From Knoellia sp. Soil729 (GTDB lineage: Bacteria > Actinomycetota > Actinomycetes > Actinomycetales > Dermatophilaceae), in contig NZ_LMSA01000001.1 of NCBI RefSeq assembly GCF_001427985.1, positions 377,629-441,628 on the forward strand: a DNA stretch of 64,000 nucleotides, given 5' to 3'. The notes beneath the pieces were generated by a model. It did no database searches and had not been told where the DNA came from. It was given only the letters and a program-made list of their open reading frames with translations. How positions within the stretch are numbered: position 1 is the first letter of the stretch; each line of letters opens with the position of its first letter. A program made the position numbers and the translations under genes. Shown here piece after piece: positions 1 to 64,000 of this stretch.

Positions 1-371
1 GCGCCGACATCGCGACGTTCAACCCCGGGTTCGGCGGGGTGGCGGAGTCCTCGGAGCGTTTCGCCTACCTCGTCCTGCACGGCAACGAGACCGTCGGCGT
101 GGTCGCCGTGCGCGACACCGGCGATGGTGTCGGGCAGGTCGAGCTCGACTACGTCACCGAGCGCTACCGCGACTTCACGCCGGGCGAGTTCGTGTGGCGG
201 CGCAGCGGCCTGTTCGTCGGCCACGGCTGGCGCACGATCCGCACGCCGGCCGGCATGGTCGGCGCCTACTACGAGAAGCTCGGATTCCGGCGGGACGGCG
301 ACGCGTGGACGCTGGACCTCGCTGGCGTCACCCAGCCGCCGGACCGTCTCGACGACGTCGAGCCAAGGTGA
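1..371 (+). CDS. C-terminal fragment of a GNAT-like protein (partial)
   Basis: The frame is open from the left edge (first full codon at base 3) to TGA at 369-371, so only about the last 122 residues are present and the start lies outside the window. The end contains VGAYYEKLGFRRDG, which resembles the tyrosine-rich, K-x-GF closing segment of GNAT acetyltransferases. A preceding stretch (VELDYVTERYRDFTPGEFV) looks like the beta-strand region before it. Acetyl-CoA binding cannot be confirmed because the central motif is missing. The last 44 bases overlap the end of the convergent PAP2 gene. Fold assignment is moderately likely; substrate is unknown. Confidence 0.55.
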   Translation, partial: ADIATFNPGFGGVAESSERFAYLVLHGNETVGVVAVRDTGDGVGQVELDYVTERYRDFTPGEFVWRRSGLFVGHGWRTIRTPAGMVGAYYEKLGFRRDGDAWTLDLAGVTQPPDRLDDVEPR

Positions 372-1164
372 TCCTCAGCCGGTGACCGGTGATGACGGTC
401 GCCAGCCAGCCCAGTCCGATGGCCCAGCCGGCGACGACATCGGTGAACCAGTGATGGCCCAGGAAGACCCTGGAGAGCCCCATGGCGGCGATGAGGACGG
501 TTGCGACGGCGATGGTGACGGCTCGCCACCGCTTCTTGCGCAGCCAGATGACGAGCAGGTATGCCGTGAGCCCCAGGACCACGGTCGCGTTCAGCGTGTG
601 CCCCGACGGGAAGCTGGCGGAGCTCTCGAAGGGTGGCACCGCGAGCGCCCGAGGCGGACGCGTCCTGGCGGTGAGGTCCTTGCCGGTCACGGTGATGAGG
701 AGCGAACCGGCGCTCGCGATGGCCATGAGGACGAGGGGCATCCACCTGCGCCACGACAGTGAGAGACCGACGGCCACGACGAGCGCGAGGATCGGCATGC
801 CCACAGGACCACCGATGTTGGTGAAGTCGGTGGCGAGTCGGTCCGCGAGCGGCGTGCGCATCCGGACCGCTGCGTCGAGCACGGGCTGGTCGATGACGGA
901 GATCCCGTCCCTGTCGACGACGTTCTCGTAGACCTCGGCCGAACCAGCCGTGAGGGCGGCCACGACGCCCAGCCCGATGACGACGGTGAGGACGAGGGCG
1001 ATGTTGGCGGAGGACCAGCGCAGCGCACGGCCGACGAGCACGGAGACGTGGGCGAGCCAGCCTGCGACGAGCCGGCCGGGGGCACTGCGCCAGTGGGCGA
1101 GGTCGCGGTCACCGATCCGCTCGTCCTTGGGCGGCGAGGTGCGCTGGGGCTCTGCTGACGGCAT
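328..1164 (-). CDS. PAP2-family membrane phosphatase
   Basis: This 278-residue integral membrane protein has the three signatures of type 2 phosphatidic acid phosphatases: K-x6-RP (K162 to RP169-170), PSGH at 186-189, and S-R-x5-H-x3-D (S231, R232, H238, D242). Members dephosphorylate lipid phosphates such as phosphatidate or undecaprenyl pyrophosphate on the outer face of the membrane. Hydrophobic segments lie near residues 55-73, 122-137, 143-160, 193-208, 217-230 and 242-260. The ATG at 1162-1164 is embedded in the repeated octamer GTATGCCG. The gene ends inside the convergent gene at the window edge (44-base overlap). The motif evidence is strong; the actual lipid substrate is not visible from sequence. 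Confidence 0.9.
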   Translation of the reverse strand: MPSAEPQRTSPPKDERIGDRDLAHWRSAPGRLVAGWLAHVSVLVGRALRWSSANIALVLTVVIGLGVVAALTAGSAEVYENVVDRDGISVIDQPVLDAAVRMRTPLADRLATDFTNIGGPVGMPILALVVAVGLSLSWRRWMPLVLMAIASAGSLLITVTGKDLTARTRPPRALAVPPFESSASFPSGHTLNATVVLGLTAYLLVIWLRKKRWRAVTIAVATVLIAAMGLSRVFLGHHWFTDVVAGWAIGLGWLATVITGHRLRITLARRRRDGPAAG

Positions 1165-1255
1165 ACGAGATCGTCACACATCTGGACGCACGAACACCCG
1201 GCGCGGTCAGCGCAAGCCGACCGGCCGGGTGTGGGTGCAGGTGGGATGACCACGG

Positions 1256-1623
1256 TGGTGGAGGTGGCGGGAATCGAACCCGCGTCCACTGACGGGAAAC
1301 CAAGACTTCTCCGGGTGCAGTGCGCTGTGGATTTTTCTCGGCCCCAGGGCTCGCGCGCACACGTTCCCTGACAGGCCCAGTCGGATTGAGTCCCACGCCA
1401 CCCCCCGACAGGAGCGACGCAGCCAGTTCTCTAGATGGCGCCAGGCACTGAGTCGAGATCTAGCTCAGGCTGACGGACTTCGAAGCTCGCTCAGGCGGCG
1501 AGGGCGAAGTCGGTGCGCTTGTTGTCGGCACCTATTGGTTTGCACAGATCGTTAACGAGATAACTGTGCATCCTCGACCCGCTTCCCTTGATCTGCCGAT
1601 CAATGTCGAAACCGATCACCCCC
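1256..1623 (-). ncRNA. ssrA: transfer-messenger RNA (tmRNA)
   Basis: tmRNA rescues stalled ribosomes and tags the unfinished protein for proteolysis, working with SmpB (encoded at 9789-10280). The 3' end reads as a tRNA T-arm (GGTTCGATTCC) followed by CCTCCA and an encoded CCA at 1258-1256. The 5' end, GGGGGTG at 1623-1617, pairs with CACCTCC of the acceptor stem (one G-U), and is followed by the conserved GGTTTCGAC. A tag reading frame lies at 1529-1491. Length is 368 nt, normal for a one-piece tmRNA. A possible -35 hexamer TTGACG lies at 1676-1671, but no convincing -10 follows. In many actinobacteria ssrA sits right after smpB; here about 8 kb separates them. Confidence 0.96.
1491..1529 (-). 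other. tmRNA proteolysis tag reading frame, ADNKRTDFALAA-stop
   Basis: The resume codon GCC at 1529-1527 opens a 12-codon frame ADNKRTDFALAA ending at TGA (1493-1491). The C-terminal ALAA is the usual degron read by ClpXP-type proteases. The tag resembles actinobacterial tags such as the mycobacterial ADSHQRDYALAA. Confidence 0.93.
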
Positions 1624-1677
1624 CTGAGGGGGCTCATCCCACGCTGTTGAGTTGTGTCAGCAACTGTACCCGTCAAC

Positions 1678-1717
1678 GCGCGGCGGCCTCGAATCATTTC
1701 CCGCAGGCCCGCCGCGC
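1678..1717 (-). terminator. hairpin after the NmrA-like gene
   Basis: Perfect 9-bp stem (GCGCGGCGG at 1678-1686 with CCGCCGCGC at 1709-1717) and a 22-base loop. It starts 8 bases after the stop codon of the NmrA-like gene. It lacks a U-tract, as is common for actinobacterial terminators. The ssrA promoter region would follow directly. Confidence 0.6.
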
Positions 1718-1725
1718 GAGGCGGT

Positions 1726-2586
1726 TCAGCCCACAGCGGCAGCAAGCGCCTGCGTCAGGGACGTCGTGGGACGGCCCAGCAGGCGTGACAGGTCTCCGGA
1801 GTCGACGAACAGCTGACCGTGCTTGAGTCCGTCGTCACTCATGGCCAGGGCCTGTGCGTAGCCCTGCGGCAGGCCGGCGTCGACCAGGGCGGCGGCGTAG
1901 TCCGGCACGGACAGGTCGCGATAGGTGACCTCGGTGCCCGACTGCTGCGAGAGGGCTGAGGCGTACTCGCCGAGGGTGAAGGCCTCGTCGCCGCCGAGCT
2001 CGTAGACACGTCCGGACTGCTCGTCCCCGGTGATGACTGCCGCAGCCGCCTGCGCGAAGTCGGCACGCGCAGCCGCACTCACGCGACCCTCGGCCGCTGC
2101 TCCGAGGACGACCCCGTGCTCGAGCTGCACGGGGACCTGGGCGGTGTAGTTCTCGAGGTACCAGGAGTTGCGCAGGAGTGCGTGCGGCAGGCCCGACTCG
2201 GCGAGCGCCTTCTCGGTGGCGATGTGCTCGGCAGCCAGCGCGAGGGAGGAGGTGTCGGCACGCACGATGCTCGTGTAGGCGACGAGCTCGACGTCTGCAC
2301 GGACGGCGGCATCGATGACGTTCTGGTGCTGGACGCCGCGCTGACCGACCTCGCTGCCGGAGATGAACAGGAGCCGGTCCACGCCTGCGAGGGCTGCGTC
2401 GAGGGAGGCCGGGTCGCCGTAGTCCCCGACGCGCACCACGACACCACGCGCAGCGAGGTCGGATGCCTTGGCCGAGTCCCGCACGAGCGCGACGACGTCA
2501 CCGGGCTCCACGCCGCGGGTGAGGAGGGAGTCGATGGCGAGGCGACCGAGCTGGCCGGTGGCGCCGGTGACGAGGATCGTGCTCAT
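1726..2586 (-). CDS. NmrA/QorB-like NAD(P)-binding oxidoreductase
   Basis: This is a 286-residue atypical short-chain dehydrogenase. The N-terminus TGATGQLGRLA has the GxxGxxG dinucleotide-binding loop (G8, G11, G14), and the body matches the NmrA/QorB group, which reduces quinones or senses NADP. The start is ATG at 2584-2586, preceded by GAAAGG. It is divergent from an HxlR-family regulator across a 109-bp gap that carries a palindromic operator. That arrangement is the same as ytfG(qorB)/ytfH in E. coli and qor2/qorR in Corynebacterium glutamicum, so quinone reductase under thiol/diamide-responsive control is likely. A classical SDR YxxxK pair is not obvious, as expected for NmrA-like enzymes. 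Confidence 0.85.
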   Translation of the reverse strand: MSTILVTGATGQLGRLAIDSLLTRGVEPGDVVALVRDSAKASDLAARGVVVRVGDYGDPASLDAALAGVDRLLFISGSEVGQRGVQHQNVIDAAVRADVELVAYTSIVRADTSSLALAAEHIATEKALAESGLPHALLRNSWYLENYTAQVPVQLEHGVVLGAAAEGRVSAAARADFAQAAAAVITGDEQSGRVYELGGDEAFTLGEYASALSQQSGTEVTYRDLSVPDYAAALVDAGLPQGYAQALAMSDDGLKHGQLFVDSGDLSRLLGRPTTSLTQALAAAVG

Positions 2587-2668
2587 GGGGCAAGGCCTTT
2601 CGAGGTGGGAGCTGAGGTGCTGACACCGGAGGAAACGAGCTGATCGTCGGCATGCTTCCCAAAAGTTA

Positions 2669-2691
2669 GTACCCACTTTGAAGTAAGGTAC
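2669..2691. promoter_or_regulatory. palindromic operator for the HxlR/QorR-like regulator
   Basis: The interrupted palindrome is GTACC-C-ACTT-TG-AAGT-AA-GGTAC; both arm pairs are self-complementary. It ends 4 bases before the regulator ATG (2696), and its right arm includes AAGG, which could double as the ribosome binding site. The position suggests autorepression plus control of the divergent oxidoreductase. Binding is inferred. Confidence 0.75.
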
Positions 2692-2695
2692 GTAC

Positions 2696-3073
2696 ATGGC
2701 GGTAAGCAACCCACTGCGGACGTTCTTCCCCGACCGCGTGTTCGCGGCGGGCTGCCCGAGCCGGACCGTGCTCGACCACGTCATGAGCAAGTGGGGGCTG
2801 CTCGTCCTGCTGGCCCTCGGGGACGGTGAGCCCCTGCGTTGGAGCGAGCTGCGCCGGCGTGCAGAGGGGGTGAGCGAGAAGATGCTCGCCCAGACCTTGC
2901 GCACCCTCGTGGCCGATGGCTTCGTGGTCCGCGACGCTCGCCCGGTCGTCCCACCGCATGTCGAGTACTCGCTCACCCCCCGCGGGCTCGAGCTCGCTGC
3001 CCTGCTCAACCCGCTCATGGTGTGGGTCGTGGAGAACGCCCCCGACATCCTCGAGGACGCCGCCGCCTCATAG
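2696..3073 (+). CDS. HxlR/DUF24-family redox-sensing repressor (QorR-like)
   Basis: This 125-residue winged-helix protein of the HxlR (MarR-like) group has the typical core W-G-LLVLLAL-x-G-x-LRWSELRRR and a recognition region GVSEKMLAQTLRTL followed by the wing. It contains a single cysteine, C20, in FAAGCPSRTVLDHV, the position used for thiol oxidation in QorR, HypR and YodB. An oxidant-sensing repressor of the divergent QorB-like gene is therefore likely. The ATG directly follows the palindrome at 2669-2691, so the transcript is either leaderless or has a very short leader. Family is certain; the inducing signal is inferred from the homologous pairs. Confidence 0.88.
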   Translation: MAVSNPLRTFFPDRVFAAGCPSRTVLDHVMSKWGLLVLLALGDGEPLRWSELRRRAEGVSEKMLAQTLRTLVADGFVVRDARPVVPPHVEYSLTPRGLELAALLNPLMVWVVENAPDILEDAAAS

Positions 3074-3207
3074 GGCCGCGACCGGCCGTGTCCGTCGCCG
3101 GTGCCGCCCAGGACGTGCACGCGTCCGGAGTGTGGTCCACCCGTCTCACGTCGTGGGCCGACACTAGTCTTGCAGCACGCATTTTCGACCCCAGCTGGAG
3201 GTATGCC

Positions 3208-6200
3208 GTGTTCCGCAAGGTCCTCGTCGCCAACCGGGGCGAGATCGCCGTCCGGGCGTTCCGCGCCGCCACCGAGCTCGGCGCCAAGACCGTCGCGGTC
3301 TTCCCCCACGAGGACCGCAACTCCGAGCACCGGCTCAAGGCTGACGAGTCCTACCAGATCGGCGAGGAGGGCCACCCCGTGCGGGCCTACCTCGACCACG
3401 AGAACATCGTGCGCGTCGCGGTCGAGTGCGGGGCGGACGCGGTCTACCCGGGCTACGGCTTCCTCTCCGAGAACCCGCTGCTGGCCGAGGAGTGCGCGGC
3501 CCACGGCATCACCTTCATCGGTCCACCGGCCAAGGTCCTGCACCTGACCGGCAACAAGTCCAAGGCCATCGCGGCCGCGCGTGAGGCCGGTCTGCCCACA
3601 CTGCGCGGGTCCGAGGCGGGCACCGACCTCGACGCCCTCGAGCGGGCGGCGACGGACATCGGCTTCCCCTGCTTCGTCAAGGCGGTCTCTGGCGGCGGTG
3701 GGCGAGGCATGCGCCGGGTGGAGCGGCCCGAGCAGCTGCGCGAGGCACTCGAGGCGGCGCAGCGCGAGGCCGACGCGGCCTTCGGCGACCCCACGCTCTA
3801 CATCGAGGAAGCCGTCGTCGACCCGCGCCACATCGAGGTGCAGATCCTCGCTGACGGCACGGGCACCCGCGAGGAGGACAGCGGCGGCGTGCTGCACCTG
3901 TTCGAGCGCGACTGCTCCGTGCAGCGCCGCCACCAGAAGGTCGTCGAGATCGCGCCGGCCCCCAACCTCGACCCGGCGACCCGTGAGCAGATGTGCGCCG
4001 ATGCCGTGCGCTTCGCCCGCGAGATCGGCTACGTCAACGCCGGCACCGTCGAGTTCCTCCTGGGCAAGGACGGCCGCTACGTCTTCATCGAGATGAACCC
4101 GCGCATCCAGGTCGAGCACACGGTCACCGAGGAGGTCACCGACGTCGACCTGGTGGTCTCCCAGATGCGCATCGCCTCGGGTGAGACCTTCGAGGACCTC
4201 GACCTGCGCCAGTCCGAGATCGTCCTGCGCGGGGCTGCCCTGCAGTGCCGGATCACCACCGAGGACCCCGCCAACGGCTTCCGGCCGGACGCCGGGACGA
4301 TCACGGTCTATCGCTCGGCCGGCGGTGGCGGTGTGCGCCTCGACGGTGGCACGGTCTTCGTCGGCGCCAAAGTTTCCGCCCACTTCGACTCGATGCTCGT
4401 CAAGCTCACCTGCCGCGGACGCAGCTTTCCCGTCGCGGTCCGCCGGGCGCGAAGGGCCTTGGCAGAGTTCCGGATCCGCGGAGTGTCCACCAACATCCGC
4501 TTCCTCGAGGGCGTCCTCGCCGACCCGGTGTTCCAGGCGGGCGAGGCGACGACCTCGTTCATCGACGAGCGACCCGAGCTGCTCACCGCGCGCACCCCGG
4601 CCGACCGCGGGACCAAGCTCCTCACCTACCTCGCCGACGTGACCGTCAACCAGCCGCACGGCGCCGCGCGCACGACGCTCAAGCCGCGCAGCAAGCTGCC
4701 CACCCTCGACCTCGAGGCTCCCCTGCCGCCTGGTTCGCGCGACCTCCTGCAGCGCGTCGGCCCGGCAGGGTTCGCGAGCCGGCTGCGAGCGCGCACGGAG
4801 GTGGCGGTCACCGACACGACGTTCCGTGACGCCCACCAGTCCCTGCTCGCCACGCGCATGCGCACCCGCGACCTGCTCCACGTCGCCGGGCACGTCTCCC
4901 GCCTCACCCCCGAGCTGCTCTCGATGGAGGCCTGGGGAGGGGCAACCTACGACGTGGGCCTGCGCTTCCTCAGCGAGGACCCCTGGGAACGGCTCTCGCT
5001 GCTGCGCGAGGCGATGCCCAACATCCCGCTGCAGATGCTGCTGCGCGGGCGCAACACGGTGGGCTACACGCCCTACCCCACCAAGGTGACCGACGCGTTC
5101 GTCCACGAGGCGGCCCGCTCGGGCCTGGACATCTTCCGCATCTTCGACTCGCTCAACGATGTGGACCAGATGCGACCGGCCGTCGAGGCGGTCCTCGCCA
5201 CCGACACGTCCGTCGCCGAGGTCGCCCTCTGCTACACCGGCAACCTCAGCGACCCCGGCGAGAAGCTCTACACGCTCGACTACTACCTGCGCCTCGCCGA
5301 GCAGATCGTTGGCACCGGCGCCCACGTCCTCGCCATCAAGGACATGGCCGGGTTGCTGCGCGCCCCCGCGGCTCGCACGCTGGTCAGTGCCCTGCGCGAG
5401 CGCTTCGACCTGCCCGTGCACCTCCACACGCACGACACGGCGGGCGGCCAGATCGGCACCCTGCTCGCAGCGATCGACGCCGGCGTCGACGCCGTCGATG
5501 CCGCGTGCGCCGCGATGGCGGGCACCACGAGCCAGCCCTCCCTGTCGGCCCTGGTCGCCGCAACCGACGGGACGCCGCGCCCGACGGGCCTGGACATCGA
5601 CAAGGTCTTCGCGCTCGAGCCCTACTGGGAGGCGGTGCGTCAGGTCTATGCGCCCTTCGAGTCGGGCCTGCCCTCCCCCACCGGACGCGTGTACTTCCAC
5701 GAGATCCCGGGCGGCCAGCTCTCGAACCTGCGCCAGCAGGCGATCGCTCTCGGGCTCGGGAACCGCTTCGAGGACATCGAGAACATGTATGCCGCCGCCA
5801 ACCGGATCCTGGGCAACCTCGTCAAGGTCACCCCGAGCAGCAAGGTGGTGGGGGACCTCGCCCTGGCACTGGTGGGGGTCGGCGCGGACCCGGACGACTT
5901 CGAGGAGAACCCCACGAAGTACGACATCCCCGACTCGGTCATCGGCTTCCTCGAGGGCGAGCTGGGCGATCCGCCCGGCGGCTGGCCCGAGCCGTTCCGC
6001 ACCAAGGCCCTGCAGGGCCGCCGGCGCAAGCCACGCGTCACCGCACTCTCGCCCGAGCAGGAGCAGGCCCTCGACACCGACCCCCGCGCGACGCTCAACC
6101 AGCTCCTCTTCCCAGGTCCCACCAAGGACTACCTCTCGTCCACCGAACGCTACGGCGACCTGTCGGTCTTGGGCACCGTCGAGTTCCTCCACGGCCTGGA

Positions 6201-6615
6201 GCAGGGACGCGAGTACGAGGTCGAGATCGAGGCGGGCAAACGGCTCCTGCTCGGCATCTCGTCCATCGGTGACGCCGATGCCAAGGGAATGCGCACCGTC
6301 ATGTGCACCCTCAACGGTCAGTTCCGCCCGATCACGGTGAGGGACAGCGCTGTTCAGGTGGACGTCAAGGCCGCTGAGAAGGCAGACCCGGGCAACGCGA
6401 TGCACGTGCCAGCACCCTTCGCGGGAGTCGTCACTCCTGCGGTCGCGGAGGGTGACACGGTCGAGGCCGGTGCCGTCGTGGCCACCATCGAGGCCATGAA
6501 GATGGAGGCCAGCATCACCGCTCCGAGCGCCGGCGCCGTCGAGCGCCTCGCCATCGGTGGTCACCAACAGGTCGAGGGCGGAGACCTCCTTCTCGTCCTC
6601 AAGGGGTTAGCCTGA
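3208..6615 (+). CDS. pyc: pyruvate carboxylase
   Basis: Biotin-dependent carboxylation of pyruvate to oxaloacetate, the anaplerotic step feeding the TCA cycle. The single 1135-residue chain has the full domain order. The biotin carboxylase domain spans about 1-460, with the ATP-grasp glycine loop GGGGRGMRR and the signature EMNPRIQVEHTVTE. The carboxyltransferase domain starts near 530 (VAVTDTTFRDAHQS at about 532), with metal/carbamate residues K711, H740 and H742. The biotinyl domain ends the protein with EAMKMEA, biotinylated at K1098. GTG at 3208 is preferred because GGAGGT ends 5 bases upstream and the protein then begins VFRKVLVANRGEIAVR, the family N-terminus. A -10-like TAGTCT lies at 3165-3170. 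The octamer GTATGCCG overlaps the start codon. Confidence 0.97.
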   Translation: MFRKVLVANRGEIAVRAFRAATELGAKTVAVFPHEDRNSEHRLKADESYQIGEEGHPVRAYLDHENIVRVAVECGADAVYPGYGFLSENPLLAEECAAHGITFIGPPAKVLHLTGNKSKAIAAAREAGLPTLRGSEAGTDLDALERAATDIGFPCFVKAVSGGGGRGMRRVERPEQLREALEAAQREADAAFGDPTLYIEEAVVDPRHIEVQILADGTGTREEDSGGVLHLFERDCSVQRRHQKVVEIAPAPNLDPATREQMCADAVRFAREIGYVNAGTVEFLLGKDGRYVFIEMNPRIQVEHTVTEEVTDVDLVVSQMRIASGETFEDLDLRQSEIVLRGAALQCRITTEDPANGFRPDAGTITVYRSAGGGGVRLDGGTVFVGAKVSAHFDSMLVKLTCRGRSFPVAVRRARRALAEFRIRGVSTNIRFLEGVLADPVFQAGEATTSFIDERPELLTARTPADRGTKLLTYLADVTVNQPHGAARTTLKPRSKLPTLDLEAPLPPGSRDLLQRVGPAGFASRLRARTEVAVTDTTFRDAHQSLLATRMRTRDLLHVAGHVSRLTPELLSMEAWGGATYDVGLRFLSEDPWERLSLLREAMPNIPLQMLLRGRNTVGYTPYPTKVTDAFVHEAARSGLDIFRIFDSLNDVDQMRPAVEAVLATDTSVAEVALCYTGNLSDPGEKLYTLDYYLRLAEQIVGTGAHVLAIKDMAGLLRAPAARTLVSALRERFDLPVHLHTHDTAGGQIGTLLAAIDAGVDAVDAACAAMAGTTSQPSLSALVAATDGTPRPTGLDIDKVFALEPYWEAVRQVYAPFESGLPSPTGRVYFHEIPGGQLSNLRQQAIALGLGNRFEDIENMYAAANRILGNLVKVTPSSKVVGDLALALVGVGADPDDFEENPTKYDIPDSVIGFLEGELGDPPGGWPEPFRTKALQGRRRKPRVTALSPEQEQALDTDPRATLNQLLFPGPTKDYLSSTERYGDLSVLGTVEFLHGLEQGREYEVEIEAGKRLLLGISSIGDADAKGMRTVMCTLNGQFRPITVRDSAVQVDVKAAEKADPGNAMHVPAPFAGVVTPAVAEGDTVEAGAVVATIEAMKMEASITAPSAGAVERLAIGGHQQVEGGDLLLVLKGLA

Positions 6616-6691
6616 AAGGGCACCGAGGCGTCAAGAGGCGGCGTCACTGCAACGGTGCAGATCACTATCCGCCCGACCAAGGAGACTCACC

Positions 6692-6865
6692 ATGGGTATC
6701 GGAGACAAGATCGACAACATGACCGACGACGCTTCCGGCAAGGCCAAGGAAGCGACCGGCAAGGCGACGGATGACGAGGGCCTGGAGGCCGAAGGTCGCG
6801 CCGACCAGTCGAAGGCCGACATCAAGCAGGCTGGCGAGAAGGTCAAGGACGCGTTCAAGAACTGA
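6692..6865 (+). CDS. CsbD-family small stress protein
   Basis: This 57-residue, highly charged protein (MGIGDKIDNMTDDASGKAKE, later GLEAEGRADQSKADIKQAGEKVKDAF) matches the CsbD family, small general-stress proteins of unknown molecular function. The start is set by AAGGAG at 6679-6684, 7 bases before ATG. It follows pyc by 76 bases and is closed by a strong hairpin at 6884-6919, so it could be read through from pyc or have its own stress promoter; no recognisable stress sigma motif was found. Confidence 0.9.
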   Translation: MGIGDKIDNMTDDASGKAKEATGKATDDEGLEAEGRADQSKADIKQAGEKVKDAFKN

Positions 6866-6883
6866 CTCGCTCCACGACACACG

Positions 6884-6919
6884 CGAAGGCCGGTCCTCCT
6901 CACGGAGGGCCGGCCTTCG
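6884..6919. terminator. bidirectional terminator hairpin
   Basis: A 16-bp stem (CGAAGGCCGG plus TCCTCC pairing with the complement, one T-G) with a 4-base loop TCAC. It lies between the ends of the convergent CsbD gene (6865) and the DJ-1/PfpI gene (6953). It can terminate both strands. Confidence 0.88.
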
Positions 6920-6952
6920 TCTGTCGCCCGGGACTCAGCCCGGCGCCCGGTC

Positions 6953-7477
6953 TCAGCCCAGGGCGTCGAGCAGCGCCTTGGTGAAGGCGGGGATGTCATC
7001 GGGGTTGCGGCTGGTGATGAGGTTGCCGTCGACGACGACCTCCTCGTCCTGCCAGGTGCCACCTGCGTTGCGGATGTCGGTCTGCAGGCTGGGCCACGAT
7101 GCGAGGGTGCGACCCTGCAGGACGTCCGCCTCGACGAGCGTCCACGGTGCGTGGCAGATGGCCGCCACGGGCTTGCCCGACTCGACGAACGCCTTGACGA
7201 AGGCCACCGCGTCGGCGTCCATGCGCAGCGCGTCCGGGTTGGCGACGCCACCCGGGAGGACCAGGGCGTCGTAGTCGTCGACCGAGGCGTCCTTGACGAC
7301 TCCGTCGACGGGGCGGGTCTCGGCCTTGTCGAGGTGGTCGAAGGTCTGGACGGTGCCCGGCTCGGTGCTGAGGAGCGAGGCGGAGTGCCCTGCCCCGGTG
7401 ACCGAGTCCCAGGGGTCGGTCAGCTCGACCCGCTCGATGCCTTCGGTTGCGGTGAGGAATGCGATCTTCTTGGTCAT
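6953..7477 (-). CDS. DJ-1/PfpI-family protein (type 1 glutamine amidotransferase-like)
   Basis: This 174-residue protein has the flavodoxin-like DJ-1/PfpI fold. The nucleophile elbow AAICHAPW carries C108, LVLPGGVANPDALR forms the glycine-rich loop, and TEGIERVEL near the N-terminus supplies the acidic partner E12. Relatives include PfpI/YhbO, which act as chaperones, deglycases or proteases under stress; the assigned activities remain debated. The start ATG at 7475-7477 is preceded only by a weak GGACC. It is convergent with CsbD across the 6884-6919 hairpin. The stop is followed closely by that hairpin on its own strand. Confidence 0.9.
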   Translation of the reverse strand: MTKKIAFLTATEGIERVELTDPWDSVTGAGHSASLLSTEPGTVQTFDHLDKAETRPVDGVVKDASVDDYDALVLPGGVANPDALRMDADAVAFVKAFVESGKPVAAICHAPWTLVEADVLQGRTLASWPSLQTDIRNAGGTWQDEEVVVDGNLITSRNPDDIPAFTKALLDALG

Positions 7478-7525
7478 GAGGTCCACACCATCACACCCGT
7501 CCAACCCCTCGCCACCCCCCATCGG

Positions 7526-7733
7526 GTGAGGCTCGCGATGCGTGCGTCCGCGACGAAGAAGCAACCGAACGAGCGTCGTGAGTGTCGCCATGCATGCGTG
7601 CCCGACGAACGAACAGCCGAATGTGTGTCGTGAGTATCGCCATGCGTGCGTGCCCGATGCACGAACAGCGGAAAGTGTGTCGTGAGTGTCGCCATGCGTG
7701 CGTTTGCGACGAAGGAGCAACTGAGCGCGCATG
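7526..7733. repeat. 52-bp tandem repeat, four units
   Basis: Four imperfect copies start at GTGAG on 7526, 7578, 7630 and 7682, each exactly 52 bases apart. Every unit reads approximately GTGAGTGTCGCCATGCGTGCG followed by a variable CGACGAA-type half. A 52-base period is not a multiple of three, and no good coding frame crosses it. The last unit merges into the hairpin at 7686-7740. The gap from 7478 to 7814 holds only this repeat and that hairpin. Confidence 0.85.
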
Positions 7734-7740
7734 GCGACAC
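7686..7740. terminator. constant-loop hairpin, copy 1 (after the DUF2207 gene)
   Basis: Arms GTGTCGCCATGCG (7686-7698) and CGCATGGCGACAC (7728-7740) are perfectly complementary. The 30 bases at 7700-7729, essentially the loop, are identical to the loop of the hairpin at 31887-31963, although the stems differ completely. It lies downstream of the DUF2207 stop (7815) on the minus strand and may terminate that operon. Confidence 0.75.
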
Positions 7741-7814
7741 TCCCGACACCACGACGCGTCACGACACCCCACGACACCACAGGCACCCGACCGAGCTGGG
7801 CAGCGACCGGTCAC

Positions 7815-9785
7815 CTACCAGGAGCCGCCGCCACCTCCCCCGCCACCACCTCCGGAGAACCCCCCGCCTCCGGAGAAGCCACCACCACCCAGTCCCGAGC
7901 CGCCGGACGACCCGGGCGTCGACACGAACGTTCCGGCCGCCTGGGTGGAGAAGGAGTCCATGCTCGAGGCGACGTAGCCGAAGTTCCACCCCGTCACCGG
8001 CCCGGCGTACCAGAGCGGCGCGGCAATGACGTGGCCCGCAGCGGCCGCGGCCGCGGCGACGTCCTCGAAGACCTTGGCCCAGCGGTCGGCCAGACCGAAG
8101 ACGATGGCGTAGGGCAGGAACTTCGAGAAGATGTCCTGCGCCTCCTCCCACCTGATCTGGTTGGCCTCGGCCGTCGCGATGTAGCGCTCGAAGCCCTGCG
8201 ACTGTGCGAAGACGGCACTGCCCTCGGCCGTCCTGGCAGCCATTCGGCGCCCCAGGGCCTTGACGATGAAGCCCGCGACGATGAGGCCGATGCCGAAGAC
8301 CCAGCCCATGGCGCTCAGACGTGGACCCCCGAGGCCGCCGAGGGCGCTCGAGAGGAAGAACAGGGAGAGACCACCGAGGACGAGAAGGACGGTCCCGAGG
8401 CCGCTCCATGCAGCGCGCTGGGCATCCGGCGAGCGGCGGAACCAGTGGCGCTGCACGGCTTCGGTGTACATCATTCCCTGCACCGTCGCCAGGGTGCTGG
8501 CGAACGAGTTCTTCAGCGCCGACAGGCGGGTCTCGTCGCCGGAGGCGAAGACCCCGTCGAGCAGTCGCTGCTCATAGGCGGCGAGGGCGGCCGCCCCGGA
8601 GGGCGGGGTGGTCCGTCGCAGGATCCAGTCGTCACTGCGGAAGCGTCCCTTCTCCTCGGCAGTGAGGGTGAGGTGGCCGCGGACCGCGAGGTCGATGAGG
8701 GTGGCGGTGACGTCGACGACGTCGGCGCGCTCGTCGATGATCGTGCCGACCATGCCCGGCTGCACCCCGGCCGGAGGCGTGAACTGCACCGCGATGGTGG
8801 GGGCCGAGCCGCGCACGACCGGCGCGCTCTCCCCCGCACCGGGGGTGAGGCCCGGAGTGAGCCCGGCATAGACCTCGTCGCGGCCCCTGGTCCACACGAG
8901 CAGCCCCATGAGCCCGCCGGCGAGCAAGGGGATGAGCACGCCGCCACCGAGCAGCGCGGCTCCGAGGTACTTCTGCTGGTCGTTGCTCAACGAGGGCCCG
9001 GGGTCGTAGCCGCCGCCGTAGCCGCCATCGCTCCCGGACTCGCGCAGGTCGGGCGTCAGGTCCCCGAAGGCCGTGCGCGGCCAGGAGACGACGATCGTCG
9101 CCCCCTGCCCGGGCTCGATGTCGGGGATGGTGAACGAGGAGGTCGCGCCAGCCGTCCCGGTGCACGTGGTGTCCTCGTGCAGCACGCCGTAGTAGCAGGC
9201 GACCCGGGTGGCCGGCACGGGACCGGTGACGTCCGCCGTCACCTGGTGGTAGGCGTACTCGTTGGAGGGGTCGATGTGGTTGTAGTAGAGCTCTGCGGTG
9301 CCGTCGCCGACGTCGTTGATGACGTTGTCCAGCACGTACGACAGGACGTACTCCTGGACCCCTGACACGGTCTCGTCGGCGCTGCCGATCCGCACCTGCT
9401 CGTAGGCGCCGAAGTCCGAGATGTCCGTGTCGGTCGGTGCCCCGGTCGGCGAGGTGACCTCGACGTCGGAGAGCTCGTAGTGGCGGTACTGCGTCGTGGA
9501 GTCCTGGTAGCCGGCCCGCGTCTGGATCGTGCGATAGATGCCGTGGCGGTCCTCCCCGTCGGGGAAGTCCCAGCGGATGCGCTGGGTGACCTTCATCGAC
9601 CCGTCGGGACGCACGGCATACAGGACGTTGAAGCTCGCGGCGTCGTCATCCATCGGCAGGAAGCCGACGAGCGAGGCCGGCGACGAGCCGGGCGGGCTCG
9701 CGAGAGCCGCACCGGCCGGCATGGCGAGGACCAGGGCCACCAGCACCCCCGCTCCCGCCACCCAGGAACGAAGCCGACCGGTCAT
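7815..9785 (-). CDS. DUF2207-family secreted/membrane protein
   Basis: This 656-residue protein has a signal peptide (about residues 1-29, VALVLAMPAGAALAS). An extracytoplasmic DUF2207 region follows to roughly residue 260 (YAVRPDGSMKVTQRIRWDFP near the beginning), then transmembrane segments near 290 and 480-510. It ends in a low-complexity tail of glycine/serine (FSGGGGFSGGGGGG, ending SW), which is characteristic of this family. Function is unknown. Start ATG at 9783-9785 is only 3 bases after the smpB stop, so the two are co-transcribed. The octamer CGGCATAC at 9614-9621 falls within the coding sequence as Tyr-Ala using the rare TAT codon. Confidence 0.9.
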   Translation of the reverse strand: MTGRLRSWVAGAGVLVALVLAMPAGAALASPPGSSPASLVGFLPMDDDAASFNVLYAVRPDGSMKVTQRIRWDFPDGEDRHGIYRTIQTRAGYQDSTTQYRHYELSDVEVTSPTGAPTDTDISDFGAYEQVRIGSADETVSGVQEYVLSYVLDNVINDVGDGTAELYYNHIDPSNEYAYHQVTADVTGPVPATRVACYYGVLHEDTTCTGTAGATSSFTIPDIEPGQGATIVVSWPRTAFGDLTPDLRESGSDGGYGGGYDPGPSLSNDQQKYLGAALLGGGVLIPLLAGGLMGLLVWTRGRDEVYAGLTPGLTPGAGESAPVVRGSAPTIAVQFTPPAGVQPGMVGTIIDERADVVDVTATLIDLAVRGHLTLTAEEKGRFRSDDWILRRTTPPSGAAALAAYEQRLLDGVFASGDETRLSALKNSFASTLATVQGMMYTEAVQRHWFRRSPDAQRAAWSGLGTVLLVLGGLSLFFLSSALGGLGGPRLSAMGWVFGIGLIVAGFIVKALGRRMAARTAEGSAVFAQSQGFERYIATAEANQIRWEEAQDIFSKFLPYAIVFGLADRWAKVFEDVAAAAAAAGHVIAAPLWYAGPVTGWNFGYVASSMDSFSTQAAGTFVSTPGSSGGSGLGGGGFSGGGGFSGGGGGGGGGGSW

Positions 9786-9788
9786 GGA

Positions 9789-10280
9789 CTACCCCCTGCT
9801 CGTACCGAGCGCGCGCTCGGTCTCACGACGATCCTGACGCTCACGCAGCGCGTGACGCTTGTCGTACTCCTTCTTGCCCTTGGCGATCGCGATCTCGACC
9901 TTGGCCCGCCCATCCTTGAAGTACAGCTGGAGGGGGACGATCGTGTGCCCGCTCTCGCGGGTCTTGTGCATGATGCGGTCGAGCTCCTTGCGGTTGAGCA
10001 GGAGCTTGCGACGGCGGCGCGGCGTGTGGTTGGTCCACGTGCCGGAGATGTACTCGGGGATGTGGACGCCCTCGAGCCAGAGCTCGTCACCGGTGAAGCT
10101 GGCCCACCCGTCGACGAGGGTCGCGCGGCCCATGCGCAGCGCCTTGACCTCGGTGCCCATGAGGACGAGCCCCGCCTCGAACGTGTCCTCGATGAGGTAG
10201 TCGTGCCGTGCCTTGCGGTTGCTGGCGATGAGCTTGCGCCCATCGTCGGGCTTGGCCTGCTTCTTCTTGGCTTGTGCCAC
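9789..10280 (-). CDS. smpB: SsrA-binding protein SmpB
   Basis: SmpB binds tmRNA and places it in the A site of stalled ribosomes. The protein shows the family core ([52 protein letters not shown]) and the basic C-terminal tail ([18 protein letters not shown]) that acts as an mRNA mimic. I chose GTG at 10278-10280 (163 residues) because GAGGAGGT sits 6 bases upstream and the protein then begins VAQAKKKQ; a longer start would add an unlikely MEPTRGGDV. It belongs to the ftsE-ftsX-M23-smpB run, as in mycobacteria, and DUF2207 follows 3 bases later. Confidence 0.96.
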
Positions 10281-10358
10281 GACGTCACCTCCTCGAGTGG
10301 GCTCCACAGGCTACGTCAACGTATGCCGGGTGCGCGCCCGGGTTCCCTGGCCCACCTG

Positions 10359-11822
10359 TCAGAGGTAGTTGCGCGGGTCGACGAACGTGCCGTCCTCGTA
10401 GACCTCGAAGTGGATGTGGCAGCCGTTGGAGGTGCCCGTGCTGCCCTCATAGCCCACGACGTCGCCTCGCGACACGTGTCCGCCGGTGACCCGCAGGCGC
10501 TCCATGTGGTTGTAGGTCGTCGTGAGGTTCACGCCGCCCATGACCCCATGGTCGATGACGACACGGTTGCCGTAGCCGGAGTGGTAGCCCGCCTCGATGA
10601 TCTCGCCGCTCGCCGCAGCGTGGACCGGTGCACCACAGGGTGCGGCGTAGTCGCGTCCGCTGTGCAGGCGCCACACGTGGTCGATCGGGTGGAAGCGCAT
10701 CCCGAACTCGGAGCTCACCCAACCCTCGGTGGTGGGTGCGCTCAGCGGACCGCCGGCGGGGGGCGGCGGGGCGGGTGGTGGTGGGGCGGGTGCCGGACGG
10801 CTGGGGGCGTCGGGACGGCTGGGGCGGCTGGCCTGGGCAGCCGCCGCGGCACGGGCGGCTGCCGCGGCCCGGGCACGGGCAGCTGCGGCCTCACGGGCGG
10901 CAGCACGGGCCGCGCGAGCCCGCGCGGCGGCCTTGGCGCGGGCGTTGGCAGCGGCCTTGATCTTGGCGCGCTTGAGGGCAGCCGCCGCGCGGGCCTTGAT
11001 GACCTTGCTGAGGCGCGCGGACTCGCCCTGCATCTGGGCGAGGCTGGCCTTCTCCGCCTCGGACTGGGCCTTGACGGTGGCCGCCTGCGTGGCCTGCTGC
11101 GCGGCGAGGGCATCGAGCGCTGCCTTGGCGGCTGTCGCCCTGTCGCGCGCGGAGTTGGCAGCCGCGAGGGCCGCCTCGGCCTTCTTCTTGGCCTTCTGGG
11201 AGTCGGCGCGCAGCGCGGAGAGGTGGTCCTCCTGTGCCGTCTGGCTCGCCCTGGCCGTGGCCAGCGCGACCATCGACTGCCCCTGGATGTCCATGACCGT
11301 GCCGATGAGCGCGATCCGGTCGGCGAACTGCTGGGGGGTCGTCGACGTCATCGCCATGTCGAACTCGCCGAAGCCCTGCTCCTGGTAGATCTGCGCAGCG
11401 AACTGGGCGACCTCGCTGCGGCTCTCGCGGATCTGCTTGCTGGTCGTGGCGAGCTCGTCCTCGGCCTTGGTCTCGTTGGCCTGCGAGACCTCGAGCTCCT
11501 GCGCGGCCATCGCGTTGGCCGTCTCGGCTCGGGTCGCGGCCGAACGCGCCTGGGCCAGCGCGGCCTGGGCACCGGGCAGCTTGCCCTGGGTCGTCTTCAG
11601 CGCGATGTAGGCGTTCGCGAGGGACGCGTTGGTCTCGTGCAGGTCCTCGCGCAGCTGGTCGATCTGGGAGTCGACCTTGCGCTTCTGCTGGTGTGGGTCA
11701 GGGTCTCGCCCCTGCAGGGCGGAAACCGGCGTCATCATCAGCGCCATGGAGCACGCGAGCGCCACGGAGACACCGGAGTACCGACGTACGGCAGCGGTTC
11801 GGGGCGCAGGGGTTCGCCACAT
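10359..11822 (-). CDS. coiled-coil M23 (LytM) cell-wall peptidase
   Basis: A secreted putative peptidoglycan endopeptidase of about 487 residues. The N-terminal signal segment (VALACSMALMMTPVSA) is followed by a long coiled coil (about 50-300) with repeated KVDSQIDQLREDL-type heptads, then an Ala/Arg-rich region and a proline-rich linker. The C-terminal LytM domain has HSGRD and HIHFEVYEDG with the zinc-binding H and D residues. Its place directly after ftsX parallels EnvC/RipC-type partners that FtsEX activates during septation. ATG at 11820-11822 (MWRTPAPR) is chosen; an in-frame ATG also exists at 11831. No clear SD precedes either, so a leaderless or short-leader mRNA is possible. Confidence 0.92.
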   Translation of the reverse strand: MWRTPAPRTAAVRRYSGVSVALACSMALMMTPVSALQGRDPDPHQQKRKVDSQIDQLREDLHETNASLANAYIALKTTQGKLPGAQAALAQARSAATRAETANAMAAQELEVSQANETKAEDELATTSKQIRESRSEVAQFAAQIYQEQGFGEFDMAMTSTTPQQFADRIALIGTVMDIQGQSMVALATARASQTAQEDHLSALRADSQKAKKKAEAALAAANSARDRATAAKAALDALAAQQATQAATVKAQSEAEKASLAQMQGESARLSKVIKARAAAALKRAKIKAAANARAKAAARARAARAAAREAAAARARAAAAARAAAAAQASRPSRPDAPSRPAPAPPPPAPPPPAGGPLSAPTTEGWVSSEFGMRFHPIDHVWRLHSGRDYAAPCGAPVHAAASGEIIEAGYHSGYGNRVVIDHGVMGGVNLTTTYNHMERLRVTGGHVSRGDVVGYEGSTGTSNGCHIHFEVYEDGTFVDPRNYL

Positions 11823-11833
11823 AGACACCATTG

Positions 11834-11847
11834 GTAACACGAGTCAC
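11834..11847. promoter_or_regulatory. direct repeat GTAAC-N4-GTCAC upstream of the M23 gene
   Basis: Two similar pentamers, GTAAC (11834-11838) and GTCAC (11843-11847), are spaced 9 bases apart just upstream of the peptidase start. Spaced direct repeats of this kind occur in MtrA-type response-regulator sites of actinobacterial cell-wall hydrolase promoters. This is a weak similarity and an inference. Confidence 0.3.
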
Positions 11848-11952
11848 GTCCAAAGGGAACCGTTGGGGGCACATCCGAGCCAAATTGTTTCAGCCCGGGA
11901 CCCCTGTCGCGGGCAGAATCGCCACGACACGCGCCACCCGGCAAGGAACACC

Positions 11953-12858
11953 TCAGACACGCAGGTACCGACGCAGGGTCACGACGCTCGTGAGCACGGC
12001 GATGACGATGACCCCGCCGAAGAGCCACGGCGTGAGCGCCCAGACGTCGTTGGCGCCGATGAGGGCCTTGTTGAGCACGACCTGGTTGAAGCCCAGGTTG
12101 AAGATCAGGCGCAGCCCGAGCCACAGCATGCCGACCGCCAGGCCGACGCCGAGGGTGGCGACGACGAGCATCTCGATGATGAACGGCATGCGGATCGTCC
12201 AGTTCGACGCACCCACCAACCTCATGATCCCGATCTCGCGTCGTCGGATGAACGCCGCCTGGCGAATCGTCGTCGCCATGAGCAACGCGGCACAGACAAC
12301 CATGAGGCCCGCGAGGAAGACCGAGAAGACGGTGATCCAGTTGATGATCTGGAAGAAGCGTTTGAGGACCTTCTCCTGGTCCTGGACGCTGGCCACACCC
12401 GGTGCACGTTCGAACTGACTCGTGACGACCGCATACTTCGTCGGGTCACTGAGCTGCACGCGGAAGCTCTGCGGGATGTCGCCCTGCTGGACGTTGCCGG
12501 TGATCGGGCTGTTGCGGAACTGCTCCTTGAAGCGGGCGAACGCCTCGGCCTCGGACTCGTGAAAAACCTCCTTGACCTCGGGCATCGCCTTGAGCTGGTT
12601 CTCGATGCTCTCCTGCTGGGCCTCCGTCGCCGCCTGGCCCTGGCAGTTGGGCTGCAGCGAGGTGTCCGTGCACAGATAGATCGAGACCTGGATCCGGTCG
12701 TACCAGTAGCCCTTCATGGTGTCCGCCTGACGCTGGGCGAGCAGCCCCATGCCGAGCAGGAACATCGACACCATCGTCACGAGGATGACCGAGAGGGCCA
12801 TGGAGAGGTTGCGGCGCAGGCCTGACCAGACCTCGCCGGCGATGAAGCCCGCCTTCAC
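11953..12858 (-). CDS. ftsX: cell division permease FtsX
   Basis: Membrane partner of FtsE. The 301-residue protein has the expected four-helix layout: TM1 near 20-42 ([20 protein letters not shown]), a large extracellular domain (about 45-170, containing the two cysteines C63 and C72), and three C-terminal helices with the conserved [20 protein letters not shown] segment. FtsEX couples ATP hydrolysis to activation of septal peptidoglycan hydrolases; the M23 gene downstream is the probable target. The start overlaps the ftsE stop by 4 bases, indicating translational coupling. Confidence 0.96.
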
Positions 12859-13553
12859 TTCTCTCCCTCCGGCGCGAGGTAGGTCGCGTCCTCGGCGTCA
12901 CGCACGACGACCCCGTCCTCGAGCTGCACCACCCGGCGGCGCATCTCGTTGACCGTGTCGGCGTCGTGCGTGGCCATGACGACGGTCGTGCCGGAGCGGT
13001 TGATGCGGTCGAGCAGGTGCACGATGTCGAGGCTGATCTTGGGGTCGAGGTTGCCGGTGGGCTCGTCGCACAGCAGGATCTGCGGCTTGTTGACGACGGC
13101 GCGCGCGATCGCCACGCGCTGCTGTTCACCGCCCGAGAGCTGGTGCGGAAGCCGCTTGCCCTTGCCCTCGAGCCCCACCATCTCGAGTGTCTCGGGGACG
13201 AGCTGGCGGATGGCCGAGGTCGGCTTGCCGATGACCTGGAGGGCGAACGCGACGTTCTGGTCGACCGTCTTGCCGGGCAGGAGCCGGAAGTCCTGGAAGA
13301 CCGCGCCGATTCCCCGCCGGAAGCGCGGCACCTTGCGGGCGGAGAGCCCGCTGAGGTCCTGGCCGGCCACGAGCACCGTGCCCGACGTCGCCTTCTCCTC
13401 GCGCAGGGCGAGGCGCAGCATCGTGGACTTGCCGGACCCGGACGGCCCGACGACGAAGACGAACTCGCCGCGCTCGACGTTGACGTTGACGTCGGTGAGC
13501 GCCGGGCGGGTCGACCTCGGATAGACCTTGGAGACGTTGTCGAAGCGAATCAT
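12855..13553 (-). CDS. ftsE: cell division ATPase FtsE
   Basis: An ABC ATPase of 232 residues: Walker [10 protein letters not shown] at 36-44, Q-loop region [15 protein letters not shown], signature [14 protein letters not shown], Walker [14 protein letters not shown] and switch histidine ATHDAD. The motif [18 protein letters not shown] is typical of FtsE rather than other ABC proteins. It is first in the ftsE-ftsX-M23-smpB run. The start ATG at 13551-13553 faces a divergent MarR gene. In many actinobacteria prfB directly precedes ftsE; here about 4.4 kb of other genes intervene (13709-17934). Confidence 0.96.
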
Positions 13554-13671
13554 GCGGTGGGGTCAGGCCTCACGGCTCGGGGGCAGGGTGCGAGTCGAGC
13601 ATAGGTTCCGCTGCAGTGCGGTAGGCGCAACCCCCGCCGGAGCGGCGTGCCCGGCGACCCGGGCACATGAA

Positions 13672-13721
13672 GTTGCTTGACGCAACCAACGGGTGTTTAA
13701 TAGTTGACATGGTCAAGCAAC
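13672..13721 (+). promoter_or_regulatory. MarR-type operator and leaderless promoter
   Basis: GTTGCTTGAC (13672-13681) and GTCAAGCAAC (13712-13721) form a perfect 10-bp inverted repeat. A second palindrome, TTGAC-ATG-GTCAA (13704-13716), is centred on the start codon itself. A promoter reads TTGCTT (13673-13678), 17-bp spacer, TTTAAT (13696-13701), placing the transcription start at or next to A13709. The repressor would thus block its own promoter. Confidence 0.72.
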
Positions 13722-14275
13722 CGGGCGAAGGAGATGCCTTCGAGGAGTTCAGCTCCAGCCTCTTCCGGCTCACCCGCTCCCTGCGCTCGACCTCGCACCT
13801 GTGGGTGCAGCTGCCCGGCGGACTCAAGCGCACGGACATCGGCATCCTCACCGTGCTCGCCGACCACGGACAGTGCCGTCCGGGCTTCATCGCCGACCGC
13901 CTCAACGTCGGCGCCTCCGTCATCAGCCGACAGCTCGTCTCCCTCGTCGCCGACGGCATGGTCGTCCGCGACAAGGATCCGCAGGACGGCAGGGCCGAGC
14001 AGATCTCGCTGGCACCCGAGGGGCGGCTGCGACTTCACGCCCTGCGGGCGGCATACATCCGCGGTCTGCGGGAGCAGTTCACCGACTGGGACGAGACCAA
14101 GGCTCGCGACGCGGCGGCCCTGCTCCACGAGATCTCCGACCACATCATCCCGGCGCTCGGCGGCCACGAACGGCCCCTTCGAGACGACGCCACGACCTCC
14201 CAAGAGAGCACGGACAGTGACACCAAAGACAGCGCAAGCACCACCAGCGAAGACACCGAGGACACCCATGGCTGA
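13709..14275 (+). CDS. MarR-family transcriptional regulator
   Basis: A winged-helix protein of 188 residues with a MarR core: LKRTDIGILTVLADHGQCRPGFIADRL, the recognition helix GASVISRQLVSLVADGMVVR and the wing DPQDGRAEQISLAPEG. The acidic Ser/Thr-rich tail (about 165-188) is disordered-looking. The start ATG at 13709 is chosen because the promoter at 13673-13701 and the start-centred palindrome place it at the mRNA 5' end. It overlaps the DHA2 efflux gene by 8 bases, so the repressor and pump form one operon, probably induced by the pump's substrate. Confidence 0.9.
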   Translation: MVKQPGEGDAFEEFSSSLFRLTRSLRSTSHLWVQLPGGLKRTDIGILTVLADHGQCRPGFIADRLNVGASVISRQLVSLVADGMVVRDKDPQDGRAEQISLAPEGRLRLHALRAAYIRGLREQFTDWDETKARDAAALLHEISDHIIPALGGHERPLRDDATTSQESTDSDTKDSASTTSEDTEDTHG

Positions 14276-15830
14276 GACCACGTTCAAGGAGCCCGACCTC
14301 AGCCACAAGGAGATCCTCGAGGTCCTCACCGGACTCCTCTCCATGCTCTTCGTGGCCCTGGTCAGCTCCACGATCGTCAGCACCGCACTGCCGACGATCA
14401 TCGGCGACCTCAAGGGCAGCCAGACCTCCTACACGTGGGTCGTCACGGTGACCCTGCTGGCCATGACGGTCACCAGCCCCATCTGGTCCAAGCTGTCCGA
14501 CCTCTTCGACAAGAAGATGCTCGTGCAGATCTCGGGCGTGATCTTCCTGCTCGGCGCGCTCGCGGCCGGCTTCGCCCAGAACGTGCCGCAGCTCCTCGTC
14601 GCGCGCGGACTCCAGGGCGTCGGCGTCGGCGGCCTCATGGCGCTCGCCCAGGCCATCATGGGCTCGATCATCCCGCCGCGTGAGCGCGGTCGTTACACGG
14701 GCTACATGGCGTCGGTCATGGCCGTCGCCACCGTCTCGGGCCCGCTTCTCGGTGGTCTGCTCGTGGACAGCGTCGGCTGGCGCTGGTGCTTCTGGGCGGC
14801 CGTGCCCATCTCCCTCGTCGGTCTCGGCATGCTCCAGAAGTTCCTGCACCTCGAGCACGTGCGGCGCGAGGTGAACATCGACTGGTGGGGTGCCATCCTC
14901 ATCTCGGTCGCGGCCAGCCTTCCCCTCATCTGGGTCTCGTTCGCCGGCCGCAGCTACGCCTGGGCCTCGGTCGAGACCGCCTCGTTCCTGGTGCCCACGG
15001 CCCTGGCAGTGGCCGCCCTCATCTTCGTCGAGCGTCGGCACCCCGAGCCGCTCATCCCGGGCCGCATCCTCCTCGAGAAGACCACCTCACTGGCCATCAT
15101 CGGCAGCATCGCCGTCGGCATCGCCCAGTTCGGCACCTCGGTCTTCCTCAGCCAGTTCTTCCAGGTCGCACAGGGCTTCTCGCCGACCCAGGCAGGTCTG
15201 CTCATGCTCCCCCTGATCTTCGGCAGCATGGTCGGCGCGACGGTGTCCGGCCTGCTCATCACCCGCACCGGTCGATGGAAGCCCTACATGCTCGGTGGTT
15301 CGCTCTCACTGATCCTGGGCCTGGGACTCATGGGGTTCACCGACCACACGACCCCCATCTGGCACCTGTCGATCTACATGATCCTCATGGGCCTGGGCCA
15401 GGGCATGTTGATGCAGAACCTCGTGCTCGTCGTGCAGAACACCGTCGACATCCGTGAGATCGGCACCGCCAGTGGTGTCGTCAGCTTCTTCCGCTCGCTC
15501 GGTGGCACCGTCGGCATCGCCGTGCTCGGCGCCATCCTCACCACCCGGGTCAGCGACCACATCGCCACAGGCCTGCAGGAGGCTCGCATCCCGGTGCCGC
15601 CGGGCAGCAGCGCGGGCGCCAACCTCGACCTGGACACGCTGCCCGCGCCCATCCTCGAGATCGTGCGCCACGCCTACGGTGACAGCACCGGCTACATCTT
15701 CGTCATCGCCGGCGCCGTCGCGGTCATCACGCTGGTCGCCGTCGCGCTCATGCCCCACACCGAGCTGCGCACCACCGTGGCCAAGCACGATGAGAAGGAC
15801 CCGCTCGGCCTCGAGCAGCCCATCGACTGA
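14268..15830 (+). CDS. DHA2-family MFS multidrug efflux protein
   Basis: A proton-driven drug exporter of 520 residues with about 14 hydrophobic segments, the length and layout of the DHA2 (14-TM) group. SDLFDKKML corresponds to motif A between TM2 and TM3, and VSGPLLGGLLVDSVGWRWCFW to the motif C region typical of exporters. It overlaps the upstream MarR gene by 8 bases, which supports substrate-induced control. Transcription is probably ended by the hairpin at 15839-15907. The transported drug cannot be named from sequence. Confidence 0.93.
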   Translation: MAETTFKEPDLSHKEILEVLTGLLSMLFVALVSSTIVSTALPTIIGDLKGSQTSYTWVVTVTLLAMTVTSPIWSKLSDLFDKKMLVQISGVIFLLGALAAGFAQNVPQLLVARGLQGVGVGGLMALAQAIMGSIIPPRERGRYTGYMASVMAVATVSGPLLGGLLVDSVGWRWCFWAAVPISLVGLGMLQKFLHLEHVRREVNIDWWGAILISVAASLPLIWVSFAGRSYAWASVETASFLVPTALAVAALIFVERRHPEPLIPGRILLEKTTSLAIIGSIAVGIAQFGTSVFLSQFFQVAQGFSPTQAGLLMLPLIFGSMVGATVSGLLITRTGRWKPYMLGGSLSLILGLGLMGFTDHTTPIWHLSIYMILMGLGQGMLMQNLVLVVQNTVDIREIGTASGVVSFFRSLGGTVGIAVLGAILTTRVSDHIATGLQEARIPVPPGSSAGANLDLDTLPAPILEIVRHAYGDSTGYIFVIAGAVAVITLVAVALMPHTELRTTVAKHDEKDPLGLEQPID

Positions 15831-15838
15831 AATCGCAT

Positions 15839-15907
15839 CTGATGGCCCGTTGGGCCGCCTCCTCGCCTCGGTTCGCCGAATGCGGGACGGGCCCAACGGG
15901 CCATCAG
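15839..15907. terminator. long-stem intergenic hairpin, family II copy 1
   Basis: Perfect 18-bp stem (15839-15856 with 15890-15907) and a 33-base loop, between the ends of the convergent efflux and hydrolase genes. Stem core GCCCGTT-G-GGCC and loop blocks CCTCC, CGGT and GGGAC recur in the hairpin at 55579-55654. Likely a bidirectional terminator. Confidence 0.8.
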
Positions 15908-15925
15908 TGGTTCAGGGTCAGTGCT

Positions 15926-17341
15926 TCACAGGGTGCAGGTGTTGAGCAGGTCACCCGAGGCCGGTCGCGCCACGGTGGCGTTCGCCGGTGGTGCGGTGCC
16001 GTCCTCCACCCAGGCGGTCAGGGCCTCGAACCCGGCACGCGCACAGGGCAGCATCGGGCGCAGCCTGTCCGGGAACGCCGGCACGAGCGCGTCGGTGTGC
16101 GTGCCATCCGCGATGCGGAAGGCGCGGTGCTGGGCGGCCCGGCCCTCGTCGGCGACGAGACCGGCATACACGTCCTGGTCGGTCGCGATCGGCAGCAGCG
16201 TGTCGAGGTCACCCTGCAGCGAGATGAGTGGCTTCGTGATGTTGCCGGTCAGCTCGACCGAGCGCATGGCCTCCTTGACCGAGTCGGGTCGGCTCGCGTA
16301 GTCGTAGTCGGCGTCGCACTGAGGCGTGCCGCTGGCGCAGTACGGCGTCCCCGCGTCGGTCGCCCCGTCGAACTCGGGGTCGAACTCCTCACGGTAGATG
16401 CGCTGGGTCAGGTCCCAGTAGACCGTCTCGTGGAACGGCCAGAGAAACTCGCTGCCCGGTGCGAAGCCGGCCGCGATCATCGCGTCGTGGGCAGCAGCGT
16501 CACCGGTCGCGGCATACGCGGGGTAGTTCTTGAGCGCGGTCGGGAGGTAGGTCAGCAGGTTGGGACCATCGGCGCGCAGGAGCGTGCCCTCCCAGTCGAG
16601 CCCGCCGTCATAGAGGTCGGGGCGGTTCTCGAGCTGCCACCGCACCAGGTAGCCACCGTTGGAGATGCCCGCCATCCACGTGCGCTGGGGCGCCTTGGCC
16701 CGCACCTGCTTGACCACCCGCTTGGCCGCGACCGTGAGCTCGGTGACGCGCGAGTTCCACTCGCGCACACTGCCGCCCGGCGCCGAGCCGTCGTCATAGA
16801 AGCGCAGCCCCATGTTGCCCTTGTCGGTGCTGGCGAAGGCGTAGCCCTGGGCGAGGACCCAGTCCGACCAGATGAAGTCGTTGGCGTACTGGCTGCGGTT
16901 GCCCGGCGCTCCGGTGACGACGAGGCCACCGTTCCAGCTGTCGGGGATGCGCAGGACGAACTGGCTGTCGTGGTTCCACCCGTTGTTGGTGTTCGCCGTC
17001 GAGGTGTCCGGGAAGTACCCGTCGACCTGTATGCCGGGAACTCCCGTCGGGTTGACCGTGCCGGGCGTGTGCAGACCGGCGAAGTCTGCCGCCTTGCTGT
17101 GTCCGGACGGCACCGTGCCGGCCGTCGTGAGGTCGTCGAGGCAGGCGACCTTCTGCATCTGTGCGCCGGGCACGTCGATCTTGGACTGGCGGGCGCAGTG
17201 GCCACCGCCCGGCTTGTCGGTGGACTTGTCGGCCGAGGCCGGCGGTGCGGCCGCCACGAGGGCGGCACTGGCGATCAGGGCGGTCAGGGCGGCAAGCGCC
17301 TTGCGAGGAGACGTCGTTGTCGGACTCATGGCGGTCAGCAT
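15926..17341 (-). CDS. secreted alpha/beta-hydrolase
   Basis: A 471-residue exported protein with a signal peptide (about 1-38, ALAALTALIASAALVAAAPPASA). The nucleophile elbow is GISNGGY (serine within G-x-S-x-G-G), with a probable acid in LQGDLDTLLP and histidine in DGTHTD near the C-terminus, the order of an alpha/beta-hydrolase. The overall shape resembles tannase/feruloyl-esterase or 3-hydroxybutyrate-oligomer hydrolases, but I cannot choose between them. Several cysteines (HCARQ, VACLDD, PYCASGTPQC, LNTCTL) suggest disulfides. An alternative ATG lies at 17329. It stands alone and is convergent with the efflux pump. Confidence 0.78.
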   Translation of the reverse strand: MLTAMSPTTTSPRKALAALTALIASAALVAAAPPASADKSTDKPGGGHCARQSKIDVPGAQMQKVACLDDLTTAGTVPSGHSKAADFAGLHTPGTVNPTGVPGIQVDGYFPDTSTANTNNGWNHDSQFVLRIPDSWNGGLVVTGAPGNRSQYANDFIWSDWVLAQGYAFASTDKGNMGLRFYDDGSAPGGSVREWNSRVTELTVAAKRVVKQVRAKAPQRTWMAGISNGGYLVRWQLENRPDLYDGGLDWEGTLLRADGPNLLTYLPTALKNYPAYAATGDAAAHDAMIAAGFAPGSEFLWPFHETVYWDLTQRIYREEFDPEFDGATDAGTPYCASGTPQCDADYDYASRPDSVKEAMRSVELTGNITKPLISLQGDLDTLLPIATDQDVYAGLVADEGRAAQHRAFRIADGTHTDALVPAFPDRLRPMLPCARAGFEALTAWVEDGTAPPANATVARPASGDLLNTCTL

Positions 17342-17457
17342 GCTCGCGTCCGCCGTGGCGTCCCATGTGCCGAGGCCCCACTCCCCCGCGGCCCGGTGTG
17401 TGCCCGGGCCGGCGCAGTCCGAGGCGGCTCAACCGGTGGGGCTCAGCCGGGGACGGC

Positions 17458-17934
17458 TCAGCCGCGGGTGACCAGGAAGATGTCGCGCAGCGTGCGCGTC
17501 ACGAGGTCGGCCGCTGCCTGCGCCTGTGCAGCAGGCAGGTAGGACGACTCGGCGACGTCATCGGGGAACCAGCGGCTCCAGATGCGGTCCTCGATGAGGT
17601 CGTGCCCGGGCCGGCGCCACCCCAGCGCGTCGACGCGTGCCTCCTCGTCCTCGGAGAGCAGGTAGTCACCGCCGAAGTTCTCGCTGCCGATGAGCTCGGC
17701 CACCGCGTGGTCCTCGTCGCGGCGCACGCGTGCCCAGGGCGAGGTGTCGTCGTGGTGGGCCGGGATGAGCCCGAACAACCGGCTCTGCCGGAGCATGTGC
17801 GGGCGCGTCAACGCGGGGACCGACACCACGATGTCGTCGTCCGGTGCGAGCATGCGTATCCGCAGGGCGAGATCCGCCGACCACGCCGACCAGTCCTCCG
17901 GTCCCTGGGCGGGGAGCTCCACGGCATACGTCAT
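17458..17934 (-). CDS. TY-Chap/YbjN-like protein of unknown function
   Basis: A 158-residue soluble protein beginning MTYAVELPAQGPEDWSAWSA. The C-terminal part, LGWRRPGHD followed by AQAQAAADLVTRTLRDIF, resembles actinobacterial TY-Chap domain proteins, which belong to the wider YbjN/type-III-chaperone-like fold. No catalytic motif is visible. It lies 35 bases upstream of the prfB end on the same strand order, so it follows prfB and may be co-transcribed with it. The octamer CGGCATAC (17922-17929) covers codons 2-5. Family assignment is tentative. Confidence 0.6.
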   Translation of the reverse strand: MTYAVELPAQGPEDWSAWSADLALRIRMLAPDDDIVVSVPALTRPHMLRQSRLFGLIPAHHDDTSPWARVRRDEDHAVAELIGSENFGGDYLLSEDEEARVDALGWRRPGHDLIEDRIWSRWFPDDVAESSYLPAAQAQAAADLVTRTLRDIFLVTRG

Positions 17935-17969
17935 GGGGTTTCCTCAGTGTCGGTGTCCGGCAAGCCAGC

Positions 17970-19082
17970 TCACTCCGCGGCCTTGCGCTCGGCGATCTGC
18001 CAGCGGATGCCGGCCTCGATGAAGCCGTCGATGTCACCGTCGAAGACGGCGCTCGGGTTGCCCGTCTCGTAGTCGGTGCGCAGGTCCTTGACCATCTGGT
18101 AGGGGTTGAGGACGTAGGAGCGCATCTGGTCGCCCCAGCTCGCCTTGACGTCGCCGGCCATCTCCTTCTTGACCGCGGCCTCCTCGGCGCGCTTGAGGAG
18201 GAGCAGTCGCGACTGCATGACGCGCAGTGCGGCGGCGCGGTTCTGGATCTGCGACTTCTCGTTCTGCATCGACACCACGGTCCCGGTGGGGATGTGCGTC
18301 ATGCGCACGGCGGAGTCCGTCGTGTTGACCGACTGGCCACCGGGGCCCGACGAGCGGAAGACGTCGATCTTGAGGTCGTTCTCGGGGATCTCGATGCTGT
18401 CGGTGCCCTCGATGAGGGGGATGACCTCGACGGCGACGAAGCTGGTCTGGCGGCGGCCCTGGTTGTCGAAGGGGCTGATCCGGACGAGACGGTGGGTGCC
18501 GCCCTCGACGGAGAGGTTGCCGAAGGCATAGGGCACGTTGACCTCGAAGGTCGCGGACTTGATGCCAGCCTCCTCGGCATAGGAGGTGTCCATGACCTTG
18601 GTCGGGTAGCCGTGGCGCTCGGCCCAGCGCAGGTACATGCGCATGAGCATCTCGGCGAAGTCCGCGGCGTCGACGCCACCGGCGCCGGCGCGGATGGTCA
18701 CGACGGCGGAGCGCTCGTCCCACTCACCACTGAGCAGGGTGCGGACCTCGAGCTCGCCGACGGCCTTCCTGACCGCTCGCAGCTCCTTCTCGGCCTCTTC
18801 GAGGGTCTCGGCGTCGTTCTCCTCCTGGCCCATGTCCACGAGGGCCTCGAGGTCGTCGACGCGGGTGTCCATGCCCGTGACGCGCTCGTACTCGGACTTG
18901 GCGCGGGAGAGCGCGGAGGTGACGGCCTGCGCCTTCTCCTGGTCGTCCCACAGGTCGGGCGCGGCCGACTGCTCCTCGAGGTCGGCGATCGTCGCCTCGA
19001 GCGTGCTCAGGTCGGTGACCTCACGCACGGAGGTCATCGTCGCGCGCAGGTCCTTGATCTCTTGCTGGAAGTCGGTGGCCAC
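17970..19082 (-). CDS. prfB: peptide chain release factor 2
   Basis: RF2 terminates translation at UGA and UAA. The SPF recognition tripeptide ([12 protein letters not shown]) identifies RF2 rather than RF1, and the catalytic GGQ is in [17 protein letters not shown]. With GTG at 19080-19082 the protein is 370 residues ([13 protein letters not shown]). A TTG nine bases earlier is possible, but GTG is 8 bases after a good -10, TAGTCT (19096-19091), consistent with a leaderless mRNA. No in-frame UGA near the start is seen, so the autoregulatory frameshift of enterobacterial prfB is absent. Confidence 0.95.
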
Positions 19083-19156
19083 GAGAGCCAAGACTACGTG
19101 CCCGTATGCCGTGAGCTCACCGCGCGCGTGCCGATGCCGCTGTGCACAAGTGCCAA

Positions 19157-19187
19157 GGCGGGCGACCCTCCCTGTCGGTCACCCGCC
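19157..19187. terminator. intergenic hairpin upstream of prfB
   Basis: GGCGGGCGACC (19157-19167) pairs with GGTCACCCGCC (19177-19187) with one mismatch and a 9-base loop. No U-tract. It lies 75 bases upstream of prfB and may insulate it; terminator function is uncertain. Confidence 0.4.
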
Positions 19188-19530
19188 CTGACACGATCGT
19201 GGAGGGGCCGCTACCCCTTGAGGAGACCGCTGGTCGCGACCAGTGGTGTCAGTCGCACGGGTCCTCCCGACGGAAGAGGGATGGCCCTCGACTCATGGGA
19301 TCGTCCCCTTCCGCGAGTCGCGCTGCGGCGACCTCGTTGTCGCCAGTCCTCGGCACAGCTCCTTGCCCTCTGAGTGTCACCCCTGCGGGGTGCCGATGAC
19401 CTCACGAAACACCGGAATGACCACGATGTGGCGGGTCATTTTATACCCACCCGAAGGAGTTAGTCCCAAGGGGTCATGGGCCGATGGCGGAGGGCGGGTG
19501 GCCGGGGCCGGCCCCCACGCAGTCCACCGG
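19188..19530. other. gene-free spacer between ilvC and prfB
   Basis: About 340 bases without a convincing gene. A local AT-rich patch (CATTTTATACCC, near 19437-19447) stands out and is followed on the plus strand by GAAGGAG (19453-19459). The only downstream ATG frame is about 21 codons and arginine-rich, so I do not call it. No riboswitch or T-box motif was recognised. Confidence 0.5.
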
Positions 19531-19585
19531 AGGGAACGTGAAGGGTCCGGAGGGAAAGGTCCCCTCCGGACCCTGCACGTTCCCT
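19531..19585 (-). terminator. ilvC terminator hairpin
   Basis: Long stem: AGGGAACGTG (19531-19540) with its complement (19576-19585), one A-G mismatch, then AGGGTCCGGAGGG (19542-19554) with its complement (19562-19574) and a 7-base loop. It starts 22 bases after the ilvC stop on the minus strand. No poly-U. Confidence 0.82.
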
Positions 19586-19607
19586 CATGGGGAGCAAAAG
19601 TCGGGGC

Positions 19608-20693
<1,086 letters not shown>

Positions 20694-20747
20694 TCACGCG
20701 TGTGGGTCAGGATCCGCGCAGTGCGGGTCGGGTGATGTGGCAGGTGG

Positions 20748-21260
20748 TCAGGCTCCGCGCAGCGCGCGGTCGGTGATGGAGCGGGGGCCGCGGCCGATGG
20801 CGACGATGCCCGACTGGACGAGCTCGCGCACGCCGTAGGGCTCGAGGACACCGAGCAGCGCGGTGAGCTTCTCACCGTGACCGGTGGCCTCGATCGTCAC
20901 CGACTCGGTGGCGACGTCGACGACCTTGGCACGGAAGAGCTGGACGAGCTCGAGAACCTGGCTGCGCGTTGCCGCGTCGGCCCGGACCTTGATGAGCATG
21001 ACCTGGCGCTGGACGGCCGAGGCCGCGTCGAGCTCGACGACCTTGAGCACCTCGACGAGCTTGTTGAGCTGCTTGGTCACCTGCTCGAGCGGGAGCCCTT
21101 CGACGTCGACGACGACGGTGATGCGGGAGATGTCGTTGTGCTCGGTCTCGCCCACGGCCAGTGAGTGGATGTTGAAGCCGCGGCGGGCGAAGAGGCCGGC
21201 GATGCGGGCCAGGACGCCGGGCTTGTTCTCGACGAGCACCGACAGGGTGTGCTGCGACAT
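20748..21260 (-). CDS. ilvN: acetolactate synthase small (regulatory) subunit
   Basis: Regulatory subunit that confers valine feedback control on IlvB. The 170-residue protein starts with an ACT domain (HTLSVLVENKPGVLARIAGLFARRGFNIHSLAVG), whose glycine-containing PGVLARI loop binds valine. A C-terminal ferredoxin-like half follows (QVMLIKVRAD to the end). Its ATG overlaps the ilvB stop by one base, so the subunits are translationally coupled for 1:1 assembly. Confidence 0.97.
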   Translation of the reverse strand: MSQHTLSVLVENKPGVLARIAGLFARRGFNIHSLAVGETEHNDISRITVVVDVEGLPLEQVTKQLNKLVEVLKVVELDAASAVQRQVMLIKVRADAATRSQVLELVQLFRAKVVDVATESVTIEATGHGEKLTALLGVLEPYGVRELVQSGIVAIGRGPRSITDRALRGA

Positions 21261-23155
21261 CAGTTGTCCTCACCTTCGCCGGGCTCGCCGGGAGCCTCGG
21301 CCTCGCTGTGGTCGGCGTCCTGGTCCTGCGGGAGTGCCTCGGACTCTTCCCGATCCCATTGCGGCGCAGTGTCCTTCGCAACCTGGATCATGTCGTTGCT
21401 CACGCCGGCCGCGACCATGGGCCACACCATCGCGTCGCGGTGGACGACGAAGTCGACGACGACCGGGCGGTCGTTGATCGCCATCGCCTGTCGGATCGTG
21501 TCGTCCACGTCCTCGGGGCGCTCGCACCGCAGTCCGGCGCAGCCGTAGGCGTCGGCGAGCTTGACGAAGTCGGGGATGCGCTGGCCGTCGGCCGAGGTGT
21601 GCAGGTCGGTGTTGGAGTAGCGCTTGTCATAGAAGAGCGACTGCCACTGGCGCACCATGCCCAGGCTGCTGTTGTTGATGACCGCAACCTTGATCGGGAT
21701 GTTGTTGATGACGCAGGTGGCCAGCTCCTGGTTCGTCATCTGGAAGCAGCCGTCGCCGTCGATGGCCCACACCGTGCGGTCGGGCTCGCCGACCTGGGCA
21801 CCCATGGCGGCGGGCACGGCATACCCCATCGTCCCGAGCCCACCGGAGTTGAGCCACGCCCGTGGACGTTCGTACTGCACGAACTGTGCCGCCCACATCT
21901 GGTGCTGGCCGACGCCGGCGACGTAGACCGCCTCGGGACCGGCGATGGCGCTGAGCCGCTCGATGACGTACTGCGGGGCCAGGCTCCCGCTCTCGGACTC
22001 GGAGTAGCCGAGGGGGAAGTCGCGCTTCCAGCCCTGGGTCCGCTCACGCCACGCGGCGTAGTCGCCACCGCGACCGGCGTCGATGTCGGTGTCGACCGAG
22101 GTGATGAGGTCGACGAGGACGTCCTTGCAGGAGCCGACGATCGGCACGTCGGCCTGACGGTTCTTGGAGATCTCGGCCGGGTCGATGTCAGCGTGGATGA
22201 CCTTGGCCTCGGGGGCGAAGGACGACAGCTGGCCGGTGACGCGGTCGTCGAAGCGAGCGCCCAGGGTGATGAGCAGGTCGGACTTCTGCAGCGCGGTCAC
22301 GGCGGCCACCGAGCCGTGCATGCCGGGCATGCCCAGGTGCAGCTCATGGCTGTCGGGCAGGGCGCCGCGGGCCATCAGGGTCGTCACGACGGGGATGCGG
22401 GTGAGCTCGACGAACTGGCGCAGCTCCTCGCTCGCGTCGGCGCGGATGACGCCGCCACCGACATAGAGCACCGGGCGCTCGGCGGCAGCGATGAGCCGAG
22501 TCGCCTCGCGGATCTGCTTGGCGTGCGGACGCGTCACCGGGTGGTAGCCGGGCAGGTCGATGCGCGGCGGCCAGGTGAAGGTCGTGCGGGCCTGCAGCGC
22601 GTCCTTGCTGATGTCGACGAGCACCGGACCGGGGCGGCCGGTCGCCGCGATGTGGAAGGCCTCGGCGAGCACGCGCGGGATCTGGGCGGGGTCGGTCACG
22701 AGGTAGTTGTGCTTCGTGATCGGCATCGTGATGCCGCGAATGTCGGCTTCCTGGAACGCATCCGTGCCGATCGAGGCACTCGCGACCTGGCCCGTGATGG
22801 CCACGATCGGCACCGAGTCCATGTGGGCGTCGGCAAGCGCCGTGACGAGGTTGGTCGCACCGGGCCCGGAGGTCGCCATGCAGACGCCGACCTTGCCGGT
22901 GGCCGAGGCGTAGCCCTCCGCCGCGTGCCCGGCACCCTGCTCGTGGCGGACGAGGATGTGGCGCACCTTGACCGAGTCGAGCAGCGGGTCGTAGGCCGGG
23001 AGGATCGCCCCGCCGGGGATGCCGAACACGGTGTCGACCTCGAGGGCCTCGAGCGAGAGTACGAGGCTCTGGGCTCCGGTCACCTCGTGGGGTGCCTTGG
23101 CTCGGGCCTGTTCGGCGAGCCGCGCCGGGGTGGGCGCTGCCTGGGTCTCGCTCAC
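21260..23155 (-). CDS. ilvB: acetolactate synthase large (catalytic) subunit
   Basis: ThDP-dependent enzyme making acetolactate or acetohydroxybutyrate from pyruvate. Over 631 residues it carries the N-terminal PYR domain ([15 protein letters not shown] and the ThDP glutamate in [14 protein letters not shown]), a central FAD-binding domain and the C-terminal PP domain with the GDG...NN ThDP/Mg motif ([21 protein letters not shown]). GTG at 23153-23155 gives the family-like start. An N-terminal Ala/Pro-rich extension of about 25 residues precedes the PYR domain. Expression is controlled by the leader peptide and terminator at 23236-23341. Confidence 0.97.
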
Positions 23156-23235
23156 GTCGTCACCATCTTCAGTCGGGTCCTTGAGTTGGGGTCGGTTCTG
23201 CGGTGCTGCTGTGCCTGCTGCTCGTGCGTGGCCAT

Positions 23236-23277
23236 AAAAAAACCCTCCCGTCCCACATGTACGGGGACGATGGAGGG
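23236..23277 (-). terminator. ilvB attenuator: intrinsic terminator with U7
   Basis: On the minus strand CCCTCC-(AT)-CGTCCC pairs with GGGACG-GGAGGG (23277-23243), immediately followed by seven T (23242-23236). It is the only U-tract terminator in the window, and it lies 80 bases before the ilvB start, downstream of a Leu/Val leader peptide. This is the arrangement of a transcription attenuator. Confidence 0.9.
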
Positions 23278-23278
23278 A

Positions 23279-23315
23279 GGCGCCTGGCCGGACCTTCTAG
23301 GAGAGGCCGGGCGCC
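23279..23315 (-). promoter_or_regulatory. pause/upstream hairpin of the ilv attenuator
   Basis: GGCGCC-x-GGCC (23315-23305 on the minus strand) pairs with GGCC-x-GGCGCC (23289-23279). The loop contains the leader-peptide stop codon. It directly abuts the terminator stem, so ribosome position on the leader peptide can decide which hairpin forms. Confidence 0.75.
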
Positions 23316-23341
23316 GGGGGAAGTACGAGAAGTCGGGACAC
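23297..23341 (-). CDS. ilv leader peptide VSRLLVLPPAPGLS
   Basis: A 14-codon frame, GTG TCC CGA CTT CTC GTA CTT ... TAG. GGAGGGAGAG ends about 7 bases before the GTG. The run Leu-Leu-Val-Leu is encoded CTT CTC GTA CTT, including CTT and GTA, which are among the rarest Leu and Val codons in a high-GC genome. Ribosome stalling there when leucyl- or valyl-tRNA is scarce would disrupt the 23279-23315 hairpin and prevent termination. Regulation by attenuation is inferred from layout; similar leaders are known for actinobacterial ilvB operons. A candidate -35 (TTGACC) lies at 23409-23404, but the -10 is unclear. Confidence 0.85.
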   Translation of the reverse strand: MSRLLVLPPAPGLS

Positions 23342-23439
23342 ACGAGAACTCTCTCCCTCCACCCCTGCTGTGTCAACGTGTGAGACGCCACATCCCACCA
23401 TTCGGTCAAAGGGGGGGTGGCCAACCTCGTGCGCCGTCG

Positions 23440-23500
23440 ACTTATTGCGACTTGGGACAGTGGCTCGCTGCGCTCGCAACTGTCCCAAGTCGCAATAAGT
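23440..23500. terminator. 22-bp perfect-stem hairpin after ilvD
   Basis: ACTTATTGCGACTTGGGACAGT-type arm at 23440-23461 pairs without mismatch with 23479-23500 around a 17-base loop. It begins 12 bases after the ilvD stop (23512) and lies upstream of the ilvB leader. The arm base ACTTATTGC and the block CTTGGGACA also occur in the hairpin at 55579-55654. Confidence 0.85.
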
Positions 23501-23511
23501 CTGGGTGTGGC

Positions 23512-25218
23512 TCAGTCGCAGACGGCGCCCTTGCTCGCCGAGCCGACGAGCTTGCGGTACTTGGCCAGCACGCCGCGGGTGTACTTCGGCTCGGGGTGGG
23601 TGACGCCCTCGGCGCGGCGACGGTCGAGCTCGGCCTCGTCGACGAGCAGGTCGAGGGTGCCGTTCGCGACGTCGAGGCGGATGCCGTCACCGTCACGGAC
23701 GAAGGCGATCGGGCCCTCGTCAACGGCCTCGGGGGCGACGTGTCCGACGCAGAGGCCGGTCGTGCCGCCGGAGAAGCGGCCGTCGGTGAGCAGCAGCACG
23801 TCCTTGCCGAGCCCGGCCCCCTTGATCGCGCCGGTGACCGCGAGCATCTCGCGCATGCCCGGGCCACCCTTGGGCCCCTCGTAGCGGATGACGACGACGT
23901 CCTGGGGCTTGAGCGTGCCCTGCTCGACGGCGTCCATGGCGGCCCGCTCGCCGTCGAAGACGCGGGCGGTGCCCTCGAAGACGGACTCGTCGAAGCCGGC
24001 GGACTTCACGACGGCACCCTCGGGAGCGAGCGAGCCGGTGAGGATGGTCAGGCCCCCCGTGGCGTGGATGGGCTTGGTGAACTCGCGGATGACCTTGCCG
24101 TCGATGTGCGGTGGCTTGATCTCGTCGAGGTTCTCGGCGACCGTCTTGCCGGTCACGGTGAGGCAGTCACCGTCGAGCAGGTCAGCCTCCATGAGCGTCT
24201 TCATGACGACGGGGATGCCGCCGATGTGGTCGATGTCCTTCATGACGAACGCGCCGAACGGCTTGACGTCGGCGAGGTGCGGGACCTTCTTGCCGATGCG
24301 CTGGAAGTCGCCGATGGTGAGGTCCACCTCGGCCTCGTGGGCCATGGCGAGCAGGTGCAGGACGGCGTTGGTCGAGCCACCGAAGGCCATCACCACGGCA
24401 ATGGCGTTCTCGAAGGCCGGCTTCGTCATGATGTCGCGCGCGGTGATGCCCTTGCGCAGCAGCTCGACGACGGCCTCCCCCGAGCGCCGGGCGTGCACGT
24501 CACGACGACGGTCCGTGGCCGGCGGGGCGGCCGAGCCGGGGATGGACATGCCGATCGACTCGGCGACGGCGGCCATCGTGTTGGCCGTGTAGAAGCCGCC
24601 GCAGGCACCCTCGCCCGGGCAGATCGCGCGCTCGATGGCATCGACGTCCTCGAGCGACATCTTGCCGGCGGCGCACGCACCGACCGCCTCGAAGGCGTCG
24701 ATGATCGTGACCTCCTTCTCGGTCCCGTCCGAGAGCTTCGCGATCCCGGGAAGGATCGACCCGGCATACAGGAAGACCGAGGCCAGGTCGAGGCGCGCGG
24801 CGGCCATGAGCATGCCGGGCAGCGACTTGTCACAGCCGGCGAGCAGGACCGAACCGTCGAGGCGCTCGGCGCTCATGACCGTCTCGACCGAGTCCGCGAT
24901 GATCTCGCGCGAGACCAGGGAGAAGTGCATGCCCTCGTGGCCCATCGAGATGCCGTCGGACACCGAGATCGTCCCGAACTCGAGGGGGTAGCCACCAGCG
25001 GCGTGCACGCCGTCCTTGACCGCCTTGGCGAGCCGGTCGAGGGGGAGGTTGCACGGAGTGATCTCGTTCCAGGAGCTCGCGACACCGATCTGCGGCTTGA
25101 CCCAGTCGTCGTCGCCCATGCCGACGGCACGGAGCATCCCTCGGGCGGCGGTCTTCTCGAGGCCGTCGGTGACGTCGCGGGAACGGGGCTTGATGTCGAT
25201 GTCGGGGGCGTCGCTCAT
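23512..25218 (-). CDS. ilvD: dihydroxy-acid dehydratase
   Basis: Third step of branched-chain amino acid synthesis, an iron-sulfur dehydratase of the IlvD/Edd family. The 568-residue protein has the cluster-ligand cysteines in [11 protein letters not shown] and [16 protein letters not shown], with a third in the ITPCNLP segment, and the C-terminal [15 protein letters not shown] motif. ATG at 25216-25218. It lies upstream of ilvBNC on the same strand but is separated by its own hairpin and by the ilvB attenuator, so it is probably an independent transcription unit. Confidence 0.97.
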
Positions 25219-25295
25219 GCGGCAACTCTAGGCCGCACGTCCACGGGGTGGGACGCCGATCTCACTCCTCGACGATGCCCACCCCTTGGGTGGCA

Positions 25296-27311
25296 TCAGG
25301 CGAAGAGGCGAGGCCACCAGAACCGGTCCCCGAGGACCAGAGAAATCGCCGGGACGAGCACGGTGCGCACGACGAGGGTGTCGAGCAGGACGCCGACGCA
25401 GATGATGACACCGAGCTGGGCGAGGACCACCAGGGGCAGGACGCCGAGGACCGCGAAGACGGCGGCGAGCAGGATGCCGGCACTCGTGATGACCCCGCCG
25501 GTGGCGGACAGGGCGCGCAGCATGCCTTCACGGGATCCGTGGCCGGGCGCCTCCTCGGCGGCCCGCGTCACGAGGAAGATGTTGTAGTCCACGCCCAGCG
25601 CCACGAGGAACACGAAGGCCAGCAGTGGCACCCCGTCGTCGAGCCGCTCGAACCCGAGCACCTGGGTGAAGAGCACCCACGACAGTCCCAGGCTCGCGAG
25701 GTAGGTGGCGACGACGGTGGCCACGAGGATCAGCGGGGCCACCACCGAGCGCAGCAGCAGCGCCAGAGCGATGAGGACGAGACCGAGGATGAGCGGGAAG
25801 ATGAGCAGGCGGTCGCTGCCCGAGGCCTCCGCGGAGTCGAGAGCCTGCGCCTCGGTGCCACCGACGTGGGTGTCCGGCGTGTCGGCCACGGCGTCACGGA
25901 TCGCCGTCACCGTCCGGGAGGCGGCATCCGAACCCGGTGGGGCGGCGAGCACTGCCTGGATCTCGCTCACACCACCCTCGCTGGCCACGGGACGCGTCGA
26001 GGCGACCCCGTCGACCTTCGACACCGTCGCGACCAGCGCAGCGGGGTCCGTGCCGCGTGAGACGACGGTCGTGGGGTCCGCGGAGCCGGCCGGGAAGGAC
26101 TCCGACAGCCGCTCGCCGGCCGAGATGGCCTCGGGCTTCTGGAGGAACTGGTCGGCGCCGTCGAGGCCGGTGCGGATCGACAACATGCCGGTGGCCGCGA
26201 TCGCCAGGAGGGCGACCGTGCTCGCGGCGAAGACCACGGGCCGGCGGGAGACGGTGTCCCCCACGCGGCGCCACAGCGACCGGGAGTCGGCGAGGCTGGG
26301 CTGTCCCTCTCTCGGCACCTTGGGCCAGAAGATCCAGCGGCCGAAGACCACGAGCGCCGCCGGCAGCACGACGAGGACGAAGGAGGCGGCCACGACGACA
26401 CCCACGGCACAGGCGAGTCCCAGCCCGCGGGTGGTCGGGAAGGCCGACAGGAGCAGGGTCAGCAGACCGACGATGACGGTCGAGGCGCTGGAGAGGACCG
26501 CCTCGGCGGTGCGGGCGAGCGCGCGGGCCATCGCGTCGCGGCGGTCGGCGTGGTGCCTCAGCTCGTCGCGGTAGCGCGAGATGAGCAGCAGCGCGTAGTC
26601 GGTGCCCGCGCCGAAGACGAGCACCGACAGGATGCCGATGGTCGACTCGTCCCACTGCACGTCGAACACCGACAGGGTCCGGGTGGCCAGCACCGCGGCG
26701 AGCTGGTCGGCCACCCCGACCACGGTGAGCGGAACGAGCCACAGGACGGGGCTGCGGTAGGTGATGATCAGCAGGAGGGCGACCACGGAGGCGGTGGCTG
26801 CCAGCAGACGGAAGTTCGCACCGTCGAAGACGGCCGCGAGGTCTGCCTGGATCGCGGCCGGGCCAGTGACCTGGGCGACGACCCCGTCGGGCAGGCCTTC
26901 CTTGGCGGCCGCGCGCAGCGCCTCGACGACCTCGGCGACCTTGGCCGCATCGGTGGCCGTGACCGGCACGAAGACGGTCGCTGCCGTCCGGTCCTGCGCG
27001 ATGGCCGGCGGAGCGCCGACCGCACCGGGCAGCGTCCGTGCGCGCTCCTGGATGATGGCGAGGGCTGCCTCGCTCAGCGGGGCGTCGCTGCTGAACAGCA
27101 CGACCGCGGCCGATCCCTCGGCCTCGGGCAGCGCGGCACTCAGCTCGGCGGCGGCCCTGCTGTCGGAGCCGAAGGGCAGCGACGCGGTCGCCTGCGGAGT
27201 GAGCTCGGCCTGCCCCACCACGCCGATCACTGCCCCGGCGCCGAGAAGGGCGAAGAGGGCGAGCAACCCCGCGACCCACTGACGGGTGATGAGCCGAGCT
27301 AGGCCAGCCAT
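25296..27311 (-). CDS. MMPL-family RND-type exporter
   Basis: A 671-residue membrane protein with the duplicated MMPL layout: a first helix near 10-32, an extracytoplasmic domain to about 145, a block of five to six helices (about 150-340) with SILVFGAGTDYALLLISRYRDEL, then a second extracytoplasmic domain and a second helix block with FLVALGVDYNIFLVTRAAEEA. The G-x-x-x-D-Y motifs are the proton-relay signature of MMPL proteins, which export lipids or drugs. ATG at 27309-27311 (MAGLARLITRQW) has AAGGGGA upstream. It is divergent from a MarR repressor across an inverted-repeat operator. Confidence 0.93.
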   Translation of the reverse strand: MAGLARLITRQWVAGLLALFALLGAGAVIGVVGQAELTPQATASLPFGSDSRAAAELSAALPEAEGSAAVVLFSSDAPLSEAALAIIQERARTLPGAVGAPPAIAQDRTAATVFVPVTATDAAKVAEVVEALRAAAKEGLPDGVVAQVTGPAAIQADLAAVFDGANFRLLAATASVVALLLIITYRSPVLWLVPLTVVGVADQLAAVLATRTLSVFDVQWDESTIGILSVLVFGAGTDYALLLISRYRDELRHHADRRDAMARALARTAEAVLSSASTVIVGLLTLLLSAFPTTRGLGLACAVGVVVAASFVLVVLPAALVVFGRWIFWPKVPREGQPSLADSRSLWRRVGDTVSRRPVVFAASTVALLAIAATGMLSIRTGLDGADQFLQKPEAISAGERLSESFPAGSADPTTVVSRGTDPAALVATVSKVDGVASTRPVASEGGVSEIQAVLAAPPGSDAASRTVTAIRDAVADTPDTHVGGTEAQALDSAEASGSDRLLIFPLILGLVLIALALLLRSVVAPLILVATVVATYLASLGLSWVLFTQVLGFERLDDGVPLLAFVFLVALGVDYNIFLVTRAAEEAPGHGSREGMLRALSATGGVITSAGILLAAVFAVLGVLPLVVLAQLGVIICVGVLLDTLVVRTVLVPAISLVLGDRFWWPRLFA

Positions 27312-27334
27312 GGGAGTCCCCTTGCTAGTGTTGT

Positions 27335-27356
27335 TCGTTAACGACATGATTAACGA
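27335..27356. promoter_or_regulatory. inverted-repeat operator between MMPL and MarR genes
   Basis: TCGTTAA-N8-TTAACGA, a perfect 7-bp inverted repeat, lies in the 58-bp divergent spacer, 24 bases from the MMPL start and 14 from the MarR start. Its position lets one bound dimer cover both promoters. Binding by the adjacent MarR is inferred. Confidence 0.72.
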
Positions 27357-27369
27357 GGTTACTAAGTAG

Positions 27370-27885
27370 GTGAGTGATATTACGGAACACCCCGCGCCGG
27401 AAGCAAACTCCGGCGAACCGACCCCGGGCATCCAGACCACGCCCGCCTCTGTCGCCCCGGGCTATCGGGGCTCGCCCTCGCTGGACGCCCTCCGCGAGCT
27501 CGTGGAGCTCGCCGAGCACGTGCCACAGCAGGTGGCACGCCACGCGGGGATGTCCGTCTCCGAGCTGCACTCCCTGCGCCACCTGGCAGCCACGCCGATG
27601 GGACCTGTCGAGCTCGCCAAGGCGCTCGGCGTCACCTCCGCCGCGTCGTCGGGGGTCGTGGACCGACTCGTCGCCCGTGGCCATGCCGAGCGCCACGAAC
27701 ACCCTGCCGACAAGCGCCGCACCGCGGTGGTCGTCACCGAGTCGGGGCGCCGTGAGGTGTTCGCCCTGCTGGCGCCGATGTTCACCAAGCTCGCGGAGAT
27801 CGATGCACCCCTCACCGACGAGGAGCGAGCCGTGGTGGCGCGCTACCTGCGCGGAGCCATCGCCGCGCTGCGGTCGGTCACCTGA
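27370..27885 (+). CDS. MarR-family regulator of the MMPL exporter
   Basis: A 171-residue MarR protein, GTG start at 27370. After a roughly 40-residue polar N-terminus comes the fold: SVSELHSLRHLAATPMGPVELAKALGVTSAASSGVVDRLVARGHAERHEHPADKRRTAVVVTESG, in which VTSAASSGVVDRL is the recognition helix and DKRR the wing tip arginines. It is divergently arranged with the MMPL exporter, so it is its likely local repressor. The spacer carries the TCGTTAA-N8-TTAACGA operator. Confidence 0.9.
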   Translation: MSDITEHPAPEANSGEPTPGIQTTPASVAPGYRGSPSLDALRELVELAEHVPQQVARHAGMSVSELHSLRHLAATPMGPVELAKALGVTSAASSGVVDRLVARGHAERHEHPADKRRTAVVVTESGRREVFALLAPMFTKLAEIDAPLTDEERAVVARYLRGAIAALRSVT

Positions 27886-27922
27886 GCCGGCGTCACGGTG
27901 GCGGACGCGCCTGCCTCAGGCC

Positions 27923-28465
27923 TCAAGCCGACTCGTGGTCCGTGGCGCGGGCGACGTGGAAGCGGTCCAGCTGCGCCACGCCGGGAGCAAGCTCGCTCCA
28001 GTGGCCCGAGAACCGCAGCAGCGCCACCCCTGTGGTGGGGAAGCCCTGGCTCATGAGGTCGTGGGCGCGGTCGCTGCCCTCGCCGTCGGCCAGGAGCGAG
28101 GCCAGCACCGGGATCCCCGGGGCGTGGCCCACCAGCATCACGACGTTGGCGTCGGCGTCGGCCTCGCGCACGACCTCGAGCAGCCGGTCGGCCGAGGCGT
28201 TGTAGATGCGGTGCTCCTCGTGGATGTCCGCCTCGCAGCAGCCCGCCTTCCAGATGCCCTCGCAGGTCTGCAGCGCCCGGATCGCCGTCGAGCAGAAGAC
28301 CTCGTCCACCCCGATCCCCTGCTCACACAGCCAGCGGCCGGCCCCCTCCGCGTCACGGTGGCCGCGCGGCGCCAGCTCCCGTTCATGGTCGGCGTCGTAG
28401 CCACCCTGCTCGGCCTTGGCGTGGCGCACGAGCACGAGCGTCCGGTCCTCAGCTGCGGTGGTCAT
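27923..28465 (-). CDS. SixA-like histidine phosphatase
   Basis: A 180-residue member of the histidine phosphatase superfamily. LVLVRHAKAE holds the phospho-accepting RH-A motif, DEVFCSTAIRALQT the second basic cluster and MLVGHAPGI the second catalytic histidine. The short length and RHAKAE start resemble SixA, which removes phosphate from histidine on phosphotransfer proteins. The gene is convergent with the MarR gene (37-base gap) and 31 bases after the 2-hydroxyacid dehydrogenase on the same strand. Physiological substrate unknown. Confidence 0.88.
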   Translation of the reverse strand: MTTAAEDRTLVLVRHAKAEQGGYDADHERELAPRGHRDAEGAGRWLCEQGIGVDEVFCSTAIRALQTCEGIWKAGCCEADIHEEHRIYNASADRLLEVVREADADANVVMLVGHAPGIPVLASLLADGEGSDRAHDLMSQGFPTTGVALLRFSGHWSELAPGVAQLDRFHVARATDHESA

Positions 28466-28496
28466 GACCCGATCCTGCCCTTGTCCGCCGGGGATG

Positions 28497-29426
28497 TCAG
28501 GTCTTGACAATCGGTCGCACGAGGTGGTGCGGCGCCTCCCCGGCGACGATGAGGGCCAGCTGCTCGCGCACGAGGTCGGCCATCCGCGGAAGCAGCGCCG
28601 TCGTGTTGCCACCGGCGTGGGGGGTGATGAGGACGTCGGGTGCCGTCCACAGCGGGTGGCCGTCGGGCAGCGGCTCGGGCTCGGTGACATCGAGGGCGAT
28701 GCGCAGCCGACCGGCGTGGCGCACGAGCGCGTCGGTGTCGGCCACGGGTCCTCGCGCGACGTTGACGAGCAGCGCCCCGTCCGGCATGGTCGACAGGAAG
28801 GTGTCGTCGACGAGCCGCGTGGTGGACTCGTTGAGCGGGACGATGACCACGACGACGTCGTGCTCGGGCAGCAGGGCGGGCAGCTCGTCGATGCCGTGGA
28901 CGACGTCGACGAGGTCGTCACCGCCGCGCGCCCGGGAGGCCACCGCCGTCAGGGAGACGTCGAACGCGCTGAACCGACGTGCGATCGCCGTGCCCACGGA
29001 GCCATAGCCGACGATGAGCACGCGACGGTCGGCGAGCGACGTGCGCTGGCCCAGCGGCTGCCACGTCGCCCGGTCGCCGGAGCGCACGGCTTCCGGGATG
29101 CCCCGCAGCGAGGCGATGGTCAGCCCCAGCGCGAGCTCGGCCGTGGGTGCGTCGTAGACACCGGCCGCGTTGGCGATGCCGACCGTCTCCGGGACGACCT
29201 CGAGCACCCCGTCGTAGCCCGCCGACTGCAGCTGGACGAGCCGACACTGCGGCAGGTCGGCGACGGTGCCGAGCTTGTGCGCGGCGCCGAGGTAGGGCGC
29301 GATGACGACCTCGATGCGGTCGTCGTCCGCGGGACCGGAGCCGGGGTCCCAGATGACGCTGTCCACGCCGGGGACGTCACCCACGGCGTCACGAAGGAGG
29401 GGTTCGGGGAAGGAGACGACGACCAT
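28497..29426 (-). CDS. D-isomer-specific 2-hydroxyacid dehydrogenase
   Basis: An NAD(P)-dependent dehydrogenase of 309 residues. The nucleotide-binding loop is VLIVGYGSVGTAIA, the catalytic arginine is in LLVNVARGPVADTDAL, the glutamate in LDVTEPEPLPDGHPLW and the histidine in VLITPHAGGNT, all in family order. This group reduces 2-keto acids (glyoxylate, hydroxypyruvate, phosphoglycerate series); the short N-terminal domain suggests a glyoxylate/hydroxypyruvate-type enzyme rather than SerA, but the substrate is not determined. Confidence 0.92.
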   Translation of the reverse strand: MVVVSFPEPLLRDAVGDVPGVDSVIWDPGSGPADDDRIEVVIAPYLGAAHKLGTVADLPQCRLVQLQSAGYDGVLEVVPETVGIANAAGVYDAPTAELALGLTIASLRGIPEAVRSGDRATWQPLGQRTSLADRRVLIVGYGSVGTAIARRFSAFDVSLTAVASRARGGDDLVDVVHGIDELPALLPEHDVVVVIVPLNESTTRLVDDTFLSTMPDGALLVNVARGPVADTDALVRHAGRLRIALDVTEPEPLPDGHPLWTAPDVLITPHAGGNTTALLPRMADLVREQLALIVAGEAPHHLVRPIVKT

Positions 29427-29447
29427 GACTGCGCACCCTAGGCGACG

Positions 29448-29873
29448 TCAGGCCGGGGTGAGCAGCGCGACCGGGATGCGGCGTTCGGTCTTCTCCTCGT
29501 AGCCCCCGAACGTCGTCCCCTCCGCGGCGAAGCGCCGCCACAACGCGTCGCGCTCCTCACCGTCGAGGATGCGCACGGTGACGACGTGTCGGCTGTCCCC
29601 CACCTCGATCGTCGCGGTCGGTGCCGCCCTGAGGTTGCGGAACCACTGCGGTTCGGCGTCGGACCCACCGGCGCTGCCGGTCACGGCGTAGCCACCGTCG
29701 GACTCGATGTAGCAGACGGGTGTGGTGATCTCGCGACCGCTCCTGCGACCCCTCACCGTGAGCAGGAGGACCGGCAGGCCCGCCATGCGCCGGAAGGCCG
29801 GCGCGCTGAACCGTCGGTACAGGGCCGCGTGCACGTTCGCGCCCGTCCGGATGACCTTGGACATGAGGGACAT
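29448..29873 (-). CDS. nitroreductase/deazaflavin (F420)-dependent oxidoreductase family protein
   Basis: A protein of about 141 residues of the split-barrel DDN/PNPOx-like family: GLPVLLLTVRGRRSGREITTPVCYIESDGGYAVTGSAGG, then WFRNLRAAPTATIEVG. These features occur in mycobacterial Ddn-type F420H2 reductases, which reduce quinones and nitro compounds. The start is uncertain: ATG at 29873 or 29864, or a longer form at 29897, none with a strong SD. It is divergent from the sugar dehydrogenase gene; F420 dependence is inferred from family. Confidence 0.83.
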   Translation of the reverse strand: MSLMSKVIRTGANVHAALYRRFSAPAFRRMAGLPVLLLTVRGRRSGREITTPVCYIESDGGYAVTGSAGGSDAEPQWFRNLRAAPTATIEVGDSRHVVTVRILDGEERDALWRRFAAEGTTFGGYEEKTERRIPVALLTPA

Positions 29874-29930
29874 CCTGCGAGTGTCCCCCTCGACCATGGT
29901 TCTCGTCACCCTTTGCGGCAAGGATGGGGT

Positions 29931-31136
29931 ATGCCGTCCGCCCACCTCGCCCGCCGACCTCTCGTCCTCGCGACGGCGGCTGCCCTGGCCCTGTCGGGCT
30001 GCACCGGCAACGGGACCCCGAGCAGCACCGGCCCGACCGAGGTCCCGACGACGCCAGCCGCCTCACCCGTCACCCCCACGGGGTCGAGCAGTTCGCCCTC
30101 GAGCCCGTCACCGACTCCTTCTTTAACTGCGACTGCGTCCCAGGGGCGGGATCTCCCCACGGGCTCGCCGTCGGACGTCATCACGGGTCTGGACGTGCCG
30201 TGGTCGATCGCGTTCCTGCCCGACGGGGACGCCCTGGTCACCCTGCGCGACAGTGGTGAGGTCCTGCGCGTCAGCCCGACCGGTGAGCGGTCGAGCCTGG
30301 GCAAGGTCGACGGAGTGGACGGAGAAGGTGAGGGCGGTCTGCTCGGGGTCGCGGTCTCACCGAGCTTCGCGACGGACGCCACGGTGCACCTCTACCTCAC
30401 CGCCTCGCACGACAACCGGGTCGTCCGGACAACCCTCGGGGCAGACGGGTTCGGGCCCATGACACCGGTGCTCACCGGCATACCCAAGGCGAGCAACCAC
30501 AACGGGGGCCGCATCAAGTGGGGCCCCGACGGCTTCCTCTACGTCGGCACGGGTGACGCAGGGCAGTCCGACCGGTCCCAGGACCGGGACGACCTGGGCG
30601 GCAAGATCCTGCGGGTCACGGCCGACGGCAAGGCCGCCCCGGGCAACCCCTTCGGGGCCAGTCCGGTGTGGAGCCTGGGCCATCGCAACGTCCAGGGCCT
30701 GGCCTGGGGCGCGGACGGCACGATGTTCGCCAGCGAGTTCGGCCAGAACACCTGGGACGAGCTCAACGTGATCGTGCCGGGCAAGAACTACGGCTGGCCG
30801 CAGGTCGAGGGCATCGAGGACTCCGGGGGCGACTTCGTGCCACCCATCGCACAGTGGGCGACCTCGGACTCCTCCCCCAGCGGCATCACCGTCGGGCCCG
30901 ACGGCGCCGTCTACCTGGCAGCGCTGCGCGGGGCCTCGCTGTGGAAGGTCGCCGTCGATGGACGTCGAGTTCGTGGCGAACCAGTTCGCTTGCTGCACAA
31001 CACCTACGGACGCATTCGTGACGTCGCCACCGCCCCCGATGGGAGCCTGTGGATCCTGAGCAACAACACGTTCCGGGGCGACCCCCGCACGGGCGACGAC
31101 CGGATCGTCCGGGTCCCCATCGGCTCAGGCCCCTGA
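29931..31136 (+). CDS. PQQ-type sugar dehydrogenase lipoprotein
   Basis: A secreted glucose/sorbosone dehydrogenase-like beta-propeller of 401 residues. The lipobox ALALSGC places the lipidated cysteine at 24, followed by a Ser/Thr/Pro spacer of about 45 residues. The propeller shows LDVPWSIAFLPDGDALVTLRDSGEVLRV, HNGGRIKWGPDGFLYVGTGDAG and LGHRNVQGLAWG, the blade motifs contributing the PQQ and calcium site in soluble aldose dehydrogenases. ATG at 29931 follows AAGGAT and lies in the octamer GTATGCCG. Acts on the outer membrane face if PQQ is available; no PQQ synthesis gene is in the window. Confidence 0.9.
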   Translation: MPSAHLARRPLVLATAAALALSGCTGNGTPSSTGPTEVPTTPAASPVTPTGSSSSPSSPSPTPSLTATASQGRDLPTGSPSDVITGLDVPWSIAFLPDGDALVTLRDSGEVLRVSPTGERSSLGKVDGVDGEGEGGLLGVAVSPSFATDATVHLYLTASHDNRVVRTTLGADGFGPMTPVLTGIPKASNHNGGRIKWGPDGFLYVGTGDAGQSDRSQDRDDLGGKILRVTADGKAAPGNPFGASPVWSLGHRNVQGLAWGADGTMFASEFGQNTWDELNVIVPGKNYGWPQVEGIEDSGGDFVPPIAQWATSDSSPSGITVGPDGAVYLAALRGASLWKVAVDGRRVRGEPVRLLHNTYGRIRDVATAPDGSLWILSNNTFRGDPRTGDDRIVRVPIGSGP

Positions 31137-31234
31137 CCGGCCGGTCGGCTACGCCCCGTTGTGCTCAGCCGGTCGGTACGTTGACAGCAGAGGTGGGCGG
31201 CGAAGCCCACCGGACGACGAGAGGTGGCACCACG

Positions 31235-31882
31235 ATGGCCGCAGTTGACGACATCCTCCAGAACCTGCCGATCGACCAGCTCGCCCAGCAGGTCGGCGCG
31301 CAGCCTCAGGAGGTGCAGCAGGCCGTGCAGACGGCCCTGCCTGCCCTGCTCGGCGGTCTGCAGGCCAATGCGCAGGGTGGTGGCTCCAGCTCCATCGTCG
31401 AAGCCCTCGGCCAGCATGACGACGACCTCCTCAGTGGAGGTGTCGACCTCGACCAGGTCGACCGCGCCGACGGCGAGAAGATCGCCTCGCACATCTTCGG
31501 ACCGAACCAGGACCAGGTCTACTCGGCACTCGGTGGCACGAGTGGCAACAGCGGACTGATGCGGAAGCTCATCCCGATCCTCGCCCCGATCGTGCTGTCG
31601 TACCTCGCCAACAAGGTGCTCAAGGGTGGTGGGCTCGGCGGCGCCATGGGTGGCGGCGGAACCGCCCCGCAGCAGGGCCAGGCACCGGCTGACCAGAGCG
31701 CTCAGGGTGGTCCCGGCTCGCTCGACTCGATGCTGCAGGACGTCCTCGGCGGAGCACTCGGAGGCGGCGCGGCCGCCCAGCAGACGCGGGCTCCCCAGCA
31801 GACCGAGCAGACGCACGAGTCGGGCGGAGGGGGCCTCCTCGGCGGGATCCTGGGCGGGCTGCTCGGCGGCGGTCGCCGCTGA
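31235..31882 (+). CDS. DUF937-family protein
   Basis: A 215-residue protein with a DUF937/YidB-like alpha-helical domain (DDILQNLPIDQLAQQVGAQ, then VQTALPALLGGLQANAQ and KLIPILAPIVLSYLANKVL), followed by glycine/alanine/glutamine-rich low-complexity sequence with repeated GGLLGG elements. Function unknown. ATG at 31235 follows GAGAGGTGG. A -10-like TACGTT lies at 31177-31182. It ends 4 bases before the constant-loop hairpin at 31887-31963 that separates it from convergent gatB. Confidence 0.88.
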   Translation: MAAVDDILQNLPIDQLAQQVGAQPQEVQQAVQTALPALLGGLQANAQGGGSSSIVEALGQHDDDLLSGGVDLDQVDRADGEKIASHIFGPNQDQVYSALGGTSGNSGLMRKLIPILAPIVLSYLANKVLKGGGLGGAMGGGGTAPQQGQAPADQSAQGGPGSLDSMLQDVLGGALGGGAAAQQTRAPQQTEQTHESGGGGLLGGILGGLLGGGRR

Positions 31883-31886
31883 ACAA

Positions 31887-31963
31887 CCCAGATGCCCAGG
31901 GTGCGGTGCGCGCGTTTGCGACGAAGGAGCAACTGAGCGCGTGACGCGCCCTGGGCATCTGGG
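31887..31963. terminator. constant-loop hairpin, copy 2 (between DUF937 and gatB)
   Basis: A 19-bp stem (CCCAGATGCCCAGGG plus TGCG at 31887-31905 with 31945-31963, one T-G). The loop at 31912-31941 is 30 bases identical to 7700-7729, beginning GCGTTTGCGACGAAGGAG. Lies between two convergent gene ends, so it may be a bidirectional terminator. Confidence 0.85.
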
Positions 31964-31980
31964 TGCCGTCAACGGGCCAG

Positions 31981-33507
31981 TCAGCCGGTGAGCTTGGCGA
32001 GGATGATCTCGCGGGCCTTGCCGGCGTCGGCCTGGCCCTTCATCTCCTTCATGACCTGGCCGATGAGGGCGCCGGCGGCCTGGACCTTGCCGTCACGAAC
32101 CTTCTGCGCCACCTCGGGGTTGGCCGCGATGACGGTGTCGACGGCTGCCTCGAGGGCGCCGTCGTCCTGGACGAGCTCGAGCCCACGGGCATCGGCGACC
32201 GCCGTCGGGGTGCCCTCGCCGTCGAGCACGCCCTCCCACACCTGGCGGGCCATGGAGTCGTTGAGGCGACCACCCTTGACGAGGCCTTCGAGCTCGACGA
32301 CGTGAGCAGGGGTGATCCCCCGCTCCACGGCATACGTGGCGACGTCGACGGCACCGTCGGTGTTGGCGCGACGGGCGATCTCACCGGACCACCACTTGCG
32401 TGCCCCGGCCGGCGTGGCACCCGCCTCGACGGTCGATCCGATGAGGTCGACCAGGCCGGCGTTGAGGACGTCGCGCATCTCGAGGTCGCTGAAACCCCAG
32501 TCGGACTGGAGCCGCTTGCGGCGCTGGGCCGGCGGCTCGGGCAGCGTGGCCCGCAGCTCCTCGACCCTCTCCTGCGGCGGGGCGACCGGCACGAGGTCGG
32601 GCTCGGGGAAGTAGCGGTAGTCGTCGGCGTCGGACTTCGGGCGACCCGAGGTCGTGACACCGGTGTCCTCGTGCCAGTGACGCGTCTCCTGCAGGATCGA
32701 GCCACCGGCCTGCAGGATCGCGCCGTGGCGGCACATCTCGTACCGGACAGCCCGCTCGACCGAGCGCAGCGAGTTGACGTTCTTGGTCTCGGTGCGCGTG
32801 CCCAGCGTGGTGGAGCCCTTGGGCATGAGCGAGAGGTTGACGTCACAGCGCATCGAGCCCTGCTCCATCTTCACGTCGGAGACGTCGAGCGCCTTGAGCA
32901 GGTCGCGCAGCGTCGCGACGTAGGCCCGGGCGATCTCGGGTGCCCGCTCCCCCGCACCACGCAGGGGCTTGGTCACGATCTCGATGAGGGGGATGCCGGC
33001 GCGGTTGTAGTCCACGAGCGAGTGGGTCGCCCCGTGGATGCGGCCGGTCGACCCGCCGACGTGCAGCGACTTGCCCGTGTCCTCCTCCATGTGGGCCCGC
33101 TCGATCTCGACGCGGTAGGTCGAGCCGTCGTCGAGGTCGACGTCCAGGTAGCCCTCGAACGCGATCGGCTCGTCGTACTGCGACGTCTGGAAGTTCTTGG
33201 GCATGTCCGGGTAGAAGTAGTTCTTCCGGGCGAACCGGCACCACTGCGCGATCTCGCAGTTGAGCGCCAGTCCGATCCGAATCGCCGACTCGACGGCCTT
33301 CTCGTTGACCACGGGCAGGGCGCCCGGGAGGCCGAGGCAGACGGGGCAGACCTGCGTGTTGGGCTCGGCTCCGAACTCGGTCGCGCAGCCGCAGAACATC
33401 TTGGTGTTCGTACCCAATTCGACGTGGACCTCAAGGCCCATGACCGGGTCGAAGGACTCGAGGACCTCCTCGTAGGAGATCGTGGCTTCGGTATCGATCG
33501 AACTCAT
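31981..33507 (-). CDS. gatB: Asp-tRNA(Asn)/Glu-tRNA(Gln) amidotransferase subunit B
   Basis: The tRNA-binding and kinase subunit of GatCAB, which converts Glu-tRNA(Gln) and Asp-tRNA(Asn) to the amidated forms in bacteria that lack GlnRS or AsnRS. Over 508 residues it shows the signature [41 protein letters not shown], and the C-terminal YqeY-like tail ([12 protein letters not shown] region). Start ATG at 33505-33507 is 1 base after the gatA stop, giving coupled translation. Ends 17 bases from the hairpin at 31887-31963. Confidence 0.97.
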
Positions 33508-33508
33508 G

Positions 33509-35089
33509 TCAGGCGCCCTCACCCTTCGTGACGTCTGCGGATGTGGTCGCTCCAGCCGTCGCATCCGCAGACGCGATGGAAGCGTTGGTGAGGTGGGGCG
33601 CGCGGTTGAGGAGTGGACCGCCCCACGACGCGAGCAGACGCTGCTCGAGGGCCGCGCCCACGGCATACAGGCGGTCGTCGGCAGCAGCCGGGGCGAGGAT
33701 CTGGAAGCCGGCCGGCAGGCCGTCCTCGTCGGCGAGGCCGCTGGGCAGGGACATGCCCGGCACACCGGCGAGGTTGGCGGGGATGGTGGCGATGTCGTTG
33801 AGGTACATGGCCATCGGGTCGTCGATCTTGTCGCCGAACCTGAACGCCGTCGTCGGTGCTGTCGGCGAGACCAGCACGTCCGCCGTCTCGAAGGCACGCG
33901 CGAAGTCGTCGGCGATGAGGCGACGGACCTTCTGCGCCGAGCCGTAGTAGGCGTCGTAGTAGCCCGACGAGAGGGCATAGGTGCCCAGGATGATGCGGCG
34001 CTTGACCTCGTCACCGAAGCCCGCGTCCCGGGTGGCCGCCATGACCTGCTCGGCGCTCGGCGCGTCGACACCCTCGGGGAGCACACGCAGGCCGAAGCGC
34101 ATGGCGTCGAACTTCGCGAGGTTGCTCGATGCCTCCGACGGGAGGATGAGGTAGTAGGCCGCGAGCGCCGCGGTGAAGCTGGGGCACGAGACCTCGACGA
34201 CCTCGGCGCCGGCGTCGACGAGGTGCTGGACGGACTCGTCGAAGCGGGCCTGGACACCGGCCTGGAAGCCGTCACCGGTGAGCTCACGGACGATGCCGAT
34301 CTTCATGCCCTTGACGTCGGCGCGGCGGGCCGCCTCGACCACGGGAGGGACGGGCGCGTCGATCGAGGTCGAGTCCATCGGGTCGTGGCCGCCGATGACC
34401 TCGTGCAGCAGCGCGGCGTCGAGCACGGTGCGCGTGCACGGGCCGGCCTGGTCCAGCGACGACGCGAGGGCGACGAGCCCGTAGCGCGAGACGCCGCCAT
34501 AGGTGGGCTTGGTCCCGACGGTCCCCGTCACCGCGGCGGGCTGGCGGATCGAACCGCCCGTGTCGGTGCCGATCGCGAGCGGCGCCTGGAAGGAGGCGAC
34601 GACCGCGCTGGACCCACCACCGGAGCCGCCGGGGATGCGGTCGAGGTCCCAGGGGTTGCGCGTCGGACCGTAGGCCGAGTGCTCCGTCGAGGAGCCCATC
34701 GCGAACTCGTCCATGTTGGTCTTGCCCAGGATGGGCATGCCGGCCTCGCGCAGACGCGCCACGACGGTGGCGTCGTAGGGCGGCACCCAGCCCTCGAGGA
34801 TCTTCGAGCCGCAGGTCGTCGGCAGGCCCTTGGTGGCGAGGACGTCCTTGACGGCGATCGGCACGCCGGCGAGCTGGTGCAGCGCCTCACCACGCCCGCG
34901 CCGCTCGTCGACGTCGCGGGCACTCGCGAGCGCGCCGTCGTGGTCGACGTGGAGGTAGGCGTGGACGTCGGTGTCGACGTCGTGGGTGCGCGCCAGCAGG
35001 GCCCGCGTCACCTCGACCGACGACGTCTCACCGCTGGCGAGGAGGTCGGCAAGCTCGGAGGCGCTGGCGCGGGTCAGGTCGGTGGTCAC
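33509..35089 (-). CDS. gatA: Asp-tRNA(Asn)/Glu-tRNA(Gln) amidotransferase subunit A
   Basis: The glutaminase/amidase subunit of GatCAB. The 526-residue protein has the amidase signature triad: K81 in [10 protein letters not shown]156 in [10 protein letters not shown] and the nucleophile S180 in [12 protein letters not shown]. It generates ammonia from glutamine or asparagine that is channelled to GatB. It follows gatC by 97 bases and precedes gatB by 1 base. GTG at 35087-35089 is the likely start. Confidence 0.97.
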
Positions 35090-35186
35090 ATCGGTCCTTG
35101 CGGTTTGGAAGTCGTGATGGCTGCTGCGTGGTGGCGAAGGTCTGTGGCGTATGCCGGATGGTCACCACCCGGCACAGGTGCGCCGG

Positions 35187-35483
35187 TCAGTCTTCGTCAA
35201 GGATGCGGGGCACGGAGAAGCGCTGCTGGTCGGCCGCCGGCGCTCCTGCCAGGACCGCATCGGCCGCCAGGCTTGGGCGCACGACGTCGGGGCGCGTGAC
35301 GTTGACGATGGGCATCGGGTGGCTCATCGGCTCGACGCCCTCGATGGGCGCCTGCTGCACGACGGCCACGGACTCGAGGATGATCCCGAGCTCACCGACC
35401 ATCTTGTCGAGCTCGGCGTCGGAGAGGTCGATGCGGGCGAGACCGGCGAGGTGCGCCACGTCGTCGCGGGTGAGTTCAGCCAT
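35187..35483 (-). CDS. gatC: Asp-tRNA(Asn)/Glu-tRNA(Gln) amidotransferase subunit C
   Basis: The small subunit of 98 residues that wraps around GatA and GatB. Typical N-terminus MAELTRDDVAHLAGLARIDLSDAELDKMVGELG and C-terminal RPDVVRPSL segment. First gene of gatC-gatA-gatB; lies 37 bases after the ligA stop on the same strand. The gatC-gatA gap of 97 bases contains an octamer GTATGCCG at 35149. Confidence 0.96.
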   Translation of the reverse strand: MAELTRDDVAHLAGLARIDLSDAELDKMVGELGIILESVAVVQQAPIEGVEPMSHPMPIVNVTRPDVVRPSLAADAVLAGAPAADQQRFSVPRILDED

Positions 35484-35520
35484 GTGCCTCAGTCTAGGGC
35501 GCGCCCTCGGCAGCTTCCGC

Positions 35521-37689
<2,169 letters not shown>

Positions 37690-37819
37690 TCACGCCAACG
37701 GGGTCCTCGTCGGAGCGGCCCCGTGCACGCAGTTGTGCGTGTCCTGGTGAAGTGGGGCCCCCGTGCCGTGTCGCTGTGCCACAGTTCGCTCACCGTCCAG
37801 TCGAAGCCAGGGGGCCCAG

Positions 37820-38686
37820 ATGACCGACGACACCAGCATGCCGACCCCGCGGGGGCCGGCATCCGTGGCCGACTTCCTCGCGTCCTTCGACGGTGACGTC
37901 GACGCTGCGATCGCTGCGCTGCGGACCCACCACGACCGCGGCAGCAGTATCCGTGCGGCACTGCCGCTGCGGCAGCGTCCCCGACGCGAGCGCTCGGGCG
38001 ACCACATCATCACGGTGACGGATCTGCGCAAGACCTACAGGATGGGTCGGCAGAAGGTCAGCGCGCTCGGCGGCGTCTCCCTCGAGATCGACCGGGGTGA
38101 GTTCGTGGCCCTCACCGGTGCCAGTGGGAGCGGCAAGAGCACCCTGCTGCAGATCATCGGCGGCCTCGACAAGCCCAGCGGGGGCACGGTGCTCGTCGAC
38201 GGTGTCGACATCGGCACGCTGAGCGACGCCAAGCTGTCGCGCTTCCGCAACCGGACCATCGGGTTCGTCTTCCAGTTCTTCTACCTCCAGCCGTTCCTGC
38301 GCCTCGTGACCAACACCGAGGTTCCCGGCATGTTCGCCAAGACGCCGCGCAAGCAGCGCAGGGCCCAAGCCCTTGACCTCATCGAGGAGGTCGGGTTGTC
38401 GGACCGCTCCCGGCACCTGCCCCGAGAGATGTCCGGGGGCCAGATGCAGCGCGCAGCCATCGCCCGCGCCCTGCTCAACCAGCCGCTGGTGCTGCTGGCC
38501 GACGAGCCCACCGGCAATCTCGACAGCGCCACGGGTGCGTCGATCATCGAGCTCTTCGAGCGCATCCGCGACGAGTTCGGCACCACCATCGTCATCGTCA
38601 CCCACGACGACGACCTGGCCGAGCGCGCCGACCGCACGATCCGGCTCAGCGACGGGCTCGTCGTGCCGAGCGGGGTGCCCGCATGA
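37820..38686 (+). CDS. MacB-type ABC transporter ATP-binding protein
   Basis: A 288-residue ATPase of the lipoprotein/MacB exporter class: Walker A GASGSGKST, Q-loop FVFQFFYLQPFLRLVTN, signature MSGGQMQRAAIARA, Walker [16 protein letters not shown] and H-loop VTHDDDLAERAD. Unlike its neighbours in the family it carries about 65 extra N-terminal residues before HIITVTDLRKTY, polar and proline-rich, of unknown role. The ATG at 37820 has GGGGG upstream. It overlaps the permease by 4 bases (ATGA), so the two form one exporter; substrate unknown. Confidence 0.92.
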   Translation: MTDDTSMPTPRGPASVADFLASFDGDVDAAIAALRTHHDRGSSIRAALPLRQRPRRERSGDHIITVTDLRKTYRMGRQKVSALGGVSLEIDRGEFVALTGASGSGKSTLLQIIGGLDKPSGGTVLVDGVDIGTLSDAKLSRFRNRTIGFVFQFFYLQPFLRLVTNTEVPGMFAKTPRKQRRAQALDLIEEVGLSDRSRHLPREMSGGQMQRAAIARALLNQPLVLLADEPTGNLDSATGASIIELFERIRDEFGTTIVIVTHDDDLAERADRTIRLSDGLVVPSGVPA

Positions 38687-40680
38687 TCGGCCTGCGCGAC
38701 TCGGTGACCCTGGCTCGCACCAAGGTGCGCTCCAAGCGGATCCGCCTGCTCATCACGACGATCGTCTCCGGGTTGCTCTTCGGCCTGATCTCCGGGGGAA
38801 TCCTGCTCTTCGACGGGACCGCAGCGAGCGTCAGTCGCTTCGCCGACCAGAACCTCGACGGGCGCTACCTCGTGCAGGGCACACCCATGCTGGACGGCAC
38901 CGAGGCCTTCCCGGACCCCACCGACCCCAAGGTGATCGACGACGTCGTCGCCCTGCACGCGGCATACATCGCGGAACGCAAGGCCGCGGCCGAGAAGTAC
39001 GGCATCACCGGCTACGACGAGAAGACCGAGATCCAGCCGGTCGTCGACAACGCCTATGGCGACCCGAACGCCCCGGCGGACCAGAGCAGGATGGCCAACC
39101 CCGAGTCGGTCGCCTGGAAGCGTCGCGAGGCCGCCGGCATCGCGAAGATGCGCGAGAAGTCGCAGAGCACCCCCGAGAGGTTCGCGGCCGACTCGCGGGC
39201 GTCCGGAGCCACCGACACCTATCAGCCCAGGACGCTGCAGCACCTTGGGCTGGCCTACCTCAAGGACGGTCGCGAGGACCTCACCCGCACGGAGCAACCG
39301 AGCGACGCGGGGCCACCGATGGGCGCTGAAGGGCCCGACGGGTCGAGCATCTCGGGCTCGAACTACACGATCATGGACGATGCCCTCGTCAAGGCCTTCA
39401 TCGCCGAGCCCAACGACGCCCGGGCGACCCCGAAGGGCATCCCGGTGCTCGTGCCGATCGACGACCTGGTCTCCACCATGGGCAAGCAGCTGGGCCTGGC
39501 CAAGAGGCCGAGGGACGGTGCGGGACAGGTCAGCTGGTACCGCTCGGTGCGCGACTCGGCCAACGGCGTGACCTTCACCTCGTGCTACCGCAACTCGGCC
39601 GAGCAGCAGCGGATCGAGCAGGCGCGCCAGGTCGACGCCGAGATCAAGGCCAACCAGGACAAGCCCGGCTACGAGAAGCCCGAGCTGGTCCTCGAGCTGC
39701 CCACGAGCCCTTGCGGACCGGTGAGCGTCGTGAGTGACACCCGCAGCGAGAGCGAGAAGCAGAAGGAGGCCAACCAGCGCGCCTTCGACAACCAGTTCAC
39801 GCCCCAGGACGCCCCGAAGGCCGAGCTGCTGACCTTCCAGGTCGTCGGTGTCCTGCCCACGCCCCAGTCCGGTGGCGGCCGGCTGGAGTCGGTCGTGTCA
39901 GGCATCGTCGGCACGACCTACGGCTACGGCGCGCTCATCCCGTCCGGCCTGTTGGCGGAGCTGCCCGCAACCTTGCGCCACGACGACGTCCTGGCGCTCG
40001 AGCCCGCGGCCAACGACCCGACGACGATGATGTACTTCGGCCCCATGGGGCCCGAGGCCGCCTACATCTCGTCGTTCCCGACGGTCGACGGCGCCAAGGC
40101 GTTCATCGCCTCCATGACGTGCGACACCGGTGGCGGCGGGTTCCTGGGCAACGACTACTACATGGAGTGCGGCAAGCCGTTCTCCGTGGGCACCTTCGGC
40201 ACGAGCTACCTCGTCGTCGACGACATCGCCCGCGGTGCGCGGCCCTACCTCCTGGGCCTGCTCGGCGCCCTGTTCGGCGTGGCCACGATCATCATCTGGG
40301 CCATGATGGGCCGGGTCATCGCGGACTCACGGCGCGAGACGGCCGTCTTCCGGGCCATCGGGGCGAGGCGCTCGGACATCACCAGCGTCTACCTCATCTA
40401 CTCGTTGTGGGTGGCCCTGCGGATCGCGGTCTTCGCGGCACTCCTGGGCGGTGCCATCGCCCTCGTCATCGAGCTCCTGTACTCGGGGCGCGCCACCAAT
40501 GCGGCGCAGCTCGCCTACGGGGTCTTCGACGGTGACGCGACCTTCCACTTCGTCACCGTCCCGTCACTGTTGTGGTGGTCGATCCTCGGGGGCATCCTCG
40601 TGATGGCGCTCGTCGCGATCACGCCGCCGCTGCTGCGCAACATCCGCCGCAACCCCATCCGGGACATGCGCGACGAATGA
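38683..40680 (+). CDS. MacB/FtsX-family ABC permease
   Basis: A 665-residue permease with one N-terminal helix (about 25-45, LLITTIVSGLLFGLISGG), a very large extracytoplasmic domain (about 50-520) and a cluster of three helices at the C-terminus (YLLGLLGALFGVATIIIW, AVFAALLGGAIALVIEL, ILGGILVMALVAITPPL). The coupling element VIADSRRETAVFRAIGARRSDI is typical of FtsX/MacB permeases. The outer domain is far larger than in FtsX and contains several cysteines (SCYRN, SPCGP, TCDTG, MECGK). It presumably mechano-couples ATP hydrolysis by the overlapping ATPase to export or to an outer partner. Substrate unknown. Confidence 0.9.
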   Translation: MIGLRDSVTLARTKVRSKRIRLLITTIVSGLLFGLISGGILLFDGTAASVSRFADQNLDGRYLVQGTPMLDGTEAFPDPTDPKVIDDVVALHAAYIAERKAAAEKYGITGYDEKTEIQPVVDNAYGDPNAPADQSRMANPESVAWKRREAAGIAKMREKSQSTPERFAADSRASGATDTYQPRTLQHLGLAYLKDGREDLTRTEQPSDAGPPMGAEGPDGSSISGSNYTIMDDALVKAFIAEPNDARATPKGIPVLVPIDDLVSTMGKQLGLAKRPRDGAGQVSWYRSVRDSANGVTFTSCYRNSAEQQRIEQARQVDAEIKANQDKPGYEKPELVLELPTSPCGPVSVVSDTRSESEKQKEANQRAFDNQFTPQDAPKAELLTFQVVGVLPTPQSGGGRLESVVSGIVGTTYGYGALIPSGLLAELPATLRHDDVLALEPAANDPTTMMYFGPMGPEAAYISSFPTVDGAKAFIASMTCDTGGGGFLGNDYYMECGKPFSVGTFGTSYLVVDDIARGARPYLLGLLGALFGVATIIIWAMMGRVIADSRRETAVFRAIGARRSDITSVYLIYSLWVALRIAVFAALLGGAIALVIELLYSGRATNAAQLAYGVFDGDATFHFVTVPSLLWWSILGGILVMALVAITPPLLRNIRRNPIRDMRDE

Positions 40681-40738
40681 GGAACCTGCGTTGTCGGCCT
40701 ACCCGGCCGCGGAGTGCTCGGCACGAGCCGTGGGTCGG

Positions 40739-42058
40739 TCAGAAGCCGGGGGTCTCCGGCTCCCCCAGCAGCGCTGCACGGGCACGCTCGGCGCCCGGGG
40801 TGGCCCTGAGCTCGGCGGACAGGCGGGCGAGAGAGCTCGCGCGATCCGGTGGGAGCAGGAGCAGCCGGGTGGCAGCGGCGCCCAGCTGCGCCGGAGTGGC
40901 CGCATTCGGGTCCAGCGCCTCACCCAGTCCGGCGGCCTCGACAGCCGCCGCACCGGCGAACTGGTCGGTGGACAGCGGCAGGAGCAGCAGGGGGACGCCC
41001 GCAGTCAGCGCCTCGGTCACGCTGTTGTTGCCGCCGTGCGACACCGCGAGGACGGCTCGGTCCAGGAGGGTGACCTGGGGCAGCTCGGCCCTCACGAGCC
41101 AGGACCGCGGGCTCGGGCCCAGTGCCTGGCGCGGAGTGGACCCCGACGCCAGGGCGACACGGACGTCCAGCTGCCGTAGGGCCTCCGCCACGCGCGACAG
41201 GACGTCGGCGCGCACCGAAAGGAAGCTGCCCAGGCTGACGTAGACGACCGGAGCGCCGTCACGGGCCAGCCAGGCCTCCACCTCGGGGTCCAGCTCCTCG
41301 GCGCGCACCGCCGAGCCGAGGAAGGCGTGCTGCCCCAGCAGGGCGGTCCGCTCGGGCGGGTGCAGCTCGCCGGGGTAGTTGAGCAGCAGCACGTCTCCGG
41401 TCTCGGCGAAGGCGTCCTCGCTGGCAGGAGCTGCCGGGTCGAGCGAGACCAGCACGTCATTCCACTGTGCGGTGAACGCATCCCGCACACGCTCGCACCG
41501 GCGGCGAAGGTCGGCGAGCTCGTGCGGGTCGGGGCGCAGGCAGCTGGGCCAGGCCGGCGGGTAGCCGTAGACCTCGTCGCCGACGGACAGCGCCGACGGG
41601 TGCCCGAGCACCACGTCCGCGTGCGGCACGCCCGTGCCGGACAGCCCCAGACGCGCACTGAAGGCGAGGTGGTCGACGAGAACGTGGTCGGGGCGCACCC
41701 GCTCGACGACACGCTGCACGTCGCGAGCCACCCGCAGCGGCTCCCAGAGGAGGTCGTCGCCACGGGCGGCCGCCTGGAAGGCCAGCGTCGGCACGGCGCC
41801 GCGCCTGGTGGCGTCGAAGAAGCCACGCAGGCTGTCGTCCTCGCCTGCCGGCTGGTCCTGCGCCCGGATCACTCCGGGGTTGGACCCGCGGCCCAGCTGC
41901 AGGTCCTCGCGCTCGAAGCCGAAGCGCCGCACGATCGCGTCCGTGGCCGGGCCGGTGGCGACGACGACCCTCTCACCGGCCGCGGCCCACGCGGCGCCCA
42001 TCGTGGCGAGCGGCAACAGGTGGGAGGCGTAGTCAGGACTGATAACGAGCAGCGTCAT
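40739..42058 (-). CDS. GT1-like (UGT/macrolide) glycosyltransferase
   Basis: A 439-residue GT-B enzyme: the acceptor half starts MTLLVISPDYASHLLPLATMGAAW, and the donor half holds VYVSLGSFLSVRADVLSRVAEAL and SHGGNNSVTEALTAGVPLLLLPLSTDQFAGA, the nucleotide-sugar site of UDP-glycosyltransferases. Start ATG at 42058 has GGAGG 6 bases upstream. It overlaps the preceding HEAT-glycosyltransferase gene by 26 bases, so both are made together. Acceptor unknown. A TTG start six bases earlier is less likely. Confidence 0.9.
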   Translation of the reverse strand: MTLLVISPDYASHLLPLATMGAAWAAAGERVVVATGPATDAIVRRFGFEREDLQLGRGSNPGVIRAQDQPAGEDDSLRGFFDATRRGAVPTLAFQAAARGDDLLWEPLRVARDVQRVVERVRPDHVLVDHLAFSARLGLSGTGVPHADVVLGHPSALSVGDEVYGYPPAWPSCLRPDPHELADLRRRCERVRDAFTAQWNDVLVSLDPAAPASEDAFAETGDVLLLNYPGELHPPERTALLGQHAFLGSAVRAEELDPEVEAWLARDGAPVVYVSLGSFLSVRADVLSRVAEALRQLDVRVALASGSTPRQALGPSPRSWLVRAELPQVTLLDRAVLAVSHGGNNSVTEALTAGVPLLLLPLSTDQFAGAAAVEAAGLGEALDPNAATPAQLGAAATRLLLLPPDRASSLARLSAELRATPGAERARAALLGEPETPGF

Positions 42059-43943
42059 GAGCAACCTCCGAGTAGAGCGCCGCGAGGGAGGTGGCCATGG
42101 TTGCGATGCTCAGCTCGTCGGCCACCTGGGTTCGCGCACGGTCGGCGCGGGCACCGGCGTCGGGGGCCGCGGCGAGGTCGAGGGCCGACCCGATGGCTGC
42201 GGCCAGCCCGGGGCGTGAGGTGGTGTCGACGAGCAGGCCCGTCACGCCGTCCTCGACATAGGTCGCGGGGCCACCTTCACGCGGTGCCACCACGACGAGG
42301 CGGGAGGCCAGGGCCTCGAGGATCGCGATGCCGAACTCCTCCTTGAGGCTGGCGGACACATAGATCCCGCCGGGTGCCGCAAGACCCCTCCTGCCGAGCC
42401 GGACGGCGGCGAGCCAGGTGGCGACCACCCCGTTGGGGCGGTGGCCGGCGAGCAGCAGGCCGCGCCGGGCGGCATCATCGCGCGGCACTACCGCGTCGAT
42501 GCGTTCGAGCTGTTCCCGCTCGTCGCCATTGGGGTCCTCGAGGTCGCCCCCGACGACGAGCAGGTTGCAACGCTGGGCACAGGCCGGCTCGGACGCCCAC
42601 GCATCCACGAGCGTCGCCACCCCCTTGACGCGGTGCAGACGACCGACCGTGACCACGAGCGGAAGCCCGCGTCGTTCGGCCGGCAGGGTGGCGAGCAGGG
42701 AGTCCAGCTCGGTCAGGGCCTTCTGGGTCGGCGTCGACGTTGCCTCCCCGGCAGCGGACTGCCGCACCTCGCGGTCGGCCCGGTCGAGCGGAGCGAGGTC
42801 GATGCCCTCGGGCACGACCCGAAGGAACGGGTCGTCGACACCGAGGTCGAGCTGCAGCAGGTCGCGCAGGTCCTGCTCCAGATGAGGACGCGGGAAGACC
42901 ACGAGACGCGCCGCGTCAGCAGCGAGCTGACGCAGCAGCCGCACCCGGAAGACGAGGTGTTCGGCGTGGTCCGCCGCGCCGAACCCGGCCCGAGTGAGGG
43001 TGCCCGATGCCTCCCGCGCCCCGATGAGGGCGTGCGGGTCGGGCGCAAGGGTCAGCACGGTCGGGATGCCCAGCTCGTGCGCCACCTCTGCGGCCACCCA
43101 CGACCCGACGTCCGCCATGCGCAGGTGCAGGACGTCGACGCGGCCGGCCGAGGCCAGCGCCCGACGCATGCCTCGCCGAGCGTGGACCCGCAACGGCCAG
43201 GTCTCGCCCGAGGGGCGCGCCGGTCCGGGCAGGCGAACTCCGAGGTAGTGGTGGCCCGGTGTGCTGACGTCGCCGGAGCTGGTGTCGTCGTCCTCGCCGT
43301 GATGACGTCGCGACAGGGTCAGCACTCGCGCGATCCGTGGGTCGGCGACGAGCGAGTCCCCCAGGCGGACCAGCAGCGTCGCGATGCCACCGGTGTCGCC
43401 CTTGCCCGCCTGCAGCAGGCTCCCGTCGATGTCGGCGTGCAGGAACAGCTGGGCGACGGTGAGGCCGGTGGAGGCGCTGCCCCCGACCGCGCCAGCCTGC
43501 GCTCCACTTCGGACGTCGCGGTCGCGGTCCGGGGCAGGGTCCGGTTCCGTGCAGCCCCACGCCTCGAGGGTCGCCTCGGCGAGCATCCCGGTGAAGCCGC
43601 CGACGTGCATGATCTCGTGCAGCCGGGGCACGGCCTCGGGCAGCCGGGGACTCGACCGGAGCGACCACACGGCGTGCTCCCGCAGGAACGGCACGGACGA
43701 GTCCAGCAGCGGCACGACGAGAGTCCCCGCCAGAGCCGACCCCCCGGCCGCATGCACCGCGGCGATGGCTGCCAGCTGGTCGGTGTCGTGGATCACGTCC
43801 CGCAGCGCGGGCTCCGCCCTGTCACCGTCCGCGCGAACGGCGTCGGCGAGCGGGTCGATGAGCTCGATCGCCGCGAGGAGCGAAGGCGCGGTCCGCAGCG
43901 CGTCGAGCACCGTCAGGGTGGGCGCCGAAAGGGTCGTGGTCAC
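42033..43943 (-). CDS. HEAT-like domain plus GT4 glycosyltransferase fusion
   Basis: A 636-residue protein. Residues about 40-135 are helical repeats (LAAIAAVHAAGGSALAGTLV, FLREHAVWSLRSSPRLPEAV, MLAEATLEAWG) like HEAT/phycobilisome-lyase repeats. From about 230 the GT4 fold follows: PGHHYLGVRLPGP, ELGIPTVLTLAPDPHAL, VTVGRLHRVKGVATLV and EEFGIAILEALASRLVVVAPREGGPATYVEDGVTGLLVD with the E-x7-E motif. The unusual fusion suggests a protein-recruiting module on a sugar transferase. GTG at 43943 lies 6 bases after a -10 TACGAT (43955-43950), suggesting a leaderless mRNA. Acceptor unknown. Confidence 0.82.
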   Translation of the reverse strand: MTTTLSAPTLTVLDALRTAPSLLAAIELIDPLADAVRADGDRAEPALRDVIHDTDQLAAIAAVHAAGGSALAGTLVVPLLDSSVPFLREHAVWSLRSSPRLPEAVPRLHEIMHVGGFTGMLAEATLEAWGCTEPDPAPDRDRDVRSGAQAGAVGGSASTGLTVAQLFLHADIDGSLLQAGKGDTGGIATLLVRLGDSLVADPRIARVLTLSRRHHGEDDDTSSGDVSTPGHHYLGVRLPGPARPSGETWPLRVHARRGMRRALASAGRVDVLHLRMADVGSWVAAEVAHELGIPTVLTLAPDPHALIGAREASGTLTRAGFGAADHAEHLVFRVRLLRQLAADAARLVVFPRPHLEQDLRDLLQLDLGVDDPFLRVVPEGIDLAPLDRADREVRQSAAGEATSTPTQKALTELDSLLATLPAERRGLPLVVTVGRLHRVKGVATLVDAWASEPACAQRCNLLVVGGDLEDPNGDEREQLERIDAVVPRDDAARRGLLLAGHRPNGVVATWLAAVRLGRRGLAAPGGIYVSASLKEEFGIAILEALASRLVVVAPREGGPATYVEDGVTGLLVDTTSRPGLAAAIGSALDLAAAPDAGARADRARTQVADELSIATMATSLAALYSEVAHDAARYQS

Positions 43944-43975
43944 TGCCCCATCGTAAACCAATCCTTGTACAAACC

Positions 43976-44839
43976 CTATACAGAACTCGGGCGCTCTTCC
44001 GGTTCGACGACCTCGTGCTCAGGAGCCGCCGCGCTCGGGGGGCCCGCAAACCGCATGAGCAGGTCCGCGGCCACCCCCACCGCGATCGTCGCCGGGACCT
44101 TGCCGGCGAGCCGGGGCAGGCCGATGGGTGAGGTGACGCGGTCGACGACCTCCTCGGCCAGACCTCCCTCGGTGAGCAGCCGCCGGCGCAGCCGGGCCCA
44201 CTTGGCGCTCGAGCCGATGAGACCGATCGACCCGATGCCCTCGGTTCGCAGGGCGGCATCGAGGATTGCCGCGTCCTCGGCGTGGTCGTGCGTCATGACG
44301 AGGACGTGGGCCCGGGGCGGCAGCTCACCGAGCACGAGCTCCGGCAGGACCGGCACGGGGTGCGGGTGGACCCGGGCGTCGGCGTCGGCGAGCGGAGCGA
44401 GCGCCTGCTCGGTGAGCGCCTCGGGTCGGCTGTCGACGAGGTGCAGGTCGAGGTCGTGACGAGCCAGGATGCGGGCCAGCTCGTGGCCGACGTGGCCCAT
44501 CCCGAAGATGGCGACGACAGGCGCCACGGCGAGGGGCTCGAGCAACACGCCCACCTCGCCGCCGCAGCACTGCATCCCGTGCTGGAACGGCACCTTGTCG
44601 GAAAGTGAGGACGTGAAGGCCTCCGGGACGACACGTCCCTCGTCCAGCATCTGCCGCGCTCGCTCGACAGCCACCGCCTCGAGGTTGCCCCCGCCGATGG
44701 TGTCCCACGTCTGGGTGCGCCCGACGACCATCTTGGCGCCGGCCTCGCGCGGAGCGTGACCCCGCACCGACGTCACGGTCACGAGCACACCGGGCTCGCC
44801 CCCCGTGCGCAGCTGCTCGACGGCTCGCAGCCAGCGCAC
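43976..44839 (-). CDS. XdhC/CoxI-family molybdenum-cofactor maturation protein
   Basis: XdhC proteins bind molybdopterin, help sulfurate it and insert it into xanthine dehydrogenase. The 287-residue protein has the N-terminal signature TIGGGNLEAVAVERARQ, CCGGEVGVLLEP, and a Rossmann-like C-terminal domain (VVAIFGMGHVGHELARILARHD). GTG at 44837-44839. It is 3 bases downstream of the xdhB stop and last in the dinB-xdhA-xdhB-xdhC set, which fits a chaperone dedicated to that enzyme. Confidence 0.93.
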   Translation of the reverse strand: MRWLRAVEQLRTGGEPGVLVTVTSVRGHAPREAGAKMVVGRTQTWDTIGGGNLEAVAVERARQMLDEGRVVPEAFTSSLSDKVPFQHGMQCCGGEVGVLLEPLAVAPVVAIFGMGHVGHELARILARHDLDLHLVDSRPEALTEQALAPLADADARVHPHPVPVLPELVLGELPPRAHVLVMTHDHAEDAAILDAALRTEGIGSIGLIGSSAKWARLRRRLLTEGGLAEEVVDRVTSPIGLPRLAGKVPATIAVGVAADLLMRFAGPPSAAAPEHEVVEPEERPSSV

Positions 44840-44842
44840 TGC

Positions 44843-47287
44843 TCACGCCCCCGAGAGGTGGTGAAGGGCCGCCTCGGACTCGGGGAGCCGCTGCGGAGAA
44901 GCCTGGTCAGCCTCAGGAGGTGTCGGCCCCTCGCAGGGCTCGACGTCACCGTCGCGGTCATGGCCGGACCGCGCGCCCTCGAGGGCCCAGAAGACCGCCT
45001 CGGGTGTCGCCGGACTGGCGAGGTCCACGCTCGTGCCCTGTGGCCCGAAGGCTGCGCAGGCCTGGCGCAGCGCCTCGCGGACGGCGAAGGCCAGCATCAG
45101 CGGCGGCTCGCCGACCGCCTTGGACCCGTAGACGGCGCCCTCCTCGTGGGCACGGGCGAGCAGGGAGACGTTGAGGACCTCGGGCATCTCGGAGAAGCTC
45201 GGCAGCTTGTAGGTGCTCGCCGACGCGGTCGCCAGGCGCCCCCGGTGCTCGCCGTCGCTGGTGTCCCACCGCAGGTCCTCCAGGGTGAGCCACCCGGCGC
45301 CCTGGACGAACGCCCCTTCGATCTGCCCGATGTCGACGAGGGGCGAGAGGCTGTCACCGACGTCGTGGACGATGTCGACGCGCAGCGTCCGGTGGGCCCC
45401 CGTGAACCCGTCGACCTCGACCTCGGTCGCCGCGACGCCGTGGGCGAAGTACTTGAACGGGCTGCCCCGCATGACCGTCGAGTCCCAGTGCAACCCTTCG
45501 GTGCGGTAGTAGCCGGCCGAGAAGAGCTGGGTGCGGGCGAAGTACGCCGAGTGCACGAGGTCGGCCCAGGCCAGCGACTCGTCGGTGCCGAGCCCGGTGA
45601 CGACCCCGTCGAGGAAGCGCACGTCCGGGGCGGGGACGCCGAGCCGCTGCGCGGCCACGAGCGCGAGGCGCCCACGGATCTGCTCGCACGCGTCCTTGAC
45701 CGCCCCGCCGTTGAGGTCGGCCCCCGAGGAGGCCGCAGTGGCCGACGTGTTGGGCACCTTGTCGGTGCGGGTCGGGGCGAGCCGCACGTTCGCCAGGGGG
45801 ACACCCAACGCCGTCGCCGCGACCTGCAGCATCTTGGTGTGCAGGCCCTGGCCCATCTCGGTGCCGCCGTGGTTGACCAGGACGGAGCCGTCCTTGTAGA
45901 CGTGCACGAGCGCACCGGCCTGGTTGAAGGCGGTGAGGTTGAACGAGATCCCGAACTTCACCGGTGTCATCGCGACAGCCCGCTTGACGTGCTCGTGCGT
46001 GGCGTTGAACTGCGAAATGGCGCTCCGGCGCCCGTCGAGGTCTGCGTCTGCGGCGACCTGGTCCCAGGCCCGGTGCAGGCGCTCGGCCTGGGTGATGACC
46101 TGTCCGTAGGGCGTGCTTTGGCCGTCCTCGTAGAAGTTGCGGCGGCGCAGCTCGTGCGCCTCGATGCCGAGCAGGGGTGCGCAGCGCCCGAGGATGTCCT
46201 CGATGACGAGCATCCCCTGCGGTCCGCCGAAGCCACGGAACGCGGTCTGTGACGTCTTGTGGGTCCGGGCGACCCGCCCGGTCACGCGGATGTCGGGGAT
46301 GAAGTAGTTGTTGTCGACGTGGCAGAGGGCGCGGGCGAGGACCGGCTCGGAGAGGTCCAGGCTCCAGCCGCCGTCGGAGGTCAGGGTCGCCTCCAGCGCC
46401 TGGAGGTGACCGTCGTCGTCGAAGCCAACCCGCCACCGCGCATGGAACCCGTGCCGCTTGCCGGACATCGTCAGGTCCTGGGTTCGGTTGAGCCGCAAGC
46501 GGACCGGGCGTCCGGTGAGCCGGGCGCCCAGGGCCGCAATCGCGGCATACCCGTGCGGTTGCATCTCCTTGCCGCCGAACCCGCCGCCCATGCGCAGGCA
46601 CTGGACGGTGACCTCGTGGTTGTGCACGCCCAGCACCTGGGCGACGATCTCCTGGGTCTCGCTCGGGTGCTGCGTACTGCTCTGCACGAACAGGCGGCCG
46701 TCGTCCTCGACCACGGCCAACGCGGCCTGTGTCTCGAGGTAGAAGTGCTCCTGCCCGGCCATCTCGACCTCGCCGTGGAACACGTGGGACGACCGCTCGA
46801 GGCCCACCCGAGCGTCACCGCGAGCGACGGTGGGCTGGGCTCCCTGGAAGCTTCCGGCCTCGATCGCCTCCACGAGGGTGATGACCGACGGCAGTGGCTC
46901 GTAGTCGACCTCGACGGCGAGAGCGCCACGTCGGGCGGCCTCGAGGGTCTCGGCGAGCACCCAGCAGACCGCGTGGCCGTGGAAGCACACCTCGCTGGGG
47001 AAGAGCGGCTCATCGTGCTTGGTTCCAGCGTCGTTGAGGCCCGGGACGTCCTGCGCGGTCAGCACGCGGACCACACCGGGGACGGCGTATGCCGGTTGCG
47101 CCCGTAGGTCGGTCACCCTGGCGTGGGCGTGCGGTGCCTGGACCGGCCAGGCGTGCAGCACGTCCTTGGTGCGCGGGTGGAGGTCGTCGGTGTAGAGCGC
47201 CCGACCAGTGACGTGCAGGGCCGCGGACTCGTGGCGCACGGTCTGCCCGACGACGGCGGAGTCGGGACGCTCGGACAGCTGGCTCAT
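44843..47287 (-). CDS. xdhB: xanthine dehydrogenase molybdenum subunit
   Basis: The molybdopterin-binding chain (814 residues) of a xanthine/hypoxanthine-oxidising enzyme. Key features: MGGGFGGKEMQPHG (Moco contact and substrate glutamate region), QTAFRGFGGPQGML (substrate-positioning arginine) and the catalytic base in GSKAVGEPPLMLA. These match true purine oxidases rather than CO dehydrogenases. ATG at 47285-47287 overlaps the xdhA stop by 4 bases. A C-terminal acidic extension of about 50 residues (SGHDRDGDVEPCEGP to end) exceeds the usual family end. Confidence 0.93.
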   Translation of the reverse strand: MSQLSERPDSAVVGQTVRHESAALHVTGRALYTDDLHPRTKDVLHAWPVQAPHAHARVTDLRAQPAYAVPGVVRVLTAQDVPGLNDAGTKHDEPLFPSEVCFHGHAVCWVLAETLEAARRGALAVEVDYEPLPSVITLVEAIEAGSFQGAQPTVARGDARVGLERSSHVFHGEVEMAGQEHFYLETQAALAVVEDDGRLFVQSSTQHPSETQEIVAQVLGVHNHEVTVQCLRMGGGFGGKEMQPHGYAAIAALGARLTGRPVRLRLNRTQDLTMSGKRHGFHARWRVGFDDDGHLQALEATLTSDGGWSLDLSEPVLARALCHVDNNYFIPDIRVTGRVARTHKTSQTAFRGFGGPQGMLVIEDILGRCAPLLGIEAHELRRRNFYEDGQSTPYGQVITQAERLHRAWDQVAADADLDGRRSAISQFNATHEHVKRAVAMTPVKFGISFNLTAFNQAGALVHVYKDGSVLVNHGGTEMGQGLHTKMLQVAATALGVPLANVRLAPTRTDKVPNTSATAASSGADLNGGAVKDACEQIRGRLALVAAQRLGVPAPDVRFLDGVVTGLGTDESLAWADLVHSAYFARTQLFSAGYYRTEGLHWDSTVMRGSPFKYFAHGVAATEVEVDGFTGAHRTLRVDIVHDVGDSLSPLVDIGQIEGAFVQGAGWLTLEDLRWDTSDGEHRGRLATASASTYKLPSFSEMPEVLNVSLLARAHEEGAVYGSKAVGEPPLMLAFAVREALRQACAAFGPQGTSVDLASPATPEAVFWALEGARSGHDRDGDVEPCEGPTPPEADQASPQRLPESEAALHHLSGA

Positions 47288-48813
47288 CGCTCGCCGCCCT
47301 GCTCGTCGTCCTGCGCAGCGCTGCCGGCGGCGGTCTGCTCGGCATACAGCTTGAGCAGCGACTGCCCCAGCATCGCCCTGCGGTAGTCGGCGGTGGCGCG
47401 GTGGTCCGTCAGCGGTGTCCCCTCCTGCGCGAGGACGGCCGCTGCGGTGTGCACGCCTTCGCGGTCCCACCGCGTACCCTCCAGCGCAGCCTCGGTGCGC
47501 AAGGCGCGTATCGGGGTGGTCGCCACTCCCCCGAGACCGATGCGTGCCCGGGTCACGGTGCCCTCGACGACCTCGAGCGCGACCGCGACGGCGACCCCGG
47601 AGATGTCGTCGAAGCGGCGCTTGGCAACCTTGTGGAAGGCCGCGATCGGAGCCAGCGGCAAGGGGATGTGGATCTCGCGGATGAGCTCGTCGGGGCGTCG
47701 CAGGCTCACGCGGTAACCGGTGAAGTAGTCGGCCAGTGGCACCACTCGGTCGCCCTCCGGCCCGGCCAGCACGAGCGAGGCCTCGAGCGCCAGCAGCGCG
47801 GGGGCGCAGTCGCCGATGGGTGACGCGGTGCCGAGGTTGCCGCCGAGGGTCGCGCCGTTGCGGATGAGCCGCGAGGCGAACAACGGGAAGAGCTGCGCCA
47901 GCATCGGCACCCTCCCGCCGAGGCCGCGCTCGACCTCGGTGAGCGTGAGCCCGGCGCCGATACGCACCTCGTCGGCCCCCACGTGGAGGTCCCGCAGCTC
48001 GGGCAGCCGGTCGACAGCGACGAGGAGCGTAGGCCGCAGGCCCTTGAGGTTGAGGTCCACCCCGACGTCTGTGGAGCCGGCCAGGAGCACGGCGTCAGGG
48101 TGGGCTGCAAGGAGCTGCACCGCCTCGGCGAGGTCCAGGGGTCGCACCAGCTCCGCGCCGTCCGCCACGACATGGGTTCTCATGGGCGGCGCCGGCGCGG
48201 ACTGCCGACGCTCGGCGAACGGGTCAGAGTCCTCGGGCAGGCCCAGGGCGTAGGCCGCGTCGCGGATGGGTCGGTACCCGGTGCAGCGGCACAGGTTGCC
48301 CGACAGCGCGTGCAGGTCGAAGCCGTTGGAGCCGTGGTCGCGCTCCGGCTCCAGGTCCCGGGCAGCAGCCTCCTCGGCGTCCTCCCCATGCGTGGGAGTG
48401 CGGCCGGCCCGGTAGAACTCCGCCGCCATCGAGCAGACGAAGCCGGGCGTGCAGTACCCGCACTGGGACCCGCCACGGTCGGCCAGCTCCTGTTGGACCG
48501 GGTGCAGCCGGTCGGGCGTGCCGAGCCCCTCGGACGTCACCACCTCCTGGCCATCCAGGGCGGCGACGGGCACGAGGCAGGAGTTGAGCGAGACCCACTC
48601 GGTGGCCGTCGTGCCGGGAGAGCCCGGCCGCGCCACCATGACCGCGCACGCGCCGCACTCGCCCTCGGCGCAGCCCTCCTTGCTGCCGGTGAGACCGCGG
48701 TCGCGCAACCAGTCCAGGGTCGTCGTGTGTGGGGTGATCGACGCGCCGAGCGGCACCGGGGACCCGTTGACGGTCAGAGAGGCTTCTCCCTGGGCCACGG
48801 GCTGCAGCGTCAC
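47284..48813 (-). CDS. xdhA: xanthine dehydrogenase iron-sulfur/FAD subunit
   Basis: Electron-transfer chain (509 residues) uniting two modules. The N-terminal two [2Fe-2S] motifs are GSKEGCAEGECGACAVMV with a later NSCLVP cysteine, and SQCGYCTPGFVC with GNLCRCTGYRPI. After a linker (about 160-200), the FAD domain shows LLAGSTDVGVDLN and NGATLGGNLGTASPIGD. This matches bacterial XdhA (as in Rhodobacter). GTG at 48813 overlaps the upstream DinB gene stop by 4 bases; the xdhB start overlaps by 4 as well. Confidence 0.93.
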   Translation of the reverse strand: MTLQPVAQGEASLTVNGSPVPLGASITPHTTTLDWLRDRGLTGSKEGCAEGECGACAVMVARPGSPGTTATEWVSLNSCLVPVAALDGQEVVTSEGLGTPDRLHPVQQELADRGGSQCGYCTPGFVCSMAAEFYRAGRTPTHGEDAEEAAARDLEPERDHGSNGFDLHALSGNLCRCTGYRPIRDAAYALGLPEDSDPFAERRQSAPAPPMRTHVVADGAELVRPLDLAEAVQLLAAHPDAVLLAGSTDVGVDLNLKGLRPTLLVAVDRLPELRDLHVGADEVRIGAGLTLTEVERGLGGRVPMLAQLFPLFASRLIRNGATLGGNLGTASPIGDCAPALLALEASLVLAGPEGDRVVPLADYFTGYRVSLRRPDELIREIHIPLPLAPIAAFHKVAKRRFDDISGVAVAVALEVVEGTVTRARIGLGGVATTPIRALRTEAALEGTRWDREGVHTAAAVLAQEGTPLTDHRATADYRRAMLGQSLLKLYAEQTAAGSAAQDDEQGGER

Positions 48814-49283
48814 GGTGCCGACCCCTCGGGTGCGGCGAGGAGGACGTCGCGGGTGACCTCGAGCTGGCCCAGGTGCTGGACGAGCTCCTCGTAGATGTGC
48901 ATGAGCACGTCCCCCTGCGTGGCGTATGCCGTTCGGTCCCCTTGCGTGGGCGGGTTCACCGGCGAAGCCGCCGGGTCGGCCGCCCGGGCGTCCTCGTGCA
49001 GCCGGCCACGGGCCGACTCGAGCTGTGCGAGCGCCTCGTCGACGCTCCCGGTCGCCGTGAACTCCGCGTCGCGGTCCCGTGGGACCTCGATCCCCCGGTT
49101 GACGTCGCGGGCCCAGTGACCCATCACGCCGACGGCATGGGAGACCAGCGCGAAGCCGGAGTTCGAGCCCTCGACCGCGGGAACCACCCCGTTGACCTGC
49201 GCGTCTCCCAATGCCCGCAGGCACCCGGCATACGAGTCCAGGGCATGGTCGCAGTAGGCGAGGTAGGAGTCGACGGTGATCAC
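48810..49283 (-). CDS. DinB-superfamily (mycothiol transferase-like) protein
   Basis: A 157-residue four-helix-bundle protein (VITVDSYLAYCDHALDSYAG, FALVSHAVGVMGHWARDV, MHIYEELVQHLGQLEV) with spaced histidines (SHAVGVMGHW, MHIYEELVQH) that could form the metal site of DinB/maleylpyruvate-isomerase enzymes. Such proteins use mycothiol or metals in detoxification. It directly precedes xdhA (4-base overlap), so it is part of the purine oxidation operon; a role in handling oxidised intermediates is a guess. GTG at 49281-49283. Confidence 0.7.
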   Translation of the reverse strand: MITVDSYLAYCDHALDSYAGCLRALGDAQVNGVVPAVEGSNSGFALVSHAVGVMGHWARDVNRGIEVPRDRDAEFTATGSVDEALAQLESARGRLHEDARAADPAASPVNPPTQGDRTAYATQGDVLMHIYEELVQHLGQLEVTRDVLLAAPEGSAP

Positions 49284-49374
49284 GCCACCGAGTCTTTCAC
49301 CCGACACGCCCCACGGAGCCGCGTGGCAGATAACAATGGCGACGACCCCCGTCCCGGCAAAGGAGCCACTTCCC

Positions 49375-50898
49375 ATGGGCAGCGCAGAGTCCAACCTCGC
49401 CTTCCACCTCGTCAGCACCGCGAAGGCCATGCCGGACCGGCCGGCGATCAAGATCAACGGCCAGGACATCAGCTACCAGCAGCTGCATGGCATGGCGGCC
49501 AAGCTCGCAGGCACCTTGCGCGCCAACGGGATCGAGCCAGGTGACCGGGTCGCGCTCATCCTGCCCAACGTCCCGGCCTTCCCCGTCGCGTTCTTCGCCA
49601 CGCTCCTCGCGGGCGGCATCGTCGTGCCGATGAACCCGCTGCTGAAGTCGGGCGAGATCGACTTCTTCTTCACCAACTCCGGCGCAAAGATCGCGTTCGT
49701 CTGGCCGGACTTCGTCGACGAGGCCACCAAGGGTGCCGAGCGCTCGGGGACCAAGATCGTCGAGTGCGGGCCGCTCGGTCCCGTCGAGGGCGCCCTGGAC
49801 GCCGGGGACGGCGGCGCAGAGCCGATTGCCGAGCCCACCGAACGCGAGGGCGACGACACCGCGATCATCCTTTACACGTCCGGGACCACCGGCCGTCCCA
49901 AGGGTGCCGAGCTCACCCACGACAACGTCAGCCTCAACGCCATGCGCTGTGCGCAGGGCATCCAGGAGATCTCCCCCGACGACGTCATCATGGGCTGCCT
50001 GCCGCTGTTCCACGTCTTCGGTCTCGTCGTCGGGCTCAACGCCGCCGTGCGAGCCGGCGCCTCGCTGGCCCTCATCCCGAGGTTCGACCCGGCCGCGGCG
50101 ATCAAGGTCATCGGTGACGAGAAGGTCACCATCATGCAGGGCGTCCCGACGATGTATGCCGCGATCCTCAACCACCCCGACGCCGACTCCCTCGACGCGT
50201 CCTCGCTGCGCACCTGCGCCTCGGGTGGGTCGGCGATGCCGCTCGAGGTGATGAAGGCGTTCGAGGAGAAGTTCGGCTGCGTCATCCTCGAGGGGTACGG
50301 CCTGTCCGAGACCTCGCCGGTGGCGTCGTTCAACATGCCCGACCGCGAGCGCAAGCCCGGCACCATCGGGTTGGCCATCCCCGGCTGCGAGATGCGGGTC
50401 GTCGACCTCGAGGGCAACGAGGTGGAGCACGGCGAGGTGGGCGAGATCGCCATTCGCGGCGACAACGTCATGAAGGGCTACTGGTCCGACCCCGAGGCGA
50501 CCGCCGAGGCGATCCCCGACGGCTGGTTCCGCACCGGCGACCTGGCCACCCAGGACGACGAGGGCTACTTCACGATCGTCGACCGCAAGAAGGACATGAT
50601 CCTGCGCGGCGGCATGAACGTCTACCCGCGGGAGGTCGAGGAGGTCATCTACCAGCACCCGGACGTCCTCGAGGTCGCCGTCGTCGCCGTGCCCGACGAG
50701 CTGCTCGGGGAGCAGGTCGGCGCGGGCGTCGTGCTGCGCGAGGGGTCGACGAGCACTGCGGACGACATCATCGCGTTCACCAAGGAGCGCATCGCCGCTT
50801 ACAAGTACCCCCGCAACGTCTGGCTCCTCGACGAGCTGCCCAAGGGTCCCACCGGCAAGATCCTGCGGCGCGAGGTGAGCGCCCCCAGCGCTTCCTGA
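49375..50898 (+). CDS. long-chain fatty-acid--CoA ligase (AMP-binding)
   Basis: An acyl-adenylate-forming enzyme of 507 residues: phosphate loop ILYTSGTTGRPKGAELTHDN, acyl-binding GYGLSETSPVASF, hinge YFTIVDRKKDMILRGGMNVYPREVEEVI and catalytic lysine in LPKGPTGKILRREV. These activate carboxylic acids as CoA thioesters; chain length is not decided. ATG at 49375 is used because AAAGGAG lies 9 bases upstream; an earlier ATG exists at 49336. The gene is divergent from the xdh set and convergent with the EamA gene. Confidence 0.92.
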   Translation: MGSAESNLAFHLVSTAKAMPDRPAIKINGQDISYQQLHGMAAKLAGTLRANGIEPGDRVALILPNVPAFPVAFFATLLAGGIVVPMNPLLKSGEIDFFFTNSGAKIAFVWPDFVDEATKGAERSGTKIVECGPLGPVEGALDAGDGGAEPIAEPTEREGDDTAIILYTSGTTGRPKGAELTHDNVSLNAMRCAQGIQEISPDDVIMGCLPLFHVFGLVVGLNAAVRAGASLALIPRFDPAAAIKVIGDEKVTIMQGVPTMYAAILNHPDADSLDASSLRTCASGGSAMPLEVMKAFEEKFGCVILEGYGLSETSPVASFNMPDRERKPGTIGLAIPGCEMRVVDLEGNEVEHGEVGEIAIRGDNVMKGYWSDPEATAEAIPDGWFRTGDLATQDDEGYFTIVDRKKDMILRGGMNVYPREVEEVIYQHPDVLEVAVVAVPDELLGEQVGAGVVLREGSTSTADDIIAFTKERIAAYKYPRNVWLLDELPKGPTGKILRREVSAPSAS

Positions 50899-50903
50899 AC
50901 CGG

Positions 50904-50963
50904 AGCTCGAGGGCGCAGAGCCCGAGGGCGCAGAGCCCGAGGGCGCAGAGCTCGAGGGCGCAG
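50904..50963. repeat. 15-bp tandem repeat, four units
   Basis: Four head-to-tail copies of AGCYCGAGGGCGCAG start at 50904, 50919, 50934 and 50949. Copies 1 and 4 are identical, and copies 2 and 3 are identical (C instead of T). It begins 5 bases after the acyl-CoA ligase stop. The last unit forms the left arm of the hairpin at 50953-51009. Confidence 0.9.
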
Positions 50964-51009
50964 GACACGCCGGGCCACGTCGCGTGGTCGGGCAGATCCT
51001 GCGCTCTCG
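50953..51009. terminator. convergent hairpin between acyl-CoA ligase and EamA genes
   Basis: A 13-bp stem (CGAGGGCGCAGGA at 50953-50965 with 50997-51009, one G-U) encloses a second small stem (CCACG-tcg-CGTGG). Sits between two convergent gene ends, 4 bases before the EamA stop. Likely bidirectional terminator. Confidence 0.72.
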
Positions 51010-51013
51010 GCTC

Positions 51014-52027
51014 TCAGGCGTGGGGCGACGCGGGTGCCACGTCGGGAACCGCCAACGGTGTGCGAGCCCGCCGCGTCGGCGCGTTGATGACGCCGGCGGC
51101 CACGAGCACGATGGCGAACCCGACCACCTGGAACACGCCGAGCGACTCCCCCAGCACCAGCACCCCGAGGAGCACCGAGACGATCGGGATGAGATAGGTG
51201 ATCGTCGAGCCGATGACCGGCCCGGCCCCGCGCACGACGTCGAACTGCAGGATGTAGGCCGCGCCGGTCCCGATCATGCCGAGGGTGAGGATGCAGAGCA
51301 GCGGGAGGAGGACCCAGCCCCCACCGGGGCTGCCTGCCTCGAGGTGGGAGGTCCCGAGGCGGGCGCGGTCGTAGGCCCAGATGGACCCGATGCCCCCCGG
51401 CTGGAGCGCACCCCACACCAGCGTGACCGGGACCATGAGCACCGTGCCCATCGTGAGGGTCGCGGCCGGCTGGCTCAGCCCACCGAGGTCTGCGCCAGCC
51501 AGGAAGCGGCGGTTGTAGGTCCAGCCGATGCCGTAGCAGGCACCGCCGGCCAGGGCCATGCCGAACCCGACGAGGTCGGGTCGCCCTGACGCCCAGGGCT
51601 GCATGATCGTCACCACGCCGATGAAGCCGATGACGACGGCCACCACCTTGGGCCGAGTGGCGCGGGCACCGGGGAGGAAGGCCATGGTCGCCAGCACGGT
51701 GGCGATCGGGGTCGCCGCGTTGCCGATGCCGGCGAGGGCCGAGCTCACCCGGGTCTCCGAGAGCGCGAAGAGGGTGAACGGCAGGGTGCCGAGCAGCAGC
51801 CCGGTGACGGCCAGGTGCTTCCACACCCACCGCTCACGCGGCAGCGAGCCCCCACGCATCCACAGGAGCAGCAGGATCGTCGCGGCGCCCGTGAGCAGCC
51901 GTAGCGCGGCGATCTGCACGGCCGAGAGCGACTCCAGCCCCACCTTCATAAGCAGGAAGCTCGAGCCCCAGATGAACACCAGCGCCATGAACTTGGCCTG
52001 CCACGGGACCCTGGGTGCCGGTGACAT
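51014..52027 (-). CDS. EamA-family (DMT) transporter
   Basis: A 337-residue membrane protein with two EamA repeats, about ten hydrophobic helices (for example FMALVFIWGSSFLLMKVGL at the start and VIGSTITYLIPIVSVLLGVLVLGE in the second repeat). The internal GSSFLLMKVGLE and SSALAGIGNAATPI motifs are family-typical. Members export or import amino acids and metabolites; no substrate can be named. ATG at 52025-52027 overlaps the MetE-like stop by one base, so it is the second gene of that unit. Confidence 0.92.
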   Translation of the reverse strand: MSPAPRVPWQAKFMALVFIWGSSFLLMKVGLESLSAVQIAALRLLTGAATILLLLWMRGGSLPRERWVWKHLAVTGLLLGTLPFTLFALSETRVSSALAGIGNAATPIATVLATMAFLPGARATRPKVVAVVIGFIGVVTIMQPWASGRPDLVGFGMALAGGACYGIGWTYNRRFLAGADLGGLSQPAATLTMGTVLMVPVTLVWGALQPGGIGSIWAYDRARLGTSHLEAGSPGGGWVLLPLLCILTLGMIGTGAAYILQFDVVRGAGPVIGSTITYLIPIVSVLLGVLVLGESLGVFQVVGFAIVLVAAGVINAPTRRARTPLAVPDVAPASPHA

Positions 52028-53028
52028 CAGTCCTGCTCCTTCTCGGTGAGCTCGCGGGCGGCGTCGATCGCCACCCGCTGGACGGCGACCGCCGCCGACG
52101 GTGGGAGTGAGGGCAGCCCGCACGCGGGGGTGACGGTGACGTCGGCAAGGCGGGCGGACGGCATACCGATCGCTCGAAACCCGTCGAGAACTCTGGTGAC
52201 CGCTGCTCGCACCGCGTCCCCCGAGGACCCGACCGGAGTCGTCGCCACCACCCCCGCCCACAGGCGGGTGCCGCTCTCCATCGCCGCGGCGAGCGCCTCC
52301 CAGCGCTGGGGCGAGGCGTCGGTGAGGTCGAGGGAGAGCGCCGTGGCTCCCGTGGAGGCGAGCAGCTCGACCGGGGCTCCCGGGTGGCAGGAGTGCAGGA
52401 CGACGTCACCGTCGTGCGCCTCACGAACCTCCCGTATGCCGCGTGCCACCTCCGCGCGGTCGACCGCACGCACCCGTCCGTAGCCGGACGCCGTGGGCAG
52501 CTCCCCGCGAAGGACCGACAGGACCGACGGCTCGTCGAGCTGCACCGTGACCACCGCTCCCGGCACGAGCCGCTGCACCTCGGCCACGTGCTGGCGCACG
52601 CCCTCGGCGAGGGAGGCGACGAGGTCGCGGCGGGCACCCTCGTCGGTCACCGAGCGCTCGCCGCGGTTGAGCTCGATGGAGGCCGCGAGGGTCCACGGGC
52701 CGGCGACCTGCAGCTTGAGCGGGCCGGCATACCCGTCGTAGGCCTCGGCCAGCTCGTCGAGGTCCTGGCGCCAGAAGGATCGAGCGCGGGACTGGTCCCG
52801 GCCCGGCCGGTCGGTGAAGCGCCAGCCCGAGGGCTGGAGGTCGACGGAGAGGTCGGCGAGCAGGGCCGCGGACCGCCCGATGAGGTCGGATCCCGGCCCG
52901 CGAGAAGGGGTTTCGGGGAGATAGGGGATGCCGGAGACGTCGATGTCAGTGAGGAGGTCGCGCACCGACACGATGGCCTCGCGGGAGGACTCGCCCGGCC
53001 AGGACCCGACTCCGGAAACGTGTGTCAC
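52027..53028 (-). CDS. MetE C-terminal-like (UROD/MetE fold) protein
   Basis: A 333-residue protein of the cobalamin-independent methionine synthase C-terminal fold: VTHVSGVGSWPG at the start, PLKLQVAGPWTLAAS, VTVQLDEPSVLSVLRGE and VVLHSCHPGAPVELL, with possible zinc ligands H and C in LHSCHP and a late VTPACGLPSLP cysteine. Comparable genes lie near mnmA and ligA in mycobacteria (Rv3015c). It lacks the N-terminal MetE half, so it is a stand-alone methyltransferase-like protein of unproven substrate. GTG at 53026-53028 follows a small palindrome. Confidence 0.82.
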   Translation of the reverse strand: MTHVSGVGSWPGESSREAIVSVRDLLTDIDVSGIPYLPETPSRGPGSDLIGRSAALLADLSVDLQPSGWRFTDRPGRDQSRARSFWRQDLDELAEAYDGYAGPLKLQVAGPWTLAASIELNRGERSVTDEGARRDLVASLAEGVRQHVAEVQRLVPGAVVTVQLDEPSVLSVLRGELPTASGYGRVRAVDRAEVARGIREVREAHDGDVVLHSCHPGAPVELLASTGATALSLDLTDASPQRWEALAAAMESGTRLWAGVVATTPVGSSGDAVRAAVTRVLDGFRAIGMPSARLADVTVTPACGLPSLPPSAAVAVQRVAIDAARELTEKEQD

Positions 53029-53042
53029 GCGAGAACTCTCGC
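53029..53042. promoter_or_regulatory. 14-bp palindrome upstream of the MetE-like gene
   Basis: GCGAGA-AC-TCTCGC is perfectly palindromic except for the central AC, and touches the start codon at 53028. It may be an operator or a 5' RNA hairpin. No B12 riboswitch motif was found. Confidence 0.35.
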
Positions 53043-53132
53043 ACTCGCCCACGCGCGAGCCAACCGGGGTACCCCGGGAGCCGTGATGGCTGCCCGCGAT
53101 GTCAGCGCCTGGGCGTGACCGGCGCAAAGGCT

Positions 53133-53166
53133 GGTGACCGGCATCCGCGTGGGGACGCCGGTCACC
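53133..53166 (-). terminator. hairpin after mnmA
   Basis: GGTGACCGGC (53133-53142) pairs perfectly with GCCGGTCACC (53157-53166) around a 14-base loop, 75 bases past the mnmA stop on the minus strand. No U-tract. Terminator role is inferred. Confidence 0.5.
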
Positions 53167-53240
53167 GGGCTGAGCGCCGGTCGCGCCACCGGCGCAGAAG
53201 TTCCCGCCACGTCAGGGCCAACGGCTGCTGCAGCCAGCAC

Positions 53241-54368
53241 TCACGCTGACGTGGGGACAGGCGCGGCGGCGCGGTCGGTCGAGGCGATCGTCGCCGACCC
53301 CACGACGCGCGGGCCGTCATAGAGGACGACGGACTGCCCCGGAGCCACCCCCCGGATGCGCGAGTCGAGGCGCACGTGGACCACCTGCGGGTCGGTGTCG
53401 TCGACCCGTGCCCAGGCCGGGATCTCCTCACCGTGGGCGCGCACCTGCGCACCCACGCGCACCTCGCCCGCCGGCGCAGGGCCGCACCACCGGGCATGGT
53501 CCGCGGCGATGAGGTCGACGCCCAACAGGTCGGCGCTGCCGATGAGCACCCGGTTCGAGGGGGCATCCACCCCCACGACGTAGCGCGGCTCGGCACCGAG
53601 CGACGAACGCTCCAGCCCCAACCCGCGCCGCTGCCCGACGGTGAACCCGTAGGTGCCCGCGTGCGAGCCCACGACCTCCCCGCTCGCGGCGTCGACGATC
53701 TCACCGGGCTTCTCCCCCAGCTGCGACGTCAACCATCCGCGGGTGTCCCCGTCGGAGATGAAGCAGATGTCGTAGGAGTCGGGCTTCTTGGCGACCGAGA
53801 ACCCGCGCGCTGCGGCCTCCTCGCGGATCTGCGGCTTCGTCGTGTCGCCCAGGGGGAAGAAGGCCCGGGCCAGCTGGTCGGCGTCGAGGACCCCGAGCAC
53901 GTAGGACTGGTCCTTGAGCGGGTCGACCGCACGGTGCAGCTCGCGCCGCACGACCCCGTCGGCACCGGGACGCTCGACGACCTGCGCATAGTGACCGGTC
54001 GCCACGGCGTCGAACCCCAGGGCAAGAGCCTTGTCGAGCAGGGCAGTGAACTTGATGGACTCGTTGCAGCGCAGGCACGGGTTCGGCGTGCGACCCGCGC
54101 GGTACTCCGCCACGAAGTCGTCCATGACGTCCCGCTGGAAGCGCTGCGCCATGTCCCACACATAGAACGGGATGCCCAGCCGGTCGGCGACGCGACGCGC
54201 ATCCCCGGCGTCCTCGATCGTGCAGCACCCCCGGGCCGACTCGCGCAGCGTCGCGGCCGACCGTGACAGCGCCAGGTGCACCCCGACGACCTCGTGGCCG
54301 GCGTCGAGCATCCGAGCCGCGGCGACCGCGGAGTCCACTCCCCCGCTCATGGCGGCGACGACGCGCAT
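53241..54368 (-). CDS. mnmA: tRNA 2-thiouridylase MnmA
   Basis: Transfers sulfur to U34 of Gln, Glu and Lys tRNAs, drawing it from IscS. The 375-residue protein has the PP-loop [10 protein letters not shown] (8-17), catalytic cysteine C98 in [14 protein letters not shown] and the second cysteine in [11 protein letters not shown], and the tRNA-binding [11 protein letters not shown] segment. Start ATG overlaps the iscS stop by one base, so sulfur donor and acceptor enzyme are made together. Known as trmU in mycobacteria. Confidence 0.97.
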
Positions 54369-55549
54369 CAGGCGGCCCCGCTCGCCCGGCGGGCGCGCTC
54401 GACGACCGCGGGCAGCGCAGCCAGGAAGGCCTCGACGTCGGCCTCCATCGACGTGTGTCCCAAGGAGAGCCGCAGTGCCCCGCGTGCCTCCGCCTCCGGG
54501 TAGCCCATGGCGAGCAGCACGTGGCTCGGCTGCGGCACACCGGCCTGGCACGCTGAGCCGGTCGAGCACTCCACACCGGCGGCGTCGAGCAGGTAGAGCA
54601 GGGAGTCACCCTCGCAGCCCCGCACGAGCAGGTGGGCATTGCCGGGAAGCCGTTCGGTGGCGTCACCCTCGGTCCAGCAGCCACTCACACTGATGCCGAG
54701 GTCGAGCCCCAACGCACCGGTGATGAGCCGGTCCCGCAGCCCCGTGAGCCGCCGCGCCTCGTCGTCGCGCTCGGCAACGGCCTCGGTCAGGGCAACGGCA
54801 AACGCGCGTATGCCGGCCGCGTCGAGAGTGCCCGAGCGCACCTGCCGCTCCTGGCCGCCTCCGTGGACGAGGGGCACGAGCGTGGCGTCGCGCCGGGCGA
54901 GGAGCGCACCCACCCCGACCGGGCCGCCGACCTTGTGTGCCGTGACGGTCATGAGGTCTGCACCGCAGCCCGCGAAGCTCACGGGCAGCTGGCCCACCGC
55001 CTGCACGGCGTCGGTGTGGAACGGCACCCCGGCCTCGTGGGCCACGGCGGCGAGCTCGGCGACCGGCTGGACCGTGCCCACCTCGTTGTTGGCCCACATG
55101 ACGCTGACCATCGCCGCGTCCAGCGGCTCGGCGGCCAGCGTCGCCCGCAGGCCCTCGACCGAGATGTGGCCGCACCGGTCGGGCTCCAGCCAGGTGACCG
55201 AGGCACCGTGCCTCTTCACGAGGTGCTCGACGGGGTCGAGCACCGCGTGGTGCTCGATACCGCTGACCACGAGCCGGGAGGCACCCACGGAAGCCAGCCG
55301 TGCGGCATACGTGCCCTTGATGGCGAGGTTGTCGGCCTCGGTGCCGCCGGAGGTGAAGACGACCTCGGACGGTCGGGCGCCGAGCGCATCGGCGATCTCC
55401 TCACGCGACTCCTCGACCACGGCCCGCGCGGCTCGGCCGGAGGTGTGCAGCGACGAGGGGTTGCCCACGTGGGCGGACTGCTCGAGCCATGCCTCACGTG
55501 CCGACGGCCGCAGAGGGGTCGTCGCAGCATGGTCCAGGTACGCGCTCAC
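54368..55549 (-). CDS. iscS: cysteine desulfurase
   Basis: PLP enzyme (393 residues) that releases sulfur from cysteine for iron-sulfur clusters and tRNA thiolation. PLP lysine K206 is in [15 protein letters not shown], the ASNNE-like loop is [14 protein letters not shown], and the persulfide cysteine is in [15 protein letters not shown] start at 55547-55549. It overlaps mnmA by one base. It begins 30 bases downstream of a long-stem hairpin that closes etfA. Confidence 0.96.
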
Positions 55550-55578
55550 CCGGGAATTCTACGTTCCCACCCCCAGAA

Positions 55579-55654
55579 CGACTTGTTGCCCGTTCGGCCA
55601 CCTCCCAGCACCGGTGAACGGGCTTGGGACATGGGCCGAACGGGCAATAAGTCG
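55579..55654 (-). terminator. long-stem intergenic hairpin, family II copy 2 (after etfA)
   Basis: A 21-bp stem (55579-55599 with 55634-55654, one G-U) and a 34-base loop, starting 3 bases after the etfA stop. Stem core GCCCGTT-C-GGCC and loop blocks CCTCC, CGGT and GGGAC parallel the hairpin at 15839-15907. The base ACTTGTTGC / GCAATAAGT resembles the 23440 hairpin. Confidence 0.85.
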
Positions 55655-55657
55655 AAC

Positions 55658-56614
55658 TCAGGCCTTGGCCTTCTTGACGGCCTCGGTCGCCTGCGGGAGG
55701 ACGGTGAACAGGTCACCGACGACGCCGAAGTCGACGAGCTCGAAGATCGGGGCCTCCTCGTCCTTGTTGACCGCGATGATCGTCTTGGACGTCTGCATGC
55801 CGGCACGGTGCTGGATCGCGCCCGAGATGCCCGCCGCGACATAGAGCTGCGGCGAGACCTGCTTGCCGGTCTGGCCGACCTGGTTGCTGTGCGGGTACCA
55901 GCCGGCGTCGACGGCGGCGCGCGAGGCACCGACCGCAGCACCGAGGCTGTCGGCGAACTGCTCGACCGGGTCGAAGTCCCCGCCGGTGCCTCGACCACCG
56001 GAGACCACGATCTTGGCCTCGGTGAGCTCCGGGCGACCGGTCGACTCCTTGGGCTTGGACTCGGTGATCTTCGCTGCCTTGGACGCGTCGGACAGCGTGA
56101 CGTCCAGCTGCTCGACGGCACCGGCAGCGGGGGCCGGCTCGATCGTCACGGAGTTGGGCTTGACCGCGACGATCGCGGTGCCCGTGGTGACGGTCGCCTT
56201 CACCGTGTAGGAACCGGCGAAGACCGACTGGGTGGTCTCCACGCCGTCGCCACCGGCGGTGACGTCGACGGCGTCGGTGATGACACCGGACCCGGTGCGG
56301 ATCGCGAGACGGGCAGCGATCTCCTTGCCGGCCGTGTTGCTCGGGATCAGCACAGCGAGCGGGGAGGTCTTCTCGACGACTGACGCGAGGATCTCGGCCT
56401 GGGGGCCGACGAGGTACTCCAGTGCGTCAGGGGCGTCGTAGACGTAGACCTTGGCGGCGCCGTACTTGGCGAGCGTGACCTGGGCCGTCTCGGCACCGGG
56501 GCCGATGTAGACCGCGGAGGGCTCACCGAGGCGGCGGGCGATGGTCAGCAGCTCGGCGGTCGCCTTGCGGATCTTGCCGCCGGCGTGGTCGACGAGGACG
56601 AGAACTTCAGCCAT
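55658..56614 (-). CDS. etfA: electron transfer flavoprotein subunit alpha
   Basis: FAD-carrying subunit of ETF, which passes electrons from acyl-CoA dehydrogenases to the respiratory chain. The 318-residue protein has the C-terminal FAD domain signature [48 protein letters not shown] and [23 protein letters not shown]. The ATG at 56612-56614 is 13 bases after the etfB stop. Named fixB in mycobacteria. An enoyl-CoA hydratase and acyl-CoA ligase nearby fit fatty acid oxidation. Confidence 0.96.
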
Positions 56615-56627
56615 GGGTGGATTCTCC

Positions 56628-57419
56628 TCAGAGGAACTTCTGGGCGGACAGGAACTCGGCGAGCTTGGTGCCACCGTCACCCTCATCGGTGACGATCTGG
56701 CCCTGCTCACGCGGCGGGCGCTTGGTGAACGAGGTCACCTTGGTCCACGCGGCGTCCAGGCCGACCTGGCCGGCGTCGACGCCCAGGTCCGCGAGGGTCC
56801 AGGTCTCGACCGGCTTCTTCTTGGCGGCCATGATCCCCTTGAAGGAGGGGTAGCGCGGCTCGTTGATCTGGTCGGTGACCGACACGAGGGCCGGCAGCGT
56901 CGAGGTGATCGTCTCGGACGCGGCGTCGCCGTCGCGCCGGATGGTGACCGACTCGCCGTCGAGGGTCAGCTCGGAGGCGTAGGTGACGCCCGGAAGGCCC
57001 AGGCGCTCGGCGACCATTGCGGGCACGACGCCCATGACGCCGTCGGTCGAGCTCATGCCCATGATGACGAGGTCGGGGTTGCCGTCGCCGGAGGCCTTCT
57101 TGATCGCTTCGGCGAGGATGAGCGAGGTGGCCGCGGCGTCGGAGCCGTGGATGGCCTCGTCGCTCACGTGCACACCCTTGTGGGCACCCATCTGCAGCGC
57201 CTTCTTGACGGCGTCGATGGCCTGGCCCGGACCGACGGTCAGGACGGTGACCTCGCCCTCGCCGGACTCGGCGACCTTGAGGGCCTCCTCGACCGCGTAC
57301 TCGTCGATCTCCGACAGGAGACCGTCGACACCCTCGCGATCAGTGGTGTTGTCGGCCTCGTTGAAGGTGCGGTCGGACTGTGCGTCGGGCACGTGCTTGA
57401 CGCAGACGACGATGTTCAT
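56628..57419 (-). CDS. etfB: electron transfer flavoprotein subunit beta
   Basis: AMP-binding partner of EtfA, 263 residues. [13 protein letters not shown] start, ETF beta motif [33 protein letters not shown], and [18 protein letters not shown]. First gene of etfB-etfA. ATG at 57417-57419. The 244-base spacer to the divergent HAD gene contains an octamer at 57491-57498 and no other recognised site. Confidence 0.96.
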
Positions 57420-57663
57420 GCGTGCCTCGTCCTCTTCTCTGGGATCGATGTCAGTGGTGTGGGGTGTGGCTTCACGACCTCCGACCGAGCGTATGCCGGG
57501 TGCTCGCCCCGTGGACAATTCTCCGGGCGTGATGGTGGGCACAGAAAACGTGGGAAAAGAATCTTCGCGGGGCCTGACGCCCACAGCGAGGGTGGAATAC
57601 GAGACCATCGGGGTGCAGTCACCACACTCGACTTGAAAACACAGGACCGAGGAGGATGAGCTG

Positions 57664-58266
57664 GTGTTCAAGGTGCTTCTGCTGGACCTCGACGGGGTCC
57701 TGCGCCTCTGGGACCCTGAGCTCACCACGACGGTGGAGCTGGCCCACGGGCTGCCCCCAGGAACCCTTCTGGCGGCCGCGTCGGAGCCGGACCGGCTCCT
57801 GCCGGCCCTCACCGGCGCCGTGGCCGATGAGGTCTGGCGCACCTCCGTGGCCGAGGCCGTCTCTGCCGAGCACGGCGAGGAGGGACACGCGGCCGTCCGC
57901 GACTGGATGGCTCCTGCCGGAACCGTCAACCAGGAGGTCCTTGCCGTCGTGCGCGAGGCCCGCTCCAGGCTGCGCATCGTTCTCCTGACCAACGCGACCA
58001 GCCGGCTGGGCGACGACCTCGACCGCCTGGGGCTGGCCGACGAGCTCGACGGCGTGGTGAGCAGCGCCGACCTCGGTCTGGCCAAGCCGGACCCGGACGT
58101 GTTCAGCCAGGCCGCCCTGGCGAACGGGCTCATGTTCAGCGAGATCGTCTTCGTGGACCGCTCCCCCGCGAGCGTCGCGTCGGCCGAGATCCTCGGGATC
58201 CGGTCCCACCTCTACGAGGACGCCGAAGGCATGCGGACGTTCGTCGACGAGGTCCTCAGCGTCTGA
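57664..58266 (+). CDS. HAD-superfamily hydrolase
   Basis: A 200-residue phosphatase-like protein with the HAD motifs: LLLDLDGVLRLWD (nucleophile D and acid D+2), LLTNATSR (motif II), and DLGLAKPDPDVFS plus EIVFVDRSP (motifs III and IV). Subfamily resembles the REG-2/YihX-type small phosphatases. GTG at 57664 has GAGGAGG upstream; an ATG at 57656 is in a different frame. Convergent with the enoyl-CoA hydratase gene (17-base gap). Substrate unknown. Confidence 0.88.
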   Translation: MFKVLLLDLDGVLRLWDPELTTTVELAHGLPPGTLLAAASEPDRLLPALTGAVADEVWRTSVAEAVSAEHGEEGHAAVRDWMAPAGTVNQEVLAVVREARSRLRIVLLTNATSRLGDDLDRLGLADELDGVVSSADLGLAKPDPDVFSQAALANGLMFSEIVFVDRSPASVASAEILGIRSHLYEDAEGMRTFVDEVLSV

Positions 58267-58283
58267 GCCGGGCCCAGCACGCG

Positions 58284-59087
58284 TCAGGCGCCCTCGAAGG
58301 TCGCCTTGCCGGGGCCGCTCTCGAGGAAGGACGCCATGCCGGTGGTGCGGTCCTTGGTCGCGAAGACCGCGGCAAACTGCTGGCGCTCGATCTCCAGGCC
58401 GGACTGCAGGTCGACCTCCATGCCGGAGTCGATGGCCTCCTTGGCCGCACGGATCGCGTAGGCCGGGCCACCGACGTAGCGCTGCACCATCGCCTTGGCG
58501 GCGGACAGGACAGGACAGGTGCCCTGCTCACTGTCACCGTCGCGGTCCACGACCTCGTCGACCAGCCCGATCTCGAGCGCCTCGTCGGCGTCGACGAAGC
58601 GTCCGGTGAAGATGAGGTCCTTGGCCTTGGAGACGCCGATGAGGCGCGGCAGTCGCTGGCTGCCCCCTGCCCCGGGGATGACGCCGAGGAGCACCTCGGG
58701 CTGACCGAGCTTCGCGCCCCTGGCAGCGATGCGGAAGTCGCACGCGAGCGCCACCTCGCACCCGCCACCGAGCGCGTAGCCGGTCACGGCCGCGACCGTC
58801 GGCTTGGGGATGCGCGCCAGGGCGCGGGTGAAGTCCTGCACCCGCATGGACGCGTCCACCATGTCGGTGTAGGACATCTGCGCCATCTGCTTGATGTCGA
58901 CTCCTGCCGCGAACACCTTCTCGCCGCCGTAGACGATGACCGCGGAGACGTCCTTGCGGTCGGTCGCCTCCTGGGCGGCAGCGATGATGCCGAGCTGCAT
59001 CTCGTCGTTGAGCGCGTTCATGGGCGGCCGGTCGAGCCGGATGATGCCGATGCCGTCCTCGACCTCGAGCCGCACGACCTCGGACAT
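58284..59087 (-). CDS. enoyl-CoA hydratase
   Basis: A crotonase-fold protein (267 residues) that would hydrate 2-enoyl-CoA in beta-oxidation. Oxyanion-hole and glycine-rich loop GEKVFAAGVDIKQMAQ, and catalytic glutamates in GYALGGGCEVALACDF and GQPEVLLGVIPGAGG, both present, which favours a true hydratase rather than an isomerase. ATG at 59085-59087 overlaps the upstream YbjN stop by one base. Confidence 0.93.
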   Translation of the reverse strand: MSEVVRLEVEDGIGIIRLDRPPMNALNDEMQLGIIAAAQEATDRKDVSAVIVYGGEKVFAAGVDIKQMAQMSYTDMVDASMRVQDFTRALARIPKPTVAAVTGYALGGGCEVALACDFRIAARGAKLGQPEVLLGVIPGAGGSQRLPRLIGVSKAKDLIFTGRFVDADEALEIGLVDEVVDRDGDSEQGTCPVLSAAKAMVQRYVGGPAYAIRAAKEAIDSGMEVDLQSGLEIERQQFAAVFATKDRTTGMASFLESGPGKATFEGA

Positions 59088-59608
59088 CAGCTGTTGCCCG
59101 GGGTGCTGCCGTTGGCACCGGGGTTGCCGGTGTCGTCCGCGTCGTCGGGGACCTCGCCGGGCGTCTGGCCCTGCTCGAGGCCCAGCGCCCGCTCGTGCCA
59201 CAGCTGCACGCCGGACAGGATGATCGAGGTGCTCACCTGGACGAGGGTGGCGACGTCGGCGCCCTCGACGACGAGGTGCTCACTGGTCACGACGAGCGTG
59301 TTGTTGGCGACACCGGTCTTGACGCAGTTGAGCGACAGGTTGACCTCGTTGCACGTGGCCGCGACCCGCTCGGGGTCGCTCGCGACCTCATCCGGCAGGG
59401 TCCACTGGCCGAAGACGCGCATGACGGGCAGGTCGCCCTCGGTGACGCGGACGAAGACGGTCTGCTCGTTGGCCTGGAAGGCCACGTCACCGTCGGTGTC
59501 GAGGTTGGGCTGGGCTCCGGCATCGACGAGCACGTCGAGGACGCGGCCACGCAGGGGGTGCTCGTCCGCGGGAGGCGGGAAGTTCGGGAGGGCAGTCGGA
59601 TCACTCAT
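59087..59608 (-). CDS. YbjN-domain protein
   Basis: A 173-residue protein with the YbjN/type III chaperone-like fold: LRGRVLDVLVDAGAQPNLDTDGDVAFQANEQTVFVRV, then AATCNEVNLSLNCVKTGV. The C-terminal 40 residues are acidic and low-complexity. Function unknown. ATG at 59606-59608. It is coupled to the enoyl-CoA hydratase by a 1-base overlap and divergent from glgX. Confidence 0.82.
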   Translation of the reverse strand: MSDPTALPNFPPPADEHPLRGRVLDVLVDAGAQPNLDTDGDVAFQANEQTVFVRVTEGDLPVMRVFGQWTLPDEVASDPERVAATCNEVNLSLNCVKTGVANNTLVVTSEHLVVEGADVATLVQVSTSIILSGVQLWHERALGLEQGQTPGEVPDDADDTGNPGANGSTPGNS

Positions 59609-59694
59609 GAGTCCACCTTGTCACGTGCCGCGCGCGACGCGCGCGAGAGGCATGGCTGGCGCCGGGCGGCACACCACGTCAATAGGCTGCCCCA

Positions 59695-61860
59695 ATGACG
59701 CCGCTGACGTCCGCGAGGACTGCATCCACCCTGCACGTCCGTCGCGACCTTCCCCCCGCACCGGGCGTCACCGTCGTCGACGGCGGCATCGAGGTCAGCG
59801 TATATGCCGGTCATGCCGACTCGGTCGAGCTCTGCCTCTTCGACGCCGGCGACTCCGAGGGCACCACGGAGCACCGCATCCCCCTGGTCGAGCACGCCTT
59901 CGGCTGGTGGTTCGGCTTCGTCGAGGGTGTCGGCGTCGGTCAGCGCTACGGCTTCCGGGTCGACGGTGCGTGGGACCCGGAGCGGGGCCTGCGCCACAAC
60001 CCCAGGCAGCTGCTCATGGACCCCTACGCCCGGGCCATCGAGGGCGAGGTCCGCTGGGGCCCGAGCGTCTACGGGCACGTCGTCGACGAGACGTCGTGGC
60101 GGGGTGACGGCTTCGCACCCTCGGAGATCGACTCGGCCCCGGACATGCCGCGCTCGGTCGTCATCGACGACAGCTTCGACTGGGGTGACGACGCACCTCC
60201 GGCGGTGACGCGCAGCGAGACCGTCATCTACGAGGCCCACGTCCGCAACCTCACGATGGAGCTTCCCGACGTGCCGCCGGAGCTCCGGGGAACCTACGCC
60301 GGGATGTCCCACCCCGTGACAATCGCCCACCTCACCGGGCTCGGGGTCACCGCCGTCGAGCTGCTGCCCGTGCACTCCTTCGCCTCGGAGCCGGCCCTCA
60401 TCCACCGGGGCCTGGTCAACCACTGGGGCTACAACACGTTGGGCTTCTTCGCCCCGCACGCTGCCTACGCGGCCGCAAAGGACCCGCAGGGCGCCCTCGA
60501 CGAGTTCAAGGGCATGGTCAAGCTGCTCCACGCCGCCGGACTCGAGGTCCTGCTGGACGTCGTCTACAACCACACGGCCGAGCAGGAGGTCACCGGCGCG
60601 ACCCTGTCCTTCCGCGGCCTGGACAACCGCGCGTACTACCGCCTCGACGAGCGCGGTCGCGACATCGACGTCACCGGCACCGGCAACACCCTCGACCTGC
60701 GCCACCCCATCATGTGCCGGCTGGTCCTGGACTCCCTGCGCTACTGGGTGGAGGAGTGCCACGTCGACGGCTTCCGCTTCGACCTCGCCGTCGCCCTCGC
60801 TCGTGGGCGCAACGACGAGTTCGACCCCGACCACCCCTTCCTCGTCGCGCTGCGCGCCGACCCCGTCCTCTCGCGCACCAAGCTCATCGTCGAGCCGTGG
60901 GACGTGGGCATGCACGGTTGGCGCACGGGGCAGTTCCCGCCTCCCTTCTCGGAGTGGAACGACCGCTTCCGTGACTCGGTGCGCGACTTCTGGCTGGCCG
61001 ACCATCGACCGTCCGTCCCGGGGCAGGTGCCGCACGGCGTGCAGGACCTCGCAACGCGCCTGGCCGGCTCGCGCGACCTCTTCGGTACCCGCGATCGAGG
61101 GCCCACCGCGTCGGTGAACTTCGTGGCGGCACACGACGGTTTCACGCTCGCCGACCTCACGGCATACGACGAGAAGCACAACGAGGACAACGGCGAGGAC
61201 AACAACGACGGCTCCAACGGCAACCACTCCTGGAACCACGGGGTCGAGGGCCCGACCGAGGACGAACACGTTCTCGCACAGCGTCGCCGGTCGATGCGCA
61301 ACCTGCTGGGCACGCTGTTCCTCTCCTCCGGCATCCCCATGATCAACGCAGGTGACGAGTTCGGGCGCACCCAGAACGGCAACAACAACCCCTACAACCA
61401 GGACAACGCGACGACCTGGTTCGACTGGGACCTCGCGCCGTGGCAGGAGGACCTGCTCGCCACGACCCGCCACCTCGCCGCGATCCGGCGCGAGCACCCG
61501 GCACTGCGTCAGCGCACCTGGGCCGAGGGCCGCGAGGTCCACGAGGACGGGTCCATCGACCTCGCCTGGTACGCCGCGGACGGCTCGCCGATGCAGGACT
61601 GGACCAGCCCCGACAACCGCACCCTGCAGATGCTCGTCAACGGCGCCTGGCTGGGCCACGAGTCCGTCCTGGTCGTCCTGCACGGTGGGCGCGAGGAGCA
61701 GCGTGTGACCCTGCCGACCGCCCCCGGCCTCACGGGATACCGGCTCCTCTGGGACAGCCAGTGGGAGCGCCCCGGGGACGGCCACCAGGTGGGCGCCGGC
61801 GCCGAGGTCACCTGCGGGGCACTGAGCCTGCGGGCGTATGCCGTGACCGACCCCACCTGA
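59695..61860 (+). CDS. glgX: glycogen debranching enzyme GlgX
   Basis: A GH13 isoamylase-type debranching enzyme of 721 residues that removes alpha-1,6 branches left by phosphorylase. N-terminal CBM48-like domain (about 30-180), then the barrel with VLLDVVYNHTAE, catalytic nucleophile D363 in VDGFRFDLA, acid E400 in LIVEPWDVG and D481 in NFVAAHDGFTL, and the GlgX-specific NGNNNPYNQDNATTWFDW. ATG at 59695 lies 6 bases after a -10 TAGGCT (59683-59688), indicating a leaderless transcript. Confidence 0.96.
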   Translation: MTPLTSARTASTLHVRRDLPPAPGVTVVDGGIEVSVYAGHADSVELCLFDAGDSEGTTEHRIPLVEHAFGWWFGFVEGVGVGQRYGFRVDGAWDPERGLRHNPRQLLMDPYARAIEGEVRWGPSVYGHVVDETSWRGDGFAPSEIDSAPDMPRSVVIDDSFDWGDDAPPAVTRSETVIYEAHVRNLTMELPDVPPELRGTYAGMSHPVTIAHLTGLGVTAVELLPVHSFASEPALIHRGLVNHWGYNTLGFFAPHAAYAAAKDPQGALDEFKGMVKLLHAAGLEVLLDVVYNHTAEQEVTGATLSFRGLDNRAYYRLDERGRDIDVTGTGNTLDLRHPIMCRLVLDSLRYWVEECHVDGFRFDLAVALARGRNDEFDPDHPFLVALRADPVLSRTKLIVEPWDVGMHGWRTGQFPPPFSEWNDRFRDSVRDFWLADHRPSVPGQVPHGVQDLATRLAGSRDLFGTRDRGPTASVNFVAAHDGFTLADLTAYDEKHNEDNGEDNNDGSNGNHSWNHGVEGPTEDEHVLAQRRRSMRNLLGTLFLSSGIPMINAGDEFGRTQNGNNNPYNQDNATTWFDWDLAPWQEDLLATTRHLAAIRREHPALRQRTWAEGREVHEDGSIDLAWYAADGSPMQDWTSPDNRTLQMLVNGAWLGHESVLVVLHGGREEQRVTLPTAPGLTGYRLLWDSQWERPGDGHQVGAGAEVTCGALSLRAYAVTDPT

Positions 61861-61933
61861 CAGCCCCACCCCTTCGTCGCGAGGCTGTGGACAACTCGCC
61901 GGGCGCTCCGGCCGTTTTCCCTAGCGTTCACGT

Positions 61934-64000
61934 ATGCCGTCCGCCCCCGTCGTCCTCGACGTCACCGTGCGCTGGCCCAGCCGGAGCCAGGGACTCGCCA
62001 CGAGCGGTCCGGCCGGTGGCTCAGGCGGCCTCGACGTGCGTGTCACCGCACCGGTTGGCGCCACCCTCGCCGACGTCCTGCCGCTCCTGGCTGAGCTCGT
62101 GGCGTCAGCTGGCGCGACCGGTGCACTGCCTCAGGTCTCCTGCCGGGGAGCGCGCGTGCCGGTCGAGTCGGTGCTGGGGCTGCCTCCGCTCGTGCACGGT
62201 GCGACCCTGATGCTGGACGAGCCGAGCCGGCTGGTGGCGACCGCGTCGGCACCCCTGGACGTCGTCGTCGTCGCCGGACCCGATGCCGGACGACGTCTCC
62301 CGCTGACGTCCGACGGGGTGGTGGTCGGGCGGTCGGCGGGCCTCGGGCTCAGCCTCTGCGACGAGGGTCTGAGCAGGCGACATGCACGGATCAGCCTGTC
62401 GGAGAGGGGTTTTCGGATCACGGACCTCACGTCCACCAACGGCACGCGCTGTGGATCCGTGGCTCTGCCCGAGGGTGGCACCGTGGACGTCGAGGGGTCG
62501 GAGCTCATTGCGGTCGGCACGTCCCTGCTTCGTCTGGAGCGGGCTGTCGGGCCGACGGCGTCGACGCTGCCGCTCGGGGACGGACGCATCGCGGTCAACC
62601 GCTCACCACGCACCCGACCGCCCGACGTGGCAGTCACCGTGACGGCTCCCACTCCGCCCGCCCCACCGCGACGGGGGCGCATCCCGTGGCTCGCTGCCGC
62701 GCTCCCGGTGCCGTTCGCCGGTCTCCTCGCGATGTTCTTCGGGCCACAGATGCTGGCCTTCGCCCTGCTGTCACCCCTCATGCTCATCGGCAATGTGCTG
62801 GGCGACCGGTGGGGCGGTCGGCGCGAGTACGCCAAGGAGCTGGCGGCCCACCGGGTCGAGGTGGCCGTGCGCCGGGACGAGTTCGACGCGCTGCGAGCAC
62901 TGGAGCGGGTGCAGCGCTGGCGGGACCTCCCTGACCCGGCCACCATCCTCGACATCGCGACCGGGCCCGGGACCCGTCTGTGGGAGCGCCGACGTGGCGC
63001 CCCGGACGTGGGGCGAGTGCGTCTGGGTGTGGGCGACCTGGTCACGCGCACGACGTGGCGGACCTCCAGTGCTGCCGGTGTGGACCAGCCGGCCAGCTCG
63101 ATCCACGACGGTGGGCACGCCTCCAGCACAGCCACATTGGCGCACCTCCCGGTCGAGGTCGCACTGGACCAGGTGGGCGGGCTCGGCATCGCCGGCCCGC
63201 GTGCGGAGGTCCAGGCGATGATGCGGCAGGTGCTCGGGCAGGTCGTCGCCCTGCACTCCCCGCGGGACGTCCGCCTCATCGTGCGGGTCCCCGATGGTGA
63301 AGGTGAGGGCACGCTCGGGTGGGCCCGATGGCTGCCGCACACCACGGCATACGGGGAGCTGAGCACCTGCCTGGAGGTGCTGCGTGAGGTCGTCACCGCG
63401 CGTGAGGCCCAGCAGGAGCGCGGGGACAGGTGCAGCGAGCCACGGGTGCTGCTCGTGCTCCCCGAGCACGAGGACGACCTGGGGGTCGGTGAGCTCGACG
63501 ACCTCGTGGGGCGCGGACGCGGTGTGGGGGTGTGGTGCCTCGTCGGCGCGAGCACGGCTGGCGCACTCCCCTCGTCGTGTCATGCCGTGGTGGGCATGGG
63601 GTCCAGCGGTGGTGCGGGTGCCGGTGATCGAGTCGCGCGGCTCGACGTCGACGGGTGTGAGCCCGTCGCCTCGTTCGTCCCGGACCGGGTCGGCTGGTGG
63701 TGGGGCGAGCGCCTGGGCCGAGCGCTTGCCGCCCTCGTCGACGTCGGTGGTGACGCCGAAAGCCTTCCCGACACGGTCGACCTGCTCCAGCTCATGCCAT
63801 GGCTCGACGAGGGAGCGGCCCTGACACCGGGGGCACTGGCATCACACTGGCGCCCGGTTGGGCCTCCCCCACATCCCCCGCCACGGCCGCTCGCCCACGT
63901 GGGTCGGGTGGCCGGAGCCGACTGGACGGTGGATCTCGCGGGCGACGGGCCCCATGTCCTCGTCGGTGGCACGACCGGCTCGGGCAAGTCCGAGCTGCTG
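61934..64000 (+). CDS. FHA-domain FtsK/SpoIIIE-type ATPase (partial, EssC-like)
   Basis: Open from ATG 61934 to the right edge (689 codons, no stop). N-terminal residues 1-60 look ubiquitin-like (VRVTAPVGATLADVLPLLAEL). An FHA domain covers about 110-190 with GRS (132-134), LSRRHARIS and TSTNGT. Two or three membrane helices (about 250-285, LPVPFAGLLAMFFGPQMLAFALL) follow. The window ends at Walker A, GGTTGSGKSELL (K685). This layout matches FtsK-like motors of type VII/ESX-related secretion or FHA-FtsK proteins of Micrococcales. A -10 TAGCGT (61922-61927) 6 bases before the ATG suggests a leaderless start, in the octamer GTATGCCG. The remaining ATPase domains lie outside. Confidence 0.88.
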   Translation, partial: MPSAPVVLDVTVRWPSRSQGLATSGPAGGSGGLDVRVTAPVGATLADVLPLLAELVASAGATGALPQVSCRGARVPVESVLGLPPLVHGATLMLDEPSRLVATASAPLDVVVVAGPDAGRRLPLTSDGVVVGRSAGLGLSLCDEGLSRRHARISLSERGFRITDLTSTNGTRCGSVALPEGGTVDVEGSELIAVGTSLLRLERAVGPTASTLPLGDGRIAVNRSPRTRPPDVAVTVTAPTPPAPPRRGRIPWLAAALPVPFAGLLAMFFGPQMLAFALLSPLMLIGNVLGDRWGGRREYAKELAAHRVEVAVRRDEFDALRALERVQRWRDLPDPATILDIATGPGTRLWERRRGAPDVGRVRLGVGDLVTRTTWRTSSAAGVDQPASSIHDGGHASSTATLAHLPVEVALDQVGGLGIAGPRAEVQAMMRQVLGQVVALHSPRDVRLIVRVPDGEGEGTLGWARWLPHTTAYGELSTCLEVLREVVTAREAQQERGDRCSEPRVLLVLPEHEDDLGVGELDDLVGRGRGVGVWCLVGASTAGALPSSCHAVVGMGSSGGAGAGDRVARLDVDGCEPVASFVPDRVGWWWGERLGRALAALVDVGGDAESLPDTVDLLQLMPWLDEGAALTPGALASHWRPVGPPPHPPPRPLAHVGRVAGADWTVDLAGDGPHVLVGGTTGSGKSELL

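Follow-up and report, generated by a model that had tools for sequence, protein, structure and literature searches.

Octamer GTATGCCG, repeated across the genome of Knoellia sp. Soil729 and many relatives, is probably the core of a DNA uptake sequence

Why should one octamer, GTATGCCG, recur so often in the window, the whole 64,000-nt stretch of DNA analysed here? The original prediction put the number of copies at 37 (17 on the plus and 20 on the minus strand), whereas a count of both strands gives 38 exact copies (18 plus, 20 minus), the extra plus-strand copy at 559..566 lying outside the range that had been claimed. Other plus-strand copies are found at 3201..3208, 5787..5794, 10321..10328, 17029..17036, 19104..19111, 29929..29936, 37161..37168, 47087..47094, 48924..48931, 50154..50161, 52434..52441, 54808..54815, 57491..57498, 61836..61843 and 61932..61939, and minus-strand copies at 1159..1166, 9614..9621, 14049..14056, 16162..16169, 16510..16517, 17922..17929, 38960..38967, 46543..46550, 47340..47347, 49226..49233, 52159..52166, 52725..52732, 55303..55310, 61160..61167 and 63345..63352. 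An alignment with a congener (G008) covers seven sites of the window, six of which are kept (21817..21824, 24762..24769, 30476..30483, 32328..32335 and 33661..33668 on the minus strand, 35149..35156 on the plus strand); at the seventh (20662..20669, plus strand) the congener is gapped. Dinucleotide shuffles of the window (n = 100) contain 0.81 copies on average and 4 at most, which bears out the predicted over-representation. CTATGCC occurs 5 times, as had been estimated, and 38 of the 44 occurrences of TATGCC are part of GTATGCCG.

The original prediction was to be abandoned if the enrichment were restricted to the window or the genome count lay near expectation, and neither was found. The 3.6-Mb genome holds 2138 copies of GTATGCCG and 89 of the same word reversed, and a 464-kb sample holds 266 copies, where Markov models of order 1, 2 and 3 expect 5.9, 8.0 and 11.6, respectively (about 23-33 fold over orders 3 and 2). 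The null is a Markov model and not a codon-aware one, which is of no concern for the intergenic excess described below, since intergenic sites are independent of codons. The word, which is non-palindromic, is present in all 21 sampled stretches of the genome, with 1055 copies on the plus and 1083 on the minus strand (p = 0.56), and its orientations are mixed within 20-kb stretches; pooled across the 94 enriched genomes of the family, the strands stand at 88,452/88,656. This balance disfavours a KOPS-like polarity signal, as had been argued from the window. "Evenly spread" is correct in the sense of genome-wide but not in the sense of regular spacing, because the gaps are close to exponential (CV 0.955 for 245 within-stretch gaps of the sample). 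Pairs of sites less than 50 bp apart number 7 against 7.5 expected, and the few inverted pairs able to fold into hairpins are in no excess. A polar, evenly spaced or hairpin-forming arrangement was rejected, orientation being balanced, spacing Poisson-like and close pairs at expectation. A 20-kb stretch of catabolic genes holds 3 sites against a usual number of about 11, and the longest gap free of GTATGCCG spans most of a flp/tad locus.

Conservation in relatives, proposed earlier as a check, is pronounced. In alignments with congeners GTATGCCG is kept in 182 of 245 comparisons (74%), against 25-37% for control 8-mers (1594/4273 for TA-containing and 22189/88001 for composition-matched ones). 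The word is enriched in 94 of 163 genomes of the family, representing 27 of 48 genera, while none of 38 genomes from 19 other families of the order reaches 300 copies. In several relatives single-base variants are enriched besides or in place of GTATGCCG, and they group by clade: GTATGACG is enriched 35-fold in G034, GTATGCGG 23-fold in G027, GAATGCCG 32-fold in G020 and GGATGCCG 10-14-fold in G024, G033 and G116, with a weaker enrichment of GTACGMCG in relatives. Genome-wide counts of GGATGCCG and of its reversed form are 3816/392 in G024 and 3949/289 in G033, and 4491/159 in a genome of another family, f19 (G095). G051 carries two words, with 1217 copies of GTATGCCG and 2195 of GGATGCCG. Dialect labels cluster on the ComEC tree, requiring 15 changes against 35.4 when shuffled. 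A further word, CCCCCTTCG, has many copies inside genes; for this reason, and because the examples viewed have no complementary arm, it was rejected as a terminator hairpin.

Between genes, the density of GTATGCCG is 2.5 times that within genes (69 intergenic vs 188 genic sites, p = 1.8e-9), and the ratio is 1.9 in ten enriched relatives pooled. Among six variant words, GAATGCCG and GTATGCGG show an intergenic excess (1.9 each, about 22 sites), and GGATGCCG (0.92), GTACGCCG (0.86), GTATGACG (1.09) and GTACGACG (1.21) show no clear one. That the octamer has no conserved flank is roughly right, although a soft flank exists: T is present at +9 in 44% of the 266 sampled sites and A or T together in 6% at +13, and 81 intergenic sites reveal a downstream run with G at +12 (72%), C at +15 (75%) and C at +17 (67%). 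Within genes, sense sites peak in mid-gene and antisense sites toward the 5' end, in small numbers; an intragenic position bias has been described for uptake sites of Pasteurellaceae (PMC2346458).

In the genome, a comEC gene whose product carries the Pfam domains of ComEC stands next to a comEA-like gene, whose protein has NCBIfam matches below the curated cut-offs. Its Tad clusters carry the minor pilins TadE (PF07811) and Tad (PF13400), and in tad cluster C a G/XXXXE[FS] site can be read by eye in the TadE-type pilin. A type IVa pilus as the uptake machine is not supported, as neither PilM nor the N_methyl pilin has a match in any of the 9 genomes of the genus, each being found in 2 of 60 genomes of the family. 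The PF13400-type minor pilin is missing in 10 of 163 genomes, all 10 below the enrichment threshold set here; the Fisher p of 1.2e-4 for this association overstates independence, because the pilin-less genomes are mostly one clade. The ComEC tree includes five of them, all within a single group (support 82); four more are congeners of those five, and G110, which stands separate, is intermediate (153 copies of GTATGCCG vs 58). The pilus is not sufficient, since a Tad minor pilin occurs without a strong word in G010, G016, G017, G018, G043 and G154 (20-78 kb of sequence each) and in G009 (115 kb). Two congeners, G004 and G008, with about 2500 copies each, have only weak pilin matches (6e-18 and 9e-5), and three enriched draft genomes (G036, G040 and G041) have no ComEC match. 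A supposed truncation of tad cluster C in G055 and G137 was discarded, the pilin genes sitting further away. TadA and TadC of the minor-pilin tad locus covary with dialect more than controls do, while three minor pilins do not clearly exceed controls and ComEA does not at all, all of these comparisons being confounded with descent; for the labels, G009 was set as GGATGCCG and G044, G142, G045 and G121 as CCCCCTTCG, and other genomes labelled as having no word were left out. By eye, no clear specificity residues were seen in the pilins among the alignment rows listed.

Taken together, copy number, strand balance, the surplus between genes, a core with soft flanks, conservation within the genus, dialects that follow clades and the presence of comEA/comEC and Tad loci favour one reading, to which we give a probability of roughly 0.75: GTATGCCG forms the core of an uptake sequence, and uptake is biased via a Tad-type competence pilus and ComEA/ComEC. 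Of the roles originally offered (uptake sequence, Chi-type site or chromosome organisation), this one is clearly favoured and Chi is disfavoured. About two thousand genomic copies, and enrichment of the word or its variants in many relatives, suggest that GTATGCCG is probably a "self" label helping cells choose DNA to take up. The cells would accordingly be competent and their uptake biased to GTATGCCG, with a Tad minor pilin as the putative receptor of the word.

The uptake-sequence families known so far both use type IVa pili. The pattern of GTATGCCG copies the signature of the uptake sequences and dialects of Neisseriaceae and Pasteurellaceae, the two families in which strong uptake preferences were recognized as of 2020 (PMC7811141). 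The DUS of Neisseriaceae is present in about 900-5900 copies per genome, has single-base dialects that track phylogeny and of which two can share one genome, and is not obvious in some relatives (PMC3630211). Copy number, single-base dialects, the two words of G051 and some word-free relatives are all in line with that account. In contrast, the word is a different one, its hosts are high-GC members of another phylum, and the CTG core described as required in DUS is absent. Type IVa pilus families are without a match in the genus studied, so that no ComP-type pathway is apparent. GTATGCCGT and ATGCCGTCTGAA share the run ATGCCGT, which is taken as coincidence. The USS of Pasteurellaceae has a short core with softer flanks, is rarer in coding sequence, evolves by point mutation, and is predicted to be received by a minor pilin (PMC7811141, PMC1939737, PMC12616744). 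GTATGCCG likewise has a short core, softer flanking positions and fewer copies in coding sequence, but the word is unrelated, its flanks are GC-rich (AT-rich in USS), and the pilus loci that accompany it are of the Tad type, not type IVa. In Micrococcus luteus two tad clusters are required for Flp pili and transformation, and the tad-1 pilins bear the G/XXXXE[FS] site (PMC4322843). The present genome resembles it, so far as that source describes, in having at least two tad clusters, comEA/comEC and no other type IV pilus genes, and differs in that no uptake sequence is described there, the term occurring 0 times in the available portion of PMC4322843. The term also occurs 0 times in PMC8467076. 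Among the papers listed by literature searches, none was seen to deal with an actinobacterial uptake word, and among the matches listed for the octamer as text none concerned genome-wide motifs, judged by title and abstract opening.

Other explanations account for less of this. GTATGCCG could be a Chi-like recombination hot-spot, recognised by an AddAB/AdnAB-like or other helicase-nuclease and protecting broken or incoming DNA, for which a short, non-palindromic, conserved word found genome-wide would be suitable. This is very unlikely, considering that the strands are unbiased, that sites are denser between genes, and that known Chi sites are enriched far less than the word is here. A RecBCD-type Chi in particular is disfavoured, since all 9 genomes of the genus are without a match to RecC (PF04257), which is found in 18 of 60 genomes of the family regardless of GTATGCCG. 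Equally improbable is a site of a methyltransferase or another self-marking system, whose many copies would be maintained because marking or repair needs them. Its precedent is cyanobacterial HIP1, likewise an octamer spread across the genome far above expectation and one tied to orphan methyltransferases (PMC4390886); HIP1 is palindromic, whereas GTATGCCG is not and has single-base dialects, which, with soft flanks to about +17, are unlike a strict methylase site. Binding by a chromosome-organising protein would fit about 2100 copies reaching every sampled stretch, but it is a still fainter prospect given the lack of strand polarity and the random spacing, and because presence is patchy and switches among near relatives (G137 vs G138/G032; G154 vs the rest of its genus), which is odd for a core chromosome function. 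The idea that the word simply results from codon usage, from amino-acid pairs or from mutation bias has next to no credence: genic copies do lie mostly in Tyr-Ala and Ala-Tyr frames (82 + 61 of 188), but TAT is the minority Tyr codon (338 vs 2078 TAC) with 82 of its 338 occurrences inside the word, neighbouring 8-mers are mostly near expectation, and the intergenic enrichment of about 46-fold (69 sites vs 1.5 expected, Markov order 2) refutes it in the main.

If GTATGCCG is an uptake sequence, cells of the family would take up DNA via a Tad/Flp-type competence pilus and ComEA/ComEC, and some outer component of this apparatus, with a Tad minor pilin as the likeliest candidate, would prefer fragments bearing the word, with soft downstream preferences. 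Uptake followed by homologous recombination might then spread the word over the chromosome, biased uptake acting as a drive limited by coding constraint, and drift of the receptor may shift its preference to words that differ in single bases, so producing dialects that would be partial barriers between lineages. On a wider view, held at about even odds, sequence-specific uptake by an actinobacterial Tad/Flp pilus evolved independently of the two proteobacterial systems, with GTATGCCG, GTATGNCG, GTATGCGG, GAATGCCG, GGATGCCG and GTACGMCG as dialects serving as partial mating barriers, and possibly CCCCCTTCG as a second, unrelated word in two genera; thousands of sites per genome would have been rewritten in at least two families, this one and f19.

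Such a system would be a third case of uptake preference, in actinobacteria and with another pilus, implying that self-specific uptake evolves repeatedly; it would also allow the drive model to be tested independently and make a Tad minor pilin the suspected DNA receptor. The dialects offer ready natural contrasts, and the word added to donor DNA might ease laboratory genetics in those members of the family that are harmless.

The octamer GTATGCCG (the word) is present in 38 exact copies in the window (18 on the plus and 20 on the minus strand; shuffle mean 0.81), one more than counted in the original prediction, whose claim of strong over-representation holds. Neither outcome that it named as refuting occurred, as the enrichment extends beyond the window and far above chance: the genome of Knoellia sp. 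Soil729 has 2138 copies against 89 of the same letters read backwards (the reversed word), and a 464-kb sample consisting of the window and 400 kb of this genome has 266, with 5.9, 8.0 and 11.6 expected from Markov orders 1-3. The signal is a sharp octamer, because most of its single-base variants are near or under the order 2 expectation in this sample, the highest being CTATGCCG (22 observed vs 5.4 expected), GTAGGCCG (40 vs 22) and GGATGCCG (75 vs 47).

The word is non-palindromic, and its strands are balanced over the genome (1055 plus vs 1083 minus, p = 0.56). In the 464-kb sample the inter-site distances are approximately exponential (CV 0.955), and adjacent sites show no fixed relative orientation (same in 75 cases, convergent in 84, divergent in 86). 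With gene calls from a purpose-made, crude and non-standard GC-frame caller, 188 of the 266 sites are genic, 69 intergenic and 9 at gene edges, giving an intergenic density 2.5 times the genic one (p = 1.8e-9); the order-2 expectations are 1.5 for intergenic and 6.0 for genic sites. Genic copies favour the frames encoding Tyr-Ala and Ala-Tyr, and the Tyr codon inside the word is the minority TAT (338 vs 2078 TAC), 82 of these 338 TAT lying in the word. The flanks are soft, with T at +9 and A/T nearly absent at +13, and the 81 intergenic sites scored in this genome also show C58 at +11, G72 at +12, C75 at +15 and C67 at +17. Another word, CCTGCGCGA / CTGCGCGAC, is about 4-fold over the order-3 expectation in the sample of this genome and in the relatives G009 and G044; it is mainly genic (in the former, 7 of its 89 copies lie between genes), and its excess is probably a codon effect. 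A tmRNA gene with the tag peptide ADNKRTDFALAA is located at 1256-1623 of the window on the minus strand.

When the comEC and tad loci of nine congeners are aligned by blastn, in all ordered pairs and hence non-independently, 182 of 245 comparisons (74%) show the word unchanged. Among 8-mers that have three A/T the figure is 22189/88001 (25%), rising to 1594/4273 (37%) for the other TA-containing ones of that composition; over all 8-mers it is 65695/309135 (21%). In the 20 kb of the relative G008 that was compared, 6 of the 7 alignment-covered window sites are retained, and this stretch has four further sites of its own. The word therefore turns over yet is held. The longest word-free gap in 344 kb of the Soil729 genome is 10.6 kb (contig C1:483839-494482; L017:2211-12854) and spans most of flp/tad cluster A with its two Flp-like pilins, suggesting that this cluster is recently acquired or fast-changing. 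Another locus (L028, C5:1-20000) has 3 sites per 20 kb and may be acquired DNA; the five genes scanned there are catabolic or transport genes (two branched-chain amino acid permease parts, an amidase, a CoA-transferase and a phenol hydroxylase-like gene).

Among family genomes at least 90% complete, the word is enriched in 94 of 163, in 27 of 48 genera, by a threshold of our choosing (300 or more copies, and a count no less than 2.4 times that of the reversed word); a further 7 genomes are intermediate and the other 62 fall below. Enriched genomes have a median of 1758 copies and a maximum of 4724. In all 38 genomes examined across 19 other families of the order, the count stays under 300. The word is gained or lost within genera: three congeners have 19 (G137), 3681 (G138) and 1062 (G032) copies, and in another genus G154 has 50 and the other listed members 404 to 1901.

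For dialects (single-base variants enriched instead of, or beside, the word), 8-mers enriched over an order-2 background from the same sequence were sought in the 54 genomes for which 12 kb or more was available. The sample from each genome is small and the weaker dialects are provisional; a label of 'none' means that 20-120 kb yielded no such word. G011 and G012 are enriched in GTATGACG, GTATGTCG and GTATGGCG, and G034 in GTATGACG (35-fold) and GTATGGCG, all three retaining GTATGCCG; GTATGCGG reaches 23-fold in G027 and 11-fold in G025, and GAATGCCG 32-fold in G020 alongside 14-fold GTATGCCG. The weaker GTACGCCG, GTACGACG and GTACGGCG (about 4-8 fold) occur in G055, G098, G030, G047 and G137 and less clearly in G026 and G031, GTACGCCG being at about 1-fold in Soil729. 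GGATGCCG is enriched 10-14 fold in G024, G033 and G116, with whole-genome counts (reversed in parentheses) of 3816 (392) in G024 and 3949 (289) in G033; G051, a congener of G116, has 2195 (207) beside 1217 GTATGCCG, so that the balance of words has shifted inside one genus. The same variant reaches 4491 (159) in G095 and 1548 (184) in G079 of another family of the order (f19), where ComEC is present and searches for PilM and N_methyl matched neither. The background ratio of GGATGCCG to its reverse exceeds that of GTATGCCG (563/284 in Soil729, up to 827/126 in G019), and G009, with 1336 (310), is thus no clear case. The dialect labels cluster when placed on a 67-row ComEC tree, with outgroup rows treated as one group (15 changes vs 35.4 shuffled). 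Two genera without GTATGCCG, g37 (G044, G142) and g38 (G045, G121), have CCCCCTTCG in common, enriched about 15-18 fold over order 3 (62 vs 4.1 in 140 kb, 29 vs 1.6 in 56 kb; e.g. L067, L108-L111, L172, L187, L189), occurring both within genes and between them (21 of 62 and 9 of 29 intergenic), with no hairpin in the examples examined; it may be a second, unrelated uptake word, as a lead only. The AT-richer 8-mers AACAACTG, TGGAACAA and TTCCAGAA (14-16 occurrences in 51 kb of G033; L089, L132, L133) are probably a repeat array, and long intergenic poly-C/poly-G tracts (43-50 overlapping 9-mers) are seen in L173 (G016) and in loci of G044.

Soil729 has comEC with an adjoining comEA-like gene (L064), which matches NCBIfam comE at E 7e-23, under the curated cut-off. 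ComEC does not decide the matter, since 92 of the 98 relatives searched have it, word-free ones among them. PilM and N_methyl pilins have no match in nine genomes of the genus and 2 of 60 each in family genomes; RecC has none in the genus and 18 of 60 in the family, without tracking the word. Of three Tad ATPase loci (A, B and C), cluster A (L017) encodes TadE and the two Flp-like pilins (pilins by our reading), and cluster C (L123) carries genes for TadA, TadB and TadC, for a small pilin-like protein and for minor pilins of two types, TadE (PF07811) and Tad (PF13400). Transformation of Micrococcus luteus requires two tad clusters, Flp pili and comEA/EC, and its tad-1 pilins bear a G/XXXXE[FS] site (PMC4322843); by our reading, the TadE-type pilin of cluster C also has such a site. 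Cluster C appears interrupted in some relatives, the T2SSE match being split about 11 kb apart in G015:C43 and the pilin genes displaced from tadC in G055:C7 and tens of kb off in G137:C1.

Searched with a profile for the cluster C pilin of PF13400 type (built from 7 genomes, two word-free; cut-off E 0.001), 153 of 163 family genomes give a match, some weakly (G033, G139, G008), and weak matches may be other Tad pilins. All 10 genomes without a match are un-enriched by the threshold above (Fisher p = 1.2e-4, ignoring kinship), and they represent few independent events, because the five present on the ComEC tree form one group (support 82) and four are congeners of those, G110 standing apart. 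This pilin is insufficient for the word, as many word-free genomes have it, and may not be strictly required, the word-rich G004 and G008 matching only weakly. In distance-based covariation with dialect, TadA and TadC of cluster C have the largest residuals (0.045-0.046), TadB and the pilins 0.002-0.025 and ComEA none, against -0.005 to 0.03 for five control genes near comEC, so that the test singles out no protein.

Strong uptake preference has been named for two families (PMC7811141), and uptake bias with recombination is thought to yield such patterns in Neisseriaceae and Pasteurellaceae (PMC3630211, PMC7811141, PMC1939737). As there, GTATGCCG is a short core with soft flanks, denser in free sequence, strand-blind, held across species and varied by single-base dialects. 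GTATGCCGT and the neisserial DNA uptake sequence ATGCCGTCTGAA, as stated in PMC2346458, have the run ATGCCGT in common, an overlap ascribed to chance because GTATGCCGT lacks the CTG core. Because its pattern matches that expected from uptake bias and recombination, we favour GTATGCCG as a candidate DNA uptake sequence, which would be read by a putative Tad-type competence pilus. The likeliest receptor candidate is a minor pilin, by analogy with ComP and the predicted ComN (PMC12616744); such a pilin would recognise DNA bearing the word, and biased uptake followed by recombination would shape its occurrence in the chromosome. No uptake sequence in actinobacteria is reported among the literature matches listed.
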